A DNA stretch of 52,139 bases from an uncultured Actinomycetes bacterium (GTDB lineage Bacteria; Actinomycetota; Actinomycetes; Mycobacteriales; Mycobacteriaceae). The notes beneath the pieces are model-generated. The model made no database searches. It worked only from the letters and a program-made list of their open reading frames with translations, and had not been told where the DNA came from. The stretch is taken from NCBI GenBank assembly GCA_903877095.1, contig CAIRCP010000103.1:1-52139 (forward strand), given 5' to 3'. This document shows, in pieces, positions 1 through 52,139 of this stretch. Numbering within the stretch: position 1 is the first letter of the stretch; the number at the start of each line of letters is the position of its first letter. The position numbers were made by a program, and so were the translations under genes.

Positions 1-140
1 GCTTCAACCGGCTCAAGCAATGGCGCGGCATCGCCACCCGATATGACAAGTACGCCCTGACCTACCTCGGCGGTGTCCTACTGGCCAGCGCCGTCATACA
101 TTCCCGCGTCGGCACTACCGATTCGGGAGACACGCCCTAG
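1..140 (+). mobile_element. IS5-type transposase, C-terminal tail (partial)
   Basis: Reading from base 3, the window opens with about 45 codons ending in TAG at 138-140. The peptide contains FNRLKQWRG-ATRYDKYAL-YLGGVLLAS, which is the usual end of IS5/IS4-like DDE transposases (R-x-K-x-R-x-I/L-A-T-R-Y-D-K followed by a hydrophobic end). The rest lies before the window, so completeness cannot be judged. No terminal inverted repeat is visible between its stop and the next gene, whose stop codon shares the same CTAG. The element is therefore probably an old or degraded copy. Family assignment is from motif recognition only. Confidence 0.7.
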
Positions 141-766
141 TTCCGACGGCGGCCGCCCGCAACGCGGAACGGCAGCGCGGTGATGCCCAGCATCGGCGCG
201 ACGGCGGCGTCGACGAATGCCTTCGCCTTCCGCGCAGCCGCCGGTGTCGGTTGCATCATCACCTGGATGCCGTATCCGTCGATCAGTGCGATCAGTATGG
301 ACACGGTGCCGTCGACGTCGTGGCAGTCGAACTCGGCCATCGCGTTGCCTTCGGTGATCAGCTCGGTGAATTCCTCGCGGATCTCGTCGTACAGCCGTTC
401 CATGGTCCGGCGGTTGCCGGGATCACGCGCGGTCTGCAGCCAGAGTTCCATCCACAGCAGCCATTCCTCGCGCAACTCCGGTCGCGAGGGCAGGGAGCGG
501 GTCACCCGTTCGGCGAGGCGCTCCGCAGCCGAGGCGTTGCGGCCGGCGATGTCGGATCGCACCCGCATCGATTCAGCACGCTCCCAGGCGTAGGCCAGCG
601 ATGCGTCGAGCAGCGCCGCCTTGGTGGCGAAGTGGTAGTGGACGAGCGCGGTCGACACCTCGGCGTCGCGCGCGATGTCGCGGATCTTGGCCCCCTCCAG
701 ACCGTGCATGGCGATATGGGAGGCGGCGACCCGGACGATCCGGGCACGCGCGTCATCGTTCTTCAC
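137..766 (-). CDS. TetR-family transcriptional regulator
   Basis: A 209-residue protein of normal TetR size. The N-terminal helix-turn-helix (about residues 8-55) shows the family pattern ARIVRVAASHIAMHGLEGAKIRDIA followed by the recognition helix STALVHYHFATKAALLDA. The C-terminal ligand/dimer domain resembles the BetI-type group, with VDGTVSILIALIDGYGIQ near residue 155. The ligand is unknown. It is transcribed away from a 20-bp palindrome at 831-850, which suggests autorepression and control of whatever lay to the right; only a degraded small gene is found there now. Its stop codon overlaps the stop of the IS5-type transposase tail. Confidence 0.88.
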   Translation of the reverse strand: MKNDDARARIVRVAASHIAMHGLEGAKIRDIARDAEVSTALVHYHFATKAALLDASLAYAWERAESMRVRSDIAGRNASAAERLAERVTRSLPSRPELREEWLLWMELWLQTARDPGNRRTMERLYDEIREEFTELITEGNAMAEFDCHDVDGTVSILIALIDGYGIQVMMQPTPAAARKAKAFVDAAVAPMLGITALPFRVAGGRRRN

Positions 767-830
767 TGGGCAACCATCATCTCGTAGCGGCCCACGGCGG
801 GGCTGATTCCCGTATCAGGAAACTGGACTA

Positions 831-850
831 ACTGTTACATCAGTGACAGT
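831..850. promoter_or_regulatory. Probable TetR operator
   Basis: ACTGTTAC-N4-GTGACAGT is an inverted repeat with 7 of 8 arm positions matching. It has the length and symmetry of TetR-family operators, lies 65 bp upstream of the TetR start at 766 and only a few bases before the rightward ATG at 856. Operator identity is inferred from position and symmetry. Confidence 0.5.
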
Positions 851-855
851 ACATT

Positions 856-1062
856 ATGGCCGGTCGGAATATCCAGCGCGGCAGCGCCGGACGCACCTGG
901 CAGGAGATCGGCGACCTGCTCGGCGTCACCCGCCAGGCCGCTTTCCAGCGCTACGGCAAGCCGATTGACCCCCGGACCGGTGACGTCATGTCCACCAGTC
1001 CAATCACTTTTCGCGATGATCAGACGATCGCAGGGCTGTTCATCCTGAACCCGTCCGCGTAA
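856..1062 (+). pseudogene. Remnant of a small helix-turn-helix protein gene
   Basis: 68 codons from ATG. The centre (RTWQEIGDLLGVTRQAAFQRYGKPIDPRTG) is recognisable as the helix-turn-helix segment that begins a group of mycobacterial DUF3887-like/Clp-N-like regulators. In those proteins it is preceded by about 15 residues of helix and followed by 100 or more residues. Here the beginning is short and unrelated, and the end (STSPITFRDDQTIAGLFILNPSA) does not continue the family. I read this as a truncated remnant or fusion by deletion, not a working regulator. It could still be expressed, because the TetR operator sits just upstream. Confidence 0.4.
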
Positions 1063-1068
1063 ACGTCC

Positions 1069-1509
1069 TCACTTGTCCTTCGGCGTCGTCTTCTTCTTCG
1101 CCGCACTCGCCGGTTTCGCCGGCGGTTTCTCCGCATTCCTGGGACCCAGCGCCGACGCGATGGCACCGACCACTCCGCGTACCGCGGAGTCGGCCGCCGT
1201 CAACGGCCCGGTGCCCATCTCGGCGAGGTCGATGAGCCGTTCCACCCGCGTCACCATCGCCTCCATCCGGTCGACCATGCCGATGAGCCGCGGCGAGAGC
1301 TTGTCGATCTCGATCAGGCTTTCGTTGAACTGCTTCAGCGTGTCCTCGGTGTAGCGCATGGTGCTCTCCATGCCGGTCAGCGCGCTGGTCATCGTCTCCA
1401 GCAGCGCCTCCAACTGGTCGACCTTCTCGTCGGCGGTCAGCGCGGCCGTGGCCAGCGTCCTGATCCGATTGACGGGGGAGCGGGACGGCGCTTTCTCCGA
1501 ATCAGCCAT
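1069..1509 (-). CDS. Conserved mycobacterial coiled-coil protein (Rv1444c-like)
   Basis: 146 residues from the ATG at 1509 (MADSEKAPSRSP). The protein is mostly amphipathic helix: LEALLETMTSALTGMESTMRYTEDTLKQFNESLIEIDKLSPRLIGMVDRMEAMVTRVERLID forms a long heptad-like coil at about residues 30-95. The tail is rich in Ala, Pro and Lys (PPAKPASAAKKKTTPKDK). Position directly downstream of pgl and overall character match Rv1444c, a conserved protein of unknown function at the end of the pentose-phosphate operon. The start lies 5 bp after the pgl stop, so it is very probably cotranscribed. No enzymatic motif is visible. Confidence 0.75.
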   Translation of the reverse strand: MADSEKAPSRSPVNRIRTLATAALTADEKVDQLEALLETMTSALTGMESTMRYTEDTLKQFNESLIEIDKLSPRLIGMVDRMEAMVTRVERLIDLAEMGTGPLTAADSAVRGVVGAIASALGPRNAEKPPAKPASAAKKKTTPKDK

Positions 1510-1514
1510 GGCGA

Positions 1515-2264
1515 TCAGTCTGGCAGGCCGCTCGCCGCGGCGGAGTCCAGCAGCCACACCGTCTTCTCGATCCCGATCGCCCCGGCCGCCGGCCAGTCGT
1601 CGGGATCGGCGCCGCCGACGCCCGCCGCCACGGCCTCGGCCTTGGCCTCCCCGGACACCACCAGCCACACCTGCCGGGAGCGGCGCACCGCGGGCAGCGT
1701 CAGGGTGATCCGCCGCGGCGGCGGTTTGGGGGAGTCGACGACGCCGACCACCATCCGCTCGGTCTCCCGGACCGCGGCGGTGTGCGGGAACAGCGAGTTG
1801 ACGTGCCCCTCGCCGCCCATGCCGAGCAGATGCACGTCAAACATCGGTGTGGGAGAACCGGATTCGGCTGCCGCAGCCAGATCGTCGGCATAGGCCTGCG
1901 CGGCGGCGGCGATGTCGTCGCCGAATTGGCCATCCGACGCCGCCATGGCGTGCACATTCCCAGCCGGGATGTCGATGTGGTCCAGCAGTGCCTCGCGGGC
2001 CTGCTTCTCGTTGCGCTCGTCGTCGTCGTGCGGGACGTAGCGGTCGTCGCCCCAGAACAGGTGCACCCGCGCCCAGTCCACCGGGTAGGAGCCGAGCCGC
2101 TTGAGCAGCGCGGTGCCGGTGCCCCCACCGGTCAGCACGATCCACGCAACGCCGCGCACCGCGATCGACTCCGAAATCGTCTGCGCCAGAAGTTCAGCCG
2201 CGCCGGCCACCATCGCGTCGGTATCGGGGAAGACCTCGACGGAAACACCAGGACGCGCCGCCAT
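1515..2264 (-). CDS. pgl: 6-phosphogluconolactonase
   Basis: A 249-residue protein starting at ATG 2264, two bases after the opcA stop. It hydrolyses 6-phosphogluconolactone to 6-phosphogluconate, the second step of the oxidative pentose-phosphate pathway. Family motifs visible are the N-terminal [15 protein letters not shown] (phosphate loop), [29 protein letters not shown], and [14 protein letters not shown] (the conserved G-E/D-G-H-x-A/N-S-L-F-P). Order with zwf, opcA, tal and tkt is the standard actinobacterial operon. Upstream in-frame codons are rejected as start because they run into opcA and carry no family sequence. Confidence 0.93.
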
Positions 2265-2266
2265 CC

Positions 2267-3187
2267 TCAGCCGTTCCCCGGGTAGATCACCTTGTCGATG
2301 CCGGCCAGCGCCTCGTGGTAGATCTCGTCGGCGTCGAGGCGCCGCAGATCCTCGGCGAGGCACTCCCGGGTCTCCCGCCGAGCCAGCGGAAGTTGCGCGG
2401 CCGGCCGGCCGGTGCGGGTCAGCGTGGCGGTGGCGCCGTCCTGCGGCCGGCTCAGCACGATGGTCTGGCTGGGCTGGTCGAGTTCTACCTTCAGTTCGCC
2501 GATTTCGCGGCGCACCGGCCCGTCGATGCGGCCGGCGAGCCAGCCGGCCAAGATGTCCAGTGCGGGCTCAGAGGCCAGCCCGGAGACGACGGCGCCGGTG
2601 ATCGGCTCATACGGCGGCTGGTCGACGGCGGAGGCCAGCAGCGCTCGCCAGTAGGTGATGCGACTCCAGGCCAGGTCGGTGTCGCCCGTGGTGTAGCCGG
2701 CGAGTCGGCCGCGCAACGTCTCAAGCGGGGTGTCGCTGCCGGTGGCATCGGTGACCCGCCGAATGGCCAAGCGCCCCAACGGATCTGCCGCGGGCACCGC
2801 GGGAGCCTCGCCCGGCCACCAGGTCACCACCGGGGTGTCGGGCAGCAGGAACGGCAGCACCACGCTGCTGGCGTGCTCGCCCAGTGGCCCGGCCGTCTTG
2901 AGCACGACGACCTCGCCGGCGCCGGCGTCGCCGCCGACCCGGAGTTGGGCGTCCAGGCGCGGTTCCTCGGCATAGCTCTCGATCGGGACGACGACGATGA
3001 TCCGGCAGGGGTGCTCCCGGCTGGCCGAGACCGCGGCCTCGATGGCGTCCTCCAGGATCTCCGGGCGATCCGGCGCCACCACCAGGGTCAGAACCCGGCC
3101 GAGGGTGATCGCGCCGCCCTCCTCGCGCAGGGCCGTGATGCGCTTGTTGATGACGTTGGTCGTGGTGTCGGGCAGGTCGACGATCAT
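2267..3187 (-). CDS. opcA: Glucose-6-phosphate dehydrogenase assembly/activator protein OpcA
   Basis: 306 residues from ATG 3187, three bases after the zwf stop. OpcA has no catalytic function of its own; in actinobacteria and cyanobacteria it binds glucose-6-phosphate dehydrogenase and is needed for full activity. The sequence shows the family pattern: N-terminal [23 protein letters not shown], a middle [15 protein letters not shown], and a C-terminal [27 protein letters not shown]. The tight gap to zwf fits expression in near-equal amounts with its partner. Confidence 0.92.
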
Positions 3188-3190
3188 TGG

Positions 3191-4774
3191 TTAGGGCCTT
3201 CTCCACTCATGGCCCGTGCGCTCCAGCATCGCGAACGCCGACTCCGGCCCCCACGCACCCGACTCGTACGGGTCGGGCTTGCCCCCCGACGAGTCGATGC
3301 TCGCCCAGTACTCCAGCACGGGATCGAGGATCTTCCAGGACAATTCGACTTCGGCATTGCTCGGGAACAGTGACGGCTCGCCCAGCAGCACGTCGAGGAT
3401 CAGCCGTTCGTAGGCCTCGGGGGAGTCCTCGGCGAACGCCGACCCGTAGGAGAAGTCCATGTTGACGTCGCGGACCTCCATCGCCGAGCCCGGCACCTTG
3501 GAGCCGAACCGCAACGTGATGCCCTCGTCGGGCTGGACCCGGATCACCAGCGCGTTCTGGCCGAGTTCCTCGGTCATGGTGGCGTCGAACGGCAGATGCG
3601 GGGCGCGCTTGAACTCCAGCGCGATCTCAGTCACCCTGCGGCCCAACCGTTTTCCGGTCCTTAGGTAGAACGGCACCCCCGCCCAGCGCCGGGTGTCGAC
3701 GTCAAGGGTGATCGCTGCGAACGTCTCGGTGGTCGAGGTGTGCGAGAAACCCTCCTCCTCCAGCAGCCCCACCACATGCTGGCCGCCCTGCCAGCCGGCC
3801 GCGTACTGCCCCCGCGAGGAGGTCAGATCCAGCGGCTGAGCCAGCCGGGTCGCCGAGAGCACCTTGATCTTCTCGGCGCGGACCTCGTCGGGATGGAAGC
3901 TCACCGGCTCCTCCAGCGCGGTGAGCGCGAGCAGTTGAATCAGGTGGTTCTGGATCACGTCGCGGGCCGCGCCGATGCCGTCGTAATAGCCGGCCCGCCC
4001 GCCCAGGCCGATGTCCTCGGCCATCGTGATCTGGACGCTGTCGACGTAGTGGCTGTTCCAGATCGGTTCGAACAGTTCGTTGGCGAAGCGCAGCGCCAGG
4101 ATGTTCTGCACCGTCTCCTTGCCGAGGTAGTGGTCGATGCGGAACACCGACTTCTCCGGGAAGACACTGTTGACCACGTGGTTCAGTTCGATGGCACTGG
4201 ACAGGTCGTGCCCGAACGGCTTCTCGATCACCACCCGGCTCCACCGGCTGTCCTTGGGATCGGCCAGGCCGGACTTCTTGAGTTGGGTGGTGACCAGCGG
4301 GAAGGCATCCGGCGGAATCGAGAGGTAGAACGCGTGATTGCCGCCGGTGCCCCGGTCGACGTCGAGCTTGGCCAGTGTCTCCGCGAGCCGCTCGAAGGAC
4401 GCGTCGTCGTCGAAACTGCCGTGCACGAACCGGATTCCCTCGGCCAGCCGGTCCCAGACCTCCTGGCGGAACGGCGTTCGGGCGTACTGCCGGACCGCCT
4501 CGTAGACGATCTGGCTGAAGTGCTCGTCTTCCCATTCCCGCCGGGCGAAACCGACCAGCGCGAACGACGGCGGCAGCAGGCCCCGGTTGCACAGGTCGTA
4601 GATCGCCGGCATCAACTTCTTGCGGGACAGGTCGCCGGTGACGCCGAAGATGACCACCCCGCACGGGCCGGCGATCCGCGGCATCCGCTTGTCGCGCTTG
4701 TCGCGCAACGGGTTGTGCCACTCCTTCGGCACCGGCACGACGATGTCGTCCGGCGACGTCGCCTGCGGGCTCAT
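3191..4774 (-). CDS. zwf: Glucose-6-phosphate 1-dehydrogenase
   Basis: 527 residues starting at ATG 4774 ([10 protein letters not shown]), overlapping the tal stop by the ATGA quartet. It oxidises glucose-6-phosphate to 6-phosphogluconolactone with NADP. The nucleotide-binding [10 protein letters not shown] lies at about residues 44-53 and the substrate signature [13 protein letters not shown] is in the middle, followed by the conserved RFAN-FEP-WN block. The layout equals M. tuberculosis zwf2 (Rv1447c). An upstream in-frame extension of about 100 codons runs antiparallel to nothing recognisable inside tal and is not used. Confidence 0.95.
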
Positions 4775-5886
4775 TTCTTGGCGATGTCCAGTTGAGCCTG
4801 CGTGGCCTCCAGCAGTTCGTGCCAGGACTTCTCGAACTTCGCGACGCCGTCGCGCTCCAGGAAGTCGAAGACGTCCTGCAGATCGATGCCGAGTTCCTCC
4901 AAATCCAGGAACACGCCCTGGGATTCGACGATGTGGTTGGTGATCGTGTCCCCGGTGACCACGCCGTGGTCGGCGACGGCATCCATCGTCTTCTCCGGCA
5001 TCGTGTTGACGGTATGCGCCGCAACGAGGTCGGTGACGTACATGGTGTCGGAGTAGTCCGGGTTCTTCACCCCGGTCGAGGCCCACAGCGGGCGCTGCAC
5101 CCGGCCGCCGGCGAACGACAGCACCTCGTAGCGCGGAGTGGTGAAGACCTCCTCGTACGCGGCGTAGGCCAGGCGCGCGTTGGCGATTGCGGCCTTGCCG
5201 CGCAGCGACAGTGCCTTGGGCGTGCCGATCGCCTCCAGGCGCTTGTCGATCTCGGTGTCCACCCGGGAGACGAAAAACGAAGCGACGGAATGGATCTTGG
5301 AGATGTCGTGACCGGACCTACGGGCCTCCTCCAGGCCGGCGAGGTAGGCGTCCATCACCTCGACGTAGCGCTCGCCGGAGAAGATCAGCGTCACGTTCAC
5401 CGAAATGCCTTCGCCCAGAACGGAAGTGATGGCCGGCAGCCCGGCCTTGGTGGCCGGGATCTTGATCAGCAGGTTGGGCCGGTCGACGATCTTCCACAAC
5501 TCGACGGCCTGCAGGATCGTGTTGTCGGTGTCGTGGGCCAGTCGCGGGTCGACCTCGATGGACACCCGGCCGTCGATGCCGTCGGAGGCCTCCCACTGCG
5601 GACGAAGCACGTCGCAGGCCTCCCGCACGTCGTCGGTGGTGGCGGTGCGGATCGTCGCGTCGACGTCGGCGCCGCGGGCGGCCAGTTCGGCGACCTGCGC
5701 GTCGTAGGCGGTGCCCGAGGACAGCGCCGCCTGGAAGATCGACGGGTTGGTGGTGACGCCGACGACGGACTTGGTGTCGATCAGTTCCTGCAGGTTGCCC
5801 GACCGAATCCGGTCACGCGAGAGATCGTCGAGCCACACCGAGACGCCGGCCGCGGACAATGCTGCGAGATTGGGGTTCTGGGCCAT
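4771..5886 (-). CDS. tal: Transaldolase
   Basis: 371 residues, the normal length for the longer actinobacterial transaldolase type. It moves a dihydroxyacetone unit between sugar phosphates in the non-oxidative pentose-phosphate pathway. The Schiff-base lysine is K142 in [12 protein letters not shown]. Other family motifs are [11 protein letters not shown] near the N-terminus, [12 protein letters not shown] at about residues 43-54, and NVTLIFS after the active site. The start is ATG 5886 with the spacer GGAGTA upstream; its end overlaps the zwf start by four bases, so the two are translationally coupled. Confidence 0.95.
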
Positions 5887-5929
5887 GCGGTACTCCTTGG
5901 TTGGTTTTCGGTGCTAGTTGTCGGTCGCG

Positions 5930-8029
5930 CTAGTTGTCGATCGCTCGTTCCGCCGCGGCCACGACCGCCTCGGGGGTGAACCCGAACTCGCGGAACAGGG
6001 TCTTGTCGTCGGCGGACTCGCCGAAGCGCTCGATCGAGACGATCTCCCCGGTGTCGCCGACGTACTTGTACCAACTCTGCGCGATGCCGGCCTCGACGGC
6101 GACGCGGGCCGGAACGCTCGGCGGCAGCACGCTGTCCCGGTATTCCTGCGGCTGCGCCTCGAACCACTCCACGCACGGCATGGAGACCACGTAGGCGCTG
6201 ATCTCCTTGTCCGCCAGGATCTTTGCCGCCTCGACAGCTAGCTGCACCTCGGACCCGGTGGCGATGATGATGACGTCACCGCCCGCCACGTCCTCGGCGC
6301 TGTGCCCGCCCAGCACGTACCCGCCGCGGGCCACGCCCGCGCTGCTGGTGCCGTCGAGCACCGGGACGTTCTGGCGGGTCAGGATCAGCCCCACCGGCCC
6401 GCTGGTCGCCCCGCGCTCCAGGACGGTGCGCCACGCATACGCGGTCTCGTTCGGATCCGCCGGGCGCACCACCGCCAGGCGCGGGATGGCGCGCAGCGCC
6501 GCGAGGTGCTCGATCGGCTGGTGGGTGGGGCCGTCCTCGCCGAGGCCGATCGAGTCGTGCGTCCACACGTAGATGGGGTCGATGTCCATCAGCGCGGCCA
6601 GTCGGACCGCACCGCGCATGTAGTCGGAGAACTGCAGGAACGTCCCGCCGTAGGCCCGGGTCGGGCCGTGCAGCACGATCCCGGACAGGATCGCGCCCAT
6701 CGCATGCTCGCGGATGCCGAAGTGCAGCGTGCGCCCGTACCAGGTGGCATCCCAGTCGTGCGTCGAAATCGACGGCGGCCCAAAGGATTTGGCGCCCTTC
6801 ATCGTGGTGTTGTTGCTGCCGGCCAGATCCGCCGAGCCGCCCCACAGCTCGGGCAATTTCGGGCCGATCGCCGAGAGCACGTCGCCGGAGGCCGCGCGGG
6901 TGGCCACCGCCTTGGATCCCGGCTCCCAGTAGGGCAGGTCGGCTTCCCAGCCGTCGGGCAGCGTGCCGGCCAGCAAGCGGTCCAGCAGCGCCTTGCGCTC
7001 CGGTTCACGCTGCGCCCAGGCGTCGAATTCGCCCTGCCACGCCGCGTGCGCTTCGTGGCCGCGGTCCACCAGGGTGCGGGTGTGGGCGATCACGTCGTCG
7101 GCGACCTCGAACGACTTGTCCGGGTCGAAGCCGAGGATCTTCTTGGTGGCGGCCACTTCCTCGGCGCCCAGCGCCGAGCCGTGCACGCCGCCGGTGTTCA
7201 TCTTGGTGGGCGCCGGGTAGCCGATGATGGTGCGCAACGCGATGAACGACGGCTTGTCGGTGACCTTTTTCGCCGCCTCTATCGCTTTTTCAATGCCGGT
7301 GACGTTCTCGCCGCCCTCGACCACCTGGACATGCCAGCCGTACGCCTCGTAGCGGGCCGGGGTGTCCTCGGTGAAGGCGATCTCGGTGGCGTGCTCGATG
7401 GAGATCTTGTTGTCGTCCCAGATGACGATGAGGTTGCCCAGTTGCTGGGTGCCGGCCAGCGACGACGCCTCGCTGGTGACGCCCTCCTCCATGTCGCCGT
7501 CGGAGGCGATGACATAGATGAAGTGATCGAACGGGCTGGTGCCCGCGGCGGCGTCGGGGTCGAACAGCCCGCGCTCGTAGCGCGACGCCATCGCCATGCC
7601 GACGGCCGAGGCCAGACCCTGGCCCAGCGGTCCGGTGGTGATCTCCACGCCCTTGGTGTGCCGGAACTCCGGGTGCCCCGGGGTCTTGGAGCCCCAGGTC
7701 CGCAGCGCCTCGATGTCGGAGAGTTCCAGGCCGAAGCCGCCCAGGTACAGCTGCAGATACAGGGTCAGGCTGGAATGGCCGCAGGACAGCACGAACCGGT
7801 CCCGGCCGAGCCAGTGCGTGTCGCTGGGATCGTGGCGCATCACCCGCTGGAACAGGGTGTAGGCCACCGGTGCCAGGCTCATCGCGGTGCCGGGGTGCCC
7901 GTTGCCGACCTTCTGCACGGCATCGGCCGCCAGCACCCGGGCGGTGTCGACGGCGCGGGTGTCCAGTTCGGTCCAGTCGGCGGGGTGATGCGGCTGGGTC
8001 AGCGCGGAAATCTGCTCAAGGGTGGTCAC
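5930..8029 (-). CDS. tkt: Transketolase
   Basis: 699 residues from GTG 8029. A thiamine-diphosphate enzyme that transfers two-carbon ketol units in the pentose-phosphate pathway. The TPP/Mg site reads [18 protein letters not shown]...[11 protein letters not shown]. The conserved catalytic region [19 protein letters not shown] and the C-terminal [11 protein letters not shown] are both present. It is the first gene of the leftward operon; the 164-bp space to the divergent ctaB (8030-8193) must hold both promoters. An 11-bp direct repeat (GCTAGTTGTCG at 5913-5923 and 5929-5939) covers its stop codon and the gap before tal. Confidence 0.96.
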
Positions 8030-8193
8030 GAACGAAACTCCTGGGAGGTCTAATCAGCTGGCAACCCGATACTGCTGCACACCCTAGTGCCGGGAATCTG
8101 TCCGGCAGTACCAAATCGCCAGCGTCGGGGTCTACCATCCTCTGTAGTAGAAGCCCGGACGGCCGGTAGCCGTCGATGAAGGAGTTGACTGGC

Positions 8194-9153
8194 GTGAGAA
8201 TGCGCGAAACCAGCCTGGTCGACGAGGCCGGCGGCTCGGACAGCGTTTCAGCCCGGGCGCCGGGCCGGATTCGCACCGTTCTGCTCGGTTACCTGGCGCT
8301 GATGAAGCCGCGCGTCATCGAACTGCTCCTGGTCACCACCATCCCGGCGATGCTGCTGGCCAGCCGCGGCCACGTCGATCTGGTCCTCATTCTCAACACG
8401 CTGTTCGGCGGCATGCTCGCCGCCGGCGGTGCCAACACCCTCAACTGTGTGGCCGACGCCGACATCGACAAGGTGATGAAGCGCACCGAACGCCGGCCGC
8501 TGGCCCGCGCGGTCGTGCCCCGCAGCCACGCGTTCGTGTTCGGCATGGCGCTGTCGGTCGGGTCGTTCTTCTGGCTGTGGTGGACCACCAACATGCTGTC
8601 GGCGCACCTGGCCGCGGCCACGATCGCGTTCTACGTGCTGGTCTACACGCTGCTGCTCAAGCGCCGCACCTCGCAGAACGTGGTGTGGGGCGGTGCTGCG
8701 GGCTGCATGCCGGTGATGATCGGCTGGTCGGCGGTCACCGGGACCATCGGCTGGCAGGCGCTTGCCATGTTCGCGATCATCTTCTTCTGGACGCCGCCGC
8801 ACACCTGGGCGCTGGCCATGAAATACAAAGAGGACTATCGGGCGGCCGGCGTCCCGATGCTGCCCGTGGTGGCCACCGAACTCCAGGTGACCAAGCAGGT
8901 CATCATCTACACCTGGCTGACGGTCGCGGCCACTCTTGCCTTGATCCCCGCCACCGGCTGGCTGTACGCGGTGGTCGCGGTGCTGGCCGGGGCGTGGTTC
9001 CTGACGCTGGCCCATCGGCTGCACGCCGGCGTCAAGCGCGGCGAGGCCGTCAAGCCGTTGCGGTTGTTCCTGCACTCGAACAATTACCTGGCCGCGGTGT
9101 TCGTGGCGCTTGCGGTGGATTCGGTGATTCCGCTGCCGTTGCTTTTTGGGTGA
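8194..9153 (+). CDS. ctaB: Protohaem IX farnesyltransferase (haem O synthase)
   Basis: A UbiA-family membrane prenyltransferase of 319 residues that adds a farnesyl group to haem B for the aa3 cytochrome oxidase. The two Asp-rich metal/prenyl-diphosphate motifs are visible as [23 protein letters not shown] and [18 protein letters not shown]. About eight hydrophobic segments follow each other. I chose GTG 8194 because GAAGGAG at 8178-8184 lies nine bases upstream; ATG 8200 or the earlier ATG 8176 are possible. It works with ctaA, 29 kb away here but only a few genes apart in M. tuberculosis; the island lies between them. Confidence 0.93.
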
Positions 9154-9205
9154 GTTCCGCACACCTGAGCGGGTCGGCCCCTTCCTGTCAGTGCCCTCCG
9201 GCACC

Positions 9206-10855
9206 ATGAAGCCCGTGCCCACCGCCGATACCGCTTCCCAGCGCAAGGCTCGCGGGGCGTTCTTCACACCTGAGCCGGTGGCCCGGTTCCTGGTCGACTG
9301 GGCGGTCCGCACGCCGGGCTGCGCGGTCCTGGAGCCGTCCTGCGGTGAGGCGGTGTTCCTGCGCCAGATCGCCCGTCGCGGCCGCCACCACGGCCGGCTG
9401 GTCGGGGTCGAACTGCACGCCGCATCGGCCCGCCGGGCGCAGCAGTCACTGAACGCCGACGGGGTGCAGGCCCGCGTCCACGCCGGGGACTTCTTCCTGC
9501 ACAACGAGTACGGCGCCTACGACGCCGTCGTCGGGAACCCGCCCTTTGTGCGGTACCAGGACTTCTCCGGCGCGGCCCGCTCGCGGGCCCGCGAGGCCGC
9601 ATTGCGGGCCGGGGTTCGGCTGACCAACCTCGCCTCGTCGTGGGCCGCGTTCGCCGTCCACGCCGCGCTGCACCTCAGGGCCGGTGGCCGCATGGCGCTG
9701 GTGCTGCCGGCCGAACTGCTCACGGTGAACTACGCCGCCGGGGTACGGCAGTTCCTCATGGAGCACTTCGCCTCGGTCGGGCTAGTGCTGTTCGAGCAGC
9801 GGGTGTTCCCCGGCGTGCTGGAGGAGGTGGTCCTGCTGCTCGCCGACGGCTTCCGCCCCGACGGGTCCAGTTCCACCGAATCGATGACGTTGTGGCCGGT
9901 GCGTGACGTGGCTGGGCTGGGTGACCTGACTGTCTCGCGGCAGTGGACTCCGCCGCACAAGGCGGCCAAATGGTCGGGCGGGCTGATGTCGGCTGCGGGG
10001 TCCGCCGCCTACGAGCGTGCCGTTGGATCAGCAGACCTGTTGTGCCCGTTGGAGATCTGGGGCGACACGACGCTGGGCATGGTCACCGGAAACAACCGGT
10101 TCTTCGCGCTGTCGCCGGCCAAGGTGGCCGAATTGGGCCTGCGTTCCTCCGATGTGATCCCGCTGTCCCCGCCGGGCTCCCGGCATCTGCGCGGTCTGAC
10201 CCTGACCCCGAAGGCTCTGGATGGTCTCGGCCAGAGTGGTTGTGCCACAGCTCTTTTCCGACCCGGCGGCGAACCCTCGGCTGCGGCCTGGCGCTACATC
10301 CGCTCGGGTGCCGATCTCGACGTGCACCTGGCCTACAAGTGCCGGGTCCGAAATCCGTGGTGGCGCGTCCCGTATCTGCGGCCCGCCGATCTGTTCCTGA
10401 CCTACATGAACGCCGACACCCCGCGGATCGCGGCCAATCGCGCCGGGGCGCATCACCTGAATTCGGTGCACGGCATTTATCTGCGGGACGGGCTGCGCAC
10501 CCATGGCATGAGCCTGCTGCCGGTCGCCTCGCTGAACTCGGTGACCCTGCTGGCGGCCGAGACCGTCGGCCGGGCTTACGGCGGCGGGATGCTCAAAATC
10601 GAACCCCGCGAAGCCGATTACCTTCCGGTGCCTTCACCCGAATTGGTTCTGTGCCACGCTGAGGAGCTTCGGCGCATCCGGCCCGCCGTGACGGCCCGGG
10701 TTCGTGCCGGGCGGCTGCTGGACGCGGTGGCCCTGGTAGACGAGGTGCTGCTGCGCCGGCCGCTGACCACCGCCCAACTCGAGGCCATCCGGGACGACCA
10801 CGTCGCGCTGACCGCGCGTCGGCGCGCGCGCGGGCGGGACGCGACCGGTGGCTAA
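9206..10855 (+). CDS. Class-gamma N6-adenine DNA methyltransferase
   Basis: 549 residues from ATG 9206 (GTG 9191 and TTG 9146 are in-frame alternatives, the latter inside ctaB). Motif X (KARGAFFTPEPVARFLVDW) precedes motif I (VLEPSCGEAVFLRQI) and motif IV (VVGNPPFVRYQ). This is the X-I-IV order of class-gamma, TaqI/Eco57I-like adenine methylases. The C-terminal half carries the target-recognition part and the typical YGGGMLKIEPREADYLPVP. The stop overlaps the start of the next gene by 8 bp, as expected for a type II restriction-modification pair. Target sequence cannot be told. No PglZ, BrxC or HsdS/R genes lie near, so this is not BREX or type I. Confidence 0.88.
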   Translation: MKPVPTADTASQRKARGAFFTPEPVARFLVDWAVRTPGCAVLEPSCGEAVFLRQIARRGRHHGRLVGVELHAASARRAQQSLNADGVQARVHAGDFFLHNEYGAYDAVVGNPPFVRYQDFSGAARSRAREAALRAGVRLTNLASSWAAFAVHAALHLRAGGRMALVLPAELLTVNYAAGVRQFLMEHFASVGLVLFEQRVFPGVLEEVVLLLADGFRPDGSSSTESMTLWPVRDVAGLGDLTVSRQWTPPHKAAKWSGGLMSAAGSAAYERAVGSADLLCPLEIWGDTTLGMVTGNNRFFALSPAKVAELGLRSSDVIPLSPPGSRHLRGLTLTPKALDGLGQSGCATALFRPGGEPSAAAWRYIRSGADLDVHLAYKCRVRNPWWRVPYLRPADLFLTYMNADTPRIAANRAGAHHLNSVHGIYLRDGLRTHGMSLLPVASLNSVTLLAAETVGRAYGGGMLKIEPREADYLPVPSPELVLCHAEELRRIRPAVTARVRAGRLLDAVALVDEVLLRRPLTTAQLEAIRDDHVALTARRRARGRDATGG

Positions 10856-11825
10856 GCCAAGCGCCAAGTCGCGGGCCTGGCCGCTGTTCGACGCCATCGT
10901 CGAGCGCGCTGTGCTCAAAGACGTGAATCCCTGGTCGGATCGTCACACCTTCAACCCCGACTACCAGACACTGCAGACAGTGCTTGCGGTCCCGTTGCAC
11001 CTGGGTGCCAACAGTCAGTCCGGTGTTCCCGCATTGGCTTTGGACGTCTGGGTCGCCTACGAGCTGCGCCGGGCGGGCCTGGACCCCGACGCGGTGTGGC
11101 CGCGCGCCACCGCGCCCCGGGTGGTCGACCGCGACGTGCTGCGCTTCCTTGAGGCGGTGCCCAAGAAGTACCGCGGCGAATTGCGGGATCGCCTGCGGGC
11201 GGGTGCCGGCGGGGTGGGCAGCGCGTCGGCCAACATCGCCGGCAAGAACTACCTCAAGCAGGTCGACGTCATCATGTCCTCCTGGCAGACCGGCCCGGAA
11301 TTGCTGATCTCGACCAAGCGGATGGATTCGTCGTTCGGCAAGAACGCCGCCAACCGGGTCGAAGAGTCCTACGGCGACGCCAAGAACCTTGCCCTGCGCC
11401 ACCCGCTGGCTGCGCTGGGCTTCGTCTATAGCCTGCGGTCGACGGCGTACACCGAGGAGCGGGCACAGTTCGATTGGATCGTCGATCTGCTGATCAAACT
11501 GGCCCGTGAAGAAGACGCCTACGACGCCTGCGCACTGATCGTCCCCGAATGGTCCGGCGCCGCAACTGAAGACACGGGCGAGACCGCTGGAGTCGTGATC
11601 GACCCTGACGACGTCGATGTCGAGGATGTCGGCGCAGAATCCACCGCCGATGTCGACGAGCAGCTGGCTGCGCTGCCGCACGTCGGCCTACGCCACGACC
11701 TGGTGCCCGACGAGCTCAGTCCGGCAAGATTTTTCACCGTGATGATGACCCTCGTGCTGGAGAACTCCGGTGTTGCTCAGCATCAGCAAGCACGCGCCAG
11801 GCGGGCGGTGGCACCGCCGTCGTGA
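10848..11825 (+). CDS. Probable type II restriction endonuclease partner of the methylase
   Basis: 325 residues from GTG 10848, overlapping the methylase by 8 bp. I recognise no named family. Seen in the sequence: a central block KNYLKQVDVIMSSW-GPELLISTKRM, a hydrophobic strand ending in S-T-K, and then RVEES about 15 residues further. This could be a PD-(D/E)xK fold of the SxK...E type known from Cfr10I/NgoMIV-like enzymes, with the Asp of QVD as first acidic residue. That reading is inference. The last ~100 residues are acidic and low in complexity (DDVDVEDVGAESTADVDEQ). Genetic coupling to the methylase is the strongest argument for function. Confidence 0.6.
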   Translation: MAKPSAKSRAWPLFDAIVERAVLKDVNPWSDRHTFNPDYQTLQTVLAVPLHLGANSQSGVPALALDVWVAYELRRAGLDPDAVWPRATAPRVVDRDVLRFLEAVPKKYRGELRDRLRAGAGGVGSASANIAGKNYLKQVDVIMSSWQTGPELLISTKRMDSSFGKNAANRVEESYGDAKNLALRHPLAALGFVYSLRSTAYTEERAQFDWIVDLLIKLAREEDAYDACALIVPEWSGAATEDTGETAGVVIDPDDVDVEDVGAESTADVDEQLAALPHVGLRHDLVPDELSPARFFTVMMTLVLENSGVAQHQQARARRAVAPPS

Positions 11826-11841
11826 TGAGCCGGCGCGCCCG

Positions 11842-12945
11842 CTAGTCCTTGCCCGTGATTTCTGACTGAGCATCGTGGAGATAGTCGACGAAATTCGTCG
11901 GAGCGTACGTGGGGTCATTGAGCCGACGTTGGACAGCGGTCGCCGAGACCTTCTGGTGACTGGCGTCGGAGAAGTCAGGTTTTCGCACGAACGGCCGCAT
12001 CAGGCGGTAGATGCCTTTGCGCGACTCGTGGAGTTCAGCGGACGGGTCGGGCATCACTCTTGTGCATGAGCGAACCGCATCTTCGGCGTCTGCCCCCGAA
12101 GCAGGAGGCGCCTCACGGATGAAGGCGTCTTCCTGGAAAGCCAGACCGGCGCGCGTTGCGCGGTCGACCATCCACAGCAGCGGAATATCACTGAGTCCGT
12201 GGTCCGGGTAGCCCCCGCCAACATCGGAGTGGGCGCCGGAAAACCACACTTGTTCCACTTCCTGATTCGCCGCGGCACTCTGCTGCACCTTCCATAAGGA
12301 CGGCTCAAACGGTCCGCGCTTCTCGTCGATCGCCAACGCCTGGTAGGCAGCATCGACGTAGGTGCTCAGGTCCGTGTTGTGAAATGTCCAGTGCTTGTTG
12401 AATCGAGCGAACAACACCGACTTGCCGGGAACCCCCAACGCGCCGACGGTGTCCCAGACCCCGATGAACCGGATGCGGGGCTCATACGAGCAGGAGCGAC
12501 GAAAGAGCGTCGCCTCCCGGCCTCGCGGAGTCTTGGTGTCTGTTCGGCTTCGGTAGAGCGCATAAGCCTTCTTGATCAGGGGCATGTTCTCCTTCCGCAG
12601 AATGCCGGCGTTACGCACCAGACCGACCGTGCTTCGCGCGGTGAACGCGCCACGGCTGAATCCGAAGAAGAACAACTCATCACCGGGCTCATAGTTCTGC
12701 ACAAGGAAGCGGTAGGCGTCACACACTCCCCGCGACAGCCCCATCCCGAAGGCGCCTCCGCGAATGCGGTCCCATCGATGTGTTCCGACCCCGCGGTGAT
12801 AGAAGACGCGCTGCTCTCTGCCCTCGTCATCGGTCGGCGCTACCGCGAGCGCCACCTTGGTGACATTGGTTGGGCTCTTCTGATCGGCGAAATTCCACGT
12901 GCCGTCGCAGCAGATGACGAGCCGCTTTCCTTTTTGTTCTGACAT
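11842..12945 (-). CDS. DUF2235 (Tle1-like) alpha/beta hydrolase
   Basis: 367 residues from ATG 12945. It opens with the DUF2235 signature KRLVICCDGTWN, followed by VFYHRGVGT and the nucleophile elbow FFFGFSRGAFTAR (Ser98 in G-F-S-R-G). FIGVWDTVGALGVP supplies a likely acidic residue, and WFSGAHSDVGGGYPDHGLSDI the likely histidine. The family includes the catalytic domain of Tle1 phospholipase effectors of type VI secretion. No type VI genes are present, and there is no signal peptide, so here it is probably a stand-alone cytoplasmic or peripheral lipase/esterase. It ends 16 bp from the convergent restriction gene. Confidence 0.85.
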   Translation of the reverse strand: MSEQKGKRLVICCDGTWNFADQKSPTNVTKVALAVAPTDDEGREQRVFYHRGVGTHRWDRIRGGAFGMGLSRGVCDAYRFLVQNYEPGDELFFFGFSRGAFTARSTVGLVRNAGILRKENMPLIKKAYALYRSRTDTKTPRGREATLFRRSCSYEPRIRFIGVWDTVGALGVPGKSVLFARFNKHWTFHNTDLSTYVDAAYQALAIDEKRGPFEPSLWKVQQSAAANQEVEQVWFSGAHSDVGGGYPDHGLSDIPLLWMVDRATRAGLAFQEDAFIREAPPASGADAEDAVRSCTRVMPDPSAELHESRKGIYRLMRPFVRKPDFSDASHQKVSATAVQRRLNDPTYAPTNFVDYLHDAQSEITGKD

Positions 12946-13123
12946 TGCTGTGCCCCCGAACTCGGCGTCTTCAGTACCGCGTTCTCATTGTCGGCGTGAA
13001 TCGTTCACCGGGAGGCGGATTAGCGCCGACAAAGGTTCTGGAACCCTTCGACCAGGCGGATTCGACTGGGTTTGAGGTCTTAAGCCCCTTGGTTACCGCT
13101 GCACATCGTCCGAGACTCCGCTG

Positions 13124-13945
13124 ATGGGGAGCCTGATCGATCGCGAGTGCGCAGCCGCCGGTACTGCCCGTGATGGTAAGACCGAGTCCTCGCTGGGGCA
13201 GTGGGAACGCCGGTCCGAGTGGCCGCTGGCCGCGATCGCCGTCCTACTCCTGATTGTGTGGTCGGTGCAGGTGCTCGCCCAGCCCCGCGCCGGGGACGCC
13301 TGGGAGTGGGGCATCAAGGCCCTGTGGGGCATCTTCGTGCTCGACTATCTGGTGCGACTGCGACTCGCCACCGACCGGGGGCGATGGTTCGTTCGGCATA
13401 TCGCGGAACTGGCGATGGTCGCGCTCCCGTTTCTGCGTCCGCTGCGGCTGTTACGCCTGCTGCATCTGTTCGGGAGATTGCACACCGCCGGCATGGGCGC
13501 TCTACGCGGCCGGCTGATCGTCTACACCGCTCTCAGCGTCGCGCTGCTCACCTATGTGGCGGCGCTGGCGATCTTCGACATCGAGCGTACGGAGTTCGCG
13601 AACTTCGGTAAGGCACTGTGGTGGTCGATCAGAACCGTGACCGCCCTGGGGTTTGGCGGAGAAGACCCCAAAGACTATAAAGGCCGGGCGATCGCGGTCG
13701 TGCTGGCTTTGGGGGGCTTCTGCTTGATCGGCGTTGTGACAGCGACGTTTTCGTCGTGGGTCGTTCAGCAGGTCGCCGACGAGGAAGCCGCCGACCAGGC
13801 GGTCACCGCCGCCGAGATCGAAGTGGTCCGATCCGATCTGGTGGAGCGGATCAACCAGCTCACCGCCGAGGTGCGCGAGCTGAAGGGTTCGTCCGGACAG
13901 CGGGGGGAAGGCGATGGCGATGTGGCCGTCCCACCACATTATTGA
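13124..13945 (+). CDS. Six-TM voltage-gated-type ion channel with altered selectivity filter
   Basis: 273 residues. Hydrophobic segments lie at about 34-52, 64-82, 95-116, 133-152 and 188-215, with a pore loop between the last two. The S4-like helix FLRPLRLLRLLHLFGRL has basic residues every third position. The filter region is TVTALGFGGED (171-181) where potassium channels have T-x-G-Y-G-D: Tyr is Phe and the final Asp is Gly. The C-terminus (216-255) is a predicted coiled coil. It is first in an operon with a SIR2-like/TIR protein and an nSTAND-WD40 protein, suggesting a membrane-depolarising effector rather than a housekeeping channel. Ion selectivity is unknown. Confidence 0.82.
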   Translation: MGSLIDRECAAAGTARDGKTESSLGQWERRSEWPLAAIAVLLLIVWSVQVLAQPRAGDAWEWGIKALWGIFVLDYLVRLRLATDRGRWFVRHIAELAMVALPFLRPLRLLRLLHLFGRLHTAGMGALRGRLIVYTALSVALLTYVAALAIFDIERTEFANFGKALWWSIRTVTALGFGGEDPKDYKGRAIAVVLALGGFCLIGVVTATFSSWVVQQVADEEAADQAVTAAEIEVVRSDLVERINQLTAEVRELKGSSGQRGEGDGDVAVPPHY

Positions 13946-13986
13946 CCCAAGAGGCAGATGATGGTTGGTGTGGGGAGGGGTCAGTG

Positions 13987-15369
13987 ATGAGTGGGGACGA
14001 GGATTTTTGGGCTGATCTGCTCGGGCATATGCGCGAGCAGGTTCTCATCCCGGTCGTCGGGCCGGACGTGTCCACGGTCGGCGCTGGAGGTGCCGAGCAG
14101 ACCCTCAGTGCGCTGATCGGTCAGCGTCTGATGGACCGGTACGGCCTGACGATGACGCCGCCGGTGACCGACATGGGTCAGGCGGTCGAGGCTTTCCTGC
14201 GCGACCGGGGCCGCGACGAGGCCGAGCGGCTGTATCGCGTGATCAATGACATCCTCTTGGAGCTTGATCCGGTGCCCGGCGCGGCGCTTCGGGATCTAGC
14301 CGCCATCGACGACATGCGGCTCTTCGTCAGCACCACCCCCGACCGGATGCTGGCCCAGGCGCTCAACGAGGTTCGCTTCCATGGGGATTCGCTCACTCGT
14401 GAGATCGCCTTCTCGCCCATCCAGTCCACCAGTGAGCAGGCGCGTAACGCCGCAGCGGGTCCGCCGGGGGAGACGGTGGTGTTGAGTCTGTTCGGTCAAG
14501 CCGCGTCCACGCCGCAGTATGCGATTCACGAAGAGGACCAGCTTGAATGGCTGCACGCGCTGATCAGTGACTCGGCGAGTCTGCCTCAGTGGCTTGGCGT
14601 TCCGCTGCGGCATCAGCCGATCTTGTTCGTGGGCTGCGATATTCCGGACTGGCTGGGAAGATTCCTGCTGCGGATGGAAAGCACGACACGGCTCTCCCTG
14701 GAGCGCAAGCAGTTCTTCCTGGTCTACTCCGCCAAGGTCAGCGAACCGTCGCTGTCGGCGTTCTTCGCCACGTACTGCAGCAGAACTCAGGTGCAGCAGC
14801 TGCAGATGGAGCCGGCGGCTTTCGTGGCGGAGTTGCGTGCCCGCTGGGAGAAACAGAACCTCACCCGGCCCCGCGCCGCGGCAAGTCGGCCGCAGGCCGC
14901 CGAGTCCGGCCCGCCGACCATCTTCATCAGTTACATGCGTGAGGATGTCGCTGCTGCCCGGGCGTTGGGCGAGGCGATTCAGGGCCTGGGCGGCGACGTG
15001 TGGCTCGATGAGCAACGGCTGTCGCCCGGGGATGCCTGGGAGCAGGACATCTTGGCAGCCATCCGCCGGACGGTGCGGCTGTTCGTTCCGGTGATCTCGG
15101 CCAACACCGAGCGCGAGGACGAGGGCTACGTGTTCCGGGAGTGGGCGGAAGCGGTCGAGCGTTCCCGGTCGATTCCGCGGCGACGGTTCATCGTTCCGGT
15201 GATCGTGGATCCCGACTGTCCGGGCGACCCCAGCGGGTATCGGCAGGTTCCCGAGGAGTTCCGGCAGGTCAACTTCGGTCGTGCCCCGGGCGGCGTGCCG
15301 GACGCGGCTTTGCTGGCGATGCTCACCGAGGAGATCCGCAACATGCGCCGCCCCGGAGGGGAATCGTGA
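13987..15369 (+). CDS. SIR2-like/TIR fusion protein
   Basis: 460 residues. The start is ATG 13987 behind GGGGAGGGG. Residues 15-290 resemble the SIR2-like domain of bacterial defence proteins: VLIPVVGPDVSTVG at the glycine loop, LFVSTTPDRMLAQAL at the TTN-D position, VVLSLFG, IHEEDQLEWLHAL, and ILFVGCDIPDWLGRFLLR. The catalytic His expected before L-F-G is Ser167, and the TTN motif is altered, so NAD hydrolysis by this part is doubtful. Residues 310-455 form a TIR domain (TIFISYMREDVAAARAL, VWLDEQRLSPGDAW) with the NADase Glu in place (E385 in YVFREW). The stop overlaps the next start as GTGA. Confidence 0.82.
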   Translation: MSGDEDFWADLLGHMREQVLIPVVGPDVSTVGAGGAEQTLSALIGQRLMDRYGLTMTPPVTDMGQAVEAFLRDRGRDEAERLYRVINDILLELDPVPGAALRDLAAIDDMRLFVSTTPDRMLAQALNEVRFHGDSLTREIAFSPIQSTSEQARNAAAGPPGETVVLSLFGQAASTPQYAIHEEDQLEWLHALISDSASLPQWLGVPLRHQPILFVGCDIPDWLGRFLLRMESTTRLSLERKQFFLVYSAKVSEPSLSAFFATYCSRTQVQQLQMEPAAFVAELRARWEKQNLTRPRAAASRPQAAESGPPTIFISYMREDVAAARALGEAIQGLGGDVWLDEQRLSPGDAWEQDILAAIRRTVRLFVPVISANTEREDEGYVFREWAEAVERSRSIPRRRFIVPVIVDPDCPGDPSGYRQVPEEFRQVNFGRAPGGVPDAALLAMLTEEIRNMRRPGGES

Positions 15370-18300
15370 GTCGGCCGATGCAGAGCAGCCAGGTCAACGC
15401 GGACAACCCGTGGCCGGGTCTTGAGGCGTTCGAGGAAAATGCGCGTGCGTTTTTCCGGGGGCGAGACCGTGAAGCCGAATCGCTGCTCAAGCGGGTGCTC
15501 GACGTTCCGGTGACGGTGTTGTACGGGCGTTCCGGGCTGGGCAAGACCTCGTTGCTGCGGGCCGGGTTGTTTCCGCTGCTGCGTGAACGGAACTTCTTGC
15601 CGATCTATGTTCGCTTCGACGTCAAAGCGGGTGCGGCGCCGCTGGCTGATCAGCTGCACCAGTCGGTCAGCCAGGCGATCGGCGCCGAGTTGCCCGACGC
15701 CATGCTGCCCGGCGATCAGGAGTCGGTGTGGGAATACCTGCACCGCAGTGACTTTGAGTTGTGGAGCGCTCAGAACTACCCGTTGACCCCGGTCATTGTG
15801 CTCGATCAGTTCGAAGAGCTGTTTACCCTCGGGGAGCGGGTCCCTGATCTTGTGGAGGACTTCCGCAACGATCTCGGGGATCTGGCGGAGAACCGCATAC
15901 CCGTGGATCTGTCCGCGCGGATCGATAAGGACCCTGCGCTGGCGGCGCGGTTCTCGTTGCGGTCGATGAATTACAAAGTGCTGGTGAGTCTTCGGGAAGA
16001 CTTCCTCGCCGATCTGGAAGTGTGGCGTCGGCTCATTCCCGCGTTGGGCCGTTCCCGAACGCGGTTGCGGCCCTTGGGCGCCGACGAAGCATTCGACGCG
16101 GTGCACACCCCCGCAGGCACCATGATGACGGCGGATTTGGCGCATCGGGTAGTTGACATCATCGCCGGCGAAGACCTGCAACGCGGCGGTGAGCGTGCGC
16201 TTGGTTCGGGCGCGGTGGTCGGCGAGCACCGGGGCGCGGTCGCGGTGGAGCCGGCGTTGTTGAGCTTGTTCTGCCGGGAGCTCAACGAAGAACGAAAACA
16301 TCAGGGGCGCAAGCAGTTCGACAGCGCCATGGTCGAGGGCGCCAAGACCGACATTCTGTCGAACTACTACCTGTCCTGTGTGCAGGGCCTGCCCGGACGG
16401 GTCGCTGACTTCATCGAATCCGAACTGATCACCGAGAAGGGCTTCCGCAACAGCTATCCCCGCGACGATGCGGTGCCGGAACACCTGACCGAGGACGAGC
16501 TGGCCGGACTGATTCGGTTGCGGCTGTTGCGGATTGAGGACCGCTACGGCACCCCGCGGATCGAACTGACCCACGACGTGCTCACCGGCATCGTGCGCGA
16601 ACAACGTGACCGGCGGCGCGTGGAGAAGGAGAAAGCCGCGCTGGCCGAGCGTGCGGAGCAGGAGCGACGGGAACTGGCTGAAGCGGCCGCGGAGCGCGAG
16701 GCGGAACTGGAGAGAGATCGCCAGCAGGCCGAATTGGAGGCTGCCCGCAAGTTGGCGGCCGCGGAGACCCTCGCCAAGGAGCAGGCCCAAGCGTATGCGG
16801 CGAAGCTGGCGGTCCGCACGCGGGTGTTGCGCTTTGCGGTTGCGCTCGTGGCGGTGGTGGCGATCGTTGCTGCTGGGTTGGGGTACGTGGCATGGCGTAG
16901 TTCTCAGCAATTGTTATACGCGGCAACGGTGTTGAGGCTCACTGCGAGCGGGCAGTCCCCCACGGCAGTACAGCGCCCGGGCGGGGAGTTCCAGGCTCTG
17001 CAGGAATTATTGGCCGCCTACTCGCTCGCCCGCGACAGCAAGGATCGGGACGTGCTTGCCGCGGCCGAGGAAGCGCTGTTCAATGCCGTCGTCAGCAGGG
17101 GTGAGCTGGTGCCCCGCGGTCTGGTGTGGATGCCCGGCGCTTTGGTGACTCGGTTGAGCACCGATCGCCGCCATGTCCTCGCTGTGAACACCCGGCAGTG
17201 CGTCGCGAGGGTGTGGGATTGGGCAACCGCGAAAACGTTGGGCCCAGCGATCACCCCAGTGGTTTCCACCCCAGGGGCCAACTGCAACTTCGTCGCCAGT
17301 CCCGACGGCCGCAGGATCTGGATGCGCCACACAGGCGCCGACGCTGACGTGGTGCAGTTGTGGGACAGCGCAACCGGCGAGCAGGTTAAGCCGCCGATCC
17401 CGACCCGGCAGGGCCGAGTTCGGGCGATCGCGGTCAGCCCGGACGGCCAGCGGCTCTACACCGGAGGCCAAGACGGCACAATCGCCGTCTGGGACAGCGA
17501 GAAGGGTGCACCGATCGGAGAGCGGGTGCGGCACGGCACGAAACCAGTCACGATAGTGAAACCCACCGCAGACCAGCATCGGTTGGTTTCGGCCGACGAG
17601 GATGGCACGGTCAAGGTGTGGGAGATCTCCACTGCCACGCCAACTCCGGTCCAAACCATTGCTGCCGGGCTCCCGCTGAACGACGTAGCGGTCAGTGCTG
17701 ATGGGCAACGTGTGCTGACGGCCGGCAGCGGCGCAGAGGTGTGGGATGTCGGCACCGGTCGTCACGTCGAGATTGAACGGACAATCGCGGAGGGGCAGAC
17801 CATCGATACGGTCGCGGTCTACGGCAGCACCGTGCTGACCGGGGGGAGCGCCGGGGAGGTGCAGCGCTGGGATATCAGCAACGGCAGCCAGCTGGGCGAT
17901 CCGATTTCGAACGGCTATCAGCCGGTGTACTTTGCGGAATTCGGCGACGCCGACAGCTTCAACTACTCCACCACTGACGGCACACTCCGGGTCCGCCAGG
18001 CAGATCCGGATTGGGTGCGATCACCGGACCAAGGAACCCAGATCCTCTGCGTGGCAATCAGCCCGGATGGGCGGCGGATCGCCACGGCAGAGGTAGCGCC
18101 CGGTCCGAAGTCCACGACGCTCACGGTGCGCGAGGTCGGCACAGGACAGGTTGTCGGGGCGCGGATGAAAATCGACAGCGTCGTGCTTCGGCTGGCGTTC
18201 AAAAAGGACGGATCCCGCCTGGTCTCCGGCGCCGAGGACGGCACCGCACAGATTTGGGATGCGTCAACCGGTGCGCCCGTTGACACCCCGATGCGAGTCG

Positions 18301-19079
18301 GCACCGGTGGTGTGTGGGCCGTTGCCGTGAGCCCCGATGGCCGCACTATCGTCACCGGCGACAGCGGTGGGGAACTGCGGATGTGGGACGCCCAGACCCA
18401 GAAGCCGCTGGAGCCCCCTGTGCTCGGCAAGCACGACAAACAGGTCACCGGTGTCGCCTTCAGCAGCGACGGACAGCGCCTCGTCTCGGGCGGCTGGGAC
18501 AAAAAGGTACGGGTCTGGGATCTACGCACCCGGCAGCAGATCAGCGTGATCGATGGGGATATGCCCGTCTTGAGCGTCGCAATCAGCCCGGACGGGAAAC
18601 GGGTCGCGGCGGGTTTGGGCCAGGGGCACGGCAACCGGGATGACCGCGGCGCCGTGCGGGTCTGGGACGCCGACTCCGGCACACCAGTGGGTGAACCGTC
18701 GGGCGATCTCGCCGAAAGCGTCCGCAAGGTGGCGTTCAGCCCCAACGGAGACTGGGTGCTCTCGGGTGCGTACGACCGCACGGTCCGGGTGTGGTCGGCA
18801 AGCTCAGGACGACAATTCGGTGAACCGATACCGACCGATCAGCGCTCGGCGGCGATCGAGGTGGCGTTCAGCCCCGACGGTGAGCGCATCCTGTTCGGAA
18901 CCGACTCGGGGGCAATGCAATTCCGACCGGGACCGGACGGCCTTCGCGAGCAACTGTGCGCCAAACTGTGGACCAACATGAGCCACCGGCAATGGAACCA
19001 GTGGGTCTCACCGGAAATCCCCTACCAACAGGTGTGTCCGAATCTTCCAGTCGCCGAGGATGACCCGCTGCCCTCCTGA
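15366..19079 (+). CDS. nSTAND1 NTPase with membrane anchor and C-terminal WD40 propellers
   Basis: 1237 residues from GTG 15366, coupled to the TIR gene (ATG 15378 is an alternative). NPWPGLEAFEENARAFFRGRD leads into Walker A (YGRSGLGKTSLL, Lys60) and Walker B (VIVLDQFEELF). Charged helix rich in E, R and A covers about 415-480, then one strongly hydrophobic helix at 488-510 preceded by RTRVLR. From about 580 onward come roughly 12-14 WD40 units ending in V-x-V/L-W-D, enough for two seven-blade propellers. By the positive-inside rule the NTPase is cytoplasmic and the propellers lie outside the membrane. STAND proteins act as ligand-triggered switches; the partner TIR protein is the likely output. 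Confidence 0.9.
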   Translation: MSRPMQSSQVNADNPWPGLEAFEENARAFFRGRDREAESLLKRVLDVPVTVLYGRSGLGKTSLLRAGLFPLLRERNFLPIYVRFDVKAGAAPLADQLHQSVSQAIGAELPDAMLPGDQESVWEYLHRSDFELWSAQNYPLTPVIVLDQFEELFTLGERVPDLVEDFRNDLGDLAENRIPVDLSARIDKDPALAARFSLRSMNYKVLVSLREDFLADLEVWRRLIPALGRSRTRLRPLGADEAFDAVHTPAGTMMTADLAHRVVDIIAGEDLQRGGERALGSGAVVGEHRGAVAVEPALLSLFCRELNEERKHQGRKQFDSAMVEGAKTDILSNYYLSCVQGLPGRVADFIESELITEKGFRNSYPRDDAVPEHLTEDELAGLIRLRLLRIEDRYGTPRIELTHDVLTGIVREQRDRRRVEKEKAALAERAEQERRELAEAAAEREAELERDRQQAELEAARKLAAAETLAKEQAQAYAAKLAVRTRVLRFAVALVAVVAIVAAGLGYVAWRSSQQLLYAATVLRLTASGQSPTAVQRPGGEFQALQELLAAYSLARDSKDRDVLAAAEEALFNAVVSRGELVPRGLVWMPGALVTRLSTDRRHVLAVNTRQCVARVWDWATAKTLGPAITPVVSTPGANCNFVASPDGRRIWMRHTGADADVVQLWDSATGEQVKPPIPTRQGRVRAIAVSPDGQRLYTGGQDGTIAVWDSEKGAPIGERVRHGTKPVTIVKPTADQHRLVSADEDGTVKVWEISTATPTPVQTIAAGLPLNDVAVSADGQRVLTAGSGAEVWDVGTGRHVEIERTIAEGQTIDTVAVYGSTVLTGGSAGEVQRWDISNGSQLGDPISNGYQPVYFAEFGDADSFNYSTTDGTLRVRQADPDWVRSPDQGTQILCVAISPDGRRIATAEVAPGPKSTTLTVREVGTGQVVGARMKIDSVVLRLAFKKDGSRLVSGAEDGTAQIWDASTGAPVDTPMRVGTGGVWAVAVSPDGRTIVTGDSGGELRMWDAQTQKPLEPPVLGKHDKQVTGVAFSSDGQRLVSGGWDKKVRVWDLRTRQQISVIDGDMPVLSVAISPDGKRVAAGLGQGHGNRDDRGAVRVWDADSGTPVGEPSGDLAESVRKVAFSPNGDWVLSGAYDRTVRVWSASSGRQFGEPIPTDQRSAAIEVAFSPDGERILFGTDSGAMQFRPGPDGLREQLCAKLWTNMSHRQWNQWVSPEIPYQQVCPNLPVAEDDPLPS

Positions 19080-19092
19080 GCGTCAGCGCCGC

Positions 19093-19118
19093 AGTTCCTT
19101 TAGCGCGAACGGGGAACT
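19093..19118. terminator. Possible bidirectional terminator hairpin
   Basis: AGTTCC (19093-19098) and GGAACT (19113-19118) can pair across a 14-base loop, with two G-T pairs extending the stem inward. It lies in the 49-bp gap between the convergent ends of the WD40 and MACPF-like genes. There is no U-run, as is common in mycobacteria. Weak, positional evidence. Confidence 0.3.
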
Positions 19119-19128
19119 ACGGGAAGTT

Positions 19129-21753
19129 TCACCTCTTGGCAGGCGGACTCGCGAGTTCGCCCAGCATGTTCAACAGATCGGTCCTGGGCTTCATCCACAT
19201 TGGTCCGCCGCCGGACGTCATCCATGTTGGTGGATCGTCGGACGTCTCGGCCACGGCATTTTCCACTGCGCGATAGCCGATCGGAACCAAGCGAACGGGG
19301 CAGCGCTCGAAGAGATTCTGATCCAGGCCGGGCCCTTGCTCCGGGCCCCAGAAAAACATCGCGTCATGCTCGGCGGAATAAGCGGCCCACACGCCTTCCG
19401 GCGTATCCAGTTGCCAGAGTGCCCCGTATTCGCCGTTGTCGTCCTTGCCGCTTGATTTCTTATCCGGTTGCACGGTGGCCCACTGGCTCGCGTCGTATGC
19501 GAGTTGGCCGGCGACCTTCAGCAGCGGTTTCTGCTCTGTGTCGAAGCCATCGTCGTCACCGGCGCCGGGATACAGCTGCATCCCGAACATCGATTTGCGA
19601 ACGTCCCATCGTTGTTGCAAGCAGTCTTCGTCGCTTTCCGGCCGGTTACGCCACCAGCCGGTCTCATTCTCGGCGTTGCGGACCTCGTCGGCGGCTCCTG
19701 TGCTCTGCTGGATCAGGATGGGCAAGGTCGTCTCGGCAAAGCTTTCCCCAAACAGGATCTTTCTGGGGTCAAACGGGTTGACGGCCTCATCGGGCCGATA
19801 GGACCGGTGGTTCCTCGGGTCGGGGGTAAACGACAGCAGTCCGCTGAACCTGCGGACCGCGTCGTCGTGATCGCCCGTGAGCCGTGACGGCGCGCCAACC
19901 CAGACGAAGTGCGGCTTGCCATCCGACTTCGTCGAGATGATCGGGTACAGGCGATAGGCGTTCATGGTGATCAGATCCGGCGGCGTGATGCTGTCCGCCG
20001 GTGTGTACCCGTTCCCCCCGTGCTGTATCGGACAGTTCGGTTCGGGATTCCGCTGATAGAAGTACTGCCCGTCCCGTTCGACGACGGCCACCGCCCCGAA
20101 GGGTACTTGTTTGAGCCATTCGTAATTTTCGATCCAATGACGGTAGTGCTCGTACATCTTGAAGTAATTCAGGTCAAGCTGCTTCTTCAGTCTGATTTCC
20201 ATTTCGTGGAGGAAACTGAGATCAGGTTTGGACGCTTTATTCGTCAGCCTCCTGGTCAGTTCTTCCCCGACCTCGTCCAACGCCGTGCGGAATTGGCGGG
20301 CGGCATTCTTGACGATGATTTCACGTCCTTGGCCATCGAGGACCACACCGGGAAAGTGGGCGCAGAAGTCGAGGTACTGCGCGAAAACACCTCTGATCGC
20401 AAACCACACCAGGGACTGGCCGAACACGACCTGGGAGATGGTGCGGGGCAAGCTGATATCCAGTTGGGGGAAGATGTCTTTCCACGCCTTGTAGCGGTAG
20501 CCACTGGGGGAGTAGCCACCAAGAGGCAAGTTCGGGCCGGTACTGGTATCGGCACTGTTGTCCGCGGCCCTGACGGAGCGCATTCCGCGAGCGGGAGCGG
20601 GTGCCTGGGCTTCGGTACGTTGTTCGTCGCTGAGCGCCTTTGCGTTGATCGTTTCCTCGGTGGCTTTCGCCTCGTCGTTCAGCGAGCCGAGTTCTGCCTG
20701 GATCGCGTTGTCCACGGCTGGGGCGTCGGACAGTGCCGTCGCGTCCCCGAGCCCAAGAACGTTGTACTGCAGTGCTTTGATCGCCGTTCCCAGGATGCCC
20801 GGGAGATTCGGCAGCGGGATATCCGGAATCGGCAGCGGGGAATACTCCAGGTTCGGATTCTCCGGGTCCGCCACCGATTCGGGCGCGACTTCCTTCCACG
20901 CCGCGGCGCTGAGGACTTCACTGATGCCCTTACCGTCGAGACTGTCCCGCGCTGTATCGGCCCATTGCGCAGCTTTGGACTCGGGGGGCCGGCCGAAAGA
21001 GCGTGCCGAGAAGGTCACTGTGGCATGTTCGTCCAGATGAGTCTTGCAGTACTCCGCGGCCCCCTCTGCGCCGACCAGAGGAAGCGAAACCGCAACGCCC
21101 CCACCGATCCTGAACGAATCACTGTGGACGTCACTTTCTCTAATCAGAGAAGCTTCGAAGATTCCATAGGCCATGAGACCGAGCTGGTCGATGAATCCCG
21201 TGCCGAAGGTGTTGTAGAAGGCGGTCAGTGCTGCAACCAACGCCGAGAAGTCAGCGGCGGTTGCCTTCGGTTTGTCGGCGGCCTTTGCTTTGTCGGACAC
21301 ATCTTTGAGCAACTGGTGGAACAGTTCGGTGCTGCAGTTCAAGTACTGCTGCGGGGTGGCCTTCAATAACGTCACGGACTTCTCGGCCTTGCTTACTCCG
21401 ACAATCGTGGCATTCGATGATCGCGTGCACGCGTTGAGCGTCTGCTTGACGTAAAACTTGACCGAAGCATCGACAATCCCGGTCTTCAGCCCCATCGACG
21501 CAGACGCGTTCCACCCCGATGTGTCTTGGGATTTTTCGTCACTGCCTCCGGCGTTCACTTCGGTCGCGTTGTCACCGGAGGTGATCCTCAATAATCCGCT
21601 GGCCCCCAGCTTTGCGATGTCGAAAGCCTGCGTGTCGAGCATGATCTGATTCGTGTCGACGTTGATAGGCGTGCCGATAGTGAGGGAATCAAACTCTTTG
21701 GGAAACGGGTTCAACGGATTGTCGTGGTTCTTCTTACCGTCATCGAAAGACAC
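19129..21753 (-). CDS. MACPF/perforin-like pore-forming protein (candidate)
   Basis: 874 residues from GTG 21753 behind GGGGGAA. No signal peptide: the N-terminus is hydrophilic (MSFDDGKKNHDNPLN). Residues ~40-320 look like a MACPF domain. A motif near 180-200 (ALTAFYNTFGTGFIDQLGLMAYGIFEASL) matches the Y-G-T-H-[YF]-[IV]-x6-G-G core, with Gly in place of His. Ser/Thr/Gly-rich amphipathic stretches that could become membrane hairpins lie on either side (NAGGSDEKSQDTSGWNASASMGLKTG and FRIGGGVAVSLPLVGAEGAAEY). The remaining ~550 residues match nothing I know; they are rich in Trp and aromatic residues. It shares a divergent promoter region with the patatin gene. The MACPF assignment is by motif and needs structure prediction. 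Confidence 0.6.
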   Translation of the reverse strand: MSFDDGKKNHDNPLNPFPKEFDSLTIGTPINVDTNQIMLDTQAFDIAKLGASGLLRITSGDNATEVNAGGSDEKSQDTSGWNASASMGLKTGIVDASVKFYVKQTLNACTRSSNATIVGVSKAEKSVTLLKATPQQYLNCSTELFHQLLKDVSDKAKAADKPKATAADFSALVAALTAFYNTFGTGFIDQLGLMAYGIFEASLIRESDVHSDSFRIGGGVAVSLPLVGAEGAAEYCKTHLDEHATVTFSARSFGRPPESKAAQWADTARDSLDGKGISEVLSAAAWKEVAPESVADPENPNLEYSPLPIPDIPLPNLPGILGTAIKALQYNVLGLGDATALSDAPAVDNAIQAELGSLNDEAKATEETINAKALSDEQRTEAQAPAPARGMRSVRAADNSADTSTGPNLPLGGYSPSGYRYKAWKDIFPQLDISLPRTISQVVFGQSLVWFAIRGVFAQYLDFCAHFPGVVLDGQGREIIVKNAARQFRTALDEVGEELTRRLTNKASKPDLSFLHEMEIRLKKQLDLNYFKMYEHYRHWIENYEWLKQVPFGAVAVVERDGQYFYQRNPEPNCPIQHGGNGYTPADSITPPDLITMNAYRLYPIISTKSDGKPHFVWVGAPSRLTGDHDDAVRRFSGLLSFTPDPRNHRSYRPDEAVNPFDPRKILFGESFAETTLPILIQQSTGAADEVRNAENETGWWRNRPESDEDCLQQRWDVRKSMFGMQLYPGAGDDDGFDTEQKPLLKVAGQLAYDASQWATVQPDKKSSGKDDNGEYGALWQLDTPEGVWAAYSAEHDAMFFWGPEQGPGLDQNLFERCPVRLVPIGYRAVENAVAETSDDPPTWMTSGGGPMWMKPRTDLLNMLGELASPPAKR

Positions 21754-21962
21754 TTATTTCCCCCAGTTGCTCGGCTGACCGTGCTGTTTTCGGCCAATTA
21801 ATGCAGGCTACAACCCGCGAGGTTACGCGGGCCGATAACTCCCGGCTAGTGCCAAAGGGATGGGTCAATTAATGCCAAAAGTCCCATAGTGGCCACACAG
21901 CCGAGCGGCGCACGGCGCGACTAACGTCGAGCAAGGACGTCCAACAAGACAAGAGGTTGACT
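21754..21962. promoter_or_regulatory. Divergent control region of the MACPF-like and patatin genes
   Basis: This 209-bp gap holds both promoters. CAATTAATGC occurs twice in direct orientation (21795-21804 and 21866-21875, 71 bp apart, near seven helical turns). Between them lies a small perfect hairpin, CCCGCG/CGCGGG (21814-21819 and 21826-21831). A variant, CAATTGATGC, recurs in the third divergent region of the island (29364-29373). AT content is clearly above that of the neighbours. A common regulator of the island is possible; none is identified. Confidence 0.45.
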
Positions 21963-23087
21963 GTGTCCTACCGAGACCGCATCAAGAACCCAGGACCCAA
22001 GAAGCTGCTGTCCCTCGACGGGGGCGGGATTCGCGGCGTGATCACCTTGGAAGTCCTGGCGAGGATGGAAAGCATGCTGGCTCAGCAACGTGGCGCCGGG
22101 GAGGGCTTCGTTCTGGCTGACTACTTCGACTACATCGCCGGCACCAGCACCGGGGCGGTCATCGCCGCCGGACTCGCTAAAGGCCTGCGGGTCCAGCAAT
22201 TGCTGGACCTTTACGTGGACCGCGGTCGGGAGATGTTCGACAAGGCCACCCTGCTGCACATGTGGCACTTCGAGTACCACAACGAGCGGCTCAGTGCGCT
22301 GCTGCAGAGCGTGCTCGGCGCGGAGACGACGTTGGGCAGCGAGGACTTGCGTACGTTGCTGCTGATGATCCTGCGCAACGCCACCACGGATTCGCCCTGG
22401 CCACTGACTAACAACCCCAACGCGAAGTACTCCGACACGTCTCGTCCCGACTGCAACCTGAATCTTCCTCTGTGGCAACTTGTTCGGGCCAGTACCGCTG
22501 CACCGGTGTACTTCCAGCCCGAAGTGGTCAAGGTGGGCAGCCATTCCTTCGTCTTCGTCGACGGTGGGGTGACGATGTACAACAATCCCGCGTTCCAGCT
22601 GTTCCTGATGGCTACCCTTCCCGAATACCGGCTCGGCTGGCCGACCGGCGAATCGGAGATGCTGGTGGTCTCGGTGGGTACCGGCACGTCACCCAAAGAG
22701 GATGATCGCTTGCAGCCGGGTGATATGAATCTGTTGTTCAACGTCAAGTCGGTGCCCGCGGCGCTGATGTACGCCGCCCTCAACGAGCAGGATCTCCTGT
22801 GCCGGGTTTTCGGGCGCTGCCGCCATGGCGCGATGATCGACCGCGAGGTCGGCGATCTTTCTGGTAGCGAGGGGATTCTGCCGCAGCGCTTGTTCAGCTA
22901 CGTGCGGTACAACGCCGAACTCACCCGCGACGGGCTTGATGCCCTCGACCTTCCTGACGTTGTCCCCGAAGACGTCCAGAAACTGGATTCGGTCGCTCAC
23001 ATCGACGACCTACGCCGCGTTGGCCGGGCTGCCGCCACTGAGGTGAGTATCGACCACTTCGCGGGATTCCTCTCAGAGACAACATGA
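21963..23087 (+). CDS. Patatin-like phospholipase
   Basis: 374 residues. GTG 21963 is preferred because AAGAGG lies just upstream; TTG 21957 is the alternative. The oxyanion loop DGGGIRG (19-25), nucleophile elbow GTSTG (Ser62) and dyad aspartate DGG (Asp200) are all intact, so it should be an active Ser-Asp lipid acyl hydrolase. No signal peptide or membrane segment is seen; it would act on the inner face of the membrane. Patatins are effectors in CBASS and other immune systems. The ATGA overlap with the SLOG gene downstream suggests the two proteins act as a pair, with SLOG as ligand sensor. Confidence 0.92.
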   Translation: MSYRDRIKNPGPKKLLSLDGGGIRGVITLEVLARMESMLAQQRGAGEGFVLADYFDYIAGTSTGAVIAAGLAKGLRVQQLLDLYVDRGREMFDKATLLHMWHFEYHNERLSALLQSVLGAETTLGSEDLRTLLLMILRNATTDSPWPLTNNPNAKYSDTSRPDCNLNLPLWQLVRASTAAPVYFQPEVVKVGSHSFVFVDGGVTMYNNPAFQLFLMATLPEYRLGWPTGESEMLVVSVGTGTSPKEDDRLQPGDMNLLFNVKSVPAALMYAALNEQDLLCRVFGRCRHGAMIDREVGDLSGSEGILPQRLFSYVRYNAELTRDGLDALDLPDVVPEDVQKLDSVAHIDDLRRVGRAAATEVSIDHFAGFLSETT

Positions 23088-23845
23088 TCGAAGCATTTCC
23101 GATCAGCTTCACCGACGGCGACACCGCAACTGCGGTGCGGGTCGACGAGCGCGGGCAGTTGCCCGCTGCACTGGCGGCTTTGGGACTCGGGTCGCCGCGG
23201 CCCACCGTGGTCGTCATCGGTGGCGCCGGCGGGCTCGACGCCGCTGACGTTGAGCGGCTTCGCTGCCTGTTCGCCGAAGCGATCGTGCCGGTGATCGACG
23301 ATCATCATGCGGCTGGGGTCGACGGTGGCACCGCCGCCGGGGTCATGCAGCTGTTCGGGGAAACTCGGGCAGCGGCGGGCGCCGGTTTCCCGCTCATCGG
23401 TGTGGCAGCCGAGGGCACGGTGCACCTACCGGCACAGCGAACGTCTGGCGAAGAGGCGGATCTCGACTCTCACCATAGCCACTTCATCCTTGTGCCCGGA
23501 CATCACTGGGGCGATGAATCTCCCTGGATCGCCGCTGCCGCAACAACTCTGGCCGCAGATGCGCCAACGGTCACCGTTCTGATCAACGGCGGCAAGATCG
23601 CCCTGCATGACGTCGAGGCCAGCATCGCCGCGGGCCGGCAGGTGATCGTCATGAAAGGTTCGGGACGCGCGGCCGACGCCCTGGCCGCGGCCTTGGCCGG
23701 CACCCCTACCGATCCGCGCGCGGCCGCACTGGCCACCCGCGGCGGGATGCGGACCCTGCCGGACGACGATCCCGCCCGTCTCGCCGCGGCACTGGCGGAG
23801 ATACTCGCGTCACCACACCAGGGAGACACCGTCGAAACGGCATGA
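23084..23845 (+). CDS. TRPM-type SLOG (LSDAT) domain protein
   Basis: 253 residues, essentially one Rossmann-like SLOG domain. Seen: the strand-loop PTVVVIGGAGGLD near residue 40, TAAGVMQLFGETRAAAGAGFPLIGVA, HSHFILVPGHHWGDESPWIAAAA, and the typical end TVTVLINGGKIALHDVEASIAAGRQVIVMKGSGRAADALA. These match the prokaryotic relatives of the TRPM cation-channel N-terminal domain, which in TRPM2 binds ADP-ribose. SLOG domains also sense TIR-made cyclic ADP-ribose in Thoeris. It is therefore a plausible sensor of a TIR product made nearby. The start overlaps the patatin stop by ATGA. Ligand is inference. Confidence 0.85.
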   Translation: MIEAFPISFTDGDTATAVRVDERGQLPAALAALGLGSPRPTVVVIGGAGGLDAADVERLRCLFAEAIVPVIDDHHAAGVDGGTAAGVMQLFGETRAAAGAGFPLIGVAAEGTVHLPAQRTSGEEADLDSHHSHFILVPGHHWGDESPWIAAAATTLAADAPTVTVLINGGKIALHDVEASIAAGRQVIVMKGSGRAADALAAALAGTPTDPRAAALATRGGMRTLPDDDPARLAAALAEILASPHQGDTVETA

Positions 23846-23861
23846 CCCACTTCGGCAAGGG

Positions 23862-24707
23862 CTACGCCTCTTCGTCGCCGAGTGGAACCTGAGCGATCAT
23901 GCTCACCACGTCCTTGCCGTAGTAGAAGAGCTGGGGTGTTTGGGTTTTGCGGCCGATGGCTTGATCGACATCGTCGCGGAGGTGGTTGTAGTTGCGGCGA
24001 TAGTCGCCGTCACCCCAGACATCGAGGAACCCCTGGGTGAATGCGCCGTGTTTGGCTCCGTCGCCTGAAGTCTGGTCGTCTTTGCATCCGGAGAGGAGCA
24101 CCACCATGGCGGCCGAATCTGCCGGGGTCGACTGCGCCGGCCACCAACTGCTCTGTGCGGCATAGGAATCGGAGTTCCGATTGAATTCGGCGACGGTCTT
24201 CTCCCGGGGCGCCTGCCGTACGTTGGGGCCGAGGGTTCTTTCCTTCTGCTCGCGGTCCGCGTCGCGTGCAGCGACGACGGGGTCGCGGGTCACCGATCCG
24301 CTGTGGCAGCTGTCGGACATGACAAAGATCCGCACGCCCGGGGCGAAGGTGCAGAAGGCGCCGTAGAGCGTGTCGTCGACGAGTTGGCCGTCGTACAGGC
24401 ACCAGGTCTCGTCATAGCCGTCCGTCTCGTCCCCGTTGGTGTCGGGAACCTGCCCACCGTGTCCGGCATAGGTCAGGAAGAAGAAGTCGCCATCGCGGAG
24501 GGTGGCTGCCGCGGCTTTGAGATGCTGATGCAGCGCTTCGACGGTCGCATCGTCGTCGAGCAGCAGTTGCGCGGTGAACCCCTTCTGGCTGGCAACGTCT
24601 TTCATTGCTTCGGCGTCGCTGACACACCCGCCCAGTTTGCCGTCCCAGCCGCCCCAGTGACCCGGGTCGAGGCGGTTCAGTCCGATGTGTAGTGACTGAC
24701 GTTTCAC
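23862..24707 (-). CDS. Metacaspase-like (C14) cysteine protease
   Basis: 281 residues, a bare caspase p20/p10-like unit without signal peptide, from GTG 24707 behind AGGGGG. The catalytic His is H83 in FFFLTYAGHGGQVPD and the Cys is C134 in VMSDSCHSGS. The DETDGYDETWCLYDG segment after the His is typical of metacaspases and bacterial orthocaspases, and its acidic residues suggest cleavage after Arg or Lys rather than Asp. It ends 16 bp from the convergent SLOG gene and starts divergently from the CHAT-TPR gene. Caspase-like proteases activated by TIR-made signals are known as bacterial immune effectors; whether this one is so activated is inference. Confidence 0.92.
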   Translation of the reverse strand: MKRQSLHIGLNRLDPGHWGGWDGKLGGCVSDAEAMKDVASQKGFTAQLLLDDDATVEALHQHLKAAAATLRDGDFFFLTYAGHGGQVPDTNGDETDGYDETWCLYDGQLVDDTLYGAFCTFAPGVRIFVMSDSCHSGSVTRDPVVAARDADREQKERTLGPNVRQAPREKTVAEFNRNSDSYAAQSSWWPAQSTPADSAAMVVLLSGCKDDQTSGDGAKHGAFTQGFLDVWGDGDYRRNYNHLRDDVDQAIGRKTQTPQLFYYGKDVVSMIAQVPLGDEEA

Positions 24708-24906
24708 GTTCCATCCCCCTATGTGATGCCGCCGAACCCCCGTTGGGTGATCGCGCCTCGGCCGATGCCATGATCAGCCGTGCGCATTGCGGTCACCAAG
24801 GGTCATTGTGCTCTTTTCCGGTCACCGATGATCCGCAATTGCGTTGCCGGACCTAAACTGCACAGGGCAGGGGCAAGTGGTTCGGCCGTACGGTTGGGGA
24901 CTGTTG
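24708..24906. promoter_or_regulatory. Divergent control region of the caspase and CHAT-TPR genes
   Basis: A 199-bp gap between GTG starts on both strands. GGTCACC occurs twice in direct orientation (24791-24797 and 24820-24826). TAAACT at 24854-24859 is a reasonable -10 element for the rightward gene. No clear -35 element or palindrome is seen. Confidence 0.35.
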
Positions 24907-27759
24907 GTGAGCACGCGCACGGCGAAGCCGTATCAGAGGCCGGAGCAGCAGCATTTGTGCGCGACCGTCGTGCACGGCGATTTGCGCTACGTGCGCCATC
25001 CCATCGTGGTCGGCCACTACGAGGGGGACACCATCATTGGCGCAGAGGCCTACATCGACCACCTACTCGGCGGGGCGCTTTCCCACCGCTACGCACTGGG
25101 TCTCTATCCCGGCGAATTCGGTTCGCTGGCAATGGTGTTGCAGAGACCCACTGCCGTGCAGACCGCACTCAAACTTCCTTCAGCGGCCATCGTCATGGGG
25201 CTGGGCAAGTGGGGTGATCTGACCTCGGGTCAACTCGCCGACCTTCTACGCCGCGCGGCGCTGCAATACATCCTGGAATTGGTCGACGGCCGCGACGAAA
25301 CTACCGCCATCGACGGGACGCCGACCCCGCCGGTCGGCCTGTCGGTTCTGCTGATCGGCGGCAACTCTGCAACCAACATCGATATCGGCGACTCAGTCGG
25401 CGCGATCCTGCGCGGGATCGCCCATGCCAACCGAGAACTGGCCGACGACCATGTCACCGATTTGCGTATCGAAGAGGTCGACATCGTCGAGTTGTACGCC
25501 GACCGTGCCATTGAAGCTGCGCACGCCTGCAAGCGTCTGGCGACGTTCATCGGCAATGAGTTCTTTACGAAGATCGAGGCGGCGCCACTGCTGAAACGTG
25601 GCCGCGACGGCCGCGATCGACTGACCGCTACCATCGACCGCGACGCCTGGCGGCGTTGGGAAGTGAGCGTGGTGAACCCGGTGGGTGGAGCCGGCGCCGC
25701 TCAGCAGCCTTCCCCCGGTGAGCCGGACGGGCCGGAGGTCTACCGCGAGATCCGTTTCCTCACGCTGTCGGATCGGGCACGGGCCGAGGCCATCTCCCAA
25801 CAGCGGCAGCCCGAATTGATAGAGCGGTTGATCAGAGATTCCATCTCCCGAGATGAATTCCGTCCGGACGCATCGCGCGTGCTGTTCGAGTTGACGGTCC
25901 CCAACGACCTGAAGTCGGGCCTTGCCCAGGTCGACAATCTCGTCCTGGTGGTCGACGCGGAGACCGCCGCCTTCCCATGGGAGTTGATGAGCGCCGGCGA
26001 CAAGCCACTGTGTGTTGCCAAGGCCCTCGTTCGCCAGTTGCAGACCGCACGGTTCCGGCCCCAGAGTGCGCGGGCCGGAAAGGCCGCCTATGTCGTGGGT
26101 GATCCGCGGGTCGCGCCGCCCCTCAAACAGCTCCCAGGTGCCCGCGACGAGGCGCGTAAAGTCTACGATCTGCTCAAGAGCGGATTCGAGGTGAATGCCC
26201 CCGCAGAGCACCCGACCGCCCTCGATGTGCTTTCCGGCCTGTACGAAAAACCCTATCGCATAGTGCATCTCGCTGGGCACGGGCAGTACGAGCCGCCGGT
26301 CACCAAGGGCGGAAAGGCGCGGAGCGGGCTGGTTCTGGACAACGGCGTGTTTCTCACCGCAGTCGAGATCGCTCAGATGCAGCAGGTGCCCGAATTGGTG
26401 TTTCTCAACTGCTGTCACATCGGACAGACCGGACCCGATTCGGGCATGGGAGCCAACGGAATCGAGTACAACCGTTTGGCGGCGAGCATCTCCCGCGAGT
26501 TGATCGAGATGGGTGTGCGGGCCGTCGTCGCCGCTGGCTGGGCCGTTAACGATGTGGCCGCGCCGAAGTTCGCCGAGGAGTTCTATTCGGCGATGCTGGC
26601 GGGCGAACCGTTCGGTCACGCCCTCAAAGCAGCGCGGCAGAGTGTCTGGGAGCTATTCGGAGCGAGTAATACCTGGGGGGCTTATCAGGCTTACGGCGAC
26701 CCGGATTACCGGCTTGATCCCAAGGGAGACCAAGGTTCCCGGCTGCCGGGGGATCTGGTGGATGCCGCCGAATTGATCGAAGCGATCCGTGCGGTCGGTC
26801 GGCGGGCGGCCGACGCCGGGAATGACGGCGACGAGCTGCGTCGAGCAGCCCGTGAGATCGACGATCTGGTGAGTGATCCACACCAAGCGGAATGGCTCGC
26901 GCACACCGATGTGCTGATGGAACTGGGCTACACGTTGGGCAATCTCGAACAGTTCGACGCTGCGGTCCAGTATCTGCGGAAGGCTCTCGACGTCGACGGC
27001 ATGAACAGCACCCTGACGTTTCGCGCCGTCGAGCGGCTGGCCAACTACGAGGCCCGCCTGGCCGATGTCGTCGGCGCCGATCCCGATCGCGGCGCAGAGA
27101 TGCGCCAGAGCGCGATCACGCGGCTGAGAAATCTGATTGCCATTAGCGAAAGTGCCGAGCGATTCTCGATGCTGGGAAGCGCCTACAAGCGCGTCGCGGT
27201 CGCTGAAACGGATGCGCTCAAAGCTCGGACCGCACTGGCGCAGGCCTCGCAGGCCTACAGCCAAGCCCATGAGCACAATCTGCATCGGCAGATCTTCGAC
27301 ACCTATCCGGTGCTGAACTGGCTGACCGTAGCGTTTGTCCTCGGTGAGCCGGTGCCAGACGCCGATGAACTCCTGGACCGCTGCGATGCCATCGTGGCTG
27401 AACGCTTCGCCGACGATCACAGCTTCTTCAATGCAGTCGGCATCGCCGAATCCCGCCTCGTCCGCATCCTTCGCCGTGGCGGGCTCGGCGAGCAAGGCGA
27501 AGGGGCAGACGCCGAACTGGCCGCCATCGAGTCCCTCTTCCGTCAGGTGATCGCCGGAACCGCTCCAAACGGTCGTGAACTGAATTCGGTTTACACCCAG
27601 ATCGATTCGATCTGTTCGTTGCTGCAGAAGCTATCCGGGGAGCGCGCGTCCACAGCGGTCACGATCAGCCGACTCTCCCAGTTGCGCCAGGCGATCAGCG
27701 CTGAGGCGCACGTCGTGTCGGCAGCCGAATACCTATCGCCCCAGGCTGATACAGCATGA
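24907..27759 (+). CDS. CHAT-domain protease with C-terminal TPR-like repeats
   Basis: 950 residues from GTG 24907 (TTG 24844 is an in-frame earlier option). Residues 1-~250 form a domain I do not recognise, beginning CATVVHGDLRYVRHPIVVGHY. The CHAT caspase-like fold spans about 340-610, with His458 in VHLAGHGQYEP and the nucleophile in LVFLNCCHIGQTG (Cys502/Cys503). It includes the usual RAVVAAGWAVND and FYSAMLAGEPFGHALKAAR. The last ~300 residues are helical repeats of TPR type (LGNLEQFDAAVQYLRKALDVDG). CHAT proteases work with caspases or cleave pore-formers such as gasdermins in bacterial cell death. Here the candidate pore is the MACPF-like protein. Confidence 0.87.
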   Translation: MSTRTAKPYQRPEQQHLCATVVHGDLRYVRHPIVVGHYEGDTIIGAEAYIDHLLGGALSHRYALGLYPGEFGSLAMVLQRPTAVQTALKLPSAAIVMGLGKWGDLTSGQLADLLRRAALQYILELVDGRDETTAIDGTPTPPVGLSVLLIGGNSATNIDIGDSVGAILRGIAHANRELADDHVTDLRIEEVDIVELYADRAIEAAHACKRLATFIGNEFFTKIEAAPLLKRGRDGRDRLTATIDRDAWRRWEVSVVNPVGGAGAAQQPSPGEPDGPEVYREIRFLTLSDRARAEAISQQRQPELIERLIRDSISRDEFRPDASRVLFELTVPNDLKSGLAQVDNLVLVVDAETAAFPWELMSAGDKPLCVAKALVRQLQTARFRPQSARAGKAAYVVGDPRVAPPLKQLPGARDEARKVYDLLKSGFEVNAPAEHPTALDVLSGLYEKPYRIVHLAGHGQYEPPVTKGGKARSGLVLDNGVFLTAVEIAQMQQVPELVFLNCCHIGQTGPDSGMGANGIEYNRLAASISRELIEMGVRAVVAAGWAVNDVAAPKFAEEFYSAMLAGEPFGHALKAARQSVWELFGASNTWGAYQAYGDPDYRLDPKGDQGSRLPGDLVDAAELIEAIRAVGRRAADAGNDGDELRRAAREIDDLVSDPHQAEWLAHTDVLMELGYTLGNLEQFDAAVQYLRKALDVDGMNSTLTFRAVERLANYEARLADVVGADPDRGAEMRQSAITRLRNLIAISESAERFSMLGSAYKRVAVAETDALKARTALAQASQAYSQAHEHNLHRQIFDTYPVLNWLTVAFVLGEPVPDADELLDRCDAIVAERFADDHSFFNAVGIAESRLVRILRRGGLGEQGEGADAELAAIESLFRQVIAGTAPNGRELNSVYTQIDSICSLLQKLSGERASTAVTISRLSQLRQAISAEAHVVSAAEYLSPQADTA

Positions 27760-27778
27760 CGGGGGGCACCCGCCAGCT

Positions 27779-29149
27779 TCACCCCGTGGGTGCGGATGCC
27801 TTGATGAAATACATGATCGGATCGTTGAAGTGCAATGACTTCAACTCCTGCGGCGGAGGTGCTGGCGGCGGCCCCTCGATGATGACCGGCAGAATCTGTG
27901 GCTGTGACATCGAGTTGCTGCCCTGGCGGTTCAGCGCGTAGCGCCACTCTTTGGCGACCCATTCCGAAGCCTTCGCCGATGTGGACCAGAACAGCAGGAA
28001 AAGGTCGCAGCGGTCTATCTCCCGATAGATCTTCCGCTCCCACCGGTCGCCGGGCTCCAGGGTGAGGATGTCCTGAAAAAATTCGATACCGAACTCGGGA
28101 AGCATCTGTGTCCGCTTGAGCACCTCGACGCGATCCGCCGAGCAATAGGAGATGAAGGCGCGACGATAGTGATGCATCCCCTCGGTGACGGCCGGCGGTG
28201 GTGCAACCGCCGCCGAAACCGAATTGCGCACGCTGACTTTGAATTTCAGCTGGCCGACGGGTACCGATTCGCGGCTGACGATGATCGTGCCGATCACCGT
28301 GCGGGCGCCGATCTCTGCCGGAACAGTGACACCGAACTGGACCGACTGGGGGCTTTGGACCCACACCATGGTCTGCACCGGCTCATCGATCACCAGACCG
28401 GGCATCAGCAGTTGGAAGGCTAACCGCTGACCCGCCAGGATCGGTGACTGGAACATCACGGTGCCCAACCGGTTGCTGTCAGAATCGAATTCGCCGGCCT
28501 GCGCGGCGACCAGATCCCGGTCCTCGGGCCGGTGGGCGAACATCTGCACCAGAAACTGGGTGTCCGGGGCGACCAGAGCAGGGGCGAACACGGTGCCCGC
28601 GAGCTCGACGCCTGCTGAACCCGCCACGGCTGAATCGTCCTCGGCGGAGCCCACATCGACGCCAGGTTCTGGTTCGGCTGTGCCGAGGTCGGGGGCCAGA
28701 CCCCAGGACTGCGCAGGCTCAGTCGGGTGGAGATCATGAACGCCTCGTTCAGGGGCACGGACGCTCTCCGTTGGCGGACGCATTCCGTCCAATTCCGCGC
28801 TGAGTTGGCGGCGGTGTTGATCGCCGGAGCCGAAGTAGACGACCCGCCAGTCCGCCCACTCGGCCGGCAGTGCCTGACGGACATGCTCGACTCTGACCAG
28901 CAGAATCGGTTTGTGAAGGGCTCGTGCGGTCCGCACCTGCCGCTGGCAGGCTTCCGAATTCAGCCAGGCTTCGGAGAGGACGGCGATGAAGCCTTCGCAC
29001 TCGCCGATGCGCTGATCGATCTCGTCTGACGTCGCTGCCGTCGACGCGGGGACGCGCCGGGTCTGATAGCCCCGCCCGGACAACCACTCCACCAGATCGT
29101 CGGTGATCTCGCCATCCGGGCCGGCGGAACTGATGAACAGCCGTCTCAT
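27779..29149 (-). CDS. Tandem TIR protein with central beta-sandwich
   Basis: 456 residues from ATG 29149 (TTG 29161 possible). The first TIR (1-125) starts RRLFISSAGPDGEITDDLVEWL and has VLSEAWLNSEACQRQV, where the usual catalytic Glu is Gln71. The middle (185-310) looks like an Ig-like beta-sandwich. The second TIR (325-430) reads RRAFISYCSADRVEVLKRT, GIEFFQDILTLEPGDRW and SEWVAKEW with Glu401 in the catalytic place. So probably only the second TIR consumes NAD, and the first serves for binding or assembly. It ends 19 bp from the convergent CHAT gene and starts divergently from the lysin gene. Confidence 0.85.
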   Translation of the reverse strand: MRRLFISSAGPDGEITDDLVEWLSGRGYQTRRVPASTAATSDEIDQRIGECEGFIAVLSEAWLNSEACQRQVRTARALHKPILLVRVEHVRQALPAEWADWRVVYFGSGDQHRRQLSAELDGMRPPTESVRAPERGVHDLHPTEPAQSWGLAPDLGTAEPEPGVDVGSAEDDSAVAGSAGVELAGTVFAPALVAPDTQFLVQMFAHRPEDRDLVAAQAGEFDSDSNRLGTVMFQSPILAGQRLAFQLLMPGLVIDEPVQTMVWVQSPQSVQFGVTVPAEIGARTVIGTIIVSRESVPVGQLKFKVSVRNSVSAAVAPPPAVTEGMHHYRRAFISYCSADRVEVLKRTQMLPEFGIEFFQDILTLEPGDRWERKIYREIDRCDLFLLFWSTSAKASEWVAKEWRYALNRQGSNSMSQPQILPVIIEGPPPAPPPQELKSLHFNDPIMYFIKASAPTG

Positions 29150-29224
29150 CCACGCCCCCAAGCGATCCCGCCGTCGTCACGCGTCCGACGTCCAGAACGC
29201 AAACAATGCCATGAAGGGCTTGCC

Positions 29225-29269
29225 GGCCGAAAGGGACCTAAGTACTCGTAAACAAAGTCCCTTAAGGCC
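29225..29269. repeat. 13-bp imperfect inverted repeat in a divergent control region
   Basis: The arms GGCCGAAAGGGAC (29225-29237) and GTCCCTTAAGGCC (29257-29269) match at 11 of 13 positions and enclose 19 bases. The repeat lies between the start of the tandem-TIR gene (29149, leftward) and the lysin gene (29414, rightward). It could be a dimer-binding operator for both promoters. The GGGAC/GTCCC halves recall DosR-type boxes, but the fit is poor. A hairpin in the 5' leader of either transcript is the alternative. Confidence 0.5.
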
Positions 29270-29413
29270 TATTCGCCCGTGTCGGCTCTGTTATAGCTTC
29301 GCAAACAACCGGGGTGGAGAGGCTGACGGGGCTGCGGCGTTATTCAATCGCAGACTGGCCGAGCAATTGATGCCGGAAATTCTCTCAGTGAGTTAGGCAG
29401 TTAGGGGACGACG

Positions 29414-32400
29414 ATGGGAACGAAGAGCACGGCACCTCGATCGGAGGCGGCGCCGAAAAGCAGGGTGAACCTCGGGCCGGTGGGCAAGCAGATGGCAGAG
29501 TTCCTCGAACGCTATCCCGACGCCGAGGGCCTCCGCATCATCAGCGGCAACGACGGCAACCACGGGGCGTTGTCGCATCACTATGGCGGGCTCCGCTATC
29601 AAGGTTCGCCGACGGCCGCGCTCGACATCGTCTTCGAAGGTCCCGGCGGCGCTGAGAAGATGCGGGACCTCGCAAAGTGGTTGTACGACAACTACGCCGA
29701 CTTCACCGTCGAACTGATCCATACCTATGAGCGCGGCAAGAAGGGCGCGTACGTCAAGAACCAGAAGACGTACCCCGATGGAAGTGTCTACGGCGGACCC
29801 GCGGCGATCGGCCATGAGCATCACATCCATTGGGCGACATCGGCGGCGTTGCTGGAGCGGGCGAAGCTGCCACGAAGCAGGGACACCGGCCCCATTCCGA
29901 TGCCGGCGGGCGTCATTCCCGGACCCGGGGAACCGGCGGACGCAGTCGGCATCGCCAATACCGCCCCCGTGTGGGGATGGGACGCATCCAACAATGACTG
30001 GGATCCGAAGCGCGGTCCCATGGACCTGGTCAGTGCCCAACGCGATGGCATCTCCTTCTTCACCCACAAGGCCACCGAGGGCAGCGACTTCAAGGACCCC
30101 TACTTCAAACAAGCGCTGGAACGGGCTCGCGCGGCCGGGATTCCGGTGCTCGGTTGTTATCACTACCTGTGGCCGGACAACATCGAGGCGCAGGTCAACT
30201 TCTGGATGGACTACGTCGAGTCCCAGACTCCATGGTGGAAGGAAGTGCCGTGGATCTGGCAGATCGACGCTGAGAAAGATGGAGTGCCGCGTCCGCCCAC
30301 TCCAGAGGAGATCGCGCGCGCAGTTGCTGTGCTTAAGCGCCGCATGGAGATTCAAGGCACCAGGGGCTACGTCGTCGTCTATGCACCGCACTGGTTGTAC
30401 GAGAACTCCCTGGGCGCCGGCTATGACATCTGGAACAGCTACTACGTCGGTTCCGGCTCTCCGCGTGCGTTCAAGGAGCAGTACCAGGGTGTCGGGGACA
30501 AGTCGGCCGGCTGGGATCTGATGTCCGGCCGCGTCCCGCGGATCCTGCAGTTCAGCTCCGACGGCGTGGTGGGCCGCCAGAACACCTGCGATATCAATAA
30601 GTTCAACGGGGATTTGCACGCGTTGATCCGGCTCTGCGGTCGCGATCCCGGGCGTATCGGCGCCCCGGTCACCCAACTGGTGGCCGCGCAACGAGGGGGA
30701 CCGGACAAAGTCCTCTCCTACGACCATTCCGATTCCTTCCTCCGCCAGGAACAGTATTGGGACTGCGGACCAGCGGCGACCCAGATCGTCCTCAAGGCGC
30801 TGGGAATCGACGCAAGCGAGAGGACCCTCATCGCCGAGATCGGTACCACCGAGAACGGCACAGATTGTGTGCAGCTCATCGAGCGGGTCCTCGACAAGCG
30901 TCTGCCGGGAGCGAACTTCACATCGATCGAGATGAACAACGACCCGCCGACGGCAGCCGATAAGGAGACGCTGTGGAACAACATCGTCCGCTCGATCGAC
31001 GCCGGCTACGGGATCGTGATGAATTGGGTTGTCCCGCCGGGCAATTACCCCGTCGGTGTTAAAGGATCGGTGTCGCCGAGCTACAGCAACGGGACTTACT
31101 GGCACTATGTCGCGTGCATGGGCTACGACAGCACCCCGGGCAAGCGGGCGGTGTGGATGGCCGACGGCGGGTTCAATCCGCACGAGTACTGGATCAGTTT
31201 TGATCAGGCTGCAACGCTGATCCCGCCCAAGGCCTATTGCTTCGCATTGGCCGGCGCGAGGGCACCGGTTGGTGGGCAGACGGTAGCCCAACTACCGACT
31301 CAGCCGCCGTCGCGGAGCATGGCGAACGTGGTGCCCCACGATCTGGTCGGCTGGAGGCACACCTTCTCCGATGGTCTGACTCGCGATGCCGACGAGGTCC
31401 TGACCGCGGTCATGGAGTTTGTCATCGAATGGCGTAAGGCGCACGCCGTGTCCACGGCGACGGGCGCCGGGGTCGCGGAGGAGCACAGCTCCGTCGCGTC
31501 GCAATCCCGCGGCGTGGATCTCGCACCGCGGGCCGCTGTGGCTGTTCGCGGCCCGATAGATCCGGGACCGCCCGTCGAATTCGCCAGGAAGATAGGCAAT
31601 GTCACGGGTATCGGGATCACCGACCGCTGGGGTATCGGTGCCACCGATCTGGGGGTGATGACCCTGACGCCATCGGGGCGGATTCTTGCGGTATTCGGTG
31701 ACACTTTCCGGGGGGAGCGGGTAGGCAGCGCCGACTGGCGCGCCCCGGTCGGGTTGATTTCGGACACCAGGAATCTCGATGACGGCATCGTGTGGACCCA
31801 GGCAGCCGGCAGGGATCCGGGCTATGCCCGGCAATTCTGGGATTACAGTCACCTAACCCCCGCCGGCGTGAAGACGACGGTGCTGCCCTCGGACGTCATC
31901 ACCATCGGTGACGCCATCTATCTGCACACGACTGCCCATTTCCCCTTCGGCAATCCCGGTTTCGGGGAGATCTGGAAGTCGACCGACGAAGGCCGCACCT
32001 GGTCGCTGCGCGTACCCAATATGGACATCAACGCGCACGGTGGGCTCGCTCAGCTGTGGACGTGGGCTCTGGGCGACGACGATTTCGTGTACATCCTGTC
32101 GACTGCTTTCAACGTCGATAGGGATAGGGAGGTCATTCTTCGTCGCGTCCACAAGTGCCGGATCGAGGATCCTTCCGCGTACGAGGGCTGGGGATGGGGC
32201 ACGGACAACGGGTCCAGCAGTCCCGGATGGGCATGGGGCCGCGAGCCATCGCCGTTGACAGGCAAGGGATACGGCGAGATGTCCCTGCGCCGCATCGACG
32301 GGCAGTGGGTCTTCGTGGCTTTCAACAAGGGCTCGCGCCGACTCGACGTCCGCGTTTTCTCCAGGTTCGAGGACTACTCCTTCCGCCAGGAACCGACAGT

Positions 32401-32776
32401 GATCCCTATTTGGGGCTGTGACTGGGGTTCCGAGTGCGACGGATGTCCCGGAAAAGCCTGCTCGGTGGCGCAGTTGTACGGACCGTCGATCGTTCCGGGG
32501 TCCCGTCCAGGCTCCGGATTCCATATCCTGCTCAGCCAGTGGCACAACCCACCGGAAGATGGATTGCCCTATCACGCAATGCAATTCAAAATCCCCGTCC
32601 CGAGTCTTCGGCGCTCGCGCAGTCGGGCCGCGGCGCCGGAATTCGCGCCGTGTGAATCGGAGACGGACCCGAAGAAGCCTCGCAAGAAGTCCGGTAAGAA
32701 GTCCGGTAAGAATTCCGGTAAGAATTCCGGTAAGAAGTCGGGCAAGAAGGTGCGCCCGGACAGTGCCGCCGGTTGA
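29414..32776 (+). CDS. Multidomain cell-wall hydrolase: M15-like, GH25, C39 peptidase, DUF4185
   Basis: 1120 residues from ATG 29414 behind AGGGGACG. Residues 25-150 look like a zinc D,D-peptidase of M15 type (SHHYGG...TAALDI and HEHHIHWA). Residues 185-400 are GH25 muramidase (VWGWDASNNDWD, TKATEGSDF, WQIDAEKDG with the D-x-E pair). Residues 430-640 are a C39-like papain-fold peptidase (QYWDCGPAATQIV for Cys, YWHYVACMGYDS for His). Residues 725-1080 are DUF4185 (DLGVMTLTPSGRILAVFGDTFRG). The end is a Lys/Ser/Gly tail. No signal peptide or membrane helix is visible. Similar domain sets occur in mycobacteriophage endolysins, but no holin or phage gene is near. Confidence 0.85.
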   Translation: MGTKSTAPRSEAAPKSRVNLGPVGKQMAEFLERYPDAEGLRIISGNDGNHGALSHHYGGLRYQGSPTAALDIVFEGPGGAEKMRDLAKWLYDNYADFTVELIHTYERGKKGAYVKNQKTYPDGSVYGGPAAIGHEHHIHWATSAALLERAKLPRSRDTGPIPMPAGVIPGPGEPADAVGIANTAPVWGWDASNNDWDPKRGPMDLVSAQRDGISFFTHKATEGSDFKDPYFKQALERARAAGIPVLGCYHYLWPDNIEAQVNFWMDYVESQTPWWKEVPWIWQIDAEKDGVPRPPTPEEIARAVAVLKRRMEIQGTRGYVVVYAPHWLYENSLGAGYDIWNSYYVGSGSPRAFKEQYQGVGDKSAGWDLMSGRVPRILQFSSDGVVGRQNTCDINKFNGDLHALIRLCGRDPGRIGAPVTQLVAAQRGGPDKVLSYDHSDSFLRQEQYWDCGPAATQIVLKALGIDASERTLIAEIGTTENGTDCVQLIERVLDKRLPGANFTSIEMNNDPPTAADKETLWNNIVRSIDAGYGIVMNWVVPPGNYPVGVKGSVSPSYSNGTYWHYVACMGYDSTPGKRAVWMADGGFNPHEYWISFDQAATLIPPKAYCFALAGARAPVGGQTVAQLPTQPPSRSMANVVPHDLVGWRHTFSDGLTRDADEVLTAVMEFVIEWRKAHAVSTATGAGVAEEHSSVASQSRGVDLAPRAAVAVRGPIDPGPPVEFARKIGNVTGIGITDRWGIGATDLGVMTLTPSGRILAVFGDTFRGERVGSADWRAPVGLISDTRNLDDGIVWTQAAGRDPGYARQFWDYSHLTPAGVKTTVLPSDVITIGDAIYLHTTAHFPFGNPGFGEIWKSTDEGRTWSLRVPNMDINAHGGLAQLWTWALGDDDFVYILSTAFNVDRDREVILRRVHKCRIEDPSAYEGWGWGTDNGSSSPGWAWGREPSPLTGKGYGEMSLRRIDGQWVFVAFNKGSRRLDVRVFSRFEDYSFRQEPTVIPIWGCDWGSECDGCPGKACSVAQLYGPSIVPGSRPGSGFHILLSQWHNPPEDGLPYHAMQFKIPVPSLRRSRSRAAAPEFAPCESETDPKKPRKKSGKKSGKNSGKNSGKKSGKKVRPDSAAG
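32684..32749 (+). repeat. 12-bp tandem repeat coding a KSGK/NSGK tail
   Basis: About five tandem copies of a 12-bp unit close to AAGTCCGGTAAG encode residues 1091-1112 of the lysin-like protein as K-(K/N)-S-G repeats. The polybasic tail could bind teichoic-like polymers, nucleic acid or acidic wall glycans. Copy number is likely to vary among strains. Confidence 0.8.
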
Positions 32777-32797
32777 TTCGGTCTATCGTCTAAACCT

Positions 32798-33928
32798 ATG
32801 GCGGCGAATTACGGCTGGGATGACCTCAGCGATGCCTACGCCCAGTTGCAGGACCAGATTCAGCACGTCCACTCAGACTATCCAGAAACCGAGGATGCGG
32901 ACCCCACCTCAGACGACGATGACGATGACCCGAGTGATCAGGAGTCCCACGTTCCTCCGCCACCGGAGAGCGAAATCCAGAAGTTGGTCAAGGAACGGGC
33001 GCAACGTCTCACTGTTTCGCGGAATCACCTTGTGCGCCGCAGAGGAACACTGCTGACTGCGCTTGAGAAGTTAGGGACGAATCGCGATTGGCAGGCTGAA
33101 CTCGACTACTGGGTACGGGAAAGCCAAGAGGCCCAGATCGGTGCGTTGATGAATTGCCTGGACTTGCTGCTCGGCGTTGCGGGCCCAGTCGGTGAAGCGC
33201 TCAGGACTCACCATTACAACGGTGGTTGGTTTTGGACACGGTACCTGAGCAAAAAGGGCCAACTTGAGACCATTCAGGAGGGACTGCGAAATCACGAGTA
33301 CGCAACGCCGGAAGCGGAACGTGCTGCGTTGGAACTCGGCGCAGACATCGAGGCACTGACGAAAAAGATCTGCAGGGAATACGACCTCATTGACTTCTAC
33401 ACGCTCCTGGAAAAGGCGGGCCTGAAAATCCGACGTGGGGTCGAGGTCACGCGGGCGGTCGAGTCCTGCGCGGAAAAACACAATCTGCTCTTTGCCGCCC
33501 ACCAGATCACCGAGTTCATTGCCGGCGGCATCGCCGATATGGGACTGGTAACGATCGAGAAGACCCTCATCAAGGAGGGTGCGCTCGCGTGGGCCGTGGG
33601 TGTCCACCTAGCGAATTTTTTCATCCGCTTCGGTTACAACAGTTTCCGGTTCAGCACGGCATTCTCCGCCGTTCACACCATCCTGGCCGACATCGACAAC
33701 TCTGCAGCGACGGCCGAACGGTTGAGGAGCTTGGCAGGTGAGACAACAAAGCGGATACGGGACATCGACATTCAACTGAAGCAACTCCAACAGGTGCAGG
33801 GAAACGACAAGCAGGCGGCAAGACTCCTGAAATCCCTGAAAGCTGAAAGGCGCCAGACCGCATTCAACTCGGGTATGGGGACCGCCTATGCACTAGCAGC
33901 ATCGCCGGAAATGCCTGACAGGCCCTAA
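32798..33928 (+). CDS. Hypothetical helical protein with acidic N-terminal region
   Basis: 376 residues, family not recognised. Residues 28-50 are strongly acidic (TEDADPTSDDDDDDPSDQES), followed by a Pro-rich spacer. From residue 60 the protein is almost entirely helical. Two rather hydrophobic stretches, MNCLDLLLGVAGPVGEAL (about 115-132) and EFIAGGIADMGLVTIEK...ALAWAVGVHLANFFIRFGYN (about 235-280), could insert in or lie on a membrane. A coiled-coil end follows (RIRDIDIQLKQLQQVQGN). Base composition is lower in G+C than the flanking core genes, which fits recent acquisition. It starts 21 bp after the lysin gene and is probably cotranscribed; immunity protein or membrane-active partner are both possible. 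Confidence 0.7.
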   Translation: MAANYGWDDLSDAYAQLQDQIQHVHSDYPETEDADPTSDDDDDDPSDQESHVPPPPESEIQKLVKERAQRLTVSRNHLVRRRGTLLTALEKLGTNRDWQAELDYWVRESQEAQIGALMNCLDLLLGVAGPVGEALRTHHYNGGWFWTRYLSKKGQLETIQEGLRNHEYATPEAERAALELGADIEALTKKICREYDLIDFYTLLEKAGLKIRRGVEVTRAVESCAEKHNLLFAAHQITEFIAGGIADMGLVTIEKTLIKEGALAWAVGVHLANFFIRFGYNSFRFSTAFSAVHTILADIDNSAATAERLRSLAGETTKRIRDIDIQLKQLQQVQGNDKQAARLLKSLKAERRQTAFNSGMGTAYALAASPEMPDRP

Positions 33929-33943
33929 CGAGGAGGAGATGGA

Positions 33944-34429
33944 ATGGATTCAATGAGCGAACCCGGTCATGGAGGTTGCCCGGACACGGCCACCTTGACC
34001 GAGGCAGATGTGCGGTCGAACCCGCCGGCGGGCGCCCATATTGCCTGCCATCGTTTCAACGTCTACTCCGATCCGCCCGGGGCTCACATCTACGCGGCTA
34101 ACAACTATTGGGGTAAGACCGGTTTGGACACACCCGTGACTGGGTACTGGTGGTGCGCCGTGACATGGAACGAACAAAAGCGCGAGTGGACATGGGCCAG
34201 GGACTCGGTGCTCGCCACAGCCTCCGTGCTGCAAATCACCTTCACTGCGAAACGGGTTAATTGCAGTGACGCAACGCAAGTCATCGAGCTTCATGGCCAG
34301 GATTTTCAGGTCAGATCCGGAACACCTGAAGAACTGACCGCGTCGGGTCTGCTCGGGCATTGCCCGTCTGAAGAGCCCGCCTACACCAGCGACGTGATGC
34401 TCGTCCTTCAGTCTGGGGACATCATCTAG
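33944..34429 (+). CDS. Small hypothetical protein with PEGA-like segment
   Basis: 161 residues from ATG 33944, six to seven bases after GAGGAGG. The region NVYSDPPGAHIYAANNYWGKTGLDTPVTGYW (about 38-68) resembles a PEGA repeat (x-S-D-P-P-G-A-x-V-Y-x...G-x-T-P), a beta-sandwich usually found in surface or membrane-anchored proteins. The rest is also beta-rich and contains five Cys (residues 12, 34, 71, 104 and 137 approximately). No signal peptide is seen. It follows the 376-residue protein by 15 bp, so both form an operon with the lysin. Function unknown. Confidence 0.65.
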   Translation: MDSMSEPGHGGCPDTATLTEADVRSNPPAGAHIACHRFNVYSDPPGAHIYAANNYWGKTGLDTPVTGYWWCAVTWNEQKREWTWARDSVLATASVLQITFTAKRVNCSDATQVIELHGQDFQVRSGTPEELTASGLLGHCPSEEPAYTSDVMLVLQSGDII

Positions 34430-34449
34430 GGGAAGCCGAGCACCACCCC

Positions 34450-35136
34450 TCAAAACACCTTCGGCACACCGTAATACGCCACAACGTCCTGGGTATGCGG
34501 CGTCGAACTGGTCAGGATCGCATACGACCGCAGGTTCGACTTTCCCACGCACCCATCGACGCGGACGTGGATGTCCTTGACGATGACCCGGGTCTTGGCG
34601 CCCTTGAATTCCTTCGTCATCACCGGAGCGTTGATGACCGTTCCGGGCCGGATTCGGACGTCGATCGCGCCCTGGGTCGGGAAGGTGACCGACGACGTGT
34701 TGACCGACGTGCCTTCCGTGCCCCCCAACCGGATTTGATTCATCTCGACGCCGCAGCCGATCTGGTAGCCGACTTCCAGCGTCCCGCCGCTGGCCTCGCC
34801 GGTCGTGCTGCCGACGAAGGTGGCCCCGACCAACCAGTCTCGCGAACTGAGCGCAGTCGTCAACGGCGCCACGGGTAGCTGTTTCTCGTTCTCCGCCAGC
34901 ACCGTGAGGGTCCTGCCGTCGGGAGTCTGTGCGATGCCCGGTGGCCCCGATGAAACGACGCCACCGTCGAGCAGCGGCGCAGCCGCCTCAGCAGGCGGTG
35001 CCGCCGCAGCGGCCGGGGCCGTCGACGCCCACGGCTGGCCGGGCGCCGGTGGCAACACCGGGTCGACCGGGTCGGCCACCGCCGGACCAGAAACAGCTAC
35101 TGCCAGAAGGAAACCGGCAACTCCGCGAAGCAGCAC
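34450..35136 (-). CDS. MspA-family porin (second of a tandem pair)
   Basis: 228 residues. I chose GTG 35136 because it is followed by a clear signal peptide (LLRGVAGFLLAVAVSGPAVA) and overlaps the stop of the upstream porin as TAGTG. An Ala/Pro-rich linker (PAAAAAPPAEAAAP) separates the signal peptide from the MspA domain. That domain shows RTLTVLAENEKQLPVAPLTTALSSRDWLVGATFVG, a central VGYQIGCGVEMNQI and a C-terminal DGCVGKSNLRSYAILTSST. MspA porins are octameric outer-membrane channels of fast-growing mycobacteria and are absent from M. tuberculosis. The linker is unlike MspA itself, so pore function is inferred from family. Confidence 0.85.
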   Translation of the reverse strand: MLLRGVAGFLLAVAVSGPAVADPVDPVLPPAPGQPWASTAPAAAAAPPAEAAAPLLDGGVVSSGPPGIAQTPDGRTLTVLAENEKQLPVAPLTTALSSRDWLVGATFVGSTTGEASGGTLEVGYQIGCGVEMNQIRLGGTEGTSVNTSSVTFPTQGAIDVRIRPGTVINAPVMTKEFKGAKTRVIVKDIHVRVDGCVGKSNLRSYAILTSSTPHTQDVVAYYGVPKVF

Positions 35137-35879
35137 TACACCGCCCTCGTCACGCCGAGATAGGTCACCACAGCGGCGTTGTCGTCGCCGGCACTGGTGA
35201 ACGTCGCAAACGACCGGATGAACGACTGGCCGGAGCATCCGTCGACGCGGATCCGCAGCCCGGTGATCGACACTCGGGCCCAGTCGCCCTCGAATTCCTT
35301 TCGGGTGACCGTCACGTTGTTCACCCGCCCCGGCTCTAGAACGATCCGAAGCTGCTCGGACGCGTTGGCGCTGATGAAGACCGGCAACAGCGTGCCGTCG
35401 AGGATCGGAATGCCGATGCCCGGCGTAATGCCCGCCGTAGAGATCGAATGGAGGTCCGTCTGGGTAATCCCGCAGCCGATCTGATACCCCGCCTCCAGCA
35501 CGCCGCCCTCGACCGCGCCGTGACCGGGGCCGGACACCGTCCCGTTGAAGACGCCGCCAACCACGTACTCGCGCGACCACGGGGTGTTGGTCAGTGCGGT
35601 CACCGGGTCGAGGATCTCTTTCGACGCCGAGACCGTCAGCACCATGCCTTCCGGGGTGGTCAGGGTTCCAGGATTCCCGGACGGTATCGGCCCGCTGGGC
35701 ACCGCGGGCGGCCCCGGGGCGGTGTTGGCGGCCGGCGCAACGGCCGGCGCCGCGGCCGGAGCAGCAGGATCGGCGGGATCGGCGGGCGGTTCGGCATACC
35801 CGGCGGCGCTGGTCGCTACGGCCATCGACAGGCAGATCGCGGCCAGCGTGATCATTCGACGCAACCCCGGCACCCTCAC
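35136..35879 (-). CDS. MspA-family porin (first of a tandem pair)
   Basis: 247 residues from GTG 35879. The signal peptide (MITLAAICLSMAVATSAAGYA) is followed by a long Pro/Ala linker (about residues 30-70) and the porin domain. Features shared with the downstream copy are MVLTVSASKEILDPVTALTNTPWSREYVVGGVFNG, LEAGYQIGCGI and VDGCSGQSFIRSFATFTSAG. Cys in the two shared places (IGCG and DGC) suggests one disulfide. The pair probably arose by duplication. One-base overlap of stop and start couples their translation, compatible with a mixed oligomer. Confidence 0.87.
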   Translation of the reverse strand: MRVPGLRRMITLAAICLSMAVATSAAGYAEPPADPADPAAPAAAPAVAPAANTAPGPPAVPSGPIPSGNPGTLTTPEGMVLTVSASKEILDPVTALTNTPWSREYVVGGVFNGTVSGPGHGAVEGGVLEAGYQIGCGITQTDLHSISTAGITPGIGIPILDGTLLPVFISANASEQLRIVLEPGRVNNVTVTRKEFEGDWARVSITGLRIRVDGCSGQSFIRSFATFTSAGDDNAAVVTYLGVTRAV

Positions 35880-35919
35880 GCAGACGGACCCTAGCAGTTC
35901 ACCGGACGTTCACCATGGT

Positions 35920-36894
35920 TCACGGCACGAGGACGATCGACCCCGTGGTCCGGCGTCCCTGCAGATCCTCATGGGCGCGGCGCGCCTCGGCCAGCGGGTA
36001 GTGGCCGCCGACGGTGATCGAGAGGGACCCGTCGGCGATCGCGTCGATGAGTTCGCCTGCACGCCAGGAGAATTCGTCCGGCGTCCGAATGAAATGCACC
36101 AGGTTCGGCCGGGTCAGGTACACCGACCCGGCGGCGTTGAGCCGCTGCGGATCGACCGGTGGCACCGGACCGCTGGCCGCGCCGAACAGCGCCAGGGTGC
36201 CCCGCACCGCGAGGCTGGCCAGGCTGGCGTCGAACGTCGACTTGCCGACGCCGTCGTACACCGCCGCCATCCCGCGCCCGTCGCTCAACTCGCGCACCCG
36301 CGCCGCGAACTCCGCCGGGTCGTCGGGGTAGTCGAGCACCTCGACCGCCCCGGCCTGGCGGGACAACTCGGCCTTGTCCGGCGTCGAGGCCGTCGTGATG
36401 ACCCGGGCGCCCAGGCTGGTGGCCCACTGCGTCAGGATCAGGCCCACCCCGCCGGCGCCGGCGTGCACCAGCAGCCAGTCGCCGGGCTGCACCTGATAGA
36501 CGGATTTGATCAGATAGTGCGCCGTCATCCCCTTGAGCAACGCCGACGCGATCGCGTCAGACGGAACGGATTCGGGCACATAGGCCACCAGATCTGAAGG
36601 TGCGTAACTGTATTCGGCGTACGCTCCGACGGCGTTCGCGGTGACCACCCGGTCGCCGACGGCGATAGCGGCGACGTTCTCGCCGGCCGCCGCCACCGTC
36701 CCGCACACCTCGGTGCCGACGATGAACGGCACCTCGCGCGGGTACTGCCCCGAGCGGAAGTAGGTGTCGATGTAGTTGACGCCGATCGCGTCGGCCTTGA
36801 TCAGCACCTCGTCCGGGCCCGGGGCGGGCACCGGCTTCTCGACGTACTGCAGAACCTCCGGACCGCCTGTCTGGGCAACTTCCACCGCACGCAT
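35920..36894 (-). CDS. qor: NADPH:quinone oxidoreductase
   Basis: 324 residues from ATG 36894 (MRAVEVAQTGGPEVLQY), the normal start for zeta-crystallin-type quinone reductases of the zinc-less medium-chain dehydrogenase family. The NADPH-binding glycine motif is VHAGAGGVGLILTQWA, and the conserved VNYIDTYFRSGQYP is near residue 45. It corresponds to Rv1454c. The start is only 14 bp from that of the divergent ATP-grasp gene, so at least one transcript is likely leaderless. It is the first core gene right of the island and porins. Confidence 0.92.
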   Translation of the reverse strand: MRAVEVAQTGGPEVLQYVEKPVPAPGPDEVLIKADAIGVNYIDTYFRSGQYPREVPFIVGTEVCGTVAAAGENVAAIAVGDRVVTANAVGAYAEYSYAPSDLVAYVPESVPSDAIASALLKGMTAHYLIKSVYQVQPGDWLLVHAGAGGVGLILTQWATSLGARVITTASTPDKAELSRQAGAVEVLDYPDDPAEFAARVRELSDGRGMAAVYDGVGKSTFDASLASLAVRGTLALFGAASGPVPPVDPQRLNAAGSVYLTRPNLVHFIRTPDEFSWRAGELIDAIADGSLSITVGGHYPLAEARRAHEDLQGRRTTGSIVLVP

Positions 36895-36908
36895 GTCACT
36901 ATCAGACC
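36895..36908. promoter_or_regulatory. 14-bp gap between divergent start codons
   Basis: Start codons of qor (36894, leftward) and the ATP-grasp gene (36909, rightward) are 14 bp apart. There is no room for a Shine-Dalgarno leader plus promoter for either gene. GATAGT on the leftward strand and CACTAT on the rightward strand could serve as -10 elements for leaderless transcripts, which are common in mycobacteria. Confidence 0.4.
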
Positions 36909-37853
36909 ATGAAGCTGGCCCGCCCGAATGTGTTCCACCCACGGATCGTGTTGGCGTCCTGCCCCCAACTCGTCGACGGCGACGGCGACGACGACGGACT
37001 GGTCGCGGCCCTGCGGACCCGCGGCCTGCACGCCCGGTGGATGTCCTGGGACGACCCGGAGACCGAAAACGCCGATCTGGTGATCCTGCGGGCGGCGTGG
37101 GACTACGCCGAACGGCGCGAGGAGTTCCTGGCCTGGACCACCCGGGTGCGCAACCTGCTCAACGCGCCCGCGGTGGTGGCGTGGAACAGCGACAAGCACT
37201 ATCTGAGTGACCTCGCCGACGCCGGGGTGGCAGTGGTGCCGTCGGCGTTCATCGAACCTGGGGCCATAGCGTCACCCGCCGATTTCACCGGCGAGGTGGT
37301 GGTCAAGCCGGCCATCGGAGCCGGTTCGATCGACACCCACCGATTCGTCGACGCCGATGCCGCCGCGGCACACGCGACGGCCCTGCTCGATGCCGGACGC
37401 TCCGTGCTGGTGCAGCCCTACGACCCGCGCATCGAGGTGGGGGAGACCGCGCTGGTGTTCCTCGGCGGTCAGGAGTCGCACGCTTTCATCAAGGGGCCCA
37501 TCCTGCCGCCGCAGGGCGAACAACCGCGCCTCGACCCGTCGGGCACCTACGCCGAGGAGGCTCTGACCCCGGCAAACCCCGACGTCGAACTGTGGGAGGT
37601 GGGCCATTCCGTACTCGACGCCGCCGCGGCCCACCTGGGCATCGGCCGCAACGAATTTCTTTATGCGCGTGTCGATGTCATCGGCGAGGGCGCCGACGCG
37701 GTGCTGCTGGAAGTGGAGCTCATCGAACCGTCGCTCGGCTGGCGTCAAATCGACGAGACCAACCGCGAGCTACGGCAGCGCGACTTCGCTCTGCAGGTCG
37801 AGTCGGCGTGTGAGCGCCTCGGGCTCGGTCCGCTGTCGCATCGAGGCCCATAG
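36909..37853 (+). CDS. ATP-grasp domain protein (Rv1455-like position)
   Basis: 314 residues. The ATP-grasp pattern is seen in GEVVVKPAIGAGSIDTHRF (ATP-binding Lys and Gly-rich loop, about 120-138), SVLVQPYDPRIEVGETALVFLGGQESHAFIKGP, and the metal-binding end VLLEVELIEPSLGW. The fold is closest to RimK/glutathione-synthetase-like ligases, which join a carboxylate to an amine or thiol with ATP. Substrate is unknown. The gene lies in the same place as Rv1455 between qor and ctaA. Its last 84 bp overlap the convergent 3' end of ctaA. Confidence 0.8.
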   Translation: MKLARPNVFHPRIVLASCPQLVDGDGDDDGLVAALRTRGLHARWMSWDDPETENADLVILRAAWDYAERREEFLAWTTRVRNLLNAPAVVAWNSDKHYLSDLADAGVAVVPSAFIEPGAIASPADFTGEVVVKPAIGAGSIDTHRFVDADAAAAHATALLDAGRSVLVQPYDPRIEVGETALVFLGGQESHAFIKGPILPPQGEQPRLDPSGTYAEEALTPANPDVELWEVGHSVLDAAAAHLGIGRNEFLYARVDVIGEGADAVLLEVELIEPSLGWRQIDETNRELRQRDFALQVESACERLGLGPLSHRGP

Positions 37854-38738
37854 CAGCGCGGTCGCTGCCGTACAGGCCGCGGCCCCGGCGACGTGCAGCG
37901 CGACCAGCACCGCGGGCACACCGGTGTGGTACTGCACCACCCCGATGAGGCCCTGCGTCAGTACCAGTCCGAGAACCGCGGCCAGCCGCCGCAGCACCCG
38001 CCGCGGCGCACCCACCGCCAGCAGCCCGGCGCTCAGGCCGACCAGCAGGCTGAAGTAGGCCACCATCAACGTCGCGTGCGCGTGCACCAGCGTGACGATC
38101 TCCACCTGAAGCCGGGCCACCGGGCGGGCAAGGCTCTTGTCGCCGGCGTGCGGCCCGGCCCCGGTGACCAGGGTGCCCGTCACCAGGGTTGCACTGAGCA
38201 CCACCGCAGTCAGAACCGTCAACTGGCGCAACGGCTTCGGCACCACCGGTGTCACCACTCCGTCGTCGGGCTCGCCGATCTTGTAGTAGAGCAGGGCGGC
38301 CAGCCACACCATCGCCATCGACACCAGCAGGTGGATCGACACTGTCCACCACAGCAGGCCGGTCCGGACGGTGATGCCACCGATGATCGCCTGCAGCACT
38401 GTCGAGGCCGGCATCAGCCAGGCGTAGACCTTGATCTCGCGGCGCCGCCGGGCCCGCGTCACGGCCAGCACGGCCGCCATCGCGGTGATCACCACCGCGA
38501 AGGTGATCAATCGGTTGCCGAATTCCACCGCCTGGTGGACGAACGGAACTTCGGCGTGCGGCACCGGGGTGAAGCTGCCCGGGAAGCACTGCGGCCAGGT
38601 GGGGCAGCCCAGCCCCGACGCGGTGACCCGGACGATCGACCCGGTGACCGAGATCAGCGCCTGGCTGAGCAGCACCGCCAGCGCGATGATCTGCTGCGTG
38701 CGCACACTGGGCAGCGGAAGCCGGTCGACCAGGCGCAT
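37770..38738 (-). CDS. ctaA: Haem A synthase
   Basis: 322 residues from ATG 38738 (MRLVDRLPLPSVRTQQ). It converts haem O, made by CtaB, to haem A for the aa3 oxidase. The family signature VTGSIVRVTASGLGCPTWPQCFPGSF includes the Cys pair. Haem-ligand histidines lie in FVHQAVEFGNR, SIHLLVSMAM, LVHAHATLMVAY and ALHVAGAAA, and eight membrane helices are visible. The extended upstream reading frame overlaps the ABC permease and is not used. It is last in a leftward run after mptB and the ABC exporter, and its 3' end overlaps the ATP-grasp gene. Confidence 0.92.
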   Translation of the reverse strand: MRLVDRLPLPSVRTQQIIALAVLLSQALISVTGSIVRVTASGLGCPTWPQCFPGSFTPVPHAEVPFVHQAVEFGNRLITFAVVITAMAAVLAVTRARRRREIKVYAWLMPASTVLQAIIGGITVRTGLLWWTVSIHLLVSMAMVWLAALLYYKIGEPDDGVVTPVVPKPLRQLTVLTAVVLSATLVTGTLVTGAGPHAGDKSLARPVARLQVEIVTLVHAHATLMVAYFSLLVGLSAGLLAVGAPRRVLRRLAAVLGLVLTQGLIGVVQYHTGVPAVLVALHVAGAAACTAATALLWASMRQRTEPEALTRRLDLQSEVALP

Positions 38739-38767
38739 GAACAGACCCACGCCGGCGATCCTATCGG

Positions 38768-39547
38768 TCAGGTGAACCGGAACCAGCGGACCGCCGCCGC
38801 GGCCGCCACGGCACCCCAGATCGCCAGCACCGCGATACCGAACCAGTCGATGGAGACCAGCGTGGCCTGGGACAGCGCCTCGGTCAGAGCGCCCGACGGG
38901 GTCAGCCGGGCCACCCAGCCGACGGCCTTGGGGACGATGCCGGTCTCCAGCGTCAAGGCGCCCAGTCCGGCGAAGACGAACCACATCAGATTCGCGATCG
39001 CCAGGACGATTTCGGCGCGCAGTGTCCCGCCGAGCAGCAGACCCAGCGCGACGAACGTCGCGGTGCCCAACGCGATCACCGCCGCACCGAAGGCCAGTCC
39101 CGCCGGCTGCGGCCGCCAGCCCAGCGCCAGTCCGATCCCGCCGAGCAGCAGGGCCTGCAGGAACACCACCGTCACCACGGCCAGCGCCTTGCCGGCGATG
39201 ATGCACCAGACCGGAAGGGCAGTGGCGCCCAGGCGTTTCAGCGCGCCGTATCGGCGGTCGAACGCCACCGCGATGGCCTGGCCGGTGAACGCCGTCGAGA
39301 TCACCGCCAGCGCCATGATCGCCGGAACGAACACCGCCACCCGGTGCTCGCGCCCTTCGCCGAACGGTCCCAGCGGCAGCAACGTCAGTCCGATCAGCAG
39401 CGTGATCGGGATGAACATGGTCAGCAGCAGCTGTTCACCGTTGCGCAGCAACAACTTCAGCTCCAGGCCGTACTGGGCGGCCAGCATCTGCGGCACCCGG
39501 GCCGGGCGGGGGTCGGGCGTGAAGGTGCCCGCCGGGAATAGCGTCAT
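38768..39547 (-). CDS. ABC-2 type exporter permease
   Basis: 259 residues from ATG 39547 (MTLFPAGTFTPDPRP). Six hydrophobic segments with the ABC-2/DrrB layout: a long N-terminal cytoplasmic helix (MLAAQYGLELKLLLRNGEQLLLT), then FIPITLLIGLTLLPL, FVPAIMALAVISTAFTGQAIAVAFDRRYGALKRLGATAL and the C-terminal pairs. It corresponds to Rv1457c and pairs with the ATPase gene 78 bp upstream. The exported substrate is not known; neighbourhood with haem A synthase and mptB does not decide between a drug, lipid or haem-related cargo. Confidence 0.88.
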   Translation of the reverse strand: MTLFPAGTFTPDPRPARVPQMLAAQYGLELKLLLRNGEQLLLTMFIPITLLIGLTLLPLGPFGEGREHRVAVFVPAIMALAVISTAFTGQAIAVAFDRRYGALKRLGATALPVWCIIAGKALAVVTVVFLQALLLGGIGLALGWRPQPAGLAFGAAVIALGTATFVALGLLLGGTLRAEIVLAIANLMWFVFAGLGALTLETGIVPKAVGWVARLTPSGALTEALSQATLVSIDWFGIAVLAIWGAVAAAAAVRWFRFT

Positions 39548-39625
39548 TTCTTTATCCACTCTGCGCACGGAGCGTGATTCCCTCCGCCAACGTGATCTGG
39601 GCGCAGAGTCGACGCCGAAAAAGGG

Positions 39626-40558
39626 TCACGACCGCAACTCCTTTCCGGTGAGGTCCAGGAACACGTCCTCCAGGCTGCGCTGCTCGACACGCAGGTCGGT
39701 GGCCAGGATGTTCTGCCGCGCGCACCACGCCGTCACCGTCGCCAGCACCTGCGGGTCGATGACCCCCTCCACCAGATATTCGCCCGGCGCCGGTTCGCTG
39801 GCCCGGTAGCCCTCGGGCAGCGCCGCTTCCAGCAACGACAGGCCCATTTTGCGGGGCGCGCTGAACCGCAGCTGGTTCTCCGCACCGCTGCGCATCAGTT
39901 CGGCCGGCGTTCCGGACGCGACCGTCGACCCGCGATCGATGATGACGATCCGGTCGGCCAGTTCCTCAGCCTCCTGCAACTGATGCGTGGTCAGCACCAC
40001 CGTCACGCCGTCGCGGCGCAGGCCGTCGATGAGCTCCCACACCACCAGCCGGGCGTGCGCGTCCATGCCCGCGGTCGGCTCGTCGAGGAACACCAACTCC
40101 GGGCGCCCGACGATCGCGCACGCCAGCGCCAGCCGCTGCTGCTGGCCGCCGGACAGCCGGCGGTAGGTGGTCCTGGCGGAGTCGGTCAGCCCCAGGGTGT
40201 CCAGCAGCCAGGCGGGATCGAGCGGCTTGGCCGCGTAGGCGGCCACCAGGTTGAGCATCTCGGCGGCCCGCGCGGCGGGATAGCCGCCGCCGCCCTGCAG
40301 CATCACGCCGATGCGCTCGCGCACCTTGGCGTTATCGGTGATCGGGTCCAGGCCGAGGACTTCCACCGTGCCGGCGTCGGGCCGGACGAAGCCCTCGCAC
40401 ATCTCGACCGTGGTGGTCTTCCCTGCCCCGTTGGGGCCGAGCAGGGCGAGCACTTCGGCGCGGTTGACCTCCAGGTCGAGGTCGGACACCGCGAGAGTCG
40501 AGCCGTAGCGTTTCGTCACCCCGCGCAGCCGGACCGGGACGGAAGAGCCAGCACTCAC
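39626..40558 (-). CDS. ABC-2 type exporter ATP-binding protein
   Basis: 310 residues from GTG 40558, overlapping the mptB stop as GTGA. Walker A is ALLGPNGAGKTTTVEM, the signature is RLSGGQQQRLALA, Walker B is PELVFLDEPTAGMD, and the switch histidine is LTTHQLQEAE. The C-terminal ~90 residues (after IIDRGSTVASGTPAEL) are the usual DrrA-like extension. It corresponds to Rv1458c and energises the permease encoded next. Confidence 0.93.
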   Translation of the reverse strand: MSAGSSVPVRLRGVTKRYGSTLAVSDLDLEVNRAEVLALLGPNGAGKTTTVEMCEGFVRPDAGTVEVLGLDPITDNAKVRERIGVMLQGGGGYPAARAAEMLNLVAAYAAKPLDPAWLLDTLGLTDSARTTYRRLSGGQQQRLALACAIVGRPELVFLDEPTAGMDAHARLVVWELIDGLRRDGVTVVLTTHQLQEAEELADRIVIIDRGSTVASGTPAELMRSGAENQLRFSAPRKMGLSLLEAALPEGYRASEPAPGEYLVEGVIDPQVLATVTAWCARQNILATDLRVEQRSLEDVFLDLTGKELRS

Positions 40559-42279
40559 GGGGTCTCAGCGTAGGTGTTGGGTGCCGGCTGTGCCGCCGGC
40601 GGCTGGTCTGCGGCCGATCTCGGGGCGACGGCGAGGTCCTCGCCGCTGTAGCGCTCGTCGGTGCCGGGCACATACCGCCAGGGCAGCCGGTTGCGGGTGA
40701 GCCAGATCAGCAGCCCGACGATCAGCGCGCTGGCCAGCGTGGCGTCGAGGATCTGGAACAGCGCGAACCGGTCACCGTTGGCGGTCGGTCCGAAGATTCC
40801 GACGATCAGGGTGACGGCGACGGTCGCGATCCGGATCCGCGGCCGGGTCACCCAGGCGGCCAGCGGGATGATGGCCCACAGCAGGTACCACGGCTGAACC
40901 ACCGGGAACATCAGGACGCTGGCTCCCAGCGCCACGCCGAGGCCGCCGACCGGATGCAGCCTCCCGCGCAGCACCGCCAGCAGCAGCCAGCTGACCACTA
41001 TGGAAATGGCCAGCACACCCATGGCGCGGGTCAGTGACAGCACGGCGGTGGTGTGGTCGCCCAGCCCCAGCAAGATCCCGACCTGCCCGGTGGCCAGGGC
41101 CAGCAGTGTCGGCGGCGACATCCAACTGCGCACCACGTTGGCGGTGCCGAGGGTGAGCAGCCAGCCGAATCCCAGCTTGCTGGCCCATCCGACCAGGGCC
41201 ATCACCGCCAGCGCCACGACGCCCATCAGCACACCGGCGGACAGGAACGCGCGAACGGTGCCGCCCCAGCGGTGCGCCAGCGCCATCGCGACGAACCCCA
41301 GCGCCAGGAGTGCGGGCAGCTTCACCTGGGACGAGAGGGTGATCAGCACGGTGCCGGCCAGCACCATCGCCAGCGGCATCCAGGTCGACCAGTCGGATCG
41401 AGTGTGCGGCCAGTGCAAAGGCCGCGGCAGCAGCGGGGCGTGGGTGTCGATCCCGCGCAGCGCGAGTTCGGCTCCGGCCAGCATGAGGCCGAGCATCAGG
41501 GCCTCGTTGTGGATGCCCGCCACCAGGTGCATGAGCAGCAGGGGATTGGCGGCTCCCAGCCATAGCGCGGCGACTTCGGCGACCCCGCAGCGGCGGGCCA
41601 ATCGTGGTGTGGCCCAGACGATCAGGCCGACACCGGCGAGCACGACGAGCCGGTGACACATGACCGCGGCGACGATGTTCTCCCCGGTGAGTGCCGAGAT
41701 GCCGCGGCCGATCCACAGGAAAAACGGACCATAGGGCGCGGGGGTCTCCCGCCACAGGCTGGGCACCGACAGCGTGAACACGTGGTCGAGGCCCAGTGCG
41801 GGTGCCGGCCCGACCTTGTAGGGATCCAGCCCGATCCGGGCGATCTGGCTCTGGGCGAGATAGGAGTAGACGTCCTTGCTGTACATCGGGGGGGAGATCA
41901 GCAGGGGGGCGATCCACAGCATCAGCGTGCGGTCCAACTGGGCGCGGGTCATCCGGCGTGGGCCCAGCACGAAGCGGCCGAGCATCAGCCAGGCCAGCGC
42001 CATCATCACCGCGCCGGTGGTCGTCATCGTCAGCGACACGGTCGCGATGCGCGAGGGCAGGTTGAGCACCCGCACCCCGAAGGTGGGGTCCTGCACCACC
42101 GGCCGCGCCCCGGCGCCGAGCGCGCCGATACCCATCAGAACGGTGCCGGTGGCTCCGAACAGACGGGTCCGATGCATGGCCCGCAGTTCGGCGTCGTTGA
42201 GTGGGGCGCCGACGGGCTTCTCGTCACCGTGCCAACTCGCGATCGACGAGAGTAAAGGGAGTTGCCGGGCGGCCACCAC
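40555..42279 (-). CDS. mptB: Alpha-(1->6)-mannopyranosyltransferase MptB
   Basis: 574 residues from GTG 42279. A GT-C fold membrane glycosyltransferase that uses polyprenyl-phosphomannose to extend the alpha-1,6-mannan core of lipomannan and lipoarabinomannan. Visible are about 13 hydrophobic segments, the loop PPMYSKDVYSYLAQSQIARIGLDPY with its acidic residue after the first segments, SVPSLWRETPAPYGPFFLW and AGIHNEALMLGLMLAG. These match Rv1459c in order. The end is a Pro/Ala-rich cytoplasmic tail. It is first in the leftward run with the ABC exporter and ctaA, and divergent from sufR across 89 bp. Confidence 0.9.
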   Translation of the reverse strand: MVAARQLPLLSSIASWHGDEKPVGAPLNDAELRAMHRTRLFGATGTVLMGIGALGAGARPVVQDPTFGVRVLNLPSRIATVSLTMTTTGAVMMALAWLMLGRFVLGPRRMTRAQLDRTLMLWIAPLLISPPMYSKDVYSYLAQSQIARIGLDPYKVGPAPALGLDHVFTLSVPSLWRETPAPYGPFFLWIGRGISALTGENIVAAVMCHRLVVLAGVGLIVWATPRLARRCGVAEVAALWLGAANPLLLMHLVAGIHNEALMLGLMLAGAELALRGIDTHAPLLPRPLHWPHTRSDWSTWMPLAMVLAGTVLITLSSQVKLPALLALGFVAMALAHRWGGTVRAFLSAGVLMGVVALAVMALVGWASKLGFGWLLTLGTANVVRSWMSPPTLLALATGQVGILLGLGDHTTAVLSLTRAMGVLAISIVVSWLLLAVLRGRLHPVGGLGVALGASVLMFPVVQPWYLLWAIIPLAAWVTRPRIRIATVAVTLIVGIFGPTANGDRFALFQILDATLASALIVGLLIWLTRNRLPWRYVPGTDERYSGEDLAVAPRSAADQPPAAQPAPNTYAETP

Positions 42280-42357
42280 AGCACTCTATCCGCTGCACTC
42301 CCGCTCGCCGCGGTTAGTAAGGCTGCCCTTGCTAGACCGCCTAGGGGGAATTGCGAC

Positions 42358-42372
42358 ACACTGATGTTGTGA
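42358..42372. promoter_or_regulatory. SufR operator
   Basis: ACACT-GATGT-TGTGA fits exactly the ACACT-N5-TGTGA palindrome reported for M. tuberculosis SufR upstream of its own operon. The right arm contains the GTG (42369-42371) that I take as the sufR start codon. Bound SufR would therefore cover the start of transcription or the very beginning of the message, giving feedback repression when the regulator holds its cluster. Confidence 0.75.
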
Positions 42373-43100
42373 AAATCATCCCGTCCGAGTCCTCCGCGTT
42401 GCGGACTTCGGTTCAGGACGGGCACACCCGCCGCGCGATCGTCCAATTACTGCTGGAATCCGGCTCGACCACCGCTGCCGAGATCGGCCGCCATCTTGGC
42501 ATTTCCGCCACCGGGGTCCGACGCCACCTCGACGCCCTGGTCGACAGCGGCGACGCCGAGGCCAACCCGTCCGCGCCGTGGCAGCAGGCTGGGCGCGGCC
42601 GTCCGGCCAAACGCTTCCGGCTGACGGCGGCCGGCCGCGCGAAGCTGGACCACACCTATGACGATCTGGCGTCGGCCGCCATGCGGCAGTTGCGCGAGAT
42701 CGGCGGCGACGACGCGGTCCGCACCTTCGCCCGTCGTCGCGTTCAGGCCATCCTCGACGGCGTGACGCCCGCCGGCTCCACCGACGACGGCGCGGTCGAG
42801 GACGCCGCCGAACGGGTGGCCGACGCGCTGACCCAGGCCGGCTACGCCACCACCACGACACGGGTGCGCGGCCCCATCCAGGGCATCCAGATCTGCCAGC
42901 ACCATTGCCCGGTTTCCCATGTGGCAGAGGAGTTTCCGGAACTCTGCGAGGCTGAGCAGCAGGCCATCTCGGAGGTTCTCGGCACGCATGTGCAGCGGCT
43001 GGCCTCCATCGTCAACGGCGACTGCGCGTGCACCACGCACGTGCCGCTGAGCCCGACATTCATACCGACCCCCCACGATCAGCAAGGAGCGTCAGCATGA
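42369..43100 (+). CDS. sufR: Iron-sulfur cluster regulator SufR
   Basis: 243 residues from GTG 42369. A winged helix-turn-helix covers about 20-95 ([41 protein letters not shown]), and a C-terminal cluster-binding part has Cys176 and Cys180 ([10 protein letters not shown]), Cys193, Cys219 and Cys221. SufR senses iron-sulfur status, and in M. tuberculosis nitric oxide, through a [4Fe-4S] cluster, and represses the suf operon. The first codon lies within the operator palindrome, so the message may be leaderless. TTG 42351 is in frame but has no support. The stop overlaps sufB as ATGA. Confidence 0.93.
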
Positions 43101-44530
43101 CGACCACACCTGATGTACAGCCGCTCACCCAAGAGGAGACCATCGACTCCATCGGCAAATACGGCTATGGCTGGTCGGACTCCGACGTCGCGGGCGCCAG
43201 CGCGAAACGCGGACTCTCCGAACTCGTCGTGCGCGATATCTCGGCGAAGAAGAGCGAACCGGAATGGATGCTCGACATTCGCCTGAAAGCGTTGCGCACC
43301 TTCGGCAAGAAGCCGATGCCGAACTGGGGCTCCAACCTTGAGGGCATCGACTTCGACAACATCAAGTACTTCGTGCGGTCCACGGAGAAGCAGGCCACCA
43401 CCTGGGAGGAACTGCCCGAGGAGATCAAGAACACCTACGACCGGCTGGGCATCCCGGAGGCCGAGAAGCAGCGTCTGGTCTCCGGCGTAGCGGCCCAGTA
43501 CGAATCCGAGGTGGTTTACCACCAGATCCGCGAAGACCTTGAGGCGCAAGGGGTTATCTTCCTCGACACCGACAGCGGACTGCGGGAGCACCCGGAGATC
43601 TTCAAGCAGTACTTCGGCACGGTGATCCCCGCCGGAGACAATAAGTTCTCCGCACTCAACACCGCGGTGTGGTCCGGTGGCTCGTTCATCTACGTCCCGC
43701 CGGGGGTGCACGTCGACATCCCGTTGCAGGCCTACTTCCGGATCAACACCGAGAACATGGGCCAGTTCGAGCGGACGCTGATCATCGCTGACGAGGGTTC
43801 CTACATCCACTACGTGGAAGGGTGTACCGCGCCCATCTACAAGAGCGACTCGCTGCACTCGGCGGTGGTGGAGATCATCGTCAAACCCGGCGCGCGGGTG
43901 CGTTATACGACCATCCAGAACTGGTCCAACAACGTCTACAACCTGGTCACCAAGCGGGCCCGCGCCGAGGCCGGCGCCACCATGGAGTGGATCGACGGCA
44001 ACATCGGCTCGAAGGTCACCATGAAGTACCCGGCGGTGTGGATGACCGGCGAGCACGCCAAGGGCGAGGTGCTCTCCATCGCGTTCGCCGGCGAGGGTCA
44101 GCACCAGGACACCGGTGCCAAGATGCTGCACCTGGCGCCCAACACCTCGAGCAACATCGTGTCCAAGTCGGTGGCCCGCGGCGGCGGCCGGGCGTCCTAC
44201 CGCGGCCTGGTCCAGATCAACAAGGGCGCGCACGGATCGCGGTCCAGCGTGAAATGCGATGCGCTGCTGGTCGACACGATCAGCCGCAGCGACACCTACC
44301 CCTACGTCGACATCCGCGAGGACGACGTGACGATGGGCCATGAGGCCACGGTGTCGAAAGTCAGCGAGGAGCAGCTTTTCTACCTGATGAGCCGCGGGCT
44401 GACCGAGGACGAAGCGATGGCCATGGTGGTGCGCGGCTTCGTCGAACCGATCGCCAAGGAACTGCCGATGGAGTACGCACTCGAACTCAACCGGCTCATC
44501 GAGTTGCAGATGGAAGGTGCGGTCGGATAG
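43097..44530 (+). CDS. sufB: Fe-S cluster assembly scaffold SufB, intein-free
   Basis: 477 residues from ATG 43097 ([14 protein letters not shown]). SufB is the scaffold subunit of the SufBC2D complex on which clusters are built. Conserved blocks: [60 protein letters not shown], and the C-terminal [35 protein letters not shown] with [12 protein letters not shown]. In M. tuberculosis this gene carries an intein; here the reading frame passes the conserved [10 protein letters not shown] region without interruption. ATGA overlap with sufR and one-base overlap with sufD. Confidence 0.96.
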
Positions 44531-45692
44531 TGACGGGTTCAACGTTGGCAGCCATCAATAAGGGCGAGCAGTTCAGCTCCTTCGACGTCGGCGCCTTCGA
44601 GGTGCCCGGCGGTCGCGACGAGTTATGGCGCTTCACCCCACTCAAGCGACTGCGCGGACTGCACGACGGCTCCGCGGCACCGACCGGGCAGGCCGAGATC
44701 GCCGTCACCGAACAGCCCGGGGTCGCCGTGGAGACGGTGCGCCGGGGCGACGAGCGGCTCGGCCAGGGCGGTGTTCCCTCCGACCGGGTTGCCGCGCAAG
44801 CATTTTCGGCTTTCGATGAGGCGACGATCGTCACCGTCGCCCGCGGTGCGCACGTGGAAACCCCGATCGAGATCCGTGTCGACGGTCCCGGGGACGGTCG
44901 GACTGCCTACGGGCATCTGCAGATCCGCGCCGGCGAACTCGCCGAAGCGGTCGTGGTCATCGACCTGCGGGGCAGCGGAACCTACGCCGACAACCTCGAA
45001 TTCGTCGTCGCCGATGCCGCCCGGCTGACGGTGGTGTGGATCGCCGACGGGGCCGACGACATGGTGCATGTCAGTGCCCAGCACGCCCGTCTGGGTAAGG
45101 ATGCGGTGCTGCGCCACGTCGCGGTGACTCTGGGCGGCGACGTCGTGCGGATGGCGGCGACGGTGCGCTTCGACGCCCCCGGCGGCGACGCCGAACTGCT
45201 CGGTCTCTACTTCGCCGACGCGGGCCAGCATCTGGAATCTCGGCTGCTGGTGGACCATGCCCAGCCCAATTGCCGCTCGAATGTGATGTACAAGGGTGCG
45301 CTGCAAGGCGATCCGGAGTCCCGCAAACCCGACGCCCACACCGTCTGGGTGGGCGACGTGCTGATCCGTGCGGAAGCTACCGGCACCGACACCTTCGAGG
45401 TGAACCGCAACCTGGTGCTCACCGACGGCGCCCGTGCCGACTCGGTGCCGAACCTGGAGATCGAGACCGGCGAGATCGTCGGTGCCGGACACGCCAGCGC
45501 CACTGGGCGTTTCGACGACGAGCAGTTGTTCTATCTGCGCGCCCGAGGAATCCCCGAGGAGCAAGCCCGGCGTCTGGTGGTGCGCGGCTTCTTCGGCGAG
45601 ATCATCGCCAAGATCGCCGTGCCGGAGATCCGCGACCGCCTGACCGACGCCATCGAACGAGAACTCGCCATCACCGAATCGAAAGCTGACCT

Positions 45693-45696
<4 letters not shown>
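44530..45696 (+). CDS. sufD: Fe-S cluster assembly protein SufD
   Basis: 388 residues from GTG 44530, one base overlapping the sufB stop. SufD pairs with SufB to form the scaffold heterodimer. The C-terminal half has the family pattern [98 protein letters not shown]. The conserved His in the G-H-A-S-A-T segment is thought to be a cluster ligand at the SufB-SufD interface. The N-terminal part is variable, as usual. Confidence 0.95.
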
Positions 45697-47740
<2,044 letters not shown>

Positions 47741-47744
47741 GCCC

Positions 47745-48200
47745 GTGAGAATGGAACAGATGTACCAGGACGTCATCCTGGACCACTACAAACACCCGCA
47801 TCACCGCGGTCTGCGCGAGCCCTTCGCCGCCGAGGTGCAGCACGTCAACCCCACTTGCGGCGACGAGGTCACCCTGCGGGTGGCTCTGTCCGACGACGGG
47901 GAGCAGGTCAGCGACGTCTCCTACGACGGGCAGGGTTGCTCGATCAGCCAGGCCGCTACCTCGGTGCTGGCCGACCAGGTGATCGGCCAGACCGTCGGTG
48001 ACGCGCTGAAGACCGTCACCGCGTTCACCGAGATGGTGTCGTCGCGGGGGACCATCGAGGGCGACGAGGACATCCTGGGCGACGGTGTGGCGTTCGCCGG
48101 GGTGTCGAAGTATCCGGCGCGGGTCAAGTGCGCACTATTGGGCTGGCTGGCGTTCAAAGACGCGCTCGCCAGGGCATCCCACCGACTGGAGGACAGATGA
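47745..48200 (+). CDS. sufU: Zinc-dependent sulfurtransferase SufU
   Basis: 151 residues. GTG 47745 (VRMEQMYQDVILDHYK) lies four bases after the sufS stop; ATG 47751 is the alternative. SufU takes persulfide from SufS and passes it to SufBCD. Zinc ligands are present: Cys in VNPTCGDE, Cys in GQGCSISQAA and Cys in ARVKCALLGW, with the Asp of CGDE. The 18-21 residue insertion that separates SufU from IscU (TEMVSSRGTIEGDEDILGDGV) is there. Confidence 0.94.
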   Translation: MRMEQMYQDVILDHYKHPHHRGLREPFAAEVQHVNPTCGDEVTLRVALSDDGEQVSDVSYDGQGCSISQAATSVLADQVIGQTVGDALKTVTAFTEMVSSRGTIEGDEDILGDGVAFAGVSKYPARVKCALLGWLAFKDALARASHRLEDR

Positions 48201-48550
48201 CCGACACTGACACTGTTTCAGAGGAATTCCTCGCCGATCTCGAGGAGGCCATGCGCGACGTCGTCGACCCGGAACTGGGCATCAACGTCGTCGACCTCGG
48301 TCTGGTGTACGGCATCAACGTGGCCTCGGCAGAAGACGGGGCCGGAAACGTCGCGATCATCGACATGACGCTGACCTCGGCGGCCTGCCCGCTGACCGAC
48401 GTCATCGAAGACCAGGTCCTGACCGCGCTGGTGGGCGCCGGTCTGGTCAATGAGATCAAGATCAACTGGGTGTGGAACCCGCCGTGGGGCCCGGACAAGA
48501 TCACCGACGACGGCCGCGAGCAACTGCGGGCGCTCGGCTTCACCGTGTGA
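48197..48550 (+). CDS. sufT: SUF accessory protein SufT (MIP18/DUF59)
   Basis: 117 residues from ATG 48197, overlapping sufU by ATGA. One DUF59 domain: FLADLEEAMRDVVDPELGINVVDLGLVYGI, then MTLTSAACPLTDVIEDQV with the conserved Cys, and the end INWVWNPPWGPDKITDDGREQLRALGF. SufT helps deliver or mature clusters, chiefly under high demand. Corresponds to Rv1466 and closes the operon. Confidence 0.94.
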   Translation: MTDTDTVSEEFLADLEEAMRDVVDPELGINVVDLGLVYGINVASAEDGAGNVAIIDMTLTSAACPLTDVIEDQVLTALVGAGLVNEIKINWVWNPPWGPDKITDDGREQLRALGFTV

Positions 48551-48704
48551 CCTAAGGCAGCTTGCGCACAATCAGGTCTTTGATCTCGGCGAGTTGTTCA
48601 TCGACGGAGCGAAAGCCATCGCGCACGCGTGCAGCCCAACTGTGCGCTCGGTTATCCACAGCCCCCGCGGGAACACAATCGCGCGCCCAGACGTTTGGGC
48701 AGGC

Positions 48705-49064
48705 ATGGCTACCCGTGACCTCACCGCCGACGATTTCAACGACACCATCGCCGGCAACGACATCGTCCTCGTCGACTTCTGGGCGTCCTGGTGCGGTCCG
48801 TGCCGCGCCTTCGCGCCGACCTTCACCAAATCCTCCGAGGCGCACCCCGACATCGTGTTCGGCAAGGTCGACACCGAGGCGCAGGAGGAACTCGCCGCCG
48901 CCGCCGAAATCCGTGCCATCCCGACCCTGATGGCGTTCAAGAAGGGCCAGCTGGTGTTCAACCATGCCGGCGCCCTGCCGCCGGCCGCGCTGGAGGACCT
49001 CATCGCGCAGGTCCGTGGCTTCGACATCGACGCCGCGATCGCCGAGTCCGGCGAAGTCGTCTGA
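48705..49064 (+). CDS. trxB1: Thioredoxin
   Basis: 119 residues from ATG 48705 (MATRDLTADDFNDTI). The redox motif is WASWCGPC (Cys30 and Cys33), the cis-proline is in IRAIPTLMAFKKG, and NHAGALPPAALEDLIAQV ends the fold. The length is ordinary for a single-domain thioredoxin. Name chosen because gene order (before echA12 and the ABC-F gene) equals Rv1471-Rv1473; trxA (Rv1470) is not seen here. The 154 bp between sufT and this start hold no convincing gene; one perfect TTATCCACA (48652-48660) is present. Confidence 0.92.
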   Translation: MATRDLTADDFNDTIAGNDIVLVDFWASWCGPCRAFAPTFTKSSEAHPDIVFGKVDTEAQEELAAAAEIRAIPTLMAFKKGQLVFNHAGALPPAALEDLIAQVRGFDIDAAIAESGEVV

Positions 49065-49099
49065 GCCTCTGAGCGCCGCGCACGCGATAGCGTGCAGCG

Positions 49100-49930
49100 A
49101 TGACTGAGTCCGGCTCCTTCGGCCCCTTCGTTCGTGTCGACCGGCCGCGTCCGCACGTCGCACTGGTCACCCTCAACCGGCCGGAGCGGATGAACTCCAT
49201 GGCGTTCGACGTCATGGTCCCGTTCCGCGACGCCCTGGCCGAACTGAATCACGACAACGACGTCCGGGTCGTCGTCCTGACCGGGGCCGGACACGGCTTT
49301 TCCTCCGGCGCCGACCACAAGTCGGCCGGCGCGGTGCCGCACGTGGCCGGCCTGACCCGGCCGTCGTACGCGCTGCGCTCCATGGAGATCCTCGACGACG
49401 TCATCCTGGCGATGCGCCGGCTACACCAGCCGATCATCGCCGCGGTCAACGGCGCAGCCATCGGCGGCGGGCTGTGTCTGGCGCTGGCCGCCGACATCCG
49501 GGTGGCCTCGGCGGACGCCTACTTCCGCGCCGCCGGGATCAACAACGGCCTGACCGCCAGTGAACTGGGACTTTCCTACCTGCTGCCACGCGCCATCGGC
49601 TCATCGCGGGCGTTCGAGATCATGCTCACCGGTCGCGACGTCGACGCCGCCGAAGCCGAACGGATCGGCCTGGTGTCCCGGCAGGTGCCCGCCGACGATC
49701 TGCTCCCGACCTGCTTCGACATGGCCACCCGGATCGCGTCGTTTTCCCGGCCCGGCACCGAACTGACCAAGCGCACGTTATGGAGCGGACTGGACGCCAG
49801 TACCCTGGAAGGTCATATGCAGGCCGAAGGCCTCGGGCAGCTCTACGTGCGATTGCTCACCGCCAATTTCGAAGAGGCGGTTGCCGCGCGCGCCGAGCAG
49901 CGCGCCCCGGTCTTCACCGATGAGAAGTAA
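49100..49930 (+). CDS. echA12: Enoyl-CoA hydratase/isomerase family protein
   Basis: 276 residues from ATG 49100. Crotonase fold: LVTLNRPERMNSMAFDVM, oxyanion-hole segment GHGFSSGADHKSAGA, and IIAAVNGAAIGGGLCLALAADIRVAS with the second oxyanion Gly. ASELGLSYLLPRAIG gives the usual position of one catalytic acid (Glu in ASELGLS). Position equals Rv1472. It probably acts in beta-oxidation or a related acyl-CoA reaction; substrate chain length is not readable. Confidence 0.92.
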   Translation: MTESGSFGPFVRVDRPRPHVALVTLNRPERMNSMAFDVMVPFRDALAELNHDNDVRVVVLTGAGHGFSSGADHKSAGAVPHVAGLTRPSYALRSMEILDDVILAMRRLHQPIIAAVNGAAIGGGLCLALAADIRVASADAYFRAAGINNGLTASELGLSYLLPRAIGSSRAFEIMLTGRDVDAAEAERIGLVSRQVPADDLLPTCFDMATRIASFSRPGTELTKRTLWSGLDASTLEGHMQAEGLGQLYVRLLTANFEEAVAARAEQRAPVFTDEK

Positions 49931-49960
49931 GCCTCCCGGAAGCGACAGGAGCAGCACGCC

Positions 49961-51589
49961 GTGATTACCGCTACGGACCTCGAGGTCCGCGCCGGCGCGC
50001 GCACTCTGCTGCTCGCCGAAGGGCCGGCCCTGCGCGTGCAACCCGGCGACAGAATCGGCCTCGTCGGCCGCAACGGCGCGGGCAAGACCACCACCATGCG
50101 GATCCTGGCGGGGGAGGGCGAGCCGTATGCCGGCACGCTGACCCGCACCGGCGAGGTCGGATATCTGCCGCAGGATCCCCGCGAAGGCGACCTGGAGGTG
50201 CTGGCCCGCGACCGCGTGCTGTCCGCGCGCGGCCTGGACACCCTGCTGGCCGATCTGGAGAAGCAACAGGCGGTGATGGCCGAGGTCGTCGACGACGACG
50301 CCCGCGACAAAGCCATCCGCCGGTACGGGCAACTGGAGGAACGCTTCGCCGCACTCGGTGGCTACGCCGCCGAGAGCGAAGCCGGGCGCATCTGCTCCAG
50401 CCTCGGCCTACCGGACCGGGTGCTGACCCAGCCGCTGCGCACGCTGTCGGGCGGTCAGCGCCGCCGCGTCGAACTGGCCCGGATCCTGTTCGCGGCCAGC
50501 GAGTCCGGCGCCGGATCGGATACGACGCTGCTGCTCGACGAACCCACCAACCACCTCGACGCCGACTCGATCACCTGGTTGCGTGAATACCTGCGGGCCT
50601 ACAGCGGCGGCCTGGTGATCATCAGCCACGACGTCGCACTGCTCGCCGAGGTGGTCAACCGGGTGTGGTTCCTCGACGCCGTCCGCGGTGAGGCCGACGT
50701 GTACAACATGGGCTGGCAGAAGTACCTCGACGCCCGTTCCACCGACGAACAACGCCGTCGCCGCGAACGTGCCAATGCCGAGAAGAAGGCCTCGGCATTG
50801 CGGGCGCAGGCCGCGAAGATGGGCGCGAAGGCCACCAAAGCCGTTGCGGCGCAGAACATGTTGCGCCGGGCTGAGCGGATGATCGCCGAACTCGACGCCG
50901 AACGGGTGGCCGACAAGGTGGCCAAGATCCGGTTCCCGACGCCGGCCCCCTGCGGCAAGACCCCGCTGATGGCCAGCGGATTGACCAAGAACTACGGCTC
51001 GCTTGAGGTGTTCACCGGCGTCGATCTGGCCATCGACCGCGGGTCACGGGTGGTCGTACTCGGCCTGAACGGCGCCGGCAAGACCACGCTGCTGCGCGTC
51101 CTGGCCGGCACCGAGCAGCCCGACTCCGGCCAGATCGAGCCCGGGCATGGTTGCAAGATCGGGTATTTCGCCCAGGAGCACGACACCCTGGACAACAACG
51201 CCACCGTCTGGGAGAACATCCGCCACGCCGCCCCGGACACCGGCGAACAGGATCTGCGGGGGCTGCTGGGCGCCTTCATGTTCAGCGGTCCGCAACTCGA
51301 CCAGCCCGCCGGCACGCTGTCCGGCGGTGAGAAGACCCGTCTGGCGCTGGCCGGTCTGGTCGCCTCGACGGCCAACGTCCTGCTGCTCGACGAGCCGACC
51401 AACAACCTGGACCCGGCATCGCGTGAGCAGGTGCTCGACGCGCTGCGCAGTTATCAGGGCGCGGTGGTGCTGGTGACCCACGACCCGGGCGCGGCCGAGG
51501 CCCTGGAACCGCAGCGCGTCGTCCTGCTGCCCGACGGCACCGAAGACCACTGGTCCGACGACTACGCCGAACTGATTGAGTTGGCCTGA
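49961..51589 (+). CDS. ABC-F family ATPase (Rv1473-like)
   Basis: 542 residues from GTG 49961. Two ABC domains on one chain and no membrane segment: GLVGRNGAGKTTTMRIL ... LSGGQRRRVELARILF ... LLLDEPTNHLDADS ... ISHDVALL, then VLGLNGAGKTTLLRVL ... LSGGEKTRLALAGLV ... LLLDEPTNNLDPAS. The linker (about 240-310) is highly charged (RRRRERANAEKKASALRAQAAKMG), as in ABC-F proteins that reach into the ribosome. These proteins relieve stalled ribosomes or protect against antibiotics; Rv1473 is annotated as a macrolide ABC protein. It is followed after six bases by the interrupted FMN-binding gene. Confidence 0.93.
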   Translation: MITATDLEVRAGARTLLLAEGPALRVQPGDRIGLVGRNGAGKTTTMRILAGEGEPYAGTLTRTGEVGYLPQDPREGDLEVLARDRVLSARGLDTLLADLEKQQAVMAEVVDDDARDKAIRRYGQLEERFAALGGYAAESEAGRICSSLGLPDRVLTQPLRTLSGGQRRRVELARILFAASESGAGSDTTLLLDEPTNHLDADSITWLREYLRAYSGGLVIISHDVALLAEVVNRVWFLDAVRGEADVYNMGWQKYLDARSTDEQRRRRERANAEKKASALRAQAAKMGAKATKAVAAQNMLRRAERMIAELDAERVADKVAKIRFPTPAPCGKTPLMASGLTKNYGSLEVFTGVDLAIDRGSRVVVLGLNGAGKTTLLRVLAGTEQPDSGQIEPGHGCKIGYFAQEHDTLDNNATVWENIRHAAPDTGEQDLRGLLGAFMFSGPQLDQPAGTLSGGEKTRLALAGLVASTANVLLLDEPTNNLDPASREQVLDALRSYQGAVVLVTHDPGAAEALEPQRVVLLPDGTEDHWSDDYAELIELA

Positions 51590-51595
51590 CCGCAG

Positions 51596-52042
51596 ATGTA
51601 CACACCGCGGCCGTTCGCCGTCGACGACGCCCTCGCCGCTGAACTCCTGCGCGGCATCGTGGTTGGGCAGTTGGTGACGGCGACGAACGCCGGGCCGATG
51701 GCGACGCTGCTGCCGTGGGTGGTCGACCTCGAGAACGGCGTTCTGCTCGGCCATGTCGCCCGCCCTAACCCGCAATGGAACACCCCGTGGCTCGGTCAGG
51801 CCATGGTGCTGGTCGAGGGTGTCAACGGCTACGTCTCTCCGTCCTGGTACGCCGGCAAAGTCGAGCACGGCCGGGTGGTTCCGACGTGGAATTACGTGGT
51901 GCTGCAGGTGATGGGCGAACTGATCATCCACGACGACCCACAGTGGGTCGATGCTGTGGTCCGCCGCCTTACCGATCGTCACGAACAGCCGCGGTCTCAG
52001 CCTGAATGCACCGATGCGGTAGCAGCGCGTAGTGGGTCGTAA
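51596..52042 (+). pseudogene. PAI2/FMN-binding negative regulator family gene, interrupted by an IS
   Basis: The first ~130 codons give the N-terminal part of the PAI2 family (MYTPRPFAVDD, GPMATLLPWVVD, GHVARPNPQW, VEGVNGYVSPSWYAGK, VPTWNYVVLQVMGEL, VRRLTDRHE), an FMN-binding split-barrel protein usually near 200-210 residues. After RHEQPRSQP the sequence loses family character (ECTDAVAARSGS) and stops at 52042. The missing ~70 residues were probably displaced by the insertion sequence that follows. The remaining product lacks the C-terminal helix and is likely inactive. Confidence 0.7.
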
Positions 52043-52045
52043 CAG

Positions 52046-52117
52046 CGAAATGCCCTGTCGCGGTGGGAGAATGAGATTTCTTGAGGATCAAATTCGACCA
52101 CGTTGAAGGGCATTTCG
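52046..52117. repeat. 11-bp inverted repeat in the IS leader
   Basis: CGAAATGCCCT (52046-52056) and AGGGCATTTCG (52107-52117) are perfect inverted copies 50 bp apart. The right arm includes the GAAGGG that serves as ribosome-binding site for the ATG at 52121. RNA that enters from the interrupted gene would contain both arms and could hide this site; RNA started inside the element would lack the left arm. Confidence 0.6.
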
Positions 52118-52120
52118 TAG

Positions 52121-52139
52121 ATGCAACTATCTCACAGCC
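52121..52139 (+). mobile_element. Start of an IS transposase gene (window ends)
   Basis: ATG 52121 opens a frame reading M-Q-L-S-H-S before the window ends, with GAAGGG just upstream. The first residues recall IS1380-type transposases, which often begin MQLSH/VQLSH. The element's left end must lie between about 52000 and 52046, where the interrupted FMN-binding gene loses its family sequence. Family is a guess from six residues. Confidence 0.4.

Follow-up and report, generated by a model that had tools for sequence, protein, structure and literature searches.

The 52,139-nucleotide stretch of DNA analyzed here (the window), from an uncultured actinomycete of the Mycobacteriaceae, carries a likely acquired island of separable defense-type units, in which a predicted MACPF (perforin)-fold protein, a lysin and two orphan proteins probably form a four-gene unit that would break the cell from inside. 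The analysis establishes the gene content, domains and key residues of the island, the empty site in congeners and the adjacency of each subset of genes in a relative, and predicts the MACPF fold; acquisition, pore formation, self-lysis, signaling, any role against phages and any link of the lysis unit to the TIR, SLOG and caspase genes are inferred.

Gene content and insertion site

ctaB occupies positions 8176 to 9153, the extra block begins directly 3′ of it, at 9146, and the ctaB-qor distance in the source contig is 26.8 kb. Of 20 congeners fetched, 19 were usable (the contig of the 20th ends); in these, the same spacing is −3 to 4230 bp and there are no matches to the island proteins tested (tblastn, E ≤ 1e-8). 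The GC content of positions 13124 to 34429 is 0.632, versus 0.68 in the flanks, and GC3 is 0.69 to 0.82 in the twelve genes of this region versus 0.85 to 0.93 in the nine flank genes measured. This clustering of defense-type genes at a site that is empty in relatives is that of a defense island, and the block of about 25 kb between the two mycobacterial housekeeping genes was likely acquired. The initial annotation had labeled the region an immune/cell-death island, which agrees with the domains and with the empty site; its placement between ctaB and qor holds, but its start at 13124 does not, because the block already begins at 9146 with three further genes. A plasmid origin was rejected, as a scan of plasmid records gave no match for the MACPF-like protein, and for the SLOG protein just 2 weak ones among 72,556 records.

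The first of the three further genes encodes a type II DNA methyltransferase (9146 to 10855, plus strand; PADLOC PDLC03301, E 5e-194; N6_Mtase, E 4e-13), the longest open reading frame (ORF) of which overlaps ctaB by 8 bp. It is followed by a probable restriction enzyme partner (10848 to 11825, plus strand), assigned from its position and from a weak match to REase_II of PADLOC (E 0.0072), with a longest ORF that overlaps the methyltransferase by 8 bp, and by a DUF2235/Tle1-like phospholipase-type hydrolase (lipase) with GxSRG motifs (11842 to 12945, minus strand; PF09994, E 4e-88).

The twelve genes that had been named at 13124 to 34429 are all present, and their families were borne out by profile matches or predicted fold. 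The first of them encodes a small cation channel (13124 to 13945, plus strand; PF00520, E 1.8e-10; PF07885, E 2.9e-10), which has three hydrophobic segments above the scan cut-off and a helical tail at its C terminus. The gene described as SIR2-like/TIR (13987 to 15369, plus strand) has a clear TIR part (TIR_2, E 6.4e-16) and a degenerate SIR2-like part with a weak match under the cut-off (SIR2_2, E 0.0049). It overlaps by 4 bp the gene of a receptor-like protein (15366 to 19079, plus strand) that is composed of an nSTAND1 NTPase (E 1.2e-28) with Walker A and B motifs, a hydrophobic stretch at residues 487 to 505, and WD40 repeats. A patatin-like phospholipase with intact motifs (DGGGIRG, GTSTG and DGG; 21957 to 23087, plus strand; PF01734, E 5.3e-25) overlaps, also by 4 bp, a SLOG gene of the TRPM type (LSDAT_prok; 23084 to 23845, plus strand; PF18171, E 8.8e-62), the product of which is predicted to be a sensor of an NAD-derived ligand or an enzyme. 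The remaining immune-type genes encode a C14 caspase-like protease (23862 to 24707, minus strand; PF00656 Peptidase_C14, E 4e-23) with its His and Cys present (YAGHGG and SDSCHSG), a protein with a CHAT protease domain that has its His and Cys (E 1.4e-33) and a TPR-S predicted sensor (E 4.5e-13; 24844 to 27759, plus strand), and a protein with two TIR domains (27779 to 29161, minus strand; TIR_2, E 2.7e-32, in two stretches) that contains the motifs SEACQRQ in the first domain and SEWVAKE in the second. Two ORFs were discarded as genes: a plus-strand ORF at 19909 to 21369, overlapped by a frame with higher GC3, and a minus-strand ORF at 29393 to 31291, overlapped by a frame with higher GC3 and family matches.

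The MACPF-like protein

The 874-aa protein encoded at 19129 to 21753 on the minus strand has no match in Pfam, PADLOC, NCBIfam or PHROG and no PDB sequence match, and its earlier description as MACPF-like is backed by the predicted fold. In the structure model, a MACPF domain (residues ∼17 to 438) with a low-confidence Ala/Pro/Arg linker (∼378 to 408) would be followed by a C-terminal half in which no known fold was recognized. Fold searches with the predicted structure returned 36 PDB matches at E ≤ 0.001, all but one of them (35/36) complement, perforin or pleurotolysin entries, which would place the protein in the MACPF/perforin superfamily; the TM-scores are at most 0.28 among the matches listed, the model has a pLDDT of 71, and the whole protein reaches a best E of 9.9e-3 in Foldseek. 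Gasdermin pores also appear among the VIA rows of the structure matches. The MACPF superfamily signature is Y-G-T/S-H-Y/F. The corresponding region here reads FGTGF, with Gly in place of the signature His, and F179, G184, T185 and G186 are invariant across 16 sequences. The MACPF fold is a prediction from the model, and the protein may form membrane pores. Family matches were found in 2/396 genomes of the genus (source included), 1/397 of the order (the source) and 1/100 around genome G1106 (G1106 itself); these sets overlap, and the 396- and 397-genome scans scored just the top two candidates of each genome.

The lysin A-like wall hydrolase

What had been described as a four-domain wall hydrolase (29414 to 32776, plus strand) is indeed a multidomain wall enzyme, and family and PDB matches now identify it as a composite relative of phage lysin A. 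An N-terminal domain in which no family was recognized precedes GH25, C39 peptidase and GH183/DUF4185 domains. The motifs QIDAE, DCGP and WHYV, which we take to hold the catalytic residues, are present, so that the protein has, as judged from sequence, the peptidoglycan-cleaving domains of a lysin A. It matches a PHROG endolysin (E 1.6e-104) and 637 of 50,697 phage records, and its C39 domain is 60 to 65% identical to lysin A in most of the mycobacteriophage matches listed. The DUF4185 domain (PF13810, E 1.5e-63) matches PDB 8an0 (E 7.6e-23) and the endo-alpha-D-arabinanase 8hhv (E 4.9e-9), and is 40.5% identical to that of Gordonia phage GMA6, for which endo-D-arabinanase activity is reported in the accessible text of PMC10115798. 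Both key aspartates are retained, in GATDLG and FGDTF, at the spacing of 18 residues given there for the characterized enzyme, and the domain is therefore a predicted GH183 member. Among such bacteria DUF4185 is commonplace, each of the 4 genomes checked having 2 to 6 matches. The lysin shows no signal peptide or recognized export signal, no hydrophobic segment was found in it or in the MACPF-like protein by a hydrophobicity scan, and the annotated block genes include no recognized holin or lysin B.

A proposed four-gene unit shared with another genome

Two orphans complete the unit: one of 376 aa, which marks it (32798 to 33928, plus strand), and a weakly PEGA-like one of 161 aa (33944 to 34429, plus strand; PEGA, E 0.088, below the cut-off). 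Eight other proteins related to the 376-aa orphan were found in the best 7,995 candidates of 5.8 billion scored. Outside the source, the four-gene unit was found in one genome, G1106, where the genes of the lysin, the 376-aa orphan, the 161-aa orphan and the MACPF-like protein are directly adjacent, with the last on the opposite side of the lysin operon. The identities are 54 to 56% over the DUF4185 part of the lysin, 59% for the 376-aa orphan, 46% over 128 aa for the 161-aa orphan, and 42% for the MACPF-like protein. Chance adjacency of these genes in G1106 appears implausible. In the source contig, 7.7 kb separate the MACPF gene from that of the lysin. The patatin, SLOG, caspase, CHAT and TIR genes occupy this interval, and the MACPF gene could now be serving them.

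Because a predicted MACPF fold and lysin domains occur together and neither protein shows a hydrophobic segment, we propose that the four genes make up a lysis unit. A trigger would activate the MACPF-like protein in the cytosol, and its pores in the inner membrane would replace a phage holin; the lysin would then pass the pore and cut the peptidoglycan (GH25 and C39) and the overlying arabinogalactan (GH183).

The strong resemblance of the lysin domains to phage lysin A might also suggest that a prophage left its lysis cassette behind and that the operon is functionless now. This is highly improbable and was disfavored by the phage comparisons: the lysin alone matched PHROG among the seven block proteins compared, and viral-contig scans returned one contig for the lysin and no relatives for the 376-aa orphan or the MACPF-like protein. 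Moreover, G1106 carries an intact relative of each of the four genes (42 to 59% identity over the matched parts). It is somewhat unlikely, by contrast with a cell-breaking role from inside, that the unit serves as a weapon, or as a device for release, directed at other mycobacteria: its lysin and perforin would get out when a few cells lyse, or through an unrecognized export route, and would attack neighbors with D-arabinan in their walls. GH183 cleaves the D-arabinan of mycobacterial walls (accessible text of PMC10115798), the domains ahead of GH183 vary between genomes as rivalry would predict (GH25-C39 in the source and Rv2525c-type-Amidase_2-PG_binding_1 in G1106), and the 60 kb read around the unit in G1106 has no match to the other island proteins. 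Against this, the scan found no hydrophobic segment, no export signal was recognized, and a nonsystematic look through the block brought up no gene for immunity or secretion.

Probably separable units rather than one system

For the other units (SIR2-TIR with nSTAND1-WD40, tandem TIR, patatin-SLOG, and caspase with CHAT-TPR-S) we predict that they sense infection and respond to it as effectors, by way of NAD-derived signals. The proposal that all twelve genes form one inducible system was not supported: the full set was found in none of the genomes examined, and a single twelve-gene system was rejected because relatives (G058, M. senegalense and G1106) carry only subsets. G058 has the patatin-SLOG pair (72% and 55% identical) and nSTAND1-WD40 proteins and lacks a C14 caspase match. 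In M. senegalense a caspase, a lipase-CHAT-TPR-S protein and SLOG occur together, and the CHAT-TPR-S protein of the island shares 58% identity with the C-terminal portion of a 1923-aa protein of this species. Homologues are scattered, which goes halfway to refuting the initial proposal, but subsets of them are neighbors in relatives.

It is quite improbable that the genes form one integrated cascade, with TIR and SIR2 enzymes producing an NAD-derived signal, SLOG and TPR-S as its readers, and proteases, lipase, MACPF and lysin bringing about death. All the parts do fit into 21 kb, where the gaps between genes are −4 to 252 bp, the SLOG, caspase and CHAT-TPR-S genes are co-located in M. senegalense, TIR, nSTAND1, CHAT-TPR-S and a GH108 wall enzyme are clustered in Rhizobium leguminosarum (R. 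leguminosarum), with GH108 beside CHAT-TPR-S, and the arginines of the MACPF linker could form a protease site. Against this, the twelve genes switch strand repeatedly and form no single operon, the G1106 unit occurs in a genome with no LSDAT_prok SLOG and no C14 caspase match, and, when 18 genomes of the order that carry SLOG were compared (the source and the weak match G358 left out), a caspase adjoined SLOG in 1 of them.

A CHAT query of 396 genomes of the phylum matched 18, mostly over part of the CHAT domain, and beyond the source G866 alone was matched over most of the length. The CHAT relatives of Paracoccus yeei (L060 and L064), Paracoccus sp. TOH (L063) and Azotobacter (L059) have no SLOG, caspase or lysin neighbors in their incomplete annotation, which counts against a fixed CHAT system; unannotated Ensifer (L062) has SIR2_2, nSTAND1 and CHAT, with no lysin identified. 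Elsewhere, SLOG accompanies SLATT effectors in L030, L033 and L038.

Comparison with known systems

Bacterial gasdermin loci combine a caspase-like protease with a gasdermin pore. The island likewise pairs a predicted pore-fold protein with caspase-like and CHAT proteases, but this protein fits MACPF best, has 874 aa with a large extra half, and its one other locus examined, that of G1106, belongs to a genome that gave no match to C14 caspases. With phage holin-endolysin cassettes and mycobacteriophage lysin A, the island shares a multidomain lysin without a signal and a similar C39; unlike them, its lysin is chromosomal, ends in GH183, and is accompanied by a MACPF-like protein and two orphans instead of a recognized holin.

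In Thoeris, a TIR protein that makes a signal lies next to a SIR2-SLOG effector (ThsA), the SLOG part being the receptor, and in type IV Thoeris a TIR gene is paired with a caspase-like protease that senses N7-cADPR. TIR, SLOG and caspase genes are also near one another in the island. However, its SLOG protein stands alone in an operon with patatin and its SIR2 part is fused to TIR, which is not the Thoeris arrangement; there are two separate TIR proteins, nSTAND1-WD40 and CHAT-TPR-S in addition, and the TIR and caspase-like genes are not neighbors. The island does not qualify as CBASS either, since the patatin scores 114 bits against a CBASS_lipase cut-off of 200 and no CD-NTase was among the Pfam results for the fifteen block genes.

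STAND/caspase/SLOG conflict systems built from the same blocks as the island were predicted by the Aravind group in PMC7159879 and PMC8195603, and reportedly also in J Bacteriol (2020) and NAR (2015). The first of these papers already has effectors of lysozyme- and papain-like kinds, linked to EAD1 domains and predicted to attack peptidoglycan, and it also places PEGA domains in these systems. In contrast, no EAD domain was recognized in the window, and the island lysin is phage lysin A-like with GH183; neither the text of PMC7159879 nor that of PMC8195603 contains the terms "MACPF", "endolysin" or "DUF4185". A literature search of titles, abstract beginnings and term counts, with subscription papers mostly outside it, gave no description of a MACPF-lysin unit or of the island among the papers listed.

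Implications

Abortive infection in mycobacteria would have to act through an arabinogalactan-mycolate wall. A predicted perforin-fold protein together with peptidoglycan hydrolases and an arabinanase in one chromosomal unit would constitute a self-lysis kit, and would show that a phage-type lysin and a perforin fold were co-recruited by a bacterium. Since the patatin-SLOG, caspase, CHAT-TPR-S and TIR genes lie beside the unit, the island lends itself to a gene-by-gene test of whether a caspase controls a pore. Enzymes that lyse the wall turn up in similar settings elsewhere, as with GH108 in R. leguminosarum and with a SLATT-GH19 endolysin-like fusion that precedes SLOG in a cyanobacterial metagenome-assembled genome. 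Such endolysin-type enzymes beside CHAT-TPR-S and SLOG in other phyla widen the prediction of STAND-linked peptidoglycan attack made in the accessible text of PMC7159879 and offer testable cases.

A bolder version, which we regard as rather unlikely, is that mycobacteria took over a lysin from a phage and combined it with a perforin of their own, making a mobile suicide unit with MACPF as the holin substitute and a swappable multi-enzyme lysin that carries a D-arabinan cutter and dismantles the mycobacterial wall, placed here under TIR/SLOG and caspase/CHAT switches, for example through cleavage of the arginine-holding MACPF linker. If true, such a unit would be a bacterial counterpart to perforin-driven lytic cell death.

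Gene content and extent of the ctaB-qor island

Third-position GC and family matches, by which the coding frames were chosen, support all twelve genes listed in the initial annotation as real. These encode an ion channel (13124-13945), a SIR2-like-TIR protein (13987-15369) and an nSTAND1-WD40 protein (15366-19079) on the plus strand; a MACPF-like protein (19129-21753, minus strand); a patatin (21957-23087) and a TRPM-type SLOG protein of the LSDAT_prok family (23084-23845), both on the plus strand; a C14 caspase (23862-24707, minus strand); a CHAT-TPR-S protein (24844-27759, plus strand); a TIR-TIR protein (27779-29161, minus strand); and, on the plus strand, a composite wall hydrolase (29414-32776) and two orphans of 376 (32798-33928) and 161 (33944-34429) amino acids. 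The patatin, caspase, CHAT, nSTAND1 and wall hydrolase proteins each carry motifs of the catalytic type. The SIR2 match is weak (E = 0.0049, below its cut-off) and reads VGPDVS at the position where a GAG-type loop is usual in SIR2. The tandem TIR protein has the Glu of SEWVAKE in its second TIR and Gln at that place in the first.

The initial annotation began the block at 13124, but the extra DNA starts directly after ctaB (8176-9153; UbiA) and includes three more genes, encoding a type II methyltransferase (PDLC03301, E = 5e-194), its partner and a DUF2235/Tle1-like lipase. The longest methyltransferase reading frame overlaps the end of ctaB by 8 bp and is itself overlapped by 8 bp by that of the partner. 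The partner, which with the methyltransferase occupies 9146-11825, has almost no recognizable family; it may be a divergent restriction enzyme (weak match, E = 0.0072). At the other end, the space between island and qor holds two tandem MspA-type porin genes (34450-35879, minus strand) with 35% mutual identity.

A ctaB gene was found in all 59 genomes searched in the genus, the window's own among them, and for 20 of the remaining 58 the stretch past it was retrieved (the best 19 ctaB matches and G058, a comparison genome discussed below). In 19 of these 20, qor lies on the same piece, at a distance from the ctaB match of -3 to 4230 bp (≤125 bp in 10, 370-445 in 2, 969-1544 in 4 and 2854-4230 in 3); the remaining contig (L106) ends before qor. 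No island protein matched these 19 stretches at E ≤ 1e-8. The corresponding distance in the window is 26.8 kb, and GC is 0.632 for 13124-34429 versus 0.68 in both flanks. Because the interval is short and empty of island genes in congeners and GC is lower than in the flanks, the most likely origin of the block is acquisition at a variable site; no integrase was recognized among its genes.

A putative four-gene perforin-lysin unit

The MACPF family was found in 2 of 396 genomes of the genus (the window's and G1106), 1 of 397 in the order (the window's own) and 1 of 100 around G1106 (G1106 itself); these sets overlap, and the genus and order searches scored the two best candidates per genome only. 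The G1106 gene is 42% identical to that of the window, and adjoining it are a lysin (54 to 56% identity over the C-terminal DUF4185, or GH183, part), orphan 376 (59%) and orphan 161 (46%); the database record of the G1106 orphan is named Mycobacterium sp. 050128. Orphan 376 has eight other relatives among 7,995 candidates scored in a protein search. The catalytic front of the G1106 lysin differs, comprising an Rv2525c-type glycoside hydrolase, Amidase_2 and PG_binding_1, so the GH183 part is constant between the two lysins while the peptidoglycan cutters are swapped. DUF4185 domains per se are common, each of four genomes having 2 to 6 matches, and the weight therefore rests on adjacency with rare partners. 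In G1106, a gene for a chagasin-family (I42) cysteine peptidase inhibitor precedes the lysin by about 1 kb (L110:11080-11685).

The four-gene unit is independent of the rest of the island, since the G1106 genome has no LSDAT_prok or Peptidase_C14 match anywhere and no other island protein matched within the 60 kb read around its locus. In the window 7.7 kb separates the MACPF gene from the lysin, an interval that holds the patatin, SLOG, caspase, CHAT and TIR-TIR genes, and the MACPF gene is on the opposite side of the lysin from its position in G1106. One of the initial readings, that all twelve adjacent genes are a single system, is consistent with their close packing but improbable.

A phage-type lysin with a predicted arabinanase

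Judged by its sequence, the wall hydrolase belongs to the phage-type lysins. Of the 50,697 phage records compared, 637 match it, and 418 of these carry the name of a Mycobacterium phage; PHROG endolysin families match as well (best E = 1.6e-104). Identity between its C39 domain and lysin A is 60 to 65% in most of the mycobacteriophage matches listed, and its C-terminal domain is 50% identical to the endolysin of Rhodococcus phage Finch. That it is a piece of a dead prophage we regard as very improbable. Residues 1-200 had no match in any family set used.

DUF4185 domains constitute GH183, a family of endo-D-arabinanases, and PMC10115798 reports activity on arabinogalactan for several such domains, that of Gordonia phage GMA6 included; the two catalytic aspartates of the enzyme in that paper are 18 residues apart. 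The GMA6 and window lysins share 40.5% identity across this domain, which also aligns with 8an0, a relative of solved structure, and with two entries for endo-alpha-D-arabinanases, and both aspartates are kept in the window lysin at the same spacing of 18 residues. The phage-lysin domains and kept aspartates thus predict a cutter of both peptidoglycan (GH25, C39) and arabinan. Use of the four-gene unit as a weapon against neighboring mycobacteria is the main rival to a role in lysis of the host cell, although an unlikely one. No hydrophobic segment was found in the window lysin, as in phage lysins that need a holin.

Other island units in relatives

Other parts of the island recur in smaller combinations. 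In G058, patatin (72%) and SLOG (55%) are paired and followed by a 537-amino-acid protein without a family and two nSTAND1-WD40 proteins with TIR-like N termini; this genome has no C14 caspase match. SLOG proteins of the LSDAT_prok type are rare (2 of 198 genomes in the genus and 20 of 397 in the order, the window's own included). Of the 18 SLOG-bearing genomes of the order compared, one (M. senegalense, G514) has a caspase at a distance of about 1 kb or less from SLOG, a comparison that excludes the window's genome and the weak match G358, and in 7 further genomes contigs could not be assigned to loci. M. senegalense combines caspase and SLOG with a 1923-amino-acid DUF7379-LCAT-like-CHAT-TPR-S protein carrying a fused lipase-type domain; the window has a separate patatin instead. 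In G866, a subtilase gene lies directly 5' of a DUF7379-CHAT-TPR-S gene (L087:6156-13073), as if taking the caspase's place.

SLATT-type membrane effectors also neighbor SLOG in L030, L033 and L038, two of which are cyanobacterial MAGs and the third a genome of the order. Three-TIR proteins, one with CHASE2 and one with WD40, lie near SLOG in two cyanobacterial contigs (L030 and L031). Ensifer carries SIR2_2 and nSTAND1 along with a CHAT protein. The CHAT relatives in Paracoccus and Azotobacter are without such annotated neighbors, which counts against a fixed system.

Wall enzymes beside immune-type genes and a possible lysis mechanism

Endolysin-type enzymes are joined to immune-type genes in three unrelated settings, a small unsystematic sample that gives no rate. 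Besides the window lysin, R. leguminosarum plasmid pRL31b3 (L061:8950-13237) has a CHAT-TPR-S gene, then a gene for a muramidase-type GH108 enzyme and one for a 249-amino-acid orphan, with TIR-nSTAND1-WD40 genes on either side. The third is a cyanobacterial MAG in which a DUF4231/SLATT two-helix membrane domain is fused to a GH19 endolysin-like enzyme (L033:202-1722) about 500 bp before SLOG; the GH19 part matches the PWe2 endolysin (2.4e-22), and the fusion looks like a holin and lysin in a single protein. PMC7159879 had already predicted that EAD1-linked effectors of the lysozyme-like and papain-like kinds attack peptidoglycan. Every building block is already known. None of the profile libraries used pairs a GH183 lysin and two orphan families with a predicted MACPF-fold protein; this combination was also not found in the literature searched and was absent from two Aravind-group texts on word search (PMC7159879 and PMC8195603).

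We favor the reading that the four genes would constitute a lysis unit. A trigger would release the MACPF protein, whose pores would replace the holin, and the lysin would then gain access to the wall and cut it. TPR-S is a sensor of NAD signals, and SLOG is a receptor in Thoeris. Infection would be sensed by the SIR2-TIR/nSTAND1-WD40, TIR-TIR, patatin-SLOG and caspase/CHAT-TPR-S units, which would act via NAD-derived signals and may or may not drive the MACPF protein here.
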